This document shows positions 1-64,000 of a stretch of DNA of 64,000 nucleotides, piece after piece. Each line of letters begins with the position of its first letter. Position 1 is the first letter of the stretch. Below the pieces are notes generated by a model. It made no database searches. It saw only the letters and a list, made by a program, of their open reading frames with translations, and had not been told where the DNA came from. A program made the translations under genes and the position numbers. This DNA comes from Trichuris trichiura (Eukaryota; Nematoda; Enoplea; Trichinellida; Trichuridae): contig JBAJFE010000062.1 in the NCBI GenBank assembly GCA_037903355.1, forward strand, positions 1,922,001-1,986,000. The letters run 5' to 3'.

Positions 1-2190
1 TGCAATGTTCTCGAAGTATTAATACTGCAAATAAGGTTTAAATATTATTTTTTTTCTTCTGCATATATTAATAAAAAGCAAGAACAACGCAATCACTTAA
101 TTTCAGAAAGCCTTGTTTGTCACATGTCCTACCGTCGTACTGTAGGTCCGGCACCTATCCATTTCTGCATTTACCGATGCCCAGGACTAAAAATAACCTT
201 TACATTTTGGCATAAGCTAAGGTAAAAGCAGATCAGGACAAGCAGCATGCTCGCTAGTTAGAAATGAATAGAATAGCTGCGCAATCGTAAAAAAGGAACC
301 TGCATTTCTCAGATCGTTGCTGGCGTGACCGAGATGAAGCTTCAAAACCTTCGAAATCAACTTGCTCCGCTGTCAAAGGTAACAACAGTAAAATGTTAGT
401 CCTCAGGTATTAAGGAGTAGTGGAAAGACGCCATATTTTAGTGTGCAACACGTAGTTTTATTGTTAGATGCATTCCATACTGCGCTGGCCGTCCTTTTTT
501 CACTGCATATAAACACGGCTACTTTTGTTCATTTTTATTGGAGAAAAGAAAAAGCAGGGAGAAAACTATGTGATGATCCCATATGAAGAACTATGGCCTA
601 CTTGACGAACATCTAGTTTTCAAAGTAATCTTCCTTCCTTAAAAATTTCACGTGAGAGACTGCTGGAGCTGTTTTTTAAGATGTTCGAAAGCACGACAAC
701 CACAAACAAACGTAAAATTCATTATTGCAACATTGCGTAGGTGCTCGCGGAAAAAGAAGAGGAAGCATTGTTCTCAAGACGAAAGGATTTCAGTGAAACT
801 GTGTCTGTACCATATAAACTCACTTAATATTTTTTTTAGGGAGGCAGACTTTTTCCTTTTTTTCACTTTTCAGGAGTCATTACTAACGAACACAGTTTTG
901 TCTGTTCCTGTCCCCAACTAAAGCACGAGAAACAGTGCGGCCCCACAGCACTTTTCTTTCCTTTTATAGCAGCTAAGTTGCAAACGTCTCTTGAAATAGT
1001 TTGCGTGGAGATCAAAATTTCCTATACTATATATACGCGGACTTTTATTCGCGGTAGTGCATTAATAGCAAGTCACACAAAGTTTAGTTAATCTTTTTCG
1101 TCTGTAATTATAAACTGTTCTTACTGGTGGAAAACAAAGGTGATATATTTTATGCAACTAGGGATTTAGTAAGGTAACGAAGTTTGTTGCACAACTGTTC
1201 AGTGGCTTAAAAGAAGATGCATTAGTCAACTTCTGATTCAAATAAAAAGAGAATACATAGTTCACAAAAAATATAATTAAGTAAGATAACGCTGGAATTA
1301 TTAAATACATGGCGCGTTAACTTTCAAGATTTCAAACAGGTGCGTAGATGCTAGTTTGCTTTCACGGAGCTAGGCTGTTCCTGTTGAGTGTTCATATTTT
1401 ACTAACGTAGTTTTTGAGAGATGTCGCCTCCTCTTGTCAACGATTTTGCTTAGAACAGACAGGTCTGGTCAGTTATGCGCATCATCACACTATAACTTTC
1501 TCGGTTGCTTTGTTGCCAATCTTTAAGCCTAATCTTAAACATAATACACATATTTTGACTTAGGCTTAAGTAAAGACAGAGCAAAGCAAACGGCTTACTC
1601 ATCAGTAAAGGCAGAGAAGGATGGCCACAAGCTCAGCAGAGAGGAATTAGCATTTCTCAGGACGTGAAGCGCATACCTGACAATACCCAGAAGAGATAAT
1701 TTAGGGGTAGCACGTAGTTTGTTCCAAAACTGGGGTCAATATATTAATAGAGCGAGCATTCAATGACTGTACGTCGGCTTCTTCAAAGGATGTGAGCGAT
1801 TTTTGAACTTACATGCTCTCCCTAGTAAATGATAAAAATAGATATCATTACAACGGAAACAGAAATTATTAGGCTTAAGAAATCTTAGAAATCTTAAGAA
1901 GCCTTGCAAACAGATGGCAGACATCAACATATCACGCCAAAGGCATCACAGTAATTTATCCATAGCTGCTGTTTTACAAAACCGGAGGACAGTTTTTAGA
2001 CTTTTCAGCGAACAGCATATGCTCACAAGTGCATGAAGTGCAAACGCCTAGATACTTAAAACTCAAACTGACGCCTACACTATTATACGGATTCATTAAC
2101 TACAACAGAAGATAAAACATCTTGAAAGCATCTGGCATCAGTATAAGACTAGGTTTTTAATTGTAGTGGTTATGTATGGCAAGTACAACG
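1..2190. other. AT-rich intergenic sequence, no gene seen
   Basis: No ORF with recognisable similarity, no tRNA and no SL RNA was found. Positions 300-390 contain a fragment (with CTTCAAAACCTTCGAAAT and CTCCGCTGTCAA) that resembles the hairpin element at 16,448-16,514. The short ORF at 652-921 has no recognisable motif and is taken as chance. Confidence 0.6.
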
Positions 2191-2193
2191 AAA

Positions 2194-2221
2194 AGTAAAC
2201 CTGTTGTTTAAATGTTGACAC
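2194..2221 (+). promoter_or_regulatory. SL RNA proximal sequence element (PSE-like box)
   Basis: The box reads GTAAACCTGTTGTTTAAATG from 2195. Its first G lies 63 nt before the leader start at 2258. Related boxes precede all ten SL RNA genes at 61-63 nt, measured from the same G. This is the position of the snRNA-type PSE that drives SL RNA and U snRNA genes in nematodes. Assignment as a PSE is inference from position and recurrence. Confidence 0.75.
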
Positions 2222-2257
2222 GATATGTTATAAAAAAAAGTGAAATACCATTTATTT

Positions 2258-2350
2258 GGTTATTTACCCACTTAGAAAGGTAAATAGAATAACTATGCTG
2301 ACTGCATAGATTAAATTTTTGAAAATGAGAGTTGAGGTGACTCGCTCTCT
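2258..2350 (+). ncRNA. Spliced-leader RNA gene 1
   Basis: An SL RNA donates a short 5' exon to many mRNAs by trans-splicing. The leader is 2258-2279 (22 nt; starts GGTTATTTACCCAC, ends TTAGAAAG), followed directly by the splice donor GTAAATAG. Hairpin 1 pairs TTTACC in the leader with GGTAAA at the donor. Hairpin 2 is CTATG/CATAG (2293-2311). An Sm-like site AAATTTTTGAAAA follows (2313-2326), and hairpin 3 is GAGAG/CTCTC (2327-2349). This order (leader and donor in stem 1, stem 2, Sm site, stem 3) is that of nematode SL RNAs, and the leader start resembles C. elegans SL1 (GGTTTAATTACCC). The PSE-like box is at 2194-2221. It could be a pseudogene copy, but every element is intact. Confidence 0.92.
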
Positions 2351-3299
2351 GATGTTCATTAAAGAAAAGTAGTTTTAAGGTTATTAATAATTTATGTTGT
2401 TGCGAAAATGTGGTTTTACTTCACATTATAATCCCGGCAGTAGTATGTAGGGATTTTACCGAGTTCTTTTGAAGGCCGTTTGCGCAGTTTGCCGGCTATA
2501 CCTTGGCCAATCATTAGTGCATAGCCATGTTAGATGTGCGCAACATGCGCGGTAAACATTTAGTAAGAATTGAACGGTTTAACAGGCCTACGCCCTTTGG
2601 AACGACAATCGCACACATGAAACTAAAAATGCAAAAACTTTGAACGCAACAACGGCTTCTGTAAGTATGATAACTTTTTGCGATAGAAAAGACGCTTTAC
2701 AAAAAGCAGTACGTACGGCAGAGACACTACCTTGCAGAAGAAAATATTCATTCAATAGAGACAGTTTCTTCATTCATCAAGTTGTACCTTCGTTAGTGAG
2801 GCAGTTCATTCATAAACATGACTTTATTTTCGGTGGTCTGTCGGTCCGCATCTTCTGTTCACCATTCGTTTTTCGTTCTTCTCATTTCGTCTTCATCTAC
2901 TGCGCGCATTGCGTTGAATGAATATTTCACACATAAGTCCTCATCATTGTTATACACCTCGTTACATTATTGTCTCGAAGGTGAGTAAAAAAAATTTCGT
3001 ATTACTAAGAATTTAATCAACTAAGGTAATCTGAATCTGGTCGCTGTACTTTAGTAACCGGCAATTAGTGTTTAAAAGTAATAAAAAGAGAAGAAAGGAA
3101 ACTTTCTACGCAAAACAAAAGTGACCCATTCAGCAGAGCAAAAGCAATGTACGGGATGACTTATTGATATCAGTTATCCTTACAGGTGAATAATCCTTCT
3201 AATTCATTCCACTTTCTATCACCCTTATTCAATATCTTACTTGCGCGAGTCATTGATGCATTTGTATCTCTTTCAATTCGTTCACAGTAAACGCATATA

Positions 3300-3381
3300 C
3301 GACGAGGGTGAGATTCGAACTCACGCGGGGAAACCCCAATGGATTAGCAGTCCATCGCCTTAACCGCTCGGCCACCTCGTC
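3300..3381 (-). tRNA. tRNA-Ser(GCT), copy 1
   Basis: This is an 82-nt type II tRNA on the minus strand, counting discriminator G at 3300. The acceptor stem is GACGAGG/CCTCGTC. The anticodon loop CTGCTAA sits in stem ATGGA/TCCAT and gives anticodon GCT, which reads AGC/AGU serine codons. The long variable arm typical of serine tRNAs pairs GGGG with CCCC, and the T loop is TTCGAAT. The D arm has GAGCGG. The gene lies at the edge of a 711-bp duplicated block. Confidence 0.97.
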
Positions 3382-3928
3382 TCGAATGCATCCTTCAGAT
3401 ATGAAGTCCTACAAACATTGTGTGCTATGTAGGAGTCCCATGTTCCCCTATCTCGCCCATATCCCCTATAGCCAAAAAATTAATATTTTCATAGAAAGAA
3501 AGAATATCCCTGTACCATAACCGTAAAACTTCACTTTGTGAATCTCAGTTGTTCTTGTCAAGCACAAATAAAGTAAGAAAGTTTCAAAAAGTTAGAAAGT
3601 CTCAAAAAGTTTCTTTAAAAAACTGGAAGTTTCAGGTCAACGTCGATCCGCGATCAACATACAGTGAAAACTTAATACGATGAGACATTCATTCTCAGCT
3701 ATTTATGTTCATTATAGACGCGATGACTGGTCATGTCTGCGATGACCATACAGCTGGGTTTTAAATAAACTTTTTGCTGTTTAATTTGAAAATCTCAACA
3801 TTAAATAAATACAAATTAAATGAATAAAAAATTTTGAGTCGCAAAATCATTTGTGATCAGCAGTTTCAATGTATTCATACTACCATTGCCTTCACTTAAA
3901 AATAAGTTTACTACTGGCATTATTTAGT

Positions 3929-4010
3929 CGACGAGGGTGAGATTCGAACTCACGCGGGGAAACCCCAATGGATTAGCAGTCCATCGCCTTAACCACTCGG
4001 CCACCTCGTC
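3929..4010 (-). tRNA. tRNA-Ser(GCT), copy 2
   Basis: Same as copy 1 except that the D arm reads GAGTGG instead of GAGCGG. It is the second tRNA of duplicated block A. Confidence 0.97.
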
Positions 4011-4781
4011 ATGAATCCGGCTGCTTTCTTTTCAGTTTCTCGTCTTACTGCCGCGAACTTTAATTACGCGATCTGTCTACTCATATACAATGAAGTTATT
4101 TAAGGTAAGTTCCTTCTCTAAGACATTTGTTGTGGGTTGTTTAACTAGACAGTTTTTCAAAATGTCTGAATCAATGACTCCTACATTCTAGCCTAGTTTT
4201 CACAAATGGATAATCTGCCTACCTGCTAACCCGCTAACTAAGAAATGTTTATCTACGATTGCAGAGTAATGTAACGCTGCAGCTGGGCTCTACAGTTAGT
4301 TTCGGACGATATGAATTGATTGCTTTTCTAAAAATGAGTATTAACGGTTCTGAAACGATGCTCAGTTTTTATTTTCTTTTATCAGGTGCAAAATGAGCTC
4401 TTTAGTGCTGCCTTATTCCTTCCAATTTTTTATTGTAACAGTATTACTAAGCTTTCTTGATATATTAATAGCCGATGTAGTAAATTTTAATTAATAACTG
4501 AGAGGCAATCAGTTGGAACAGAACTCCATGGGATCTGTAATTCCAACTCATTGCTGTTGTTATTTATTCTTTGAAATGCAGGACTTTATTTGCGGAAAAT
4601 TCGGCTAGATATTCGATCGTCATCAAATTTCTAACGGGATTTTTCCGTAAAAAAAAATCTTGCATTTCATGAAAGTTTACAGTCCCGTAAGGTAGTTAAG
4701 GTTTACAGTCCTGCTTTCAAAATTTGCTTTTCTTTCTTTGCCTCTGTTTTTAAGAAAAAAATGCAAGTATTAATGTTCAGT

Positions 4782-4863
4782 CGACGAGGGTGAGATTCGA
4801 ACTCACGCGGGGAAACCCCAATGGATTAGCAGTCCATCGCCTTAACCACTCGGCCACCTCGTC
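4782..4863 (-). tRNA. tRNA-Ser(GCT), copy 3
   Basis: Intact 82-nt gene with GAGTGG in the D arm and anticodon GCT. An A-run at 4754-4761, downstream in transcription direction, would give a T-run terminator for RNA polymerase III. Confidence 0.97.
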
Positions 4864-6000
4864 ATGATTGATTTGAGCCATTAAACGTTTCATGAACTAT
4901 TTAAAGTCATTAGCGACAGTAAACGCCATTGTCAACGTTAGTCACTTTTCCCAGGCATAGCTACGTTTTCCCTTTCAGCAAAGGAATTACATGTGTTCAG
5001 CCACGTTTTACAGATAGCCTCGATCCTTCTTAGGAAATGTCATTCTGTTATTCTCTCTTCCCAAATATGGTATCCTGGAATATGAATAACTACTGTCATT
5101 TCTAGCGATATAAACTTTCTATCACGAAAACACGCATCAAAGGTTTATCCAACCTAGTATACAGAGGAGAAACGATCAAAGTCAACAAAACGATGTGTTC
5201 TCAATGATAACTGCTTTGTAACGCCTGCCTTTTGTCTAAGGTTCTGTTCTCCTCGATGAGTAGCGCCTGCTGCTAAAACAACCATTCTAACTTCTATAAC
5301 TTGTAGAGACTATTCGCACCCTGTAATCTCCGGAAAAACTATAGAATGAACAATGTTAATGGTGACTGAGAACGCTTACATTGTTATTGATTAGTTGTTT
5401 AACATGTTTTCCGCTTTTGGCCTAACTGTGCCATACATCAAAAAAACATCCCCCTTTGTTGACTGTTTTACGAGCTGCATATGCATACGTAAATTAGAAG
5501 ACGTGCGATTTGTAAGGTTTCATTCACGTCCTTTGTTGCTCCATAATATGAAGCATTTGCTGCAATGTTTCCTGCTCAAGACAACTTGCCAGTTGAAGAT
5601 ACCGCTAGAAGCATAAATTCGTCATACTTTGTGTAATCAACTGGGATGGATTTAAGACTGGTATTTAATTGTGTATATTCCTTCAATACTTGAGCCCATA
5701 TATGTATGCCTATTCCACGGGAATCACTCTACTTTGCCACGGAAGTTAGCTTTACGAAACTCAATTAACCTATAAGGAATGGAATTTAGACCACTAGCAA
5801 CTTGTCTGAAAGGAAGGAAAAGGAAGGAGCATGTTGGAAAGACTAAAGAATTTCGCAATGAGGTACGTTCCCTTATCTGTCACTTACAGATACATGTTTG
5901 TGAGATGAGAAACAGATATGTAATGATCCCCCGCAACGTCTTTATCTTGTTCAGTGAATAATGATGACCACTGATAATAATACATTTAATGTCTTAAGCT

Positions 6001-6035
6001 TTCAGGGTTGTTCATGTCACTTCGTCAGCGGGCAA
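6001..6035 (-). ncRNA. Hammerhead-like core, CTGACGA variant
   Basis: The minus strand reads CCCGCTGACGA, then about 18 nt, then CTGAAAGCTTAA. This keeps the hammerhead strand CTGANGA (N7 is free) and the GAAAGCT segment, but stem II pairing is weak. Only one orientation is present here. It may be a degraded relative of the foldback elements. Confidence 0.4.
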
Positions 6036-6467
6036 ATGTAGGATTAGTTTTTTTGTAAAAATGTGGAATGTAGAATATTTCTTGCATTTATCCTCTGACC
6101 ACAGGACATCTGAATGCTTTAGAAGTTAGATTTTTTTCAGCGGTTGTCGGTCAGCTGGAAGAGACCTAATTCCCCTGAGCTATGATACCTTTTCAGTAGC
6201 ATTGCTAAGGAAATTACACCCTGCATCTTTCGAAAAGCTGCTGTGCACTAATTAGACTAGAAAGCATGAAACGGCACTAAGCGAGTACAACTTCATTTCA
6301 GTAACGATTTTCTTTGGGCCAGAAGGAACGCATATAACTTCTTACGTATCATTGTTTTTGTGTCTTAGAAGGGTCAACGAAATATAGATTTACTGTTACC
6401 TATTGGAAATGTCGCTTCTTGGTGCGGAACTGTACGTTTTCACGTTGAAGTATTTCTTTTTCACGGA

Positions 6468-6645
6468 ATGTTCCGCAATGGTACAAGAAACTTTATTCTC
6501 CGGAGCTTCCAGGCCAGTCTTCAGCGGTCTTTAAAAAGATTTATTTTAAAACCGCTGAAGACAGGTTACGAGTGCCCCGAAAGGTCCAGAGAATAAAGTT
6601 TTTTATACTTTTAACAGGACATACATTCCGTAAAAACATATTTCA
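6468..6645. mobile_element. Degenerate hammerhead foldback element
   Basis: Two inverted arms (about 6490-6530 and 6550-6600) read TTATTCTCCGGAGCTTCC... and ...GGTCCAGAGAATAAAG. The plus arm has CCGCTGAAGAC (6552) and GAAAGGTCC; the minus arm has CCGCTGAAGAC and AGCTCCGG, but its stem II is ruined. The outer flank ends with an ATTCCGTAAAAACAT motif that recurs as CCGTAATAAA in the Penelope-like element at 57,335-60,309. No ORF. Probably an ORF-less, decayed relative of that element. Confidence 0.6.
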
Positions 6646-6759
6646 GCGTTACGTGTTTTTTTCATTGTTCCTCTTTTTCTTCTTCCACTTCGTAACAGAA
6701 TTTTTTGATTTTCTTTTTGTTTTGAAAAAACTTTCTTTACGGTATTATTCCGCTTTTGT

Positions 6760-6997
6760 ATTTATGACGTTTATTGATGTTAATAATAAACGTTTACCAC
6801 GAAACTTTCAGGTTCTGCCTGGATCCGTCTTCAGCGTGAAAGTGGTCGGACGCGAATGGGTCAGACAGAAGGGCTCGGGACCAAGGAGAGCAGCCCAACG
6901 GCGGACATGATTTATTTCACGCTGAAGACGGGTCCAGGAGGGACCCGAAAGCTTCGTGGCAAACGCTTATTATTAACATCAATAAACGTCATAAATA
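6760..6997. mobile_element. Hammerhead foldback element with long arms
   Basis: Inverted arms of about 80 bp (6760-6841 and 6915-6997) enclose a spacer of about 70 bp. The plus arm holds a good hammerhead at 6917-6960: stem I CACG/CGTG, core CTGAAGA, stem II GGGTCC/GGACCC, core GAAA, then AGCTT. Stem I differs from the CCG/CGG of other copies by compensating changes, which supports a folded RNA. The element ends about 60 bp from SL RNA gene 2. No coding capacity. Confidence 0.7.
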
Positions 6998-7057
6998 CAG
7001 AAACTGGTCAAAGAAAATTTTTTCAGAAACAAAAACCGCTAACTATTATCATAAATC

Positions 7058-7147
7058 AGAGAGTGAGTTACCCCAACTCTCATTTCCAAAAATTTTACTA
7101 TGCTATATGCATAGTTAATATTTACCTTTGCAAATGGGTAAATAACC
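7058..7147 (-). ncRNA. Spliced-leader RNA gene 2
   Basis: The leader is 7147 down to 7126 (22 nt; GGTTATTTACCCATTT, ending GCAAAG) and is followed by donor GTAAATATT. Hairpin 2 ACTATGC/GCATAGT is perfect. The Sm site is AAATTTTTGG and hairpin 3 is GAGAGTT/AACTC...CTCTC. The upstream box on the minus strand is 7211-7184 (GTAAACCTTTCG, then TTTAAATGCTGCC). All parts are intact. Confidence 0.93.
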
Positions 7148-7183
7148 ATAATTGACTTCTTCAGTTTCACTATATATCGTCTC

Positions 7184-7211
7184 GGCAGCATTTAAACGAA
7201 AGGTTTACTTA
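7184..7211 (-). promoter_or_regulatory. PSE-like box of SL RNA gene 2
   Basis: On the minus strand it begins GTAAACC 61 nt before the leader start and ends TTTAAATGCTG, the clearest match to the box of gene 1. Confidence 0.75.
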
Positions 7212-7214
7212 CGT

Positions 7215-9215
7215 CATTTTACAAAGGACTACACTTAACGGCTACGTAAAATTTATTTGCTTTGGTGTACATATATCTGCTCACTTAGCGAGTTATTCAT
7301 ATTCAACTTAGTGCTTTATAAAGACAATTTAAGACAGAAATTTTCCTCTGACCAGGAAATAACAGAACAAATGGCTACATGTGGAACAGTTGAGTGAAGA
7401 TAAGAAAAACTTTAAACTGAGTTTAAAAGTTATGAAACGCGTAGTTTGGTGTCTTTATTATTTCCATTGAAATACCTTTAAAGTTGTTCGTTGAATATGG
7501 GACCTGAGAAGTCGTTACACCTACATAAATGGCACTGTTGATTTCGCCAATGCTAAAGCATCGTTATGAAGAACCGCACTAAGTGTTTTCTGCTCTAACA
7601 TTCTAAGAGCGCTCTTTGCGACCTAAATAACACTGATGTCGTATCATCCTCAAATTTCATAATTTTATAGAGGACAAACCGTGATTCATTTTTAAATTTT
7701 GACAACCCTTTCAGGTCGGGACAGCTTTTGTCATGTGTGTGAAATGTATGAATAAAGGGGAAGGCTTTCTTAATCTAATGAAGCGCCACTAAAGAGGAAA
7801 CAGTTGCAAGTTTCTGTTCAAAATAGATGCTGGCGATTGACGCGGAGCAAGATTACAAATTCAAACAAGAATATTGCATATCCCATAGCCTAGACGAGTG
7901 GTACAAAATAAAGCGAACAAGAAGTCTCTTGGTTTCCTTTATTCCTAGTACAATCCTGCTTTTTTCATCAACTCTTTACTCTGTTCTTGAAAACGGGATG
8001 CTTCTTAAAGGGTCTGAAAGTCTTTATGATGGAACTTTTATACAGTTTTGTCTTGCCCGTTTTTGGCTTCTGAGATGGCTAAAGCGAACGCTCTACCAAC
8101 GAATAGATGAGCATTTATTAAGGAAAGTTCAGAACAATGTTATACGTTCACAGCTTCTGGGACAAACCTCTTCCAGCCTTCAGCAATGATGGTTGTGTAA
8201 GCTTCACCCTGAATATAGGTCATTTAAAGGCTGCGGAGGTGCGTCAGTCGTCATGAAACAACATCCTGTTTTACTGGTAAGGGCTGTCCATATCGAGCTG
8301 ACCTCCACGCCCTGGTCACGGTTAACGAAAATGATCCTCTTTGCTCTTTGCTTTTTGCCTCACCTTTTTCTCTCTTTACAGTGTACACTGCAACCTAGTG
8401 TTTCTTGATACATTGCGAAGAAACCCGGATCAAGAAAAATTATTGGGCTATAAAAAGAAAAATATGAAATCGCAAGATCTTTTGTTTTGTATTCCTGTTA
8501 CATTCTTATTATCAGAATAAAGCTGCGTTATGTACTTTTTTCATGATTTAAGGCGAAGGCAATGGATTCGAATTACACCTGATTCTGTCATCAGCCTCTG
8601 ATTAAAACACTGACAAAAGGACTAGATGCATTCTGAAAGCTTAGCCATAACTATAATAAATAAAGTGGGCGTTTGGTGAATTAGTGGTGAAAGTGCATGC
8701 ATCTGTTGTACGGCATTCCATATATTATTGCACTCCTATTATCATTTTTATTCTTGAACTCGCCTGTATCGATCAGCAAAATGTTTTTTTAAGCAGACAA
8801 CCTCTCCATCATTTCACTGTGGCAGTTAACACGGTTAGAGTAATTTTTTCATCTTTAAAACACCTTACGTCGCGGTGGACCAATTTTATTCATTTTAAAG
8901 AATTAAGGATTTTTCAGGGTGTTGCTAATCCTGTCGTCAGCCCCCTGGTCAAAATGCTGACGATGGGATCAACTGTATTATGAAAGCCTTGTAATACTTG
9001 ATAATAAACAAAACAGCTTAAACAGGATGTTTTGAACCTAAAAACTTATGCGTTTATCTCAAGATAGCCAATATACAGTTGGCACCTGTTACGTATTGTC
9101 GCAGCTGATACTGGCGACGAGATTAATTGAGAGGGTAAGGATGCTTTGATCAGCTCTCAAAACAAAATATTAATAGACTACACACAGACTACGAACATTT
9201 TTCTCCAAGTAGAAC
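7215..9215. other. Intergenic, no supported gene
   Basis: A 120-codon ORF at 7827-8189 (+) has no recognisable motif and no splice or family support. Two stretches (8570-8640 and 8900-8990) carry inverted CTGTCATCAG / CTGACGATGG-type segments followed by GAAAGC. These look like very decayed members of the CTGACGA foldback family. Confidence 0.5.
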
Positions 9216-9217
9216 AC

Positions 9218-9305
9218 AGAGAGTTAGCGTAACTCTCATTTCCAAAAATTTCGGCTATGCGGAATACATAGCTATGTATTTACCTCTTCAAATGGGCAAA
9301 TAACC
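9218..9305 (-). ncRNA. Spliced-leader RNA gene 3
   Basis: The leader is 9305 down to 9284 (GGTTATTTGCCCATTT, ending GAAGAG), followed by GTAAATAC. It has TTTGCCC where most copies have TTTACCC. Hairpin 3 GAGAGTTA/TAACTCTC and the Sm site AAATTTTTGG are good. Hairpin 2 is weaker than in other copies, and the upstream box (9367-9341) is the most diverged, although its spacing of 62 nt is kept. It may be a low-activity or decaying copy. Confidence 0.8.
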
Positions 9306-10833
9306 AAAGGTGACACTGTTCAATCTTCCTAAGTCTAAAAGCAACAGCGCGGAAACAGCAGGTTCACGTTTTTTATGAACTGTACTGATTAGGCACCGTT
9401 GGGCGTTGGAGATAGCAATTTTTGACAAATGTACAGACGCTATTCAGACGCTGCCATCTGCTTTTGCGGTGCTCTCTGAGGCGACTGCGACTTCGGCTGG
9501 GGTTTTAGTTAGGCAATTTAAAGAACAAATTTTAAGGCGGGAGTGATCAGATAGAAATTTATGTCTATCAAAAAATAATATCACCCGCTATGGCAATTCA
9601 TACCTTTCTTGAAGATAGATATATGAGCACTGTAACGAAACAAGATTTACTAAAGCAGGTTTGCTAAGTTCCTCCGTTGTTTATTCACCTGTGAAAAGGA
9701 TACCATTAAAAAGCTAATGTGATTATACAGGTCACGCTACGCATGTATTAGCATATGATATACGTAGAACAGCATCAAATTGTCTTCCAGTTTAATAATC
9801 AGTCAGTCACAATGAGATCCTTCACATAGGATGGAGCTTTCAGCGTCTGTGTACTGGGACTCATGGATTACTCTCAAATGCAGATCTACAACTGCTTGCA
9901 AAACTCAATTCAGACCTGTAACCCTAAAAATAAAGTCATTTCACTCTGGGAAATTTCAGGGGTCGCTAGAAGCTAAGGGTAATATTGGATGACGCTGCGA
10001 CGTCTGTTGCTTGTTCAATGAACCAGTCTCATCAGCCGGAACCACTGATGTTGATGTAACGTGAAAGTGAGACGAAGTGTTGTTTTCTTAAGTTTCGCAG
10101 TTGCGATTGTCATGTATTAACAGAAAATAGAGACTTCAATAGCAACCCAATTAGCCTAATGGTGCCTGCACAATATCTTTCCCAAGGAAATACAGACTGA
10201 CTGTTAACTGTTGGATACTGACTTTTATTTTGAATAGTGGGTCAGACAATCAGCTATTTCCAAATATGGAAAGTTTAATCAATCACCGTTTACACAAGAA
10301 TGACCTAAGTATGTTAATGATCCGCTAATGATAAAAGCGCTAAAAAGAGAAAGGAAAATAAAATTTTAAAATAGCAAAAATATTAATAAGATTTATATAC
10401 CAGATCTTCGGATTCACGGGTTTAGCCTGTTGGATGTATCTGTAAGTAAACTTCAAAATGCCCTACTTAAAAGGCATCCTGTCTTTCAAAAAATTTATAT
10501 ACCGGAAAAAAAGAATTATAATGACATGTTTACCGATTCAGAATGCTCTCATAGGAGATTCCTTTAAATTCGTTGGCACCACGCAGTAAGGCCATAGGCG
10601 CATGCCACGTAAAAGCAATGAAGTTCTGAACTCTCAAACTCTTATTTTTAAGCACCTATCAAGGTCATGCCTTGGGTGAATGGAACAGCGAATGTCCCAT
10701 AAAGAGACTGTAAGTTGTCAGTTCATTCTTGACAGCAAAATTTATAACAAATGGCCGCCTACAACAATGAAGTAAACCTGTTATCTCAGGGAAGCTACTA
10801 ACACATATGACAGAATCAAACGTTGTTATCGTT

Positions 10834-10921
10834 GGTTTATTTACCCGTTCGAAGGTAAATATTATCTACGCTTTAAGCGTAGTAAAAATTTTTGGGAATT
10901 GGAGTTAGGTGTACTAACTCT
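10834..10921 (+). ncRNA. Spliced-leader RNA gene 4
   Basis: The leader is 10834-10854 (21 nt; GGTTTATTTACCCG, ending TTCGAAG), followed by GTAAATATT. Hairpin 2 is CTACGC/GCGTAG, a compensated change from the CTATGC/GCATAG of other copies, so the stem is under selection as RNA. The Sm site AAATTTTTGGG and hairpin 3 GAGTTA/TAACTC are present. The upstream box at 10770-10797 starts GTAAACCTGTTAT. Confidence 0.92.
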
Positions 10922-11519
10922 GTAAAAATTTGTCTATTCCATGAGATGATAATGTAGTAGTCTTGCTTTGATCGCTGTACAGCCCATGTGACAGCAGTGA
11001 GGTCTGTCACACAAACATATATTAGAATGTCATTGGAAAGTCTCAAAGACCCGGAATGGCGTTTTCGCTACGTAAGTTGCAACTGAGATCAAACAGGTCC
11101 TTGCGCAAAATAAAAACGGTTTCCTGCCTTCTCTATGTTCAGAAATAGTACTCCTTCTTCGGGGAAGGATAAATCCTCATCCCAGTCACCAGAAAAATGG
11201 GCTCATGAGCTGCCTTGTAAAGTGTATCTATATACTTTCCATCGCTAGCCACCAATACAGTGCCAGAAAAAATTTCTTTGAAAAGTTTGCATTGCGTGTA
11301 CGTGCATGTACGTTTTAAGAAGTCCGTCGCACAAGTACATCTGCAGCTTTCAACAGTTCCTTGTAGGAGTGTCACACGGCAACACTACATTTATTCTTCA
11401 GTATTGTCTCACTTTCTCACCTACCTAATACTTCAATAGGCGTCAGAAACAACCTCAGTTCTTCATTCAGGAATGACTAATATTTTAACAATTCCTTATA
11501 CTATCTAGAGGCATATATT

Positions 11520-11601
11520 CGACGAGGGTGAGATTCGAACTCACGCGGGGAAACCCCAATGGATTAGCAGTCCATCGCCTTAACCGCTCGGCCACCTCGT
11601 C
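11520..11601 (-). tRNA. tRNA-Ser(GCT), copy 4
   Basis: Intact gene with GAGCGG in the D arm. It is the counterpart of copy 1 in duplicated block B. Confidence 0.97.
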
Positions 11602-12148
11602 TCGAATGCATCCTTCAGATATGAAGTCCTACAAACATTGTGTGCTATGTAGGAGTCCCATGCTCCCCTATTTCGCCCATATCCCCTATAGCCAAAAAAT
11701 TAATATTTTCATAGAAAGAAAGAATATCCCTGTACCATAACCGTAAAACTTCACTTTGTGAATCTCAGTTGTTCTTGTCAAGCACAAATAAAGTAAGAAA
11801 GTTTCAAAAAGTTAGAAAGGCTCAAAAAGTTTCTTTAAGAAACTGGAAGTTTCAGGTCAACGTCGGTCCGCGATCAACATACGGTGAAAACTTAATACGA
11901 TGAGACATTCATTCTCAGCTATTTATGTTCATTATACACGCGATGACTGGTCATGTCTACGATGAACATAAAGCTGGGTTTTAAATAAACTTTTTGCTGT
12001 TTAATTGGAAAATCTCATCATTAAATAAATACAAATTAATTGAATAAAAAATTTTGAGTCGCAAAATCATTTGTGATCAGCAGTTACAATGTATTCATAC
12101 TAGCATTGCCTTCACTTAAAAATAAGTTTACTACTGGCATTATTTAGT

Positions 12149-12230
12149 CGACGAGGGTGAGATTCGAACTCACGCGGGGAAACCCCAATGGATTAGCAGT
12201 CCATCGCCTTAACCACTCGGCCACCTCGTC
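12149..12230 (-). tRNA. tRNA-Ser(GCT), copy 5
   Basis: Intact gene with GAGTGG in the D arm. It is the counterpart of copy 2. Confidence 0.97.
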
Positions 12231-12446
12231 ACGTGTGGTTTCTTCGTTTAAAGGGATTATGAAAACGTCGTTCGTTATTACGACTCTTATTCCATTTCGA
12301 CCAACAACATCTGAAAACTTATAAATGCTTTTATAAAATGGAGAAATGTTCTTCTAGTCAAAAAGAAATAATTTTTATCATAGTACTGGACTGGTAAAGA
12401 CTGGGTTTGTGATAAGATTTATTATTGTCAAGGTTCTTTTACGGAA

Positions 12447-12680
12447 AGTTGTCCCGTTGATAATATTTTTATTATTCCGGAGCTTTCGGGTCAAACGAGA
12501 CCCGTCTTCAGCGGTGTCAAAATAAAGCAATGACGTAACGAATTTTCACGGTGTTAAATGATGTAATGGGTGTTGCGTGGGGATGTTTTAACTTCATTTT
12601 AACACCGCTGAAGACGGGTCTCGTTTGACCCAAAAGCTCCGGAATAATAAAAATATTATCAACGGGACAACTTTCCGTAA
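12447..12680. mobile_element. Hammerhead foldback element, near-perfect arms
   Basis: Arms of about 78 bp (12447-12524 and 12603-12680) are nearly perfect inverted copies. The minus arm carries an intact hammerhead: stem I CCG/CGG, CTGAAGA, stem II GGGTC/GACCC, GAAA, AGCT. In the plus arm the GAAA has become AAAA (loss of G12), which predicts an inactive ribozyme on that strand. To the right, ATGAAAC...ACGGTCCCGTACCAAGAA (12695-12720) matches the end of the Penelope-like element (CCCGTACCAAGAA). No ORF. Confidence 0.75.
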
Positions 12681-12866
12681 AAGAACCTCGACATGAAACT
12701 ATACGGTCCCGTACCAAGAAGTTACATTTACAAAAAGATTTATTATTGTTATTTTTGAAAATATGGCTTTGTGGTACGGGACTGTAGGTTATCATGATTA
12801 ATTTGTTTGTTCCTACGGAATAACAAAGTAACAAACGGGGCACATATTCCATAAGAAGAAGCAAAC

Positions 12867-12948
<82 letters not shown>
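12867..12948. repeat. (TTA)n microsatellite
   Basis: About 27 uninterrupted trinucleotide units. Confidence 0.98.
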
Positions 12949-13486
12949 GAGTATTAACTCGTAGGACTCTGCAACAGTTCGTTAACTCAAAAGCTCTAGT
13001 TTTTGCCTCTCAAACGAGGCACTGTGCTTACTGAGCCTGCAGGACGGCGATAAAATGTTTCCTCTAACCCTAGTTAATTCCCTTGCTTCTTCCCCGTTTT
13101 TAGCAAGCTGTCTGTGGAGTTCAATTTGTCGATGTACTGAAAAAGTACAACTTAAAACACTGTTAGCAATGCAGCCTAGCAGAGAAATAATCGATGACAT
13201 GGACATTGCACACGCTTAAAGCTAATGGTAGCACAGCGGCTTTTCAAAACGGTAAGCTATTCTCTGCAAGGATTAACGTTTTGCCAAGAAATGTTCATTA
13301 AACCACCAGGTAAAAAGTATACTGAAAAATGCTATGCATGTCACAGACGAAGCATGCTAACAACATTTGAAAACGTAACTTCATGGCAAGAGACAAGAGA
13401 CCACTTCATGTGCTATGTCAAGCTGTTCCTAAGGAATGTGTGCTGTTGAAACAAGCACGAAAACTTTTAATTTCTGTCCATAACTT

Positions 13487-13522
13487 TCAGGTCTTTTCAT
13501 AAACCGTCTTCAGCGGTGAAAT
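13487..13522 (-). ncRNA. Single hammerhead-like half element
   Basis: The minus strand reads CACCGCTGAAGACGG..., with ACCTGAAAG at the far end. Only one orientation remains, without a partner arm, so this is a truncated relic. Confidence 0.4.
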
Positions 13523-13756
13523 ATTTCATTTCCTTGGTATAGCCATTATAGTATAGGAGATGGCAATAATGGGCGAAATTCAGGATGTTTTTAAGTACTA
13601 TTTCAAGTGCACAGTAAATAAAAGCTACATTATGATGCACTATCCAACCTGTTACAAAGTTCCACCTGCTCAAAGTACGTATGAATAATTCCGCGTAAGT
13701 ATGACCACAACATTTCACGTGTTAGAAAAAGTTATCATACTTTACATAACAGAACT

Positions 13757-13838
13757 CGACGAGGGTGAGATTCGAACTCACGCGGGGAAACCCCAATGGA
13801 TTAGCAGTCCATCGCCTTAACCGCTCGGCCACCTCGTC
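13757..13838 (-). tRNA. tRNA-Ser(GCT), copy 6
   Basis: Intact gene with GAGCGG in the D arm. Flanks are unrelated to the duplicated blocks. Confidence 0.97.
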
Positions 13839-14413
13839 TTGAACAAAACTCTTTAGAACTGGGATCGCAGAGATGAAGCCCTGAACAGTTCTGATTCAGT
13901 TGACTTATGCGCGAAAACTAATAGGTGGCCGTAGTAAAACCAAACTTATCAGTTGTCATGCTTTCAATTTAATTGCATTATATGGCTGATAACGAGGACC
14001 GTCAATGTACCTTTATGAAGGTTGACAGCGCTGGAATGCATTAAAGTTAGTGAAATAATTACAAGAAAATCAGCATAGCGGCAGCAGCATAAGGCGCCTA
14101 TCGCTGCGGGCGCATCTATGAAGTAAGTTAACAATGCGCCCATATTCATATTCCATGGAAAATCATTGAAGCCATTAAAATTAAACTATTTCCCGCATGT
14201 TTGACGACAACTTTGTTAAACTAAACTAACATTACTTCAATTGCTTTTCACTGTCTGTAGGCCAAGGGAGCTTTATAAAATAATTTTTAAATATTCAAAT
14301 ATCAGTCAAAGCATCTTAATCAATACTTTGCATCTTTTTTTTGCTGCCTGAGAAAAATTGCTTCAACACTTGACTTACTACTGAGAAACTTAAACGAGTT
14401 CAGTCAAAACAAT

Positions 14414-14486
14414 TGCCTCGAGCCGGGATCGAACCAGCGACATTTAGATCTTCAGTCTAACGCTCTCCCTACTGAGCTATCGAGGC
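14414..14486 (-). tRNA. tRNA-Phe(GAA), copy 1
   Basis: A 73-nt gene including discriminator A at 14414. The acceptor stem is GCCTCGA/TCGAGGC. The anticodon loop CTGAAGA in stem TTAGA/TCTAA gives GAA, and the T loop is TTCGATC. Identical in sequence to the copy at 35,341-35,413. Confidence 0.97.
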
Positions 14487-14682
14487 CGCATTTACTTCTT
14501 AAAAAGAAGACTATTCAAGCAAATATAAAGCGTCCGAAAAAGCCTCCCTTAATACGACTATAGACGTATTCCTTACTGAACTATTAGCCCGGACACGCCA
14601 ATGAACTGATCATAAAAGCTGCATGCATTTTTGCGCCATAAAATAACAGCAATATGAAACACCATAGGCATAAATTCAAAAG

Positions 14683-14948
14683 AAAAATGTCTTTATTACG
14701 GATTGTCTCCCGTTGTGAAAATAACAAAGAAATCCTAACTCTTCTTCCGGAGCTTTCGGGTTCTTTCGCGACCCGTCTTCAGCGGTGAAATTATGTGTAA
14801 TGCTGAAGGCTTACTGCTGCTTAGGCATTACACATAATTTCACCGCTGAAGACGGGTCGCGAAAGAACCCGAAAGCTCCGGAAGAAGAGTTAGGATTTCT
14901 TTGTTATTTTCACAACGGGAGACAATCCGTAATAAAGACATTTTTCAA
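14683..14948. mobile_element. Hammerhead foldback element, perfect palindrome
   Basis: Arms of about 120 bp form an almost perfect palindrome around a loop of about 20 bp near 14,813. Both strands carry an intact core: CCG, CTGAAGA, stem II GGGT/ACCC, GAAA, AGCT, CCGG (minus 14746-14787, plus 14841-14883). Outside lies CCGTAATAAAGAC and, to the right, ATGAAAACTCACACTCCCGTAC, the terminal motif of the Penelope-like element. The youngest-looking ORF-less copy in the window. Confidence 0.8.
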
Positions 14949-15758
14949 TATGAAAACTCACACTCCCGTACAAAAACATCATGTTTTCAAATTCAAAAGA
15001 ATGCTATTTTAGTGCTTCATAAAATATGGCACTTGTATTCAAAGGTGGAACTTTTCGATAAGAAGATTTTGGTTTGATGACGCAAGCTAAGCGTTATGAC
15101 AGCTTTGTCTTAGTGAATAAACTGCACAAAGTGAAAAAGTTTTCAATCAGATACGAAATAAATAAAGGTGGCTTTCAGGGTAACCTTGCCCTGCCGACGA
15201 CGTGTTGGTAAAGGACTTTAATTTACCTTTTGCATTTACGAATACGTTGACGATGAGACAAGTTCAATCCGGAAGTCTAAGTTTACTTATTTCATGTGCA
15301 ATCAAAAAGATTCCCCTTTCTTTCACTTCTTGCCATCTGCTCAACAAGAGGAAGCCGTAATCCTTAAATCATGATGTTACACCTATAACAATGGAGTTTT
15401 TCACAAGCGCTGATGAACGATTAAAGATGATTGCCTAGGCGGTACCGTACCATTGAACTTGCAAACAGTTTAGCCACATTTTGACCTGCTTATGTCCCCC
15501 AATAATCATGGCACTCTGGAGCAATTTACAGCTATGTGGTTCAGGAAGGATTCCGTGAGCACGGTTTAATATATTACTTTCCCGTAATACCTGATCAGGA
15601 AGGCGAAAATTTCTGCAGTCAAATAGCGAACTTATCCGTCACCCAATTTGTATCCTTCTGAGCTGTATAATATATGTTTGTCACGGTCTTTCGTAACCTC
15701 TTTTCTTTTCATCAATTTCAACAACAAAGGCCTTTGATAAGCAGAAAATGCTGAATGA

Positions 15759-15885
15759 CTGAAGCTTTTGGAGCCCTTCGTGTTCCTTCGTCAGCAGAGT
15801 GATGTAGGATATTAATTTTCAAAAGAATTTGAATATTTCCTAATGCTCTGCTGACGATGAGACACCAAGAAACGAAAGCTTTGTT
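15759..15885. mobile_element. Foldback element with CTGACGA cores
   Basis: The plus strand has CTGCTGACGATGAG... followed by ACGAAAGCTTTG (15,847-15,885). The minus strand has CTGCTGACGAAGGA... followed by CCAAAAGCTTC (15,797-15,759). The two form inverted arms. CTGACGA fits the hammerhead rule CTGANGA, and both keep the AAAGCT segment; stem II is short (GGA/TCC on the minus strand). Probably a second, older subfamily. Confidence 0.5.
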
Positions 15886-16447
15886 TGTTGAATTTTTTAG
15901 TTTTACCAAAAATCATCAGTCGTTGAAAAGGCAAAAATCATATTGGGTCGTACTGGCATTTTTATGGAGGAGACACAATCCACCTTGCAAGAGTTATTGC
16001 GATAATAGATAATAGGGGACCTTCAACAAAAAAACTGAACTGTGCTTATTCCACATGCAAAGAATGGTTTATAGGGACTTTTCGTTTCACCAATGGTTTC
16101 CTGCAATCCTGAACGATCACATATGCTTCAGTTTTTTTCCAGTATACAGAATGCCAGCAGTTGAGCTCATTATCTTTGTTGGACTTCAAGATCTCTCATA
16201 GCCCGCGCATCACGTAAACTGATACTGTAATTTGATCTCTCAGTGTCTACATCAGGCTACTAGTTCGTATACTTGCCCTTTTTTCATGTTATCCTTTTCT
16301 CTTCGCAAATTTATTTCGCTATCTTTTGTGTCACCCTGATGAGTAAAAATCGAACAGTCTCTTTTATTTAACTGAAGACAAATTACTTTTTTAACTCTGT
16401 TTTTGAATTTCGTGCGCATGGTTTTATTACGGAAGGGTTGACATGAG

Positions 16448-16514
16448 CTTTTCATGCTCCGCTGTCAACGATAGGTTATTGTTATCGTTGACAACAGGGC
16501 ATGAAAAACTCCAA
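16448..16514. repeat. Long hairpin (foldback) element
   Basis: GAGCTTTTCATGC...GCTGTCAACGATA pairs with TATCGTTGACA...GCATGAAAAACTC across a loop of about 10 nt. Downstream text (CCTTCGAAG, then TTATTGG(C/T)AAGTGAAA) recurs at 20,717-20,750, and a fragment recurs at 300-390. This is a dispersed repeat of unknown class. Confidence 0.6.
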
Positions 16515-16831
16515 AACCTTCGAAGCACTGCTTATTGGCAAGTGAAAGTAAACGCTTTGTACTCTTCCGTAATATAAAACGCACTATTATTTGAGTGGGT
16601 TTTCAGGGCAACTTGTACCTCTCACGTCTGCGTCGAATTATTAATTGTTGTTTAATCAACACGCTCATGATAAGAGCGCTGTTCGCTTAAAAGCTAGACA
16701 ACTAAAAGAATTAAAAATTGAGTAGATGAACCTTTGGAAAAGAACGCCTAAGAAAGCTATACGTCTAATTGACTATAAAGAAATAATTTTACGTAAACAT
16801 AACAGTAACACACGTACACTTCGCAAATTTC

Positions 16832-16921
16832 GGAGAGTGAATACCTCACTCTCTTTCCCAAAAATTTATTGCTACGATTAGCACGTAGCTTCTATTTACC
16901 TTTTCGCAAGGGTAAATAACC
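16832..16921 (-). ncRNA. Spliced-leader RNA gene 5
   Basis: The leader is 16921 down to 16900 (GGTTATTTACCCTT, ending GCGAAAAG), followed by GTAAATAG. Hairpin 2 is GCTACG/CGTAGC. The Sm site region reads AATAAATTTTTGGG, and hairpin 3 is GAGAGTGAG/CTCACTCTC. The upstream box is 16985-16960, beginning GTAAACCTGTGG. Confidence 0.9.
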
Positions 16922-16989
16922 GAAGCAGGGTACGATAAATTCGACTATATTTCAACCCAGCAGCCTTTAAACCACAGGTTTACTCAGGT

Positions 16990-18595
16990 CATAGTTTCCC
17001 TACTATTTCATTGTAAGCGAATACCGTAATTTAAAAAATGGAATTTAAGTTTGCACCAGAACTTTCTGAATATCCAATGCAATACTGTCATCGGCAAATC
17101 CAAAGAATACTTATGAACAATAGTTTGAGATATCAACATCTACGCCTTCCTACCGCATGCAGGTAAAGGCACGTGTCGCACATGCACTAGCGGTAAAATT
17201 ATTCTTCAGTTAATGAAATTATCAGTATGTGTATTTGTTTTTGATCACTCATTTGGAGACGCTAATAAGTTTCAGAATTCTTCAGCTCCTTCCACGGCGG
17301 ACACGTGTTCTGTAGAACACATATATCTTACTGAAGTACTTTTTCAGACAAGTCGCACTAGATGCTTGACAAGATTGTTCTAAAAAGCTAGAGTGTAAGT
17401 TGCCAAAGTAGAAATGACAAAGGAGTTGAACAGTACATTTGCGGAAATGGGAACAGAGCACAAAGCACATAAAAAAGTATGCAGTTGCAGAAATTAAATG
17501 TGTTCAGGTAACTGCTGTCTGGCATGGGTTGTTTCCCTCAGCAAAACATGTCTGCAGCAAATGACAACGAGAAGGTTCAATTGTGGCTGCTAACATTGCT
17601 CTTTCCCGTGCTAGTCCTTAAGCGTAAAGCCATTAGAAATTTGCGGTACGCGTTTTCTCTGGGCATTGAAAATGTGTTTTCCAAGTTTCGGTAAATAGAA
17701 ATAGGGTTTCATTTACAGTTAGTCTTTCTGCTCTCAGTTAAGATCCAAATTTAAACGTTTCCATGAGTTACGTAACAAAGGGAAGTGCTAATACTTTTAC
17801 ACTATCGTTTTACTCCCAGCAAAAGGCACAGTCTTCATTCTATGATTACTGAAAAATAGGTCACTTTGATGCGGGTATCTGTTAATGCCTTTGACGAAAA
17901 GTGATCCTGTAACATCTATCATAAAAGGAAAGAACCGTACTTGACCAACTATGCATATGTGTATTGCGGGACAGAGCAATGAACAAGCACACGTAATTAT
18001 GTGAAACCGTAACAGATTTGTGCAGGGAGATATTATTGGACTGATGAAAATCTTATTCCATTGCTAACAAGTATAAACTACAATATTTTTGAACTGCTCC
18101 ACTGCCGGTTGCTTTTTTCACTATATTCTTTAGCTTATGCTAGTTGACTATTTTACAGATAGCAGTTCACTTGTTAACTGAATTAATCGATAGGGATTTT
18201 CTCCTCTACGTTGACATCATTTTCATCTGGACACACAGCCGCTACGTGATCTCTGAGTTAGCATAATAATGGATAGTACCAGCTGGATCTTCCTGAGTTA
18301 GTTCATCCGCCAGCAACATACACTTTCTTGGTGTAAACTCCTTTCGCAGAGAAATTAGTCAAATCCTGAGCGGAAGGAATAGTTCATGCATGGTCCTTTT
18401 TCTACTTGAAGCTCCAAATGCTATAGAACACGGTGTTTCCGTCAGGTGTAGACCAAAGATTTAAACTGCTGTTTTCGAAAAGTTGCTCTGGTCAACGTTA
18501 CGCTGAATGCCTCAAACTTTTACTGTATTCTGTTGCCCCATTTATAACTGAAATGGCTCTCTATTTGAAATTATAACGAATAGTCTATGCAAAAA
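16990..18595. other. Intergenic, no gene seen
   Basis: Several short ORFs occur on the minus strand; none has recognisable domains or coherent splice structure. Confidence 0.5.
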
Positions 18596-18661
18596 GTCAA
18601 GTAAACCCGCTATTTTAGAGATGCTATTATTGCATATGACAGAATCAAACGGCTTCCTCAT

Positions 18662-18752
18662 CAGTGTATCTACTCTTGCGAAGGTAAATGATAGCCTATG
18701 CATTACGCATAGTGAAAATTTTTGAAAATGGGAGTTGAGGCAACTCGCTCTC
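18662..18752 (+). ncRNA. Spliced-leader RNA gene 6, divergent leader
   Basis: Hairpin 2 (CTATGC/GCATAG), the Sm site (AAATTTTTGAAAA), hairpin 3 (GGAGTTG...CTCTC) and the donor GTAAATGAT at 18684 are standard. The leader itself is not: it reads GTATCTACTC...GCGAAG and lacks the GGTTATTTACCC start. The box GTAAACCCG begins at 18601, so the start falls at 18662-18664, giving a leader of 20-22 nt. Either a functional, highly variant SL or a copy whose leader has decayed. Trichinella is known to use non-canonical, polymorphic SLs. Confidence 0.75.
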
Positions 18753-19800
18753 TAATAGTTGTTTGGTTATTCAAAAGCTTCAACACATTCACTCCAAACA
18801 GAGGTACACAATAACTTCAATCTAAAGCAGGGATTTTCATGGTGATGCGAGTGCCACAAAGGGCGGCGTTTTAGAAATCCAAGAGGATATAAATGGCAAG
18901 AGAGTCACTTAGACAGGCACTTTTTAACTGAGAGAAGCGTATGCCACACTTGAATTATCTTGCTAAACTGCATAGCAAGATATAGTCTGCTGGTCAGGTA
19001 TTGTAAGCATTGCATAAGAGAAAGTTGCATCCTATGGGTGCATTCAGACTTTGAAAGCCGACTTCGCCGGTCCGTCTGCTCTACCGCATTAATCAGTCAG
19101 TGCCCGCGAAAATGACCAATCAGAACAACCTTATGCCGAAACAAGTTCCTGAAATAAACTTGTGCACTTCTGTCCTTGCATCTGACTATCCCCCTAGACC
19201 GATGATCCAGCCAGTCAGCGCGTTCGAAATTGACCAATCAGAATAAGGATCCAGGTTCTCCGAAACGTCAACAGGGGGCGCTAGCAACCTTGAGCTCGAG
19301 AAACACTGCTCTAAAGCTCCAATCCTCATTGTCTAGAAATAACAGTTTTGCGCTAACATAACCTATCAACCGTTAGTAGTTGGTCGCACAGGTCCAAAAG
19401 CCCACCAAAAAGGAGATATGACGCTTTCAAAACAAAACCCACTTCTGGTTTTAGGAAGAGCAGAGCGTTACCTTTAACAATATAATCTAAAAAATGAAAT
19501 GAAGCGCTGTATCATTAGACGTTCACGACATGTGTCATTTAGTGGAGTAATTTTAATATTGAATGCAATCCTTACGCGTATATCTCATGGTAATTGCGCA
19601 GATGTCCTAAGAATTACTTCCTGAGACCAGATACGCGCTTACTAACATTCGTTTGAAAGGCCACGCATACATAGAACAGTATTATTTTTTATTCAAACAT
19701 ACTTTCCGGCTCATTAAATACGATAACTTCGTCACTAACATGCTCTACCTATTGTACACAAATCACTGATATGTAAAAATCCTTAAACGTAATGTGTAAG
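18753..19800. other. Intergenic with a CCAAT-type repeat pair
   Basis: Two related segments near 19,090 and 19,210 each read CAGTCAG.GC followed about 15 bp later by TGACCAATCAGAA. This part is more GC-rich than its surroundings. No gene was found to go with it. Confidence 0.4.
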
Positions 19801-19805
19801 TATAC

Positions 19806-19885
19806 ATTGAGGGTGAGATTCGAACTCACGCAAGAAAACCCAATAGATTAGCGATTCGCCAGCTTGACCGCTCAGCCACCTGGTC
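19806..19885 (-). pseudogene. tRNA-Ser pseudogene
   Basis: The T arm (GTGAGTTCGAATCTCAC) is intact, and the D arm is recognisable (TGGCTGAGCGGTCAAG). The acceptor stem no longer pairs well (GACCAGG against CCTCAAT), the anticodon stem is broken and the variable arm is changed. It derives from the tRNA-Ser(GCT) family of this cluster. Confidence 0.85.
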
Positions 19886-21098
19886 ACACGAGTTCCCATA
19901 TATCAAAGAACACAGAATAAAGCTCCCTGAAAAATCTACGTAGTAGACTGCTGAGCTTTACCTATCCACAGCTGTTTAATTATATACGATAGAATTAAAA
20001 CGAGACAGCGTTTTTTTAGAGACAGTCGATACGAAGAATACAAGCAGAAAAATCTGAAGCTTCTAAGCCATCCGTTCCAACGTTTTAGTCTGTTTTTTGT
20101 TAATCAACAATGGAGCTACCAGCAGATCAGAACTTCTTTTCCTGCAATTACACAATCGCACAGTATTGTAAATGCGCTCAGAAAACACTTCAAAAAGGCA
20201 CGAAGTGTTTTGAAAATGTCGTAGTTTTAAAGGACGTATAAAACGTTGTAATTTTTCCATAGGGGGCGCAGCTATTTTATTGGACTTCAACCTATTCACG
20301 ATCACAAACTATTGGGAATTTCCGCACATCCAAGATGGCAGCCCATTCGTCATTCCCACCTTTGCAGATGTCAGCCCACTCCAGACCCTTAGCCACTTAG
20401 AATTTCAGCTTTATCAGATTTCAACCAATTCAAACCTTCAACTCATTCAGTATTTACAGCAGATTACGATTGTGAAGTCACCAATTTCCATCATTCAGAC
20501 CTTAATAACTGTGTGGTATCACGGCTCACTCAGATAGCGACCTTGAAAAGCACGATACGCTTTGACAACCCGACCTATACAACTTTGCTCAAAATTCGCC
20601 ATTTCAACAATTCGGGATGTCAGCCTATCTAACCTTTCGATTCATATCGTATCGATCTGTGTGTTTATCATGGAAAGATTACAAAGCATTTATTTGCACT
20701 TACTAATGAACGGATCCTTCGAAGGACAGTTTATTGGTAAGTGAAAACAACCGCTTTGTACCTCTCCGTAAAAAAGGGGCTCATGAAACATACCGTTTTA
20801 ACAATAAAAAGTCTTCAGTTTTCGATTACATATCGTATTGAGGACAATTCAAGTGCCTATTCGGAATCCAAAAGTGCACACGAACCCATAGCAATGAACG
20901 TCGATTGTAGGAGAACAACAGAAAACTGAGGCTGAGGGGAAGGAACGTAACTTTAAGCTATTCTACATAGAATAAACGAATGGACGGTGGTCAAGTAGCA
21001 CTGGACAAGTAGTTATCCCCTGACTTTTATGCGAAAAAGTAACCGGTAAATCTGAAAGTGACCTATGCCTACGCGAGCCGTTTCCATAAAGCAGTACC

Positions 21099-21186
21099 AG
21101 AGAGGGAATATGTCCCTCTCAACCACAAAAATTTCTCTATGCTTTATGCATAGTTAAAATTTACCTTATGAGATGGGTAAATTACC
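21099..21186 (-). ncRNA. Spliced-leader RNA gene 7
   Basis: The leader is 21186 down to 21165 (GGTAATTTACCCATCT, ending CATAAG), followed by GTAAATTT. Hairpin 1 is extended (AATTTACC/GGTAAATT). Hairpin 2 is CTATGC/GCATAG, the Sm site is AAATTTTTGTGG, and hairpin 3 GAGAGGGAC/GTCCCTCTC is strong, with its own sequence and kept pairing. The upstream box is 21250-21223. Confidence 0.92.
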
Positions 21187-21714
21187 ATCAATGCCCTCCC
21201 TCCATACTATTTTACGCTACCTCAGCAACATTTAAGCAGCAGGTTTAAATACCTGAATTTAAAACAGTTCATCTGAAAGCTGCTTTAAGCATGCTCAGTT
21301 TTAAGTATAGAAATGCACTTAATTCATACTGATTATTACGTTATAGAGAATGCAGCGTTCTGTCACAAACAAGCAAATTTTTTTATATTCATACTTTTAC
21401 GGAAACCCGACCACCCAGCTTCCGTAGAGATTTATTTCCACTTTCGAAACATTCTCGGTCTGGCCTGTCTGTTATAGGCGCATAATGATAAGACCACAGA
21501 CGCATTAGGTAAAGAACGTACTGAAGAGCGGTGGCAGGAAGATGAGAAGAAGCTTCCGTTTCATCTACAATAAAGCAAAGATTAAGCATAATAAATACAA
21601 ATAAGATGGCCTTTTTTCTTTTCTTTCTTAACGAGCGTTTGTAAACTTCTTCTAAAAACTTTTTTATGGTGGAACCCTTCTCTTGAAACAACAATTATTG
21701 ATATAAAAGTACTT

Positions 21715-21880
21715 CGCGGAGCTTTCCGGTTTAACCTGACCTGTCACAAGCGCAGCGTGCGCCTATGGCCGAAGTTGTTTGAATGCAGTGCCTTGCATAC
21801 AAGATGACCGACCCGGTGAGCGACGCCCATTGCGCTGATGGCGGATCAAGACTAGACCCGAAAGCTTCGCAGACTGCGTC
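21715..21880. mobile_element. Degenerate hammerhead foldback element
   Basis: Inverted arms start CGGAGCTTTCCGG (21719) and end CCCGAAAGCTTCGCAG (21872). The plus core at 21831-21870 has stem I GCG/CGC (a compensated change from CCG/CGG), then CTGATGG in place of CTGANGA and a mismatched stem II. Probably inactive. Confidence 0.55.
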
Positions 21881-23332
21881 TGTATTAATAATCAATGTTC
21901 GAAGAGATGAATTCAACCGTAAAAACGTTTTCTAAAGTAAATATCAGCTTAAAATAGTATATCGAGGTAAAACAAGGGAAGTAAAACCATTTTTAAATAA
22001 TAAAAATATTATAATAAAGTAGGTAAATAATACAAAACAGAATAGAAAAATTAAGGAAATGAAGAAATAAAGAAACAAAGTAAACCGAAGTGAACAAAGT
22101 AAGAGTAAAAATAAACACGGCAAACATAGGCAACTTTCATGCAGCCTTCTCGCTTACACTTCTAAGGAGAAATAAAGCTTTGGTTTTTCGACTGCTTAGC
22201 TTAACAGTGTTATTTTCTGACTGCCACCTTCAATTCGTGTGGATAAAGGCATCACATTTCTACCACGTAAAAACTCAGTTTCTAGCCGTTGTTCGAAAAA
22301 TGCAAAAGCCTCGACGCTATTTTGCTTTCCTCGTCATCGTGCTTGCTTTATAATATTTCCTACAAAGCGTCCGTAAAGCTCAAGATATTTAATTATTCCA
22401 GATTTGCCAAGACGAGGTGCACGCCCCTTTGTCTCATAAATTTTGCGCTCTACAGTGCCATCGGTTCAAACCCAGTCACTCACAAAGTACTGGATAATCC
22501 TATGCTCAAAGAAAATTTGCAAAGGAGCGTAAGCCCACGTTTTTCAACAGCGCATTAACTATTGCAACTCTTCCATGCGGCAACAGAAATTAGTGCTCGG
22601 TTGAGCACTTGTACCAATGGCAAAAAATGCAAATGAGAATTCTTTAAATCGTTTAAACCATGTTTCCTGGGAAAGATAAAAGGTGGCGTGTGGCGTGTAT
22701 TCTTTAAATCTGTTCATCACTGAAAATAACACTTTCAGGCTAAGACCCCCAACTGAAAGAGGCCTCGGCCGTCTTCCGCGCAGCCTTTTGCTTCCTGTAG
22801 GTACGCTGCCAAGTGGCCAAATAAGAGCACGCGTACAACAACACTGCAAACGAAATGCCACTTTTCCTTCGTGAACGGTAACATTATCTGGTAGACCTAA
22901 ATGGGCGTACTACTGAATCGAAAAAGCTGACATCGCATTAACCCCTGCAACACTATCGGCAATAATCTAACAATGAGACAATGGGACCCTTCTATTGACG
23001 CTGATTCAGCGAACCAATCTTGTCAGATTGTGGATACGATTTGCCTAAATCTGGAAACTTCTTTGCATTGCAACAATCAGAAATGCTGTAGAACAAACGC
23101 CTGAAAAATTAACACATTATCCAGAACAGATACAAGAATGTTTGCAACATCCATGCGCTCACAATAAACTGACTATCATGTATGTCCACACACCTGCACT
23201 ATCCCCTTAAAGCTTGCTCACATCGCACTCTATACATAAAAAAACATCACATTGATAAGAAGACATTCACAATTGTAACAGTAAAGATAACTGACGTAAA
23301 AAATTAAATGCATACGCACATATCCAGTGCAG

Positions 23333-23340
23333 ACTATATA
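23333..23340 (+). promoter_or_regulatory. TATA-like box of secreted-peptide gene A
   Basis: GACTATATAATGAA lies about 45 bp before the start codon and is conserved in copy B at 27,084-27,092, inside a block (CCAGTGCAGACTATATAATG) identical in both copies. Confidence 0.55.
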
Positions 23341-23383
23341 ATGAAGCCGCATTGGTAGAAGTTCAGTTTGAAAACGATCTACA

Positions 23384-23896
23384 ATGCTGTTCACTTTCAT
23401 TTTCATGCTCGGCTTCTTCATTTCAACAGTGAGGAACATTTGCTATCGTTGGAAACTTACTACTTACATTGTTTCAGACAACCAGCCACTCGAAATCCAC
23501 AGAACCAGAAGAACAGCCTGAACAAGAAGTAGGTTTTGCCAAACGAAGGATCCCCATTAAGTACAGGAACATAGCTATGTTTAGGCACTTCAAGGAGAAA
23601 CTAACAATGGACAAGAGAAGCAAACAACAGTAACTACAACAACAACTACTACAAAGCCAACAGCAAAAGCAACAAGAGGGCCAGGCAATGAAAAAGCAAC
23701 CAAGTGAGTAATGTACATGGAAAGTACAGGTGACCACATTTTTTATTGCCTTCACTGCAGAGCAAAAGGAACAGCCGCTGTGAAAGGAATGGCAAAGAAG
23801 TTCGCCGGGATGGTAAAAACAGGGACTAAGAAGGCTGCGAAAGCAACGAAGAAAACGGCAGCAGCAGCGAAAAATAAGATAGTTAAGAAGAAATGA
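23384..23896 (+). CDS. Small secreted Lys/Ala/Thr-rich protein, copy A (4 exons)
   Basis: Exons 23384-23428, 23478-23528, 23585-23703 and 23761-23896 join in frame (phases 0, 0, 2) with introns of 49-57 bp and GT-AG borders, giving about 116 aa. Exon 1 encodes a hydrophobic signal peptide (MLFTFIFMLGFFIST). Exons 2-3 encode an acidic-then-Thr-rich linker (EPEEQPEQE, then a run of six Thr). Exon 4 encodes a strongly basic tail with repeated KKAAKATKK and AAAAKNK that could form an amphipathic helix; it ends KKK before TGA. An AATAAA lies at 23,989. No cysteine motif or known family is recognised. Secretion is predicted. An antimicrobial or nucleic-acid-binding role would be speculation from charge alone. 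Confidence 0.75.
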
Positions 23897-24113
23897 TCGA
23901 CCTAATGCACCAACGGAATATTACGCAGAACATGTAGAAGAAGAATGCCGAGTATTTGCTAGATCCTGATTAAGAGTTATTTCTCGATTAATAAATGTGT
24001 AAAAAGAGTTAATGAGTTTCTATTTCGCAGTGACAGCGACAGTTCTACAGCCGATTGACTGCATGTACAGAAGCAACTCAGTTATTCTGACAGTCATAGC
24101 ATCTTGTAACTTG

Positions 24114-26215
24114 CCATGCAAAGCTCTGAATGTTATGGAAAGCTCTGTTAGCCTGATTCACCCAAATGATTGATCTGCCAAACTAGAGATCGCTCAGATT
24201 TGTCCGCTTGGAAAACTCTTCTCCGTTCCTCAGCCACCGCAAAACAAGCTAATCTAAGTAGAATGCATTAGTAGGCATCAGTTCGTGAAACTGTCTGATA
24301 GTGAGTGCAACTACCCTTAAACACAACTCCAAACTGAGGCAACCATTTCAGCAATAGTATAACACTGAACATGGCGCTAAAGCCGAATCCATTGTAGCCA
24401 GATATTATAAAGCACGAGAAGCGCATGAAAATCAGCTAAAGTTACATAACAAATATTAGTTTTGCCGAGAAAAAAATACTGATCAGCAGAGTTTCTATGA
24501 TTAGCTTAGAGCTTCTGCAATCTTTAAGGGTTTTGCATTATGAGTAAAACAAGAAACAATCCCCTTGGCAAGTCAGCTGGACCAGCGTACTGCTTCATTT
24601 CAACGAGGGTACGTTCCAAGCAGTCAGCCACAGAAACTAAAAAGCTTACCTAACTCAAGTGAAGCGAGTTCTTTTGTCTTGTATGTGCCAACCCAGCATT
24701 TTATCAATTAGCGCTCTAGCGAAGAGGATGTTCAGAACTTCCTTAGTTAAAAGGGAGACATACTAGGAGCACGTAGAACTTGGAATCTTCAGCAAAAGTG
24801 ATGTTACATCGAAAATGTCAGCTAATTTTATTGGCAGTTCCGAATCCGTACCTTTTTTCTTAGAAGGCAAGTCAAATTAAGCCTTTCGTATTTCCAGATG
24901 CGATCTTAACGAACGGATGCCTAGAACTAGGTCGTTCACGACGTCATGATGACCATGAAAAGACTGATTCTGATTATCATCACGCTTCTGTAGAGTGATG
25001 AATTCCCGCCTACCACATTAATATCAGCCCATCATATAGTTCGTTCCAGCTACAGAAAATCGAATAGTAGGCAAGGTTGCTCCAATGGCTCCGTATAAGT
25101 TAATCTATAGTTTCGGTAAAGAAAATAACGATCAAGAAGAAGCACTCGGGATTGACTTTAAAGGTTCTCATGGCCACGCCATTAGAGCTGCCTCACACTT
25201 TTCTTCTTGTCCGGTTTACACGGCCTCTGCTGACCAGAGGGCCGTCAGCGTCTTGGTCGCGGATAACTACAGGAAACTGGTGCTCACACTGTGATGCAAC
25301 CGCTAATAAATCTGCAGAATGAGATGAGCAATTGATTTGCTTAAAGATTTTGGGAACATATGTCACCTTCGAATCGTCTGCGCAGAACCAGAACAATGCA
25401 GTTTAGGTATGCCAGCACCTGTTGATCTCCAGAGTCATGTATCCATTGCTGATGTCAGTGAACCTGTTCTTTGCATACGCTTGTGTTGAGCTTGAGCTTA
25501 AAATGACCAGTGGTCGTTTGTACTGATAATCAACAATTTGACCACCACGACTAGTTAGGTAGAAGGATAACAGAAAGCGAAACTTCATTAATCCAGGAAT
25601 TCAGTCGATTCGGGCATATTTCTCAGAAGCAATAAAGATTAGAGAGCCGTGAAACCTGTATTACTTTTACGAACTTATGCTCTTAGCTTCACGTCTATTG
25701 GCGCGGTAATTTCGAAACACTTTCATACGTTAGGCTCTTCAGGTTTTTACAAAATTCGCTTATTTACTTTTCAAGTGGCCATCATCAACGTTGTTGGATA
25801 ATTTAAGAGAACTGATGTGCGGCTATCACTTCGCTGCCAACTCTTCACGAAAAAGTTCCATTAAGAGTTTCGTTATTCTTGGTTAACCAAATGTTTATTA
25901 GTGTACTATTTCTTCGAAGACGAGAGTGAGAGAGTCGCTTATGTGTTTACTATAAGTGTCAGTCAGACAAACGCTAGTCCTGAAAATTCATTAACCTGCC
26001 AACTCGCTGGTTTTTTCCATGGCGCACAGTGAACCTCAACGGTGTTTATGAAGTATATCACTATGTCATCAAATCACATTCGATGAATTGCCAATTGGAA
26101 ACTTCATCAAAGCGAAGAAAGGCAAAAAAGAAAGAAAAAAAAGTCAGAATAAGTCCAACCATAATACTCTCTGCATTGAAGACGAAGCTATGGAAAGGTT
26201 GAGTGAGCTCAACAA
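24114..26215. other. Intergenic, no supported gene
   Basis: A 69-codon ORF at 25,085 starts MAPYKLIYS, faintly like the N-terminus of sigma-class glutathione S-transferases, but the following residues do not fit and no coherent exon chain was found. Left unannotated. Confidence 0.45.
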
Positions 26216-26219
26216 GCTG

Positions 26220-27851
26220 AAGGGCTGCAATATGCCATTCACAATGTACTAGTTCACTTTGTGCTCAATGGCCAATAGCAAAAAAGCACAAGTTCATGCC
26301 CTTCAACGTTTCATCACGCATGGCAATTTTCAAATGTTAGTACATCAAAATGTGCTCTGCCGATGTTTTGAAGCAGTGGAAATACTTGCACTTGACATAC
26401 CTCCACATAGTTGCAGTTGTGCTTCGCGAGAAAAGGTGAGAAATAAGATGCATTGCTTAGGTGTGGCCATCATTGAAAATAATTCTTTCCTTCTATGTTT
26501 TCTATACACAAGTCTGCGCAGCCGTCTTCCGCTTGGGCAGTTTGGTATGAGCAGTAATCCTGCGAAGCGCCAAACGGGTGCACATCTACAACTATAGCGG
26601 ACATTAAATGCAAGTTTCTTTTCGTAAGCAGTAGCATTAGACGACTAATCCAACGGACTTTGCACTATTGTGGTGAGTAGCAGGCAAAAATCTTGCCACA
26701 ATATCGCTAATTACGACGTCCTGGGACAATGAAAGCACTAATGACTTTGGTTGCACTGTCCGTTGTACTAACGCTCTAACCAAGCAAACGATTTGCCCAA
26801 GTCTAAAAGTTTCTTCGCATTGCAACAATCCGAAATGCTTTGATATGAAAGCCTGAAGAAATACCCCACCATCCAGAAAAGATACAAGAATGTTTGCAAC
26901 ATCCATGCGCTCACAATAAGCTGACTATCATATATGTCCACACACCTGCACTATCCTCTTAAAGCTTGCTCACATCATATTCTATACATAAAAAACATCA
27001 CATTGATAAGAAGACATTCACAATTGTAACAGTAAGGATAACTGACGTAAATGATTGAATGGTTATGCACACATCCAGTGCAGACTATATAATGAAATCG
27101 CCTTGGCATCGCATCGTTCACTTTGAAAACGACCTACAATGTTGTTCACTTTCATTTTCCTGCTCGGCTTCTTCATGTCAACAGTGAGGAGCATTTGCTA
27201 TCGTTGGAAACTTACTACTTACATTGCTTCAGACAACCAGCCACGCGGAATCCACAAAACCAGAGGAACAGCCTGACCAGCAAGATGTAGATTTTGCCAA
27301 ACGAAGGTTCCCCATAAGTACAGGAACATAGCTATGTTTAGGCACTTCAAGAAAAAACTACCAATGGACAAGAGAAGCAAACAACAGCTACTACAAAGCC
27401 AACAGCAAAAGCAACAGGAGGCGCAGGCGGTGAAAAGGCAACCAAGTGAGTAATGGGCATGGAAAGTACAGGTGACCACATTTTTTATTGCCTTCACTGC
27501 AGAGCAAAAGGAGCAGCGGCTGTGAAAGGAATGGCAAAGAAGTTCGCCGGGATGGTAAAAACAGGGACTAAAAAAGCTGCGAAAGCAACCAAGAAAACGG
27601 CAGCAGCAGCGAAAAATAAGATAGCTAAGAAGAAATAATCGACCTAATGCACCAACGGAATATTACGCAGAATATGTAGAAGAAGAATGTCGAGTATTTG
27701 CTAGATCCCGATTCAACCTTGTACGTCGATTAATAAATGTGTGAAAAAAGTCAACGAGTTTCCATTTCGTGGCGATAGCGACAGTTATTCAGGCTGACGA
27801 CTGCACGTACAGAAGCTACTCAGTTATACTGACAGTCATAGCATCCTTCGA
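26220..27851. repeat. Segmental duplication, copy B (secreted-peptide gene)
   Basis: Counterpart of about 22,560-24,113. Upstream of about 26,800 the match is diffuse; from there to 27,850 it is close. Confidence 0.8.
27139..27638 (+). CDS. Small secreted Lys/Ala/Thr-rich protein, copy B (4 exons)
   Basis: Exons 27139-27183, 27233-27286, 27342-27445 and 27503-27638 have the same phases and intron positions as copy A, giving about 112 aa. The signal peptide differs by two conservative changes (MLFTFIFLLGFFMST). The Thr run is shorter by several residues, and exon 2 is one codon longer. The basic tail is almost identical to copy A (two residue differences in 44). The contrast between a variable linker and a conserved tail argues that both copies are translated and that the tail is the constrained part. 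An AATAAA follows at about 27,733. Confidence 0.75.
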
Positions 27852-27917
27852 CTTCCAACTTTATGCTACGTCGGTAACCATAGGTTTACCCAAGCGGTTT
27901 CTAAAGAAATGACAGAA

Positions 27918-28006
27918 TGTGAGTCACTTGAACCCTCGATTACAGAAATTTCAACTGTGCGGCATGCACACACGTTTTATTTACCTTCAGACTTGGGTAA
28001 ATAACC
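27918..28006 (-). ncRNA. Spliced-leader RNA gene 8, SL1-like leader
   Basis: The leader is 28006 down to 27985 (GGTTATTTACCCAAGTC, ending TGAAG), the closest in the window to canonical SL1 (which has ACCCAAGTTTGAG), followed by GTAAATAA. The upstream box at 28069-28043 has the standard spacing of 62 nt. The body is atypical: hairpin 2 is TGTGC/GCACA, the Sm-like site is AAATTTCTG rather than AATTTTTG, and hairpin 3 is weak. Either a distinct SL class or a copy losing its Sm site. Confidence 0.7.
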
Positions 28007-28659
28007 ATAAGAGATTTTGGTAAGTCATATTTTATGCACTGGAAGCAGCCTGCGAAAAACAGGCTCACTTGCTCCTATACAGTTTTGCTACTGGAGGTCC
28101 CACTCTTATGAGTGATCAAGCTACCGCATTTCTTCCACGTAAAAAGAGCAACGCACGTCCACTAAATACAGATAAAGTAGTGCAGCATTTCACTACTTTT
28201 GTGTGCTTGATGTGGTCACTTTCTACTTTTTTGTGCAGATTGTTCTCAGCAAATCCTGTTCAGGGTGTACATCATACTGACCGTTCACATGAAGCATTGG
28301 GGCTACAGTTTTTATTTGCTTGGTTGCGTGAATTTTTGCTCAAATGTATTGAACAGTTTTAAACGTTGGCAGACTTTGCTGGGAAGCTAGCCGGTCTCTG
28401 AAGCAGGTATCTTAACTTGAACGCAGAAAATTCCGCGATCACGTGAGCAGAGTCGAGGCAGAAACCGGAAGTCCTCACACTGCAACGCCATTTTAAAACA
28501 AGGATGGAAACAGAATTAACGATGAGTACGCGAAAGTGGCAGTGCAGCCAAACGGTACGTAATACATGAGCAGCTGGCATCTTGTTTAAAGTGAGAAAGC
28601 ATAAAAGTTACTGATATGCATACTTTAAGAATTGAGTTTCAACCAAGAATTGAAGAATT

Positions 28660-28986
28660 ATGAAGTCTGCTTCCATTTACTGCTTCGTAATGGACATGAT
28701 TCTTTCGTGCATTGCATCTTTGCCAGCAAGGAAAAGCAATAGCTGTATGAAACAAGATACATGCTGCAGTGTAGGTCAACAGAAAGACTCTTCCTAAAAT
28801 GTTCCAGAAATCAGACCCTCAGTGAAAAAGGCTGGCCTTAAAATGGTAGCGCCAGAGGCATCAGCCCTTACAGCATCTTCAATCAGGATGATTCTGTCAA
28901 GGCAGACGTCTGCTGCTGTGAATTTAGAAAAGTATACAAGAAATCACATGAACATGGATAAGATCAGGGGAAAAGTACCAAGATAA
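28660..28986 (+). CDS. Candidate small secreted protein (2 exons, weak)
   Basis: An ATG at 28660 opens a signal-peptide-like segment (MKSASIYCFVMDMILSC, then ASLPA) followed by a short Cys-containing stretch (SCMKQDTCC). A GT at 28769 and an AG at 28806-28807 would join it to an open frame starting IRPSVKKAG and ending at the TAA at 28986, but the intron would be only 39 bp. AATAAA occurs about 140 bp downstream. No family is recognised. The splice choice is uncertain, and the whole call may be wrong. Confidence 0.3.
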
Positions 28987-28989
28987 ATG

Positions 28990-29880
28990 CTGTCTGAGAG
29001 CTTTGATAGTCAGTAATATTCTGCCATGAAATGCATACGTTGATTCCATTTACCAGTACCGTTTAATGCGTCCACTTCATTTTTGTTTTAGTCAGAAGAG
29101 TAATCCTGAAAGCCTCCGAAAAATAAAACTTTTTATGTTCCATCTGGCCCGGCAGTAAAACGAAAAAACACGTTAACAAAAGCCTTTACTACAAATACAA
29201 TGTTAAACAAGCATACAAGACACTGAGAAAAAATTCCATCTTTGTAGAACGGGAAAGGCCCATTGCTTCAGGTCGAATACGCTCATACAGACGTTTCGCT
29301 TAAAACTCGGCGCAAATCAAAAGAGCTAGACATCCAGCTTCTTCACTACCGCACTTATCCACCAGAACTACGGTATCTCCTATTGATTAACATCTTCCAT
29401 CTAATTCTAAACTCTCCGCCCTTCTGCAGCAAGAAACGTGCAATGGTAAGACTGGAGCCCAAGACACCCAACAAATTTGCTGAGAGCCTTATTATTGAAA
29501 AAGTGCTGATTTTTTCCAATGCAGTGCTTATAACATCTAACTACCGCAATAACTTCGATGGCGATTACTTCAATAAATAAAACAGCGTTGAGCTGAGATA
29601 AAAGAATCAAAATATGGCCAGAAAAAAGAGCATGTTTGACCGCAACAGCAGGCAACTTCCATTTGCAGAAAACTAATAAATCTAAGTGCCTTCACGTCCC
29701 ATAACTTTTAAGGAAAAGTCTGCTTTATCAAATATCCATCTTGGAACATGCTTTTGAGACCCATCTACTGCTACCATCTAACGCCTTTCGCGAAACAGTA
29801 TCAATAGGTGAGCTGTAAACTCCTCCTTAATGGGAATGGATTTGCATTTGAAATCACAGGAAACAGTCAGCTGCTGGTAA
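28990..29880. other. Intergenic, no supported gene
   Basis: The ORF at 29,263-29,580 has no recognisable domain. Confidence 0.5.
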
Positions 29881-29948
29881 TAAATATTAAACCTTTCGTT
29901 CCTGTGGTGCTGTTAAAGCACAAGAAAAATCATACGCTTTTACCATCT

Positions 29949-30037
29949 GATTATCCACCTGAACAAAGGTAAATAATATCTATGCGTGGTGCATAGTAAA
30001 ATTTTTTGAAAATGAGAGTTGGGGTAACTCACTCTCT
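29949..30037 (+). ncRNA. Spliced-leader RNA gene 9, divergent leader
   Basis: Spacing from the upstream box (TTAAACCTTTCG, 29887) puts the start at about 29949. The leader is then GATTATCCACC...ACAAAG (about 20 nt), lacking the initial GGTTATTTACCC and able to form only a shorter hairpin 1 with the donor GTAAATAAT. Hairpin 2 (CTATGC/GCATAG), the Sm site (ATTTTTTGAAAA) and hairpin 3 (GAGAGTT...CTCTC) are intact. Confidence 0.75.
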
Positions 30038-30734
30038 ATTTTATTTTAAAGAGCGGAACCTGAGGGTGAGGTTACTATGAACAAATTCAGAATTTCATTT
30101 GCACCTGCGCCTTCTTAATCGCTAATCGATTATGGTCATTTTATACCGGCTGTTCAAACATCGTTTCCGAATTATTCCTGAACCATCATAAGCGTATAAC
30201 GAAGATCAGCAAGGTTTGAAATCTACTTTGAGTAGAACTTGCATATTCGACTAGCCAGAGAAACCGTACAGAGAAAGCAAACAATCTCAGTTGAGCAAAA
30301 GGCTGCACCCAGAGCCCTGCAGGTGAAGTCCAGTTTGTTATTGTTACCGAGAATAGTTGACAGACGTTTCCCGTAGTAGTGACTGTGTGCTCCATATACC
30401 TATAGTAAGAATTACACGCTGTCATAAACTGCCAATTACGAGTAATTGCTGGGAAATTACATAAGCAAGGGAAAAGAAGACCTGATGAGATCATCGAAAG
30501 AAGTAAGAAAGAAAGCGCCTAAGCTCATACGATATTCATACGCCTGGCTTAACTACTGAATAATCTATACGGCAGAAAAAGAGCTCCTGTTTTCAGCAAC
30601 CATTTGGGAAAAAGTGCCCCTATGGCAAACTTTCTCACTTTCGACATCTCAACATGCATCTGTATCAACCTTAGCTTTTTAAGCATAGACCGCTGATACT
30701 TAACAATTCTTTGTCCTACATAAAAGCATGTATT

Positions 30735-30816
30735 CGACGAGGGTGAGATTCGAACTCACGCGGGGAAACCCCAATGGATTAGCAGTCCATCGCCTTAACC
30801 ACTCGGCCACCTCGTC
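30735..30816 (-). tRNA. tRNA-Ser(GCT), copy 7
   Basis: Intact gene with GAGTGG in the D arm. Confidence 0.97.
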
Positions 30817-31666
30817 ATGAATGGCTTGCGTTTAATGCAGAATGCTGAAAATATGAAAATGACAACTCCCGCTAAATGCGTATTTTACTCTACTGAGCTT
30901 GGCGAAAGTTGACTTTTGCAGAAATACTGTAAGAGATAATATGGACATTCCAGTAGAAAATAACAAGATTTCTATAAGCAAATAAAAGCAACAACTTTTA
31001 TTATCAGTCCATTTATAATTCAATGCATTAAGTGGCAATATGCTACAAGTGTTCCTAATTCCATGATGCCACTAATGGTTTGCGGCCGCTCAAACGGAGT
31101 GCTGCAAGCATTAACGATTCTAAGGAGTGCTTCCAAACATCGTTAATGACGGAGCAAGAGTTATCCCGAAGCGTGTAACACCATTTTATTGTACTTTCTT
31201 TGACAATGGGCTCATTTGTAAGCTGGTAAGCCATTTTGGAGTTTACGTACGAACATTTAAGACAACAGGACAAAACCGTGACTGACGATCAACATGAAAA
31301 TAACATATCCTACGAATACGAAATAGTCAGCAATTCCTCACACTCTTCACTCAGTCTGCATTTGGGAAACAGAGGTGTTCCTGCTTCTGAATAAGAATGT
31401 TTATACTTGCTCTTTTCACAAGCTACCATTTCCAGACATAATGGCGCAACGCGTATCGCGTACGTTAAAAACGAAGACTTGTATAGGATAGAAAACAAGC
31501 GAGGTAGCCAAAGATAAGCTCTTCGGATCACAGTCTTCACAGAATAATTTACGTCTAGTATTGTAAGTCTGAAAGGTAGCATACATGGACTAGGACAGTA
31601 TAAAACAAGGACAGCCGGAAAAGCACCCAGTTCTATGTTTATCGCAATGCTGAAAACAGCACTCTC

Positions 31667-31748
31667 GACGAGGTGGCCGAGTGGTTAAGGCGATGGACTG
31701 CTAATCCATTGGGGTTTCCCCGCGTGAGTTCGAATCTCACCCTCGTCG
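31667..31748 (+). tRNA. tRNA-Ser(GCT), copy 8 (plus strand)
   Basis: The only tRNA-Ser of the window on the + strand. Identical body with GAGTGG in the D arm, discriminator G at 31748. Confidence 0.97.
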
Positions 31749-31760
31749 AATAAATATTTC

Positions 31761-31816
31761 CCCTCTTCACCGAATGCTCCAACCGTCCAAATGGTTGGAA
31801 CCTCCTTTGAAGAGGG
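31761..31816 (+). other. Stem-loop downstream of tRNA-Ser copy 8
   Basis: CCCTCTTCA pairs with TTGAAGAGGG around an inner hairpin TCCAACC/GGTTGGA. It starts 12 nt after the tRNA. It could be a 3' trailer structure or a short inverted repeat; no T-run terminator lies between. Confidence 0.4.
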
Positions 31817-32171
31817 AAGTACGAAGACAAAAAGACCAGTTAAAATCAAAGTTTTCAGTATTTGTCGACTACATATTTACATGCAATTTCAAAGGAAGCC
31901 ACTAACCTCTGCGTGCGTCTGTTTAGCTGAAAATTGATGTTGGAGTACCAATTACGTTTGAAAGCAAAGTGAGCAACGAAAACTGCCTTTTTTGGCACTG
32001 CTCTTGCCCGCTACTTAGGTACTTTTGAAAACTGCAATAGTCTTCTTACGGAATGAGTCTGAATAGTACATATGCATATTGCAAACTACATCAAGAAGGG
32101 ATTGAAACACTACCCCAATAAAAGAAAGTACAAAATAAAATATTTCATAATGAATTGACTTTAATTACGGA

Positions 32172-32310
32172 GTTCAAGTCCCGTCGAAGAAACGTTTATT
32201 TCTCCGGAGCTTTCGGGTCGAAGCAGACCGCTGAAGACCGGTCTCGTTCGACCCAAAAGTTCAGGAGAAATAAACGTTTTTTCGACGGGACTTGGACTCC
32301 GTAATTAAAG
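32172..32310. mobile_element. Collapsed hammerhead foldback element
   Basis: Arms meet almost without a spacer: GTCCCGTCGAAGAAACG...CTCCGGAGCTTTCGGGTCG, then CCGCTGAAGACCGGTC...CGACCC, then a diverged AAAAGTTCAGGAG and CGACGGGACTTGGAC. One core strand (CTGAAGA) remains, and G12 and AGCT are lost on the plus side. ATTGTCCCGTACCAA at 32,331-32,345 is the element's terminal motif. Deletion of the spacer probably inactivated it. Confidence 0.65.
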
Positions 32311-33287
32311 TCAATTCATTATGAAAAATTATTGTCCCGTACCAATCCAATATGTTCAAAATAAATATTTCGCTTTACTGACATGATCTTAGATCCATAG
32401 CCTTATTCCTCCCGAATGATTTCCTATAGGAAACACAACGGAATGACAGGGAAAATTGTTAATTATTATTAGCGGTTTGCGCCAGAACGTTAAGGCTGCA
32501 GAGACCTTTGTTAATCATATTTATCTGGATGAAAAACTGCGTCACTTAGTTCAATTTTTACTTCAACATGACCGTCTTATGTTTGGTTCACTTGGGATTG
32601 GCTCATTCTACGATACAGAACATCGTTAAGAGAACTGCATGAAATGCTATATGCTTGTTTCATTCGGTATGTTATTCTATCATTGACAAAATTTAAGTCG
32701 CGCAACATCCATCATTCACCATTGGAAGAGCCGTCACCATGAATGGAGTGCTCAAGTGTCTCACACAGATAAAGAATTAAATGCAACAGAATACTTCTGC
32801 TGTTTTCCTTTGATGGATTTTTCCGCGGAGCTGCATGAGGTTTCCATGAAAAAATAGATTAGATTTTAATGGAATGTTTCGAATTGCAACCTGAAATCAT
32901 TTTGCGCTTAAGTCAACAACCGTCACTCCACCATTCCTCTAGTCACCTCCCTATTTATTTTTTGAGTACAGTTTCATGGCATCAGAAAGGATTCAGCGGA
33001 GTGGTACATTAATATCCCAGAGCACAGCATACGTAGAACTTTTAATATTACTTTTATCATTTTTAACAGGTAACAAACATGAAAAATATCGTTCAACGCG
33101 GGTTGGCAAAGGCGCTGACGCTGATAAAACTTATGTCCGCAAATGAAGATCTTCATGAAGGGAAAGAAAAACTTAAAATTATGGTTATGAATGAATATTA
33201 CCATATGGGGCAAAACAGAACTTCCTGAACCTAATAGTCAAATGCTGCGAACTTATTATAAAAAAAGAATCAAAAATTAATTGTTTT

Positions 33288-33376
33288 GGTTGTTTACCCT
33301 TAGAGTAGGTAAATAACAACTATGCGTTGGGCATAGTTTAATTTTTGAAAGTGAGAGCTGGGGAAAGCCGCTCTCT
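33288..33376 (+). ncRNA. Spliced-leader RNA gene 10
   Basis: The leader is 33288-33308 (21 nt; GGTTGTTTACCCTT, ending GAGTAG), followed by GTAAATAAC. Hairpin 2 is CTATGC/GCATAG, the Sm site is TAATTTTTGAAAG, and hairpin 3 is GAGAGC/GCTCTC with its own compensated changes. The upstream box at 33225-33251 (CTGAACCTAATAG) is diverged but correctly spaced at 63 nt. Confidence 0.9.
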
Positions 33377-33555
33377 ATCCGTTTCTATGGTAGTCGTATT
33401 AAAAAAGTACATTTTCATGAGAACTAACGTTTCTATTTCTGTAGGTTTATCCGCACCAAAATTCCTTCGTTTTCAACGGTAAACGTACGAATTCAAATCG
33501 TTAGGGTTAGCATTTCGGACAAATGTACTAACTCTTAACGGTATGAATTGTTTTT

Positions 33556-33730
33556 TCATACGGAGTTTGTCCCGTTGAAAAGACAAAACTTTTAATGCAG
33601 TTCCGTAGCTATTGGGCAGCGCGTGGCACGTCCTCAGCGGTATTAATCACGCGCAGCCCGAAAGCTACGGAACTTCACTAAAAGTTACGTTTTTCAACGG
33701 GACGTACTCCGTATGAAAAAAAATTCAAAC
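33556..33730. mobile_element. Hammerhead foldback element, partly decayed
   Basis: Outer arms TTCATACGGAGTTTGTCCCG and CGGGACGTACTCCGTATGAA are well paired. The minus core (33641-33599) is CCG, CTGAGGA (allowed at N7), then AATAGCT with CGG closing stem I. The plus side keeps CCCGAAAGCTACGG but lost CTGANGA. CCTACGGTCCCGTACCAAAA follows at 33,740. It lies 180 bp from SL RNA gene 10. Confidence 0.65.
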
Positions 33731-34197
33731 ATGAAAACCTACGGTCCCGTACCAAAACGTTATATCTTCAACTCTTACAGGACTTCGCAGCCTGTGTCAG
33801 CATGAACGCTATGTGGAAAGAGGGTGAGGTGGGATCGTTTCCAATCAATCACCAATCTGTACATTCTGCCATTTAAAAATTACTTTCTTCTTTGACGTTG
33901 CCAACGTAAAATCTATCCCGCGCCACTTGGTCAGTCCAACATCAGTCGGCGTCTAAAGGTCAGAGAACCCTGAAATAAAGGTACTCGGGCTTGAATTAGC
34001 ATTTTGGTCTTCCCAACCGACCCTGTGAAACTGACACTGGAATGACCCCAACCTAAAAGCGCATATGACTTATGGGAAGCACTAGCGACGTCCAGCAGCT
34101 AGTGGGAAAAGGTAGAGAAACTACCAGCAATTTCTAATATTTCGCACGTGCACTGTCTGTGCAGCTGACCTGCTTGTTTAAAAAGTACTTTCCTTTA

Positions 34198-34275
34198 TTC
34201 CGGAGCTTTCAGGACTGTTATTGTACCGCCATCAGCGAACTAGCGTAACGTAATTTTAACTCGCTGACGGCGATT
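34198..34275. mobile_element. Truncated hammerhead foldback relic
   Basis: The left arm starts CCGGAGCTTTCAGG; a right arm CTCGCTGACGGCGATT is partial. The core is not complete on either strand. Confidence 0.4.
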
Positions 34276-34359
34276 AAAGAACAATCTCAAATACTCGAAA
34301 TGGAGACCCTTCAAAAGAGGCAATGCTTTTAGCAGTAGCTGAGACGTTAGAAAAAACTT

Positions 34360-34441
34360 CGACGAGGGTGAGATTCGAACTCACGCGGGGAAACCCCAAT
34401 GGATTAGCAGTCCATCGCCTTAACCACTCGGCCACCTCGTC
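34360..34441 (-). tRNA. tRNA-Ser(GCT), copy 9
   Basis: Intact gene with GAGTGG in the D arm, about 85 bp after the truncated foldback relic. Confidence 0.97.
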
Positions 34442-34684
34442 CTCTTCGAACATTCGTAACAGAAGAATAAAAATTAAAAGTAATCATTATCACAGCATGA
34501 ATTTCACTGCGACGCAGAACTGACACCTAAAACTATCAGTGCAACTTGCTTCAAATCGATGACACCTAAGCATTCTATTCTTAATCGCTGAACTGTTATG
34601 CTTACAATAAAAACGGCACAGTGGTACTGAGACGTCCACTGTTCCAGGCATACCTATGAACTAAATTAGTAATGTTCATATATC

Positions 34685-34845
34685 ATGGTTGATCTTCGGT
34701 TCACGGCTTTGGTCTGTTTGCTGCACTTGTAAGTAAACTTCAAAATGCCCTCCCAGCAAATGGATGAGCGTAGCTGGTAGGGCATTTTGAAGTTTCCTTA
34801 CAAACACACCAAACGGGCCAAAACCGTGAACTGAAGATCAACCAT
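34685..34845. mobile_element. Foldback MITE-like element
   Basis: Inverted arms ATGGTTGATCTTCGGTTCACGG and its complement at the right end surround an inner pair (ACTTCAAAATGCCCT / AGGGCATTTTGAAGT). A diverged copy lies at 10,395-10,500 (GATCTTCGG.TTCACGG, then TAAGTAAACTTCAAAATGCC), and an end fragment at about 31,270-31,296. No ORF; class unknown. Confidence 0.65.
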
Positions 34846-34887
34846 ACATTAACCGAAACCTGTTAAAGGACACCCAGTTTCGCGAAA

Positions 34888-35060
34888 TGTTAGTACCTCT
34901 GAAGTTGACCACCTCCCTAAGTTGACCGAATTTTGACCACTTGGTTGGTCCGCACATTAATAATATAATATACCCACAGCCTCCCATGTTGACCACCCCG
35001 TATGTTGACCAGTTTTCCCCGGTCCCTTGGGTGGTCAATTTATGGAGGTTCTACTGTATA
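34888..35060. mobile_element. pogo/Tigger-like MITE
   Basis: The right end reads GGTGGTCAATTTATGGAGG then TTCTACTGTA. The left end is the degenerate complement, GTACCTCTGAAGTTGACC. Inside are further GTTGACCA motifs. Ends of the type CAGTAGAACCTC...GACCACC with a TA target are typical of pogo/Tigger elements. No transposase ORF. Confidence 0.6.
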
Positions 35061-35340
35061 TCCCAGGAATTCATTGAAACCCGTAAGATGAAACACTTTA
35101 GCACAATATGGTCACTTGCTACTCGACATCCGTTTCGGAAATTTAGACTAACATTACCTTGAATTATTTTTCAATCTATTATGCTTAACTGGCGAGAGTT
35201 ATGAGAATGTTTTAAAATGATCAAGTAAGGGTGAAAACGTTTGATTTACTTTTCAAGGCCATTTATTGGTGGCTGAAAAACACTAATGCGCAGCACTTGA
35301 CTCACCAAGCGCAAAATTAAACTAATTCGGAGAGTAAATA

Positions 35341-35413
35341 TGCCTCGAGCCGGGATCGAACCAGCGACATTTAGATCTTCAGTCTAACGCTCTCCCTACT
35401 GAGCTATCGAGGC
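35341..35413 (-). tRNA. tRNA-Phe(GAA), copy 2
   Basis: Identical to the copy at 14,414-14,486, in unrelated flanks. Confidence 0.97.
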
Positions 35414-35419
35414 ACAAGT

Positions 35420-37620
35420 AAAAATGTCGAAAGAGGAAATTATAAGGTGACTAAAGCAGAACCTCCATATCCATACATAAAGTGAGTACCGGTTATTGTC
35501 TTTGTTATTTCAAAGTTCGATGCGCACTATAAAGACGATATAACGGTTGTATTCCCGCTAAGTTTGCAGACAGTTTTACTGACAAGAGTTCGAAAACAAA
35601 TCCCACATATGAATATTGGGCTCCTTTTAACAGACGCAAACGTTCTCATGAAGAAAACTATAATTTGTCCACTTAGCACGGTAAACTGGACAAAGAAAGT
35701 TAATGCCCTAACGTTCAAAGTCATGAAGCTCGATATTCAAACCTCCACACCTATCAACCTTTTCGTTGATGGCGGGATACAGTTGCATTGAAATCTTGGA
35801 GTCTTCATTATACTTTTCCTCTCATTGAACGAACAGACCCCAAATTTCTTCATGAAAATCCCGTAGCTTACAGGACTTGTCTGGTCCCATCGTTAGCAGC
35901 AAAATTAAGAATGAAAAAGGTTTATCGTCTTTATCTTTGCCGCGGGTTCAGAAATTCTTATATGAGAATCAAGCCGGAAAATCTGATCTAAACATTGCCA
36001 AAATATCCCAAATTAGGCCACACTTTGTTGCGTTGCACTCTCCAAGGGGATAGGGGCCAGATGACGACATCAACGCCTTCACATCAGACCTTTCGATTCT
36101 CTTTGATTCCATAGCCAACAACAATGAAATGATTTAATGTGGAACTGTATCTTTTTGGATCATTTGTTAAAAAGCATACAGTGACAGCGTTAGCAAAAGA
36201 ACGTCACCGTCCTTTGAAAAGGCAAGACAAATCATGACAGCCTCTGCCGGCGAAATGATTTTCAGTTGACTGGTTTGGACGGTGCACTCAGAAATGCTTG
36301 AGTAGGGCTTTTGCTTCTTACGCAAGTTGTGAACTACGTAACACGAAGTGCAAGGAAAGCGCGTATACCGAGGTTCTGCTGTAAATTATCCAGCTGCCTT
36401 TTCGGTAAACGGTGATGACAATTTTAGTTTGTTTAACCATGAAAGTCTGATGTAAAACGTTTAAGGAAGCATTTTTTTTATCGTTCTGTTAATATGTGCA
36501 CAACGGCGGATTTATAAAGGAATGGTTCTGCTTTGAACAATCACGGATTACCGAAAATCGGGGATGTGATCTCACGACTATTTGAGAAGAATAAGAAAAT
36601 TTACCGAAGACATAAGCATGTGAAGTATTCCACTAAAACAGAAACTGAGTCAGAACAATATCCTTGAAGGCCCACTCTAGGCGCTTAAGGGGTTCTTCTG
36701 CTGATATGAACATTAGTTAAGTCAATCCGAAATTAACAGAATGCTTGGAAGGAGAATAAAGTAGCTACGCCGCTAACAGGAAAATAATTAACGTAACAAC
36801 ATGAAAAAAACGAGCGATTATGCCCAGGACGTAAAATAAGCAATCGCCACATCAGTGAAACGGAAGCAGCGATGCGCTAACAATACAGGGGCTTTATTTA
36901 ACATGTTTCAGGTTACAAGCAACAAATTTGAAAATTTCCAACCGCTGTGAGGCAAACATAATTTTGGGTATACAAAATGCTTAAATATTATAATCATTAA
37001 CATTGCATGGATTGCACTTACTTTCAGCACGTTTTTATTCCAGCTTCGTGATAAAGGAGAAATAACAGCCCCTTCTTGCTATTCTTATGCTTAGTACCTG
37101 AAAACATTTCAGAACACAATCCATCCTGAAGATTTTTAATGCTTCGGTAGCACTAAAATCATCCTTGCGCACCACGACATAATGAGCAGGTTTAATCAGG
37201 GCTTAGATAATATTTTTAGTATAACTGTTTAAGGGTGCCCTATTTACTATATATATTCGTGTTATCACCATCTTCAAAAGGGATTATCTTAGCCAGTGCG
37301 GTTACTCATGTTGAATGGAATAAAGTTTGTGACGCCTGTATGGCGCTAAACATGCTATGTGGATTTCTACCTTCAACAGAATAAAACCTCTCATAATAAC
37401 ATTCAGACTATGCAACAGATGACAGCTATAATAAGCATGATTGCTGCTTGGTGTTCTGAAAGGTTTCACATTTGATATCATAAACTTATTCCAAGTAAAT
37501 TGATGGATCGATAAATAAAGATGATTCCCTGAATAATCATACCGTACAAAAGTACCTGCAAACAGTACGGTCACTTTTTGACCCGCTTGGCGGCCCATGG
37601 AATGTAATCGTTATGAGATT
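35420..37620. other. Intergenic, no supported gene
   Basis: Two adjoining open frames on the + strand (35,564-35,991) have no recognisable motif and no stop-free splice chain. They may be old element remnants. Confidence 0.45.
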
Positions 37621-37628
37621 TTGGATTG

Positions 37629-38144
37629 ATGTATAGCCCTGCGCTTAAGGAAAAGCTGCGTAAACAAGGTCGAACTTATTATTCCCATGCTAAATCTGAT
37701 CATGGTAGCCACTCTGTCAGTGCAAGTCCTAAAGAAATAACTGACCACCATCATTGTACCTCTAATGATAGTCCAATAATTGCCGCTAAAGCCAGTAACA
37801 GCAAACGTGATATTACGCGAAACACAGAGAATCTGACGCAACCTTTTGGCAGTGTTGAACAAAAGCGAGATATATTGCGTCGTTTACGTATTGTTGAACG
37901 TTACAGAAAAGAGGTGTGGTTTTTTACTTGTTCATTCCTTTGCAAATGAGGATGGTTTTAGGAAGCTTTATTGAAGGTAGAACAATTGATACCAAAATGG
38001 TTGAACGTTTGCCAGGACGTAGCGCAGCGCGTTTGGAACCTTTTGCCGGAACCTCGACCATCTCTGGCCGAATTTTTTCGCCAGCTTCACGTTGATCTCG
38101 AGCTGATTCAGTTCGACGAAGCTGAAGACTGTTTCCGTTCGTAG
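37629..38144 (+). CDS. SFR1: SFR1/MEI5-like recombination accessory protein (2 exons)
   Basis: Exons 37629-37913 and 37962-38144 join at phase 0 across a 48-bp intron (GTGTGG...TTTTAG), giving 155 aa. SFR1 with SWI5 stimulates RAD51 filaments in homologous recombination. The N-terminus has ALKEKLRKQGRTY, like the conserved start of SFR1/MEI5. A His/Ser-rich linker follows, then a helical segment (RRLRIVERYRKE) reaching the splice. Exon 2 has VEQLIPKWLNVCQDVAQ and ends LELIQFDEAEDCF, matching the family C-terminus (...LIxKW...LLHYNxxEExF). It is shorter than vertebrate SFR1 because the linker is short. The annotated start is the first ATG; an in-frame TTG precedes it. FANCL follows 182 bp downstream on the same strand. 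Confidence 0.8.
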
Positions 38145-38320
38145 AGAAATTCATACTTTTCGTTCTCGTTCGTTCCATAATTCGGACGTTGTTTCTATTT
38201 ATCCTCCATTAATGGGTACTTTTTTTGTATTTTTTGTTTAATATACAACTGTTTTTGGTTTGCGCTTTTTCATCTTGCAACACTTTCCCTCAAAGCTGTC
38301 CATCTTTCGTAACCAGTTGT

Positions 38321-38326
38321 GTTCAG
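38321..38326 (+). promoter_or_regulatory. Candidate trans-splice acceptor of FANCL
   Basis: GTTCAG abuts the ATG at 38327 with no 5' UTR between, after a pyrimidine-containing stretch in the 182-bp gap from SFR1. A 3' splice site at this place with no exon upstream in the gap is what trans-splicing of an operon's downstream gene would use. Inference only. Confidence 0.5.
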
Positions 38327-40153
38327 ATGGACGTACCTTTATGGCTCCTATGCGACGAAGGTGTGAACATCGTCGGAATGGATACGAATTTGGTGCCTAA
38401 ATTGCTTTGCTTTTTTTAATATTTGCTCTATATGCGTATTATTTAGGATCCTATAATGACAGTTCAAATTCGGAACGACGCATCCGTCGCAGTTTTTGCT
38501 CCATCTAGCGAGCCGTCTATTTCAAGGCCTTTATTTGACCTACAGAGCGAAAATGGGATTGAGTTTCATCAGATAGAAGATGCGATGGTGAATACGCTTC
38601 GTGATATGCAATTCTCCTTCCATTTCATACGTGTATGTTATAGCTGACATGTTTGGCCGGTCGCTCCCACGATGACATTATAATGGAGCATGTTCAGCGG
38701 TTAGAAGTTATCCTGTCTGACCTTACTGCAATTGGTTGGGAAAGGTTTTTGTCTTCTGCGAACATACGAAAGGCTTTTGGAAAGTATTTCCCATGTTTGC
38801 AGAGTTCACAAGCTATCCGCCAATCTGACTGACGTCGTCTTAAAAATAACAGATTCTGATCGTCGGTGCCACTTTATGAATTTGCATTATACGTTGAACT
38901 GGCCAGTCGAATTTACGTGTGACGTTGATCTGCCAGCGTCGTTAGAAATCAACTGGGTTAGAATGCCGCGTGTTGTCCTCCGTTTTGGAATAGTATTTAC
39001 AGAAACAAAAGGCGCCAGCCGTGTTTGAAGCGTTCGTTAACCACGTTGATGCTTGCCGGGATTTGTGGAATCAACTAAAAGCCATAGACACATTCGCGTG
39101 CGTTATTGATCCGAAGCAGCCAAAGTTCTGCGATGTAAAACGCCAACTTTTTCTTGGTACGCTTCCGTTCTTGGCTTTTGCTAGGCTACAGTGTTTATTC
39201 CTACTGACCATAAGCTTAAAAAGTAGCCGTTTAAGGGGAGCTAATCAAATAAGTACCTGAGCATCAATTAGCGTATTGATTGGCGCACCACGTTTTGACG
39301 CTGAAGACTATTCTTGCGTCAGATGAGTAGTTCTGCTTTCTTTCTAGCTTGTAGTATTCATAATCTTACGTTTAGGTACGACAGGCATCAAAACGTTTTT
39401 GTTGAGAAAAAACCTTGCTTATGCCTTGTGTTCCTCGGCAGAGTAGGCATCCAAAGGGCATCTTGTGTACTTCAGCATAATTTATCCTCAAGTATTAATA
39501 AACTTCAACGCCTAATTTTTATGCTTAAGCTAAGCAGTTGTTACCCTTTTTTCTTCTTTAGCTGAAAACGCGAGCATGATTGTTACACTCAACCCGAGTG
39601 AACCGCGCGCGCTGCCTGACATACAGTTTATCGGGCCCGAAAGCCAGCTCAAGCGTTACCACGATCTTGTTAATCGCAATCTGATCTATTGGTGAGTAAA
39701 TAGAACTTTAGGTATTACGAACTAGGAATTCCTTCGTTTTCCAGGGATAAGTCCAACGGAGTTTTGGAAAACCTTCAAAAGCTTTTGGACGGAGCGTTGC
39801 CTGAATTAGACAGCTGTGACGAAGTTGAATTGGAAAACGCGTGTAACACGTCGCTAGATTGTCTTATATGTCAGTGTGATGTTGATTCTGATGGACGAAT
39901 AGCCGACCTTTTTTGCGACAATTGTCACAGTGCATACCATGCCGCCTGCATACGCAAGGTAAGTAAACCCGGATTATTGGGTTAACTGTATGTGCCATCA
40001 ATTTTTTAGTGGGTTCGGCGGCACCCGCAAAGAGTAATCAGTTTTGGGTTCGTCATGGGCCCGTGTCCACACTGCTCGAAGGTGCGAAATCTGCATATTT
40101 TCTGTTACTTTTTCATGTTTTTTCAGATGATCAAAGTGTCCGCGAGAGCATAA
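38327..40153 (+). CDS. FANCL: E3 ubiquitin ligase FANCL (Fanconi anaemia core), 9 exons
   Basis: FANCL ubiquitinates FANCD2/FANCI in DNA interstrand crosslink repair. Exons: 38327-38392, 38447-38632, 38698-38744, 38803-38956, 39003-39156, 39562-39691, 39745-39958, 40010-40081 and 40127-40153. All phases agree and the product is 349 aa (human about 375). An ELF-like N-terminus (VNIVGMDTNLDP) leads to the central UBC-like repeats: LEVILSDLTAIGWER, then PASLEINW, FVNHVDACRDLWNQL and FIGPESQLKRYHDLV. The C-terminal RING of C4HC3 type reads CLICQCD...FCDNCHSAYHAACIRKW...GPCPHCSK. The longest intron (39157-39561, 405 bp) holds no conserved exon. It ends with a short tail MIKVSARA. The order with SFR1 suggests joint expression of recombination and crosslink-repair functions. 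Confidence 0.93.
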
Positions 40154-40704
40154 GCCACAGCAGCAGTTTTAACTTGTCTTTCTGCTTTACCATAAACAAT
40201 TGCCGGCTATAGTGAATATTGTCAAATTCTATTTTGCAACATTTTTCCTTATCGCAAGCGCTGTTCTTTTTCATTTTTATGCAACGCTAGCTTTTTCAAT
40301 AATCGACAGTTTTAAAATTTTGTAAGGAGGCTTGTTGCTTCAACTTAGCAGGTGAAAACCTTAACGGCGAGATAGCATATGAGTAAGATGACGACGTTAA
40401 CTAAAAAAGACCAAAGGTAGTCCGCAACCTCGCCGACCATATCACGCGGTGAACTCTCGACGACATTATATCTTTTATCGACATGTCTGCGGTGGGCTTG
40501 GCATAAAAACGCATTATTTCTCCTTGCTAGCTGAAGCGATCCCACCTAAACACAATATTTCAAACGGATATCTAAGAGTGCGATTAGCTACGGCGTTTTG
40601 GCTTTTAACAAGAGCATCCAATCCAGTTTTATTGGGTAAGCGTTGTTCACTTGTCGCTGGTTGATTTTCCGAATTTTGTTCCCCTAACTTTGCATGCTCT
40701 GCCT

Positions 40705-41603
40705 TTAATTGAAAGCTGATTTTAACTGCTTTGAGAGATTGATCCTTACTGCTTCATCCACAGCAGGTTTTTGCGGTATACTGACAACTGGCATATCCAC
40801 CGATGTTGAATGAAACCCCAGAGTCCACTTGTTTTGGATATCCTATGAATAGTAGTTACTCAAAGCTGACAGCATCGCAACGAATGCGCAACCAACTGTT
40901 AAGGCCGCAGATCTTGGGCATCGATTCATTAGCAAACTTTGCTCACTACTATAGCCCTCTTCTATGCGTAACATCGAGATGGGAAATTCTTCTCTTCCAA
41001 TCGTACGGTAATTCTCAGGAATAGGTGCGATAAACTGAAACATTTTTTTGTTCACGGTCTTCGACGAGTTTTAAAATTCAAAGGTTACCTTGCTGACCTG
41101 GTATTTCCCTCCATGGCAGATGGGAGTATTTTGATTATTCGCTTCGTTTTTTTCTGTCTTATTCTGCAAAGGTATAAATGCAATGCGTATCTTTTCCGAG
41201 TTTTCGTTTCGTATGTCCGCCGGTGTGATGCCTTTGATTTCAGTGAGCTTTTCTGTATTTGCTTCTATAAACGTTCGCTCCAGCTCAATTGGCTCCATCA
41301 CTAAATGGCTTTTTGGAGGTGAAACTGTCGTATATGATTTTTTAAAAGTAGTTATCTAGATTATCCTTAAACCTCGCTTGAGATGCCGCAGTTTCTTTTC
41401 AATGAGTACTTATATTCAGTAACGATAGCTAGTGAAGTGTAAGTTGGAAACGTACCACCCCGCTCCAAGTAAACGACGCATATTTGGGGCCATCTGGAAG
41501 AGTTGACAAGTCTAAGGACCAATGAGGCTTTTCTCTCGCTTTCGAGCACAACATTGACTAGCCGGTCGTTCTTTTTCCCGCAATAAACTGCAACGTCTGA
41601 CAT
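40705..41603 (-). CDS. Unrecognised single-pass membrane protein (4 exons)
   Basis: Exons on the minus strand: 41603-41456, 41300-41089, 41034-40860 and 40787-40705. They join in frame (phases 1, 0, 1) to 205 aa. The introns are 155, 54 and 72 bp. The start MSDVAVYCGKKND lies 12 nt after a 3' splice-like TTCATTCCAG, a possible trans-splice acceptor. The middle is hydrophilic (ELERTFIEANTEKLTEIKG). A likely transmembrane helix is AALTVGCAFVAMLSALIVSI near the C-terminus, followed by a charged tail ending QLKSAF. An alternative acceptor seven bases further would give a shorter tail (IYRKNLLWMKQ). No family is recognised. It is convergent with FANCL. Confidence 0.55.
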
Positions 41604-41639
41604 AACAACTCGCGACTGGAATGAACCTTTGCTTATCAG

Positions 41640-43580
41640 CTATTGCTCATTAAGTTCTGTCATTTTAGATTGTTGCGTAATTGAGTCCTCGAGTAATTAA
41701 AGCATTTTAAAGTGTGCGCTTTAAAGCCTTCGAACCTTATTTCTTAAGGGCCCACTTGTCTTACTGTAACATTGAAAAATCATCGATAATGCAGGTTCAA
41801 ACTCAGCATTCGGCATATTGAAAAGCAGCTGACGTTTCCAAACTTTCTGTCCTAATGTTTCATAATAAATAAACTAGAAAAGCTGTTAAGAATCTCGTTA
41901 AGATTACTTTCCCCGAAATGTTTGCTGCTTGTGCGGCGTATAAGTATTGGCGTAAGAATGTTTCCACATCGATCGTTTAGGCTGCATGGTAATTTGCTGC
42001 TATTAAAATCGATAATGGCTCTTAATCGGTCTTGACGTTCAGTAGCTTTCAAAAAAGGCGCAGTTTGTCTTTTCTTTGCTTGCAGTCAACTTTTTATGGC
42101 AAAGCGGCCATTTTGCTTAATACCGCCTGTGGCTCTTTCGTTACAGCAGAATTAAAGGTGGGAGCGTTTTTGATTTGTATCAATAAACCGAAAATAAGAG
42201 ACGTTTTTGGACAATCATGGCAGCTTTAGACCTAATCAATACTGTTTGTTGTGACGTAAAATCGATGTATAAGGTGCCCAGCTTATTTGAAGACTCCCGC
42301 AGCTTGGCCGGGACTTCTTTATTGCTTCTCCAGCCTGAAAAAGGCTCTAATTGAACGAAGCTTTGAGAAGCAGCCTCTGCTTTTGCCAGCGTTATGAAAC
42401 AGTAATGACAAGGCGCATTGTTTCCTGTAGCTTTGTCAGACTAAGATCCTTTTGGGGCATGACAAAATAATGTGCGCAGCACTAAGGTTTGTTGCCTCAT
42501 TATCAAGCAACAAATATGCTGTTTTTGAATCAGTAATTTTTTTTAGTTATTATTGTTTCCAGGATATGCACGACATGCCGAGTTATTTTACTCTTCGATT
42601 TACAATCATCACTTTACATCCCTGAAAATATTTAGTCGCAGCAGTTAAGGCCGTGTGGATTCACAGGTTAGTTCGCATTCTTCACTGCCCTTCCAACGTG
42701 CGCTTGTAATCACTGAAAGGTTTTGCTCAGTTGCTTTTATTGGAAGCACTGGCATAATTTTTAAATCGGCAGTTGCGGCAAGAAGTTCCGTACGCATATT
42801 TGGGCAGAGAATGCATCGTCGTTGTCATCACTTTTTCAAGCACGCCAGACTTGTTTACCGTCTACGTTCCTATTGACTATTTTGAATTTATTTCAATTTT
42901 CAGTCTGAAATGATGACCGTTGAACTGATTTGAGACTTGGAAGCAGTGAAGGAATTTTTTTTTTATTAAACTGCAATAACTTAGTTAAAGTGCTCTTAAA
43001 GGAGGCACTGCCGTCTTTAAGCTTCAAAAAGGCGTCACTGGATAATGCGTTCTTCGCCCTTCCTTAAGAAGTGGTAGACAATGTATTTTATTTCATTAAT
43101 GATTGTAGTGGAACTATTCTCCATCATAATCTGCTTTTGTTGTAACATTCCAGCATTATCTAGACCCCATAGCTGCTCATTTGCTTAACGAGTTCAATTT
43201 ATTTCAAACATTCTTTCACTGGGTCTACTTTAGCCATAATTAAGCGAAGCAGTGACAAGTTCAATTGAAATGATGGATATGCTCTAAAGGCCATCATCAC
43301 GTGACATTTTCGTTCCTTTGACTGCTTCAGTAGAAATACCCATCCTCTGCAATGAGATCACATCTGTTCAATGCCAGTATCACTGTGCGCGCTTAGCTAT
43401 CGTTGTTGGCAGCTTCAACGAGACAATATCCTCCTAATGGAGCTTTTGTATTTCATTCTTCTGACATCTTTGTCTTTGAAACTTGAATAGCTTTTTCGTG
43501 CGTACACATAGGATGTGGGGTTTAGCAAGTCGACCGCCAAACTTGCGCTATAGTATTGACTGCATCATCATAGCTTGTCT
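41640..43580. other. Intergenic, no supported gene
   Basis: Two short + ORFs (42,032-42,229 and 42,655-42,876) have no motif or splice partners. T-rich sequence suggests non-coding DNA. Confidence 0.45.
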
Positions 43581-43645
43581 TTCAGATCCCGCCTGAAGCA
43601 TGTTGTACTATTGTTATTCGATTCGATGAGACATCGGCTTGGAGA

Positions 43646-44323
43646 ATGTCGGGCGAAGAAGATCCTAATGCCGCTCCTTTGGAAGCAAAGTATCTTATGG
43701 TCGCTACTCCGTCTGGTTTAAGGACAGTTAGCCGAGATTCGCTTGTCACTGAATCGACTCTTTTCTCCGCATCGAGCTTCGTGTCCGCTGATCTAAATCC
43801 AGATGCCGATAATGGGTCTCCCCTTTCCGGAGGAGAAGTTATCTTGAAGAACCTGGTAGAACTTTCGGTCACGCTCCGTCACGATCTCGAAGCGCTGTAC
43901 CCTGACGGGTTCCTTTTTCAAAGCGATTTCTATCAGCGCAGAGGCTCTCCATGCTTTTTGCTTAGGAGTCCTAGCTTAACTTCGCTGAGAAATTTAAAAC
44001 GCTGCATTGGTGAAGGAATTCAAGCGCCACTGTGTAACTATCAAAAGCCGAGGCGAGTTGTGCACTCCATCAGCGCTGATAGCTTACCGCTGCTTTTTCG
44101 CAAGGAGCAGACGACGTGGCAAAAGATGCTTGCAATGTCCAATTTGGTCGTAGCGCAAATAGACTACAACAGGAGATCTTCACCGCAGGCGAGTATGTTA
44201 TGCATCGGACAACCTTCTGGTCACCCGGTTGGCGTGAAAGAAAAGCGGGATAGCATCCTAAGATGGCTCCGTTCAGTCAAGGAAAATGCTTCAGATAATT
44301 ATCAGTCAATAAAAAATGAATGA
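43646..44323 (+). CDS. Unrecognised 225-aa protein, intronless
   Basis: A single open frame starts MSGEEDPNAAPLEAKYLMV and ends NYQSIKNE at 44323, with AATAAA overlapping the stop. It is the longest single-exon ORF in the window apart from the retroelement. A 3' splice-like TGTCTTTCAG ends at 43585, 60 nt before the ATG. The protein is soluble, Ser-rich in the first 70 residues, with a basic middle (QKPRRVVHS) and a charged C-terminal helix (VKEKRDSILRWLRSVKE). No signal peptide, membrane segment or known family is seen. The reverse strand is also open for 96 codons but looks like a shadow. Confidence 0.6.
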   Translation: MSGEEDPNAAPLEAKYLMVATPSGLRTVSRDSLVTESTLFSASSFVSADLNPDADNGSPLSGGEVILKNLVELSVTLRHDLEALYPDGFLFQSDFYQRRGSPCFLLRSPSLTSLRNLKRCIGEGIQAPLCNYQKPRRVVHSISADSLPLLFRKEQTTWQKMLAMSNLVVAQIDYNRRSSPQASMLCIGQPSGHPVGVKEKRDSILRWLRSVKENASDNYQSIKNE

Positions 44324-44329
44324 CTGCTA

Positions 44330-46785
44330 ACTGAGGATTCTGTTGTCTTGGGGAACTATAAAGCACCTACCATATTGAGTCAAATGGTCAGATCCAAGTC
44401 GATTCTGCACGATGGAAGCGGGCTTTTGAATTTACACGTAGTTAGCTGAATCGTCGAAGAGGAAAACTAAAATATTACTTTTCAATGCTTTGTAAACGAT
44501 TACGGAAATTCAACTCCTATTTGGCGTACTGTTGCAGCTTTCAGTTTTCGGACGAGAACAGCTTTGTTCAGGTAAACATTCCGCTACAAACTAGAGCAAT
44601 TTATTTCGCTATTTAGTACGAGTTTGTAATAAGCTTTTACTCATTAATTTTTACCTACAGCAATTGCAGTATCACTCCAAGGAAAGGGGTTGGATTTTGA
44701 AAAGAATCTGCGCCTTTCCTTCTTTTATAGGTGATTCATGGTCGCGCAATAAATTTCAATTTTCACACAAGTCTTAACTAGATACTGACAGGTTTTTAAT
44801 TTCTGATGGTCGAGCAAAATCAAGAAAGATTTAAGTTCCGTAAAGGCTTAGAACGTTGACAGCAGTATTGAAGCCATTCTTATGACGGATTTTGACTAGC
44901 CTTAGGCTATGCTTAAAGCTGAAGCAATGACTTGTGATTGTCCATAAGTTTTAATAAACGAGTTTAGGAAAACAGAACACTTACTCATGTTTTGCCAGCA
45001 TAGAAAGTAACCATCTGTTTTTGGGCATACCGTTGTATTTGCTTGATTCAAGACAAGCGAGCAAGGCGTTGCAAAGTACTATACGATGAGAGGTACCGTT
45101 TACTAGTAGGAAAAAAGCTTGTGACTAAAAATCTGCATAACTTTCTTTATTATTCTTTCCTTTATATAACAATAGGAATTTTTTAAATTTTATGCCAAAA
45201 CACAGTCTGTCAATTCCCTTGTTTTAGCACGTGTTTGATGTTCTGCCTAACATGAACATTAGCGGCTAGTTTTGTTATTGAACTTTCCAAGTTCATCCGG
45301 CAACCGACGAGAGTGATGCTTGCTCTCAAAGCGTCGAATGTACGGAAATGTCCACTCTTTTTGTATGGATGTTCATTAGCGACGTGTTCACGAGATGCTA
45401 TTTTGATCGTTTAAACTGAACGTTAACGAGCTTCAGGTTTTTGACAGCAACAGTTGATCAATTTAATAAATCAACCGCGGCTGCAAAGTACGATGGTTTT
45501 TTAGACGAAATAGATTTTCGATGAAACCATGAAAAGAGACGCGCACGCTGTATTCCCAAGGGTAAATAAAACCACTCTTGCTGATTGAAATCCAAACGAT
45601 TTTCGACCCTCAAATTTTCTAAACCTATTCTTTCACTTCAATTAGCAAATTAGACATTGCCACATTGGAATGCGCGCTTAGTAAAGCATCCATAAATGTC
45701 GTCTCATAGGCCGTACTTCTACAGACTCCAAAAAAATATGAACTACAGTTGGAAAGTTGACTCAAAACGGCAGATATGACAACGACATTAATCTTAGTTG
45801 CGTACAAGTTCGAATCTATGCGGAGCGAGTACAATTTTTATGATAGAAAAAATATTACTGTCAATATGTGTAGAATTGAATACCTCGGCATTTGATATAT
45901 TTTTACCTTAGGCTTTTACGTTGGTCTACATGATTTATGCATGCATTGCAGCTATCAATATAACTGCCTCCAGGGACAACGCTTATTTGAAATTAACTGT
46001 TTAAATGGAATTTCGTAAATGTTTTACGCAGTTGACAAAGATTAACTGGAAAAACTAAATATATTATTGAAAAAAGGCACGTCAATGTTGAAGACCTATA
46101 CTTAAGCAGCGTCGACATGTTGACAGTATGCTATAACGCAGTTTCAACCGTTATGTTTTCGGAGAGAACGAAGAGGCCATTAACTTGCGCATTTTGTGAC
46201 CCTAAACATCTTTCTGACCTTTAAATAGCAAACATTCAGGCGGGTGAAATAAAATGATAGCCAAGCAAGCGTCGCTAACGTCGCAAATGAACCTTAAGTA
46301 GGTTTGTCTTCATTAACGCTTGAAAAAAAAAAGACTAAAATCTTTGCGAAATTGCAAATCTTGCGTACGCCAACGATTCGCCAGTATTTATTATTAACGT
46401 AATGAGTGTTGGAAAGGAACTTATCATAACATTGCTGAAGCAGTCCTTTATGCAATTAATTATAATGACGAAGTTTCAAACAAACCTTGTAATGCCTATC
46501 AGCAGAGATTATGATTTTCAGTAAAAAAGAATGCATGAAAAATATCATCCGCTGCGAGAGTTATAGTATAAACGAATGGCGCCTACGGAGCACAAAGAAG
46601 AGAAGGCCAACGGGCAACAACGTGCAAGGACGTTGATGAACAATGGAAAAAGAGGAATCAGACAAAAAAGCCTACGCATAATTATTTTCATATCTACTTT
46701 ACATTTCGCTTCGTTTTACTTCTATTACTTCATCACTTCGTAAGAAAGTTTTCTTTCCTATCCCTTATTATTTACGCATTTTTAA
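44330..46785. other. Intergenic, no supported gene
   Basis: No RNA gene or conserved exon was found. TTATTT-rich DNA leads into a trinucleotide repeat. Confidence 0.5.
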
Positions 46786-46790
46786 AACTT

Positions 46791-46984
<194 letters not shown>

Positions 46985-47024
46985 TCATCTACCTGTCATG
47001 TTAAACTTATAAATTCTTTTTTCT

Positions 47025-47140
47025 TAATTTTTATTCCGTTTCGGGATGCGCATAACCCCATCATCAGCGCTTAATAGTGCGGACTTATCATTAAGCGCTG
47101 ATGGTGGAGCAAGGTGCGCCAGAAAAATTCTTCTATGATG
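47025..47140. mobile_element. Degenerate hammerhead foldback relic
   Basis: GCGCTTAATAG...CATTAAGCGC (47,077-47,102) is the palindrome centre. The minus strand reads GCGCTGATGATGGGG...CATCCCGAAACGGAA, with CTGATGA, a GGG/CCC stem II and GAAA. The plus strand reads GCGCTGATGGTGG...CCAGAAA. The AGCT segment is lost. A CTGATGA core is the most classical hammerhead form seen here. Confidence 0.5.
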
Positions 47141-47376
47141 TCAATTATAAAATTAATCTTTATGAAAGTTGAATGGTTTGGTTTTCAAGAACATTATACG
47201 AGAACGAATGTCACCCATTACGAAAGTTAACAAATCTGTCCCTGCAATAATTTTATTTTAATGAAGCTGGCATGCCCCGAAACAATAATGCCATGGCGGG
47301 AGTGTCCACCTCCTTGTTTTAAAGCCTACATCAGTTTGCGTAAGCGAATCACATTTTTTGAGCCTCGAATATTATT

Positions 47377-47977
47377 CTAACTTAAAAAAATGCCATTCCT
47401 AAATTTCATAGGCGAAATGCAAAAAATAGAATAAAATGTAAGATGAAATCTCATTGAACTGGATAATGGGAGACATTCCACAGCAACAGCAGTGCGATTC
47501 ATTGATAAATATCGAAATTCAGGAGTTACGGACAAAATCCCGATTAGGTTGTGGAAAATACACTGTAAGGCGTTGCCTTGTGGCAGTTCTGCAATGCCAT
47601 CGTCTAGATAAGGAATGTACTTGAATAGAAGCATTACTATACTTGTCTTGTTCGAAGTTAGTGATCTGAATAACGAGACCAGCATAACAAAGCTTCTACT
47701 CGAGTACATTTATTCCTTACCTAGATGCCAATGCACAGCTGCTGCAATACCAAACTTTAAAGTGCATTTCCGGCCAATTCGGGATTTCGACTTCCAGGAT
47801 TTTAACCGCCACCGAAAATTTAGACACGTTACTTGCCTTGAAAGCGATATTAAGGTGACCCTTATCACGTAAGAAATTTCCACAAGCTTCACCTACGACG
47901 TAAGCGTGGACATCTGGCTTATGGATCACAGTCATTTCGTCGATAGTCGGTTCATTGAGAGGTCGGTTCCTTGACAT
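47377..47977 (-). CDS. Unrecognised 181-aa protein (2 exons)
   Basis: Exons 47977-47721 and 47665-47377 join at phase 2 across a 55-bp intron with a strong GTAAGG donor and a TTATTCAG acceptor. The start MSRNRPLNEPTIDEMTV leads to a mixed alpha/beta-looking region (KFSVAVKILEVEIPNW, then YCSSCALAS) and LLFKYIPYLDDGIAELP. The last 40 residues are hydrophobic and less convincing, so a further intron is possible. No family is recognised. It lies head-to-tail downstream of the coiled-coil gene, 325 bp from that gene's stop. Confidence 0.45.
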
Positions 47978-48302
47978 GTCGACGAACCAGCTTCCCCCGC
48001 TGGCTTATTATATAGCACCTAAGCTAAAAAATCGTTTACACTGCCTTCTAAAGTTCTAAAATAAAACTAGAACTATGCGCCATTGTAAATAAAACTTACA
48101 TGGTTTGAAGCTGTTACAAAGCATGACTTTAGGCATTCCAACGAATCAAACCAAAAAGTTGTGTTCAAACTCTCGCGAGTATTCGGTACGCCTGATTATG
48201 TTACATTTTAATTCTGAAGGCTTTCCATGGTGGAATTGACCTTTGAGCATTGAAAGAGCGTAAAGAGTAAAACATGGCCGACAGGAACTGGCAACGGCAT
48301 TT

Positions 48303-50360
48303 TCAAATTATTGATGTCGGTTCGCGTTTATCCATAATCACTTCATCGTCTGAACATGGAGACAACTTTTCAGCCAAACTCGGACTAGAATCAAGTGCGC
48401 GTATTTTCACCGAATCATCATCACTAATGATGTCTTCCATTATTGAAATATTCAGATCAGGCAGGTTTTGGAATCGCGTTTGGTGATCGGTTGATTCAGC
48501 GTCAACAAGCGAGGTAGATTCAATGTCAAAATGCTTGTCGCATAGCAACTCGACATACTTCACACGAGCAAGGTGGGCGCCCAAAGCTTCCTCAATCAGC
48601 TTAGCAGCCTGAATGCTGTTATACTGTAAGGTAAAAAAGTGAAAACTGTTGATAGCATGCAAACATGCGATAATCATCAAAACAACCACGCGCCTTTCTA
48701 AACACCACTTATCTAACCTGCATTTTTATTAAAGCGTTTACATCTTCAATTTTCATCTGGCTAACACCAGCTTCGTTAAGTTCATGCAAACCGCCGCCTT
48801 CGTCACTTTTTTCTGGTGACGCATTTGTATGCTGAGACTGTTCGCTTGGACGCGGACTAGAAAAGTCCAGACATTAATTTCAAAAATATAACAACTTTTA
48901 GCGAGTATTCAAACCTGAACTGAATTGGAGATAGAATTTCGTCAACCGATTCCGGCTTTACATTCTTGGCTTCCAACTCGGTCACGTAACTTTCCAACTG
49001 AGCGCCCATTTGGTTCAGCTGATTTCTGAAAATTGACTTAAGGTCAAATTATGCCTTCGATTTTAAAATTACTGCACTCAGGGAAGTATACTGTAAGTTC
49101 TAAAGCACAACTAAACTTGCGCATCAGCAAAGAAGTAACGGCGGCAACGGAAACGACGCGCGCAGAGGATGTTCATGTGTCGTTCCAACAAGACCATTCA
49201 CAGAAATAAATTAAAATACCGTTCGCTTACTCTTTGACCAACAAATTCGCTTCTAATTGCTTCACAGTTTCTCGTAGTCGCGCAATTTCTCCTTCTTCTT
49301 TCAAAAAATAAAAGTGAGCTCAAAAAGCTTGAAATTCATCTGTCAGACTTCTCACCAGTACCTGACGAGTCATCAGACTCTTCTCTGAGCTGAGGTAATT
49401 GAGGCACCTGGATTTTTTCTGAAATAACGCCAACTATTTTTCCTGATGGAATGAGGCTGTAAAAGTTTTATCAAGCTGTTACGGCAAAACTGTATTACGC
49501 GCTTAAATAATAATATGATTTGGAGTAGACGTGCCTATTCTATTATGGTGGTTATAAATCTGTGAAGGTGGGTTCATCGCCTTATGCGAACGACTGAACT
49601 GCTGTCCGTCCAAGCAACGAGAATCCGTCGAGGATTCTTTCTCTTCTTCAGCCAACCATAACTGAGTAGGCGACATGTCCGATGAATTGCGACGCACGAT
49701 GGATTGCAACCGCCGGATCTTAATATCATATGTCGTTAATATATCGAAAGTGTACCAGTTCAACCGCTACTTCTTGGTACAAGGTCTCAATTTCGATCTT
49801 GGCCTCCTGCAGCTTCGTCGAACGTATATTACTTTTCAGCTTGCTGAAAAGCAATAGCAAATTAAGACATCGTAGCACAAAGGTGTGCTGCAGCAAAGTA
49901 CTGATTTTCGTCCTCCTTATCGCGCAGCAGCCGCTCCAAACGAACTACCTTTTGCCGCAGAGAGTTGACCAGCAATGCGTTTCCGTCCCGAATAAGCGGG
50001 AAAAAATTCTCCTGCAAAAAAGTGCTCAAATTTCAATCGTCCAATCGACGGATATGAGCTTGCCTTTTGCGCCTGGAGTAACTCTTCAATCTCGTTCTCC
50101 TATAATTTCAAATCAAGCATAATTACGTTCCAATATACGGACTATGATGATGATGCACAGACATCATTGCTACGGGCAAAGATAAAGGTAGATGTTCCCT
50201 CACTCAGAACGCTTTTGGTCCCTTGAGATGTACGGTTTTGCATGAGACTTCCTGGCTTACTATACTGCCACAGTGTAGTTCCCTTTTGTGTGAAAACACT
50301 GCACGAGATGTTCACCCTTTGCTGCAACTCAAATTGTCTTTGCAGGGAAGAACGAAAGCG
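48303..50360 (-). CDS. Coiled-coil protein, at least 10 exons (5' end open)
   Basis: Exons, 5' to 3' on the minus strand: up to 50360-50163 (start not found), 50099-50064, 50011-49902, 49843-49756, 49718-49531, 49456-49362, 49297-49231, 49025-48915, 48856-48718 and 48623-48303. All phases agree, giving about 450 aa. Coiled-coil segments include NEIEELLQAQK, SLRQKVVRLERLLRDKEDE, STKLQEAKIEIETLYQEV, EIARLRETVKQLEANLL and NQLNQMGAQLESYVTELEAK. The C-terminus is acidic and Ser-rich (EDIISDDDSVK). The intron after QAQK has an AAG|GCAAGC donor, a GC-AG intron. The Leu/Glu pattern faintly recalls cilia/centrosome proteins such as IQCE, but this name is only a guess. The N-terminal exon may continue upstream. 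Confidence 0.7.
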
Positions 50361-50369
50361 TCAGCAACC

Positions 50370-51150
50370 ACCTATAAAGCCCGTCCACAAGACATAATTC
50401 ACGCGTCAGGGACAACCCAAAGGACAGGTCACAGGATTACATTACTTCTGCCTTCTGCATTGCAGCATCAGTTCTTACACGATGCTATCGCTCATTCTTC
50501 TTTACAAGCTCAAGCAGAAAACATGCCCGGACTGTTGTACATTTTAAATAGCGTATTTCTGGCGGGAAAAATTACCGTAGGATGGAATCTCCGTCAAGTA
50601 AGAAGCCGGGAAAACCTGCAACAGTGCACTTCTCAGTCACGAAAAGAAATGAGCTCATGGAGTGGTGCTAGGTCCGAGTTTGAACGAAACTTACTCAAAT
50701 GGACGAATTTACAGTTACCTAGAAGTTCAAACACTATACAGTGATTTGCAAGTTACATGAAACGAGTGACAAGCGAGCGAATTATTATGAAACAACAAGC
50801 TTACAAATGCGACAATCGAAAAAATGCGAACTTAGCTCACTGGCCGTACCTTCCGTATTACGCTTACACGTCCCTAACAAAGATGTTAGCAATGCAATGT
50901 ACAGCAATAGATAACGATCGTTAGACCTTCTAACAAGACGCAAAATTCTCTTCGTTAGATTCTTTTGGAAGCCCTAACAACCACCTAGCAAGCAACTGGT
51001 ATTTGCAGCCATTGGAAGGGAGACAAAGGCAAAGGGATCGATAGCAATACAAAATTTTTAAATTCGCTTTCACGGAGCACTGCAACTTGACCTCGCCAGC
51101 TTGACTTCCAGTCAACTTGGGACAGAGGCAATTGGTTTTTCTCCATAGCT
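50370..51150. other. Unassigned; possible 5' part of the coiled-coil gene
   Basis: A 173-codon + ORF (50,223-50,744) overlaps the antisense exon at 50,163-50,360 and has no motif, so it is treated as a shadow. Missing upstream exons of the coiled-coil gene may lie here. Confidence 0.35.
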
Positions 51151-51169
51151 GCACTTATACAGAATGTCT

Positions 51170-52960
51170 AATGCAAATTCCAATATAAGTGATATATAGA
51201 CGGTACGTGTGGTAACTACATAGCCAGCATGTATATATGCCATACACAGCATGCGTGCAGTACATAACGCTTACTCGTAAGATATTTTCTGTTCTCCAGT
51301 GTTTCTGCAACATACAATTAATATAGAGGTCGTACATCGTGTACATTCAAGATAATCATGGAATTTGCAGCGCACATGCAGTACGCTTTGACTGTAAGCA
51401 GAATACCTGCAAAACCTAAGGTTTCTATAGTATATGAGTAGTATGTATGCTGTATGTACTTGCATACGAGGAAAATTAATTCTACATGGCACAAATTGCT
51501 TAAAGCTAAAAACTACGGCATGGATGCAATGCCAACAATACATGTAGCTGCACGCATAGAATATTCAGAGAATTCATCGCATTTACATGGTTTAACTTGC
51601 ATATGAAGAAGATATTTATGATATCTATTTTCTCTGCGATGCGCATGCAGTATCTATGTATACATATGTTAAAGACGACGCAAGAAAAACTTAATATTTT
51701 ACACTTTTTTTAGGCACTTTGTAGAATGCCTAATGGCAAAACGACAAAGTATAAAATCGAGTCTTTTCATCTTTGTCTCCACAAGACTACAGGATGGATT
51801 GTTTTTTTACCACTTCGCCGGCTATATTTTCCTTATATCTTAACTTAGGCCTCGCGTAGGACGAAACAGAACAGCCGACAAGGATACGAAAAAGATTGGG
51901 TATTTTTGACGTAGAACCTTGCTGGCTATTGTGTGCTGCCCTAGCCTACGCGTAAGCTAAAATATAAAGACTGCACAGCCATGACGCAGCGAGAAAACGG
52001 TACACTTTGCTCTGTCGGTGTCGCAGGTCACAAGACCGTAAAGTCTTTCACTACGCAAGATATGATTCACACTTTGCCCAAATATTATTTGGCATTCTAT
52101 ATAAAACCTAGGCGAAGTATACGACATGCTGACATAATACTGACATTTCGCTACTTGCCTAAAAACGCTACGCATTGTATAGAATCGAGGCATTTCATAC
52201 ATTGCCTGTTTGCATAAAAAGAATATTTAATGTATATATGCCGTAAACATTGTATACATTGCTTATAAACAAGATATTTCTGATGTACAGTCTCCAGCCA
52301 TACGTGCGGAATCTATGGCATATATACTGACAGAGTACGTTTATGACATACAGCGCGCATGTGGTATACTGCATGTTCATCGTAGAGACACTAAGTATTA
52401 CAAATACCTTCTTTATGAGCAACGAATGCTATACGCCTCAAATACACTAGATATTCCCTCTATACAAGTATATGCAACACAGATACTACATGCATGCCGT
52501 AGAAAAGGTAGATATCATAAATACCTTCTTATATGCAGCTTAAACCATGTACATGTCATAGATTCCACGAATATTCCATGCGTGCAGTTATACATCCCAT
52601 ACATACTGCATGTATGCCGTGGCTATCCTAGGTATTTGCAGTCTGTACAGCTTAGAAGTCATATATGACGTGAATATTTTGCTTATGCAAGCGTATACAG
52701 CATATATACTACACTTGTACTATAGAAACCGTGGCTATCACAATTATTCTGCTTACAGGCACAGTATACTACGAGAATGCCGTAAATTCCATGAATACCT
52801 TACGCATATACGATATACAGCATCTATATTAATTGTATGTTGTAGAAATACTGGGGAACAGAAAATGTCGTAAGCGTAAATAGCATGCTGTATGTGGCAT
52901 ACATACATGTTGGCTCTGTAGTTACTACGTATGCTTTCTATGTATCACGTATGCTGAATA
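51170..52960. repeat. Large imperfect inverted repeat of tandem ~117-bp units
   Basis: The segment at 51,170-51,540 is an inverted relative of 52,660-52,960: both encode, in opposite directions, the same chance peptide SILIVCCRNTGEQK and share ACATACAATTAATATAGA. Within the right arm a unit containing a GCATG..(C)CGTAG/GG core recurs near 52,381, 52,499, 52,618 and 52,731, a period of about 113-119 bp. Units are rich in TATAC, GCATG and TACTAC and are partly self-complementary. ORFs here are Tyr/Ile-rich by composition and are not considered genes. A palindrome of this size could form cruciforms or long double-stranded RNA. Origin unknown: a decayed foldback transposon or an inverted satellite array. 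Confidence 0.7.
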
Positions 52961-53228
52961 TACACCAAAGAGAAATAGTTTAAGCAAGTACAGGTACGGC
53001 AGCAGGACCAACTGCTATGCCAAGTTGGCCTGAGATGGGCTAGGTAAAGTTAAAGCGCAATTTCTCTTCCGCAACGAGATTTTAAAAATTAATAAATGTA
53101 CTGTAACCCCTTAAACTGAAATTACAAGTAAGACTCATCTTTAAATGCAAAGAGTAATTAGTTTAGCGAATCAGTAAAACGCGTTAATTCATTCCCGCAA
53201 CAAGCTACTTACGACTGACAAGCAAGAA

Positions 53229-53500
53229 TGGCGTCAGCTATACAAAGCATGAGTAAGATACCTTTCTGCGCAATTCGCTCTCCTGCTTCTTAACCTTCGT
53301 ACTTAGAAACACGTTTTCTTCTGAGAGGTAACAGATTTTCTGCAATAATTCCAGCGCGCGTTAGTTGGAAAACTAAAGAAGAGAAGGAACCTTCTTCAGC
53401 TGCATTGCTTCCTCCTGAAGATTTTCTACTGCAGCAGAAGGCAACGGACGGCAGTCTAAAGATAGCCATCAAAAAACACAAGCTAAACTGCTCTGCATAA
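53229..53500 (+). CDS. Small basic 72-aa protein (2 exons)
   Basis: Exon 1 (53229-53253, MASAIQSM) ends at a good donor A|GTAAGA. A 53-bp intron and acceptor TACTTAG lead at phase 1 into exon 2 (53307-53500). Exon 2 reads KTRFLLRGNRFSAIIPARV, then KEEKEPSSAALLPPEDFLLQQ, and ends before TAA. The product has net positive ends and no membrane segment. No family is recognised. It is convergent with UTP3. Exon length and intron size fit the neighbouring genes, which is the main support. Confidence 0.5.
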
Positions 53501-53851
53501 ATAGATCGTACTCGTTAAAGGCCTGAGCCGATTAGTCTTCCGTGACGTCATTGAATTTAAGTTAGGCGCCGTACGCAAAGTTTTTCGATCCATAAATTCT
53601 TACAACTTTTCCATTTGCCGCACGCGTCCTGACATCAGCGTTGCCCAGCAACGGTTTGCCCTCGCGAGGCTGACATGTGGTACTGTAGATCTTCAAGTTA
53701 GCACGGAAATTTTTCGACCTCGCTGACGCAGTTTTGTTTTCAAAAGTTTTTGAATCACTATCAAGTCAGACGGAAAGAAAGTAAGCACGCTTCTAGTTTA
53801 ACAAAGGATGAAGCGTAAGGCATATCATTTATTGACAAAGACTGGAAAATT

Positions 53852-55779
53852 TCATCGCAACTTTACACTGCGAACAACATATGGATTTATTCCCCTTGGC
53901 TCACCGCTGTATCTTTGCATTTCCTTCTTCACGTCCGGTCTCTTAATTAACGCAGAGACGCGTTAAAGCGTAAAAGAACGAAAACAAGAAGCCTACTTTG
54001 CTGCGAAGCTTCTTCAAAGCCTTGCGATAGCGATTTCTGTGCTTTACTCTGGGATTTCGCTGCTCCTTTTTCCGTTTCGGCATTAAGCCTTTGTTCTTCT
54101 TCATCTGAAAGACTTATTAAAACGTCAGATAAACGCATACATGGAATGAAAACCGTCGACCTCGTATGTAATCGACCGCTTGCCGAGTTCAGTAGTCTCC
54201 GTGAAGTCGTCATCGTCTTGTTCTTGGGATTCCTCCGAAGAATCCCTTCCATCTACACTGCGTTCCGACGTTGGCCGAAGGTTCGCCATCGAAAAGTGAA
54301 GAGAGCTAGACCATGGTTCCGGTAAGCGTTTGCTAGCTTTCACTGCTTCTATAAAACATTTAATATCCTTTTCAAAACTTGGCCACTTGTTAAAAGCGTT
54401 GTCCAGAACCTAGAAAGTATACATCGCTATCAAGTCTGCTCGTAATTACATGCGGCAAACCTCTTTCCATTGAGCTATTCTGTCAATTACCGGGTGACCT
54501 TGCATGTCACGTTGTTTGGCTTTCATTAAAATGTAGAAACCAAGATTTAACAAATAGCTAAACAATATTCATAATTTCAAAGCACTCTTTAAGGTAGCAC
54601 ATACCTTCCAATGATTTCAAAAATCCCTCTTGCAAGTTCGAATATAGCCTGTTTATCAGCTCTTTTTTCCACCAGCTGGTAGAACTGTACATAGTGTTCC
54701 ATTATACCTGCCTGGAAGGAGAGATGTTCCAAAAAAGGAAAAAATATTAGACGTGGGAACTTTTTCTTTATATTCTTCAATATATTTGACCAACTCAGGG
54801 GAACGCTGTTCAAGAATTCGGAATTTCTGCTCGGAAGACATTGCAGACAGGTCCAACGGTACATGGAAAACAGCATCTTCCTTCAAACTGCTTTCTGCCT
54901 TCTTTTCCTTCCGCGTATCTTCCCACTAAAGCCTGACACATAAGAATGATTGCAACTTTATAAAAACGACATGCCATTTGCAAGGTTGGAAATTCGTCGT
55001 GTACGCCGGATATCCATTCATTTAAACTTCGCTGTAGACTTATTGCCTCTTTCTCTTCAAGCTCTGCCGGCTCCTCATCGGAACTTCCAAACCCTGTAGG
55101 GGGAGAGCATTATTAAAATAAATTAAAACTAGCTTTTCACCTGCATGCTCATCGCCAGCATAGTCAGCATTGTAAAAAGCAGATCGCTTTTGGCCCCAAG
55201 CATTAGCATCAGGTAGACCTACGGACAAAAAGATTATCAAACAATATTTAATTAAAACATCTACCATCGTCTTCAGAGTCATCAATGTCTGAGCCAAGCG
55301 CAGCGTCACTGGAACCCTCTTCGCTGTCAGGGCGGTCCTTATCCTCGTCACTAGAGTGATCAACTTCAACCCCCTCGGAATTTTCATCGTCTTCGGAGCT
55401 GGAATTCTGTACGTCGTCATCGTTTTCCGATGTTTCATCCACCGGTTCCCCTTCGTCGGAAGACAACCGTATCGGCAACACCTACTGGACTTTGCAGCAA
55501 GAAAACACAAAGTAAATCATCTTACCTCTTCCTCACTTTCGGACGACTCTTCAGCGTCGTAGATTTTCAAATCTACCTAAACGGTCTTTTCTAAGAATTA
55601 CGTCAAAATGGACGTTCCGACGGAACCTCATTTCGATCGTGGTTGTACTTGTCAACTTCATCGTTTATCCAGGACAAATCGTCGCTGTCCATTCCCTGCT
55701 CATCGGCAGCGGCTGCATTGCGAGTTCGTGCAGCCCGACGGCGTGAATAGTTGATAGCTTTTTTGCTCTTTTTCCTCAT
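53852..55779 (-). CDS. UTP3: UTP3/SAS10, small-subunit processome protein (11 exons)
   Basis: SAS10/UTP3 acts in the nucleolar SSU processome in 18S rRNA maturation. Exons (minus): 55779-55627, 55576-55526, 55481-55265, 55218-55141, 55093-54975, 54925-54761, 54711-54605, 54557-54461, 54409-54161, 54104-53997 and 53941-53852. They join in frame to 477 aa (human 479). The basic start RKKSKKAINYSRRRAARTR is followed by a long acidic Ser/Asp/Glu tract, then LPDANAWGQKRSAFYNADY (SAS10 signature WGxKRxxFYxADY). Next come a Sas10/Utp3/C1D helical domain (KFRILEQRSPELVKYIEEY to LNLGFYILMKAKQRDMQGHP) and the C-terminal SAS10 domain (KRSITYE, KNKGLMPKRKKEQRNPRVKH, EMQRYSGEPRGI). The intron between 54974 and 54926 has a GC donor. 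A 3' splice-like TTTTTTCATCTAG ends at 55798, 18 nt before the start. Confidence 0.95.
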
Positions 55780-56129
55780 GGCAAGAACTTGCAGCTACTA
55801 GATGAAAAAATACGGACAAGGCAAAGTTTATAACTACAATTTCGAAATTTATCTCCAGAACAATCACTGGTACAGTAATTTGATTTTCAAGTACATTGAC
55901 AAGATGAATTGCTCATCGTCAGCAGGATTATAAAGGGAGTAGCGCTTGTTTTATTATTGTTAGTTAGTTTTGATCAAATTTTGCTAAATGTTAACGTAAT
56001 TTTAGCAGTTGGATATCCTTTTTTTAACACGAAATTTGTTATTATCTACTTTGAATAAGTAAAAATGTAACGGGCTGCGCAAGTAGTTGTAGCTGCGGGA
56101 ATGTAGTTTATTACCACGACTTCCGAAGG

Positions 56130-56417
56130 TTAACTTTGGGTTGAAACAGTTATTGGTGCCTGAAAATCCCTAGCCGGGTGTTTGCAATCCACGTACATTG
56201 ACCCTGTTTGCTTCGTTATCTCGTTTGTAGTTTTAAGTGAAGTGCAAGTATTTTTCATCCCCGCTTGTAAGATATTTATTTTCGTTTTTTGGCCGCCGAA
56301 ATGCGGCTGTTCCGACGGCTGGCAACGATGCAAGTTGCGCGCGCTTTCGGCAGTCAATTTTGACTTCGTGCAGACTAAGCTTCGGCGGATGAGAATTGCA
56401 GCTTTAAGCATGCCCAT
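56130..56417 (-). CDS. Possible small mitochondrial-type protein (weak)
   Basis: A 95-codon ORF between the divergent UTP3 and V-ATPase genes starts MGMLKAAILIRRSLVCTKSK. Its basic, Ser/Arg/Leu-rich start resembles a mitochondrial targeting peptide. The rest (HRCQPSEQPHFGGQ, NEITKQTG) has no recognisable domain. The opposite frame is also open, and the region could simply be the shared promoter. Confidence 0.25.
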   Translation of the reverse strand: MGMLKAAILIRRSLVCTKSKLTAESARNLHRCQPSEQPHFGGQKTKINILQAGMKNTCTSLKTTNEITKQTGSMYVDCKHPARDFQAPITVSTQS

Positions 56418-56600
56418 TTCCGGCTTTTAACTGATGAAAGCTTGACCTATTTTCGTTTGTCGACAAACTTGTTCTGTACTAGTTGCATTTCCATTGAGCC
56501 TCGATGTTATTGCCCCGCATTGTTCCACTACGGTGGAATATTCTTTTCAGCCATTGCCGATCACGTTTTCTTAGTCTTTCCTGTTGTCCTCACTATTTGT

Positions 56601-56612
56601 GCTTTTTTTCAG
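56601..56612 (+). promoter_or_regulatory. Candidate trans-splice acceptor of V-ATPase A
   Basis: GCTTTTTTTCAG is an excellent 3' splice site 18 nt before the ATG at 56631. It suits SL addition, or a 5'-UTR exon further upstream. Confidence 0.55.
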
Positions 56613-56630
56613 CTCACAATTCCTGCAAAA

Positions 56631-63660
<7,030 letters not shown>

Positions 63661-64000
63661 TCCACTTCGGAGCTCAATGGTCTCTTCAATTGGTCCCATA
63701 AATCAATGCATGGAGAGGTCAGTATCGTCCAAGCATCGTCAGAGTCAAGTTCCCTCCAAAATGATCAACTTGTTTTCCCTTGCAATTCCTTTCATCATCA
63801 TTTCCTCCCCGTCTCGATGATTCGTGTTCATCACGTCCGCGTCGTATTTGTTCGTATGGAAACGTGTCGACACCCAGTTGGTTGATTGTACTTGTACACA
63901 GGTGATTTCTTGTCACATTCGAATGTGCAATAATGCCTTCTGCGTTTCTATTAAGCGTAAAGGCATAGAAAAGCGATCGTTTTCGATTAGGACATCCGCG

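Follow-up and report, generated by a model that had tools for sequence, protein, structure and literature searches.

Do the ten short loci scattered over both strands of an apparently gene-free region of the Trichuris trichiura genome encode spliced-leader (SL) RNAs, and how far does such a gene family extend beyond the DNA in which it was noticed? The window analysed here is a 64,000-nucleotide stretch of contig JBAJFE010000062.1 (assembly GCA_037903355.1), in which an earlier note had proposed ten SL RNA genes; all ten were recovered (10/10; Table 1), and we consider it very nearly certain that they are SL RNA genes, whose leaders would be added to pre-mRNA 5′ ends by trans-splicing. This identity is strongly supported by a held-out covariance model, by compensatory changes that include leader–donor pairs and by a promoter box common to U1, U4 and U5 genes. 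SL trans-splicing is already documented in Trichuris muris (PMC7986045), and what is new here is the gene inventory, the common promoter and the unusual genomic layout. Genes are named by the coordinate of their 5′ end and their strand.

Table 1. SL RNA genes, promoter boxes and tRNA genes of the window (boxes located with the snRNA matrix; R2, held-out covariance model).
Feature	Coordinates	Strand	Details
SL RNA gene	2258..2354	+	leader GGTTATTTACCCACTTAGAAAG; R2 match; fold z -4.2
SL RNA gene	7054..7147	-	leader GGTTATTTACCCATTTGCAAAG; R2 match; fold z -3.8, lowest-energy fold without leader–donor stem
SL RNA gene	9210..9305	-	leader GGTTATTTGCCCATTTGAAGAG; R2 match; fold test
SL RNA gene	10834..10927	+	leader GGTTTATTTACCCGTTCGAAG; R2 match; fold test
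SL RNA gene	16828..16921	-	leader GGTTATTTACCCTTGCGAAAAG; R2 match; fold test
SL RNA gene, possible pseudogene	18662..18757	+	diverged leader CAGTGTATCTACTCTTGCGAAG, weakened stem I; fold z -1.1
SL RNA gene	21095..21186	-	leader GGTAATTTACCCATCTCATAAG; R2 match; fold z -3.9, lowest-energy fold without leader–donor stem
SL RNA gene, possibly decaying	27910..28006	-	leader GGTTATTTACCCAAGTCTGAAG; changes in Sm site (AAATTTCTG) and stem III; fold z -0.3
SL RNA gene	29949..30041	+	unusual short leader GATTATCCACCTGAACAAAG, two stem I mismatches; fold z -3.2
SL RNA gene	33288..33380	+	leader GGTTGTTTACCCTTAGAGTAG; R2 match; fold test
Promoter box (PSE-like) of 2258+	2197..2217	+	
Promoter box of 7147-	7186..7206	-	
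Promoter box of 9305-	9345..9365	-	
Promoter box of 10834+	10774..10794	+	rank 12
Promoter box of 16921-	16961..16981	-	
Promoter box of 18662+	18603..18623	+	
Promoter box of 21186-	21226..21246	-	
Promoter box of 28006-	28046..28066	-	variant GAGCCT
Promoter box of 29949+	29889..29909	+	
Promoter box of 33288+	33227..33247	+	
Three tRNA-Ser(GCT) genes	3300..4864	-	3300-3381, 3927-4011, 4780-4864; converging on 2258+
Three tRNA-Ser(GCT) and one tRNA-Phe(GAA)	11520..14486	-	converging on 10834+
Decayed tRNA-Ser-like remnant	19810..19881	-	converging on 18662+; tRNA match below threshold (22.2 bits, cut-off 29)
Two tRNA-Ser genes	30734..31749	both	30734-30817 (-), 31666-31749 (+); after 29949+
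tRNA-Ser and tRNA-Phe	34360..35414	-	34360-34441, 35340-35414; converging on 33288+

Leaders and conserved structure

The SL1 RNA of Caenorhabditis elegans has a leader paired with its splice donor, three stems and an Sm site, and the T. trichiura genes resemble it in all of these respects. Each window gene has a leader of 20–22 nt that ends in AG and is followed by GTAAAT (10/10), and across the genome set leaders of 20–24 nt end in AG before GTAAA (21/21). GTAAAT alone lies within chance (66 occurrences in the window vs a shuffle mean of 54.7, with 5/100 shuffles reaching 66); leader, donor, stems, Sm site and box in combination are beyond it. As in nematode SL RNAs generally, the Sm-like site lies between the second and third stems, reading AATTTTTG in 8/10 window genes, AATTTTTTG at 29949+ and the changed AAATTTCTG at 28006-. 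The parts earlier proposed as common to all ten (GTAAAT donor, stems, Sm-like site and upstream box) were borne out at 10/10 loci, but a uniform leader was not, as 18662+ and 29949+ deviate.

R2, a model derived from seven related genes located outside the window, recovered exactly the ten at 44–87 bits, the next best match (19.6 bits) being antisense to one of them. In the 21-gene alignment, pairing reached 91.7% vs 32–50% for slid structures, 7 of 18 pairs had changed on both sides, and compensatory changes fell in all three stems. Stem I, formed between leader and donor, was paired in 141 of 147 cells, with two mismatches at 29949+ and one at 18662+; its outer pair was A-U in 14 genes, G-U, G-C, C-G and U-A in one each and unpaired in three, a covariation equalled by 197 of 100,000 shuffles when leader arms were anchored by rule on ACC/GCC/TACT. 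Folded singly, eight of the ten window genes were more stable than almost every one of 200 shuffled versions (z -3.0 to -4.2), and lowest-energy folds contained the leader–donor stem in 6/10, stem II in 9/10 and stem III in 9/10. Counting against the SL reading are the absence of the leader–donor stem from the other four of these folds, the folding of 18662+ and 28006- no better than their 200 shuffles, and the lack of any excess of further pair types over shuffles among the ten window genes alone (292/500 reach the count).

A promoter box common to SL RNA and snRNA genes

The upstream box of the earlier note is present as RARCCY 59–61 bases before the leader in 10/10 window genes (RAACCY in nine, GAGCCT at 28006-), and the same RARCCY motif occurs at -59 to -61 in 21/21 SL genes (RAACCY in 20), giving the whole set the snRNA-type (PSE) promoter of nematode SL RNA at about -60. 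RAACCY also precedes U1 (4/4), U5 (2/2) and the sole U4 gene over the cut-off, at -58 to -60; the U2 genes (4/4) have a different box and sub-threshold U4 and U6 matches have none, which counts against. A matrix trained only on seven snRNA boxes of this genome (U1, U4, U5) ranked all ten window boxes within the top 12 of ~128,000 places; its matches at 17578- (rank 8) and 8970- (rank 11), which also count against, are not followed by an SL gene. Through this box, SL RNA genes are linked with those for U1, U4 and U5 in a nematode only distantly related to C. elegans; the box is of the PSE type described at the snRNA and SL2 RNA loci of that species (PMC2527325).

As we infer from these sequences, the snRNA-type box at about -60 would drive transcription of each gene, with RNA polymerase II as the most likely enzyme, to give a capped transcript of ~95 nt predicted to fold into three stems, in the first of which the leader and the splice donor (GGTAAAN) of the same molecule would pair. 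Sm proteins would bind the RNA at AAUUUUUG to form an snRNP, from which the leader (20–24 nt in 21 genes) would be joined by trans-splicing to pre-mRNA 5′ ends.

Whether every copy would follow this route is doubtful, and we think it probable that several window genes (18662+, 28006- and perhaps 29949+) are pseudogenes of a genuine SL RNA family, leaving a functional set smaller than ten. In gene 18662+ the leading GGTT and a pair of stem I are lost, the match begins at 18664 in both covariance models, and folding is no better than in shuffles; 28006- combines its changed Sm site with a weakened stem III. All three nevertheless retain a correctly spaced promoter box and score 44–54 bits in the held-out model, and 18662+ and 28006- may be partly decayed. 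A clade I relative is Trichinella spiralis. There, SLIDR found 22 SL RNA genes vs 48 expected, and PMC7986045 suggests that many of the others may be non-functional.

Other Sm-class nematode RNAs, such as the SmY RNAs, which aid trans-splicing and donate no leader, have a similar size, an Sm site and an snRNA-type promoter, yet they form two stems and are described as detectable only in clades III–V (PMC11229312). In contrast, 21/21 of our genes carry a GGTAAA donor after A together with a leader arm able to pair with this donor, and no SmY match appeared in Rfam scans (gathering thresholds, window; E≤10, 1–36000); we rejected this very improbable assignment on these grounds. Rfam likewise gave no SL1 or SL2 RNA label at gathering thresholds in the whole window or at E≤10 in 1–36000, a result that counts against the SL reading, though these models may not reach this lineage; such a match is a database label rather than a defining feature proper of nematode SL RNA.

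Gene inventory and genomic layout

The genome set comprises 21 SL RNA genes with 21 different leaders, as a lower bound. A cluster of ten is correct for the window, but that count is limited by the window edge: the cluster continues to the left and holds at least 14 distinct genes across 55 kb, and seven more lie elsewhere. Plain similarity was too weak for this inventory because gene 7147-, used as a DNA query against the genome, found only six places, all inside the window. The pattern TTTACCCN{4,14}GGTAAA had 50 genome matches vs 60 for its reversed control, 18 of them SL genes or copies already known; 12 of the other 32, picked mostly for an A before GGTAAA, were examined and gave two new SL genes (66 and 78 bits) and ten matches at ≤14.6 bits. 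A search for retrocopied trans-spliced mRNAs gave 10 exact GGTTATTTACCC matches (reversed control 6), six of them in SL genes, and none of the three examined among the remaining four looks like a retrocopy.

Similarity between gene surroundings is limited to about -95 to +97 (one strand compared), a pattern that ancient duplicates under selective maintenance would be expected to show; exceptions are tRNA stretches, a flank that the adjacent genes 7147- and 9305- have in common, and one 88-base out-of-register match. These limits, the 70–88% identity of aligned gene pairs and the compensatory nature of their changes led us to reject, as scarcely credible, an origin as copies of a mobile repeat holding an snRNA-like stretch by chance, for which the many dispersed copies on both strands and nearby segmental duplicates might speak.

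Eleven tRNA genes lie among the SL genes. The description of this DNA as gene-free is based on 9 of the 30 ORFs ≥85 aa in 1–36000, none with a Pfam match over cut-off; one ORF has 100% identity with a T. trichiura protein. Downstream of each plus-strand SL gene (5/5) lies a tRNA-Ser gene, or the remnant of one, converging on it, and the remnant beyond 18662+ is 79–81% similar to tRNA-Ser stretches downstream of other plus-strand SL genes. Segmental duplicates are also present nearby, and a perfect repeat of 24,063 bases lies at the contig end. Rfam at gathering thresholds found only tRNAs in the whole window, and all 47 scored 5S rRNA matches (of 2803 candidates) lie on other contigs, in agreement with the earlier view that these genes do not form tandem arrays with 5S rRNA; the lack of 5S linkage in the scored set indicates that SL genes are not everywhere arranged as in C. 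elegans.

Most of the tree of the 21 genes is open (14/18 inner branches). One starred inner branch separates the C2 pair (bootstrap 100, SH-aLRT 99), which sits on another contig and whose leaders start GGTTTTTACCC, these also being the GGTTTTTACCCTTG leaders. A clean split between cluster and dispersed genes is disfavoured, because the dispersed genes form no single supported group.

Comparison with known SL systems

PMC1657053 describes C. elegans SL1 genes as monomorphic, with ~110 copies arranged tandemly with 5S rRNA, and SL2-type genes as 19 genes with 13 leaders. Unlike SL1, the 21 T. trichiura genes all differ in leader and this contig holds 0/47 scored 5S matches; like the SL2-type, they are dispersed and polymorphic in leader. 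In T. muris, 13 SLs are backed by RNA-Seq, and SLIDR identified 20 SL RNA genes and at least three further SLs; T. muris SLs resemble those of C. elegans, unlike those of T. spiralis, which has 15 SLs and many SL RNA genes (PMC7986045). T. trichiura is similar to its congener, for which that description gives many different leaders resembling those of C. elegans, each encoded by one to three genes, and an Sm site nearer the donor.

A literature search, with most subscription papers outside its reach, listed no description of T. trichiura SL RNA genes, and no paper came up in a text search for GGTTATTTACCC, with which leaders start. The present inventory, a lower bound, is that of a human parasite, and its leaders offer direct probes for mRNA 5′ ends and operons. 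A speculative proposal, which we regard as rather unlikely in its entirety, is a two-part SL system. One part would be a nursery spanning 55 kb of a single contig, in which at least 14 ever-different SL1-type genes would have spread by duplicating units with converging tRNA-Ser; the other would be a few dispersed genes, including the GGTTTTTACCC pair on another contig, that might form an SL2-type set for operon resolution. Selection would preserve promoter, donor and stems and leave the leader loops free to diversify. A possible SL2-type character of the C2 pair is suggested by its separate branch and by the resemblance of its leader start to the nematode leader GGTTTTTACCCAGTATCTCAAG given in PMC3795323.

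Gene anatomy and structural evidence

All ten window loci, named by leader start and strand, lie where the earlier note placed them, five on each strand, and all ten carry the leader, donor, Sm-like site and upstream box that it described. Each leader is 20–22 nt long with AG as its last two bases; after it come the donor GTAAAT, stem II, the Sm-like site and stem III. Eight genes have AATTTTTG as their Sm site, against AATTTTTTG at 29949+ and AAATTTCTG at 28006-. By itself the donor motif is not beyond chance (66 occurrences in the window, equalled in 5 of 100 shuffles). R1, a covariance model derived from these same genes, gave strong matches in the window to the ten alone (77.8–108.1 bits; runner-up 19.6), a test that is circular by construction. 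A non-circular test used a second model (R2), for which seven genes outside the window were aligned and then modelled; this held-out model recovered exactly the same ten (44.4–87.0 bits), with the runner-up, at 19.6 bits, lying antisense over one of them.

Across the 21 genes identified in the genome (see below), 91.7% of alignment cells pair, versus 32–50% for structures slid by 1–3 columns. Stem I, in which the leader pairs with its own donor, is present in the lowest-energy fold of six of the ten window genes (absent in 7147-, 18662+, 21186- and 28006-). Stems II and III each appear in nine of these folds. Eight of the ten folded more stably than nearly all of 200 shuffles, none folding as well for seven genes and one for 29949+; no such excess was seen for 18662+ (34 of 200 as good) or 28006- (70 of 200). 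In the ten window genes alone, both sides had changed in 5 of 21 pairs, which 1 of 500 shuffles reached, and the count of further pair types was ordinary (matched by 292 of 500); in all 21 genes, both sides had changed in 7 of 18 pairs, with 2 of 500 shuffles as good. The most telling covariation is in the outermost pair of stem I, from leader to donor position +6: A-U in 14 genes, G-U, G-C, C-G and U-A in one each, and unpaired in three, a pattern equalled by 197 of 100,000 shuffles when the leader arm is anchored by rule on ACC/GCC/TACT. With MAFFT alignment instead, the counts were A-U 12, G-C 2, G-U 2, C-G 1, U-A 1, unpaired 2 and gap 1.

Promoter box

A RARCCY box starts at -59 to -61 from the leader in 21 of 21 SL genes, as RAACCY in 20 and as GAGCCT at 28006-; after its first base, a conserved G follows 17 bases on in 20 genes and 20 bases on in all 21. 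Searches of the same genome for snRNA genes gave, among the 41–48 candidates scored in each, four matches for U1, four for U2, two for U5, one above and one below cut-off for U4, and one, below cut-off, for U6. RAACCY occurs at -58 to -60 in every U1 and U5 match and in the sole U4 above cut-off, and is absent from all four U2 matches and from the sub-threshold U4 and U6 matches. The four U2 matches share another box (GAGAGYG..., ending CTGC) near the RAACCY position of the U1, U4, U5 and SL genes, which suggests two promoter classes. The lone U6 match, at 29.2 bits against a cut-off of 44, came from scoring 48 of 5598 candidates, so the genuine U6 genes probably escaped this search.

A promoter matrix trained on the seven U1/U4/U5 boxes alone, themselves found by the motif, and run over both window strands placed the ten SL boxes at ranks 1–7, 9, 10 and 12. 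No SL gene lies behind ranks 8 and 11, and the sequence read behind rank 8 held no recognisable snRNA; these two matches are either chance or unrecognised small RNA genes. In C. elegans, the promoter motif of snRNA and SL2 RNA loci has the PSE, the snRNA-type promoter box, at its core, and the authors of that study argue for polymerase II (PMC2527325); by this precedent, the whipworm SL RNA genes would also be transcribed by polymerase II.

Gene inventory

The 72.7 Mb assembly was inventoried by sequence patterns. The pattern AGGTAAATN{18,34}AATTTTTG gave 22 matches versus 6 for its reversed control, and R1 resolved these into 17 SL genes (eight in the window, seven elsewhere, two in the terminal repeat) and five that are not SL genes. 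Two more genes came from fetched stretches left of the window and two from a leader-donor pattern. The total over the whole genome stands at 21 distinct SL genes, a lower bound that leaves out three terminal-repeat copies. A pattern of stem II plus Sm site gave 11 matches, all known genes or copies (control 0). A GTAAAC donor pattern gave 8 versus 5 for its control; of the eight, three had already been catalogued as genes or copies, and stem II was not visible in the matched strings of the other five. The cluster of ten proposed earlier holds within the window but is part of a larger one of at least 14 genes. The contig-end stretch of C26, the contig holding the window, is 100% identical to one 122 kb upstream and carries copies of three SL RNA genes. 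This repeat is the product of either very recent duplication or looping in the assembly.

Coordinates of SL RNA genes and neighbouring features (C2, C5 and C21 are other contigs of the assembly)
Feature	Location	n	Remark
The window	C26 1,922,001-1,986,000		
SL genes in cluster	C26 1,900.0-1,955.4 kb	14	~1,902.6 and ~1,908.4 kb from fetched stretches
Further SL genes on C26	~1,242, ~1,656, ~1,658 kb	3	~1,656 and ~1,658 kb from leader-donor pattern
SL genes on other contigs	C2	2	
SL genes on other contigs	C5	1	
SL genes on other contigs	C21	1	
Contig-end repeat	C26 2003396-2027458		last 24,063 bases
Upstream counterpart	C26 1881067-1905129		
Promoter match, rank 8	window 17558-17578 (-)		
Promoter match, rank 11	window 8950-8970 (-)		
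tRNA genes	window 3.3-35.4 kb	11	nine Ser(GCT), two Phe
Duplicate	window 3293-4011 and 11511-12231		721 bases, 97.6% identical
ORF with RING/PHD-like matches	window 39704-39985 (+)		below cut-offs
ORF identical to known protein	window 43574-44323		
ORF with RVT_1 and GIY-YIG	window 57563-59917 (-)		784 aa

Proposed mechanism and place among known systems

On the basis of how the genes are built, of their promoter and of the relationship to T. muris, we propose that each gene most likely gives rise to an Sm-bound RNA of ~95 nt, the leader of which would be trans-spliced to pre-mRNAs. SL trans-splicing is already known in the genus: a T. muris study gives 13 SLs with RNA-Seq read support and labels Tmu-SL1, 4 and 12 as SL2-type (PMC7986045). 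A literature search, with subscription journals mostly outside its reach, found no description of T. trichiura SL RNA genes. The leaders of the 21 genes are all different. Division of these genes into an SL1-type cluster nursery on one contig and a dispersed SL2-type set for operon resolution seems unlikely, as the dispersed genes do not group together in a tree of all 21, where only the two on C2 do. The SL system itself is of a known kind; its genomic layout is unusual.

Genomic layout and neighbours

Neighbouring window genes are 1.5–6.8 kb apart, which rules out a simple tandem array. Their description as dispersed on both strands among tRNA genes, away from any 5S tandem, agrees with the 11 tRNA genes in the window and with the lack of a 5S rRNA gene on C26 among the 47 matches scored of 2803 candidates, the main 5S tandem series among these being on contig C9. 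Outside the window, no tRNA gene was found in 60 kb fetched from its left side or 41 kb from its right. Each of the five plus-strand SL genes is followed, 0.7–1.15 kb after the leader start, by an opposite-strand tRNA-Ser gene or remnant, that behind 18662+ being decayed (22.2 bits; cut-off 29). When 1.5 kb on each side of the ten genes was compared on one strand, similarity was limited to about -95 to +97, except for tRNA stretches, a flank common to neighbours 7147- and 9305-, and one out-of-register 88-base match. We infer that the SL genes on the plus strand multiplied in SL/tRNA-Ser units, an arrangement not found for the minus-strand genes. A duplicate within the window carries two tRNA-Ser genes.

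No Pfam match above cut-off was found in nine scanned of the 30 ORFs of at least 85 aa in window positions 1-36000. To the right of the cluster, the ORF with weak RING/PHD-like matches may belong to a protein gene as one of its exons, and another ORF is 100% identical over 90% of its length to a Trichuris trichiura protein and 82% to one of T. suis. A longer open frame has RVT_1 (29.2 bits; cut-off 29.6) followed by GIY-YIG (18.4; cut-off 22.6), both just sub-threshold, an order that we take to recall Penelope-type retroelements.
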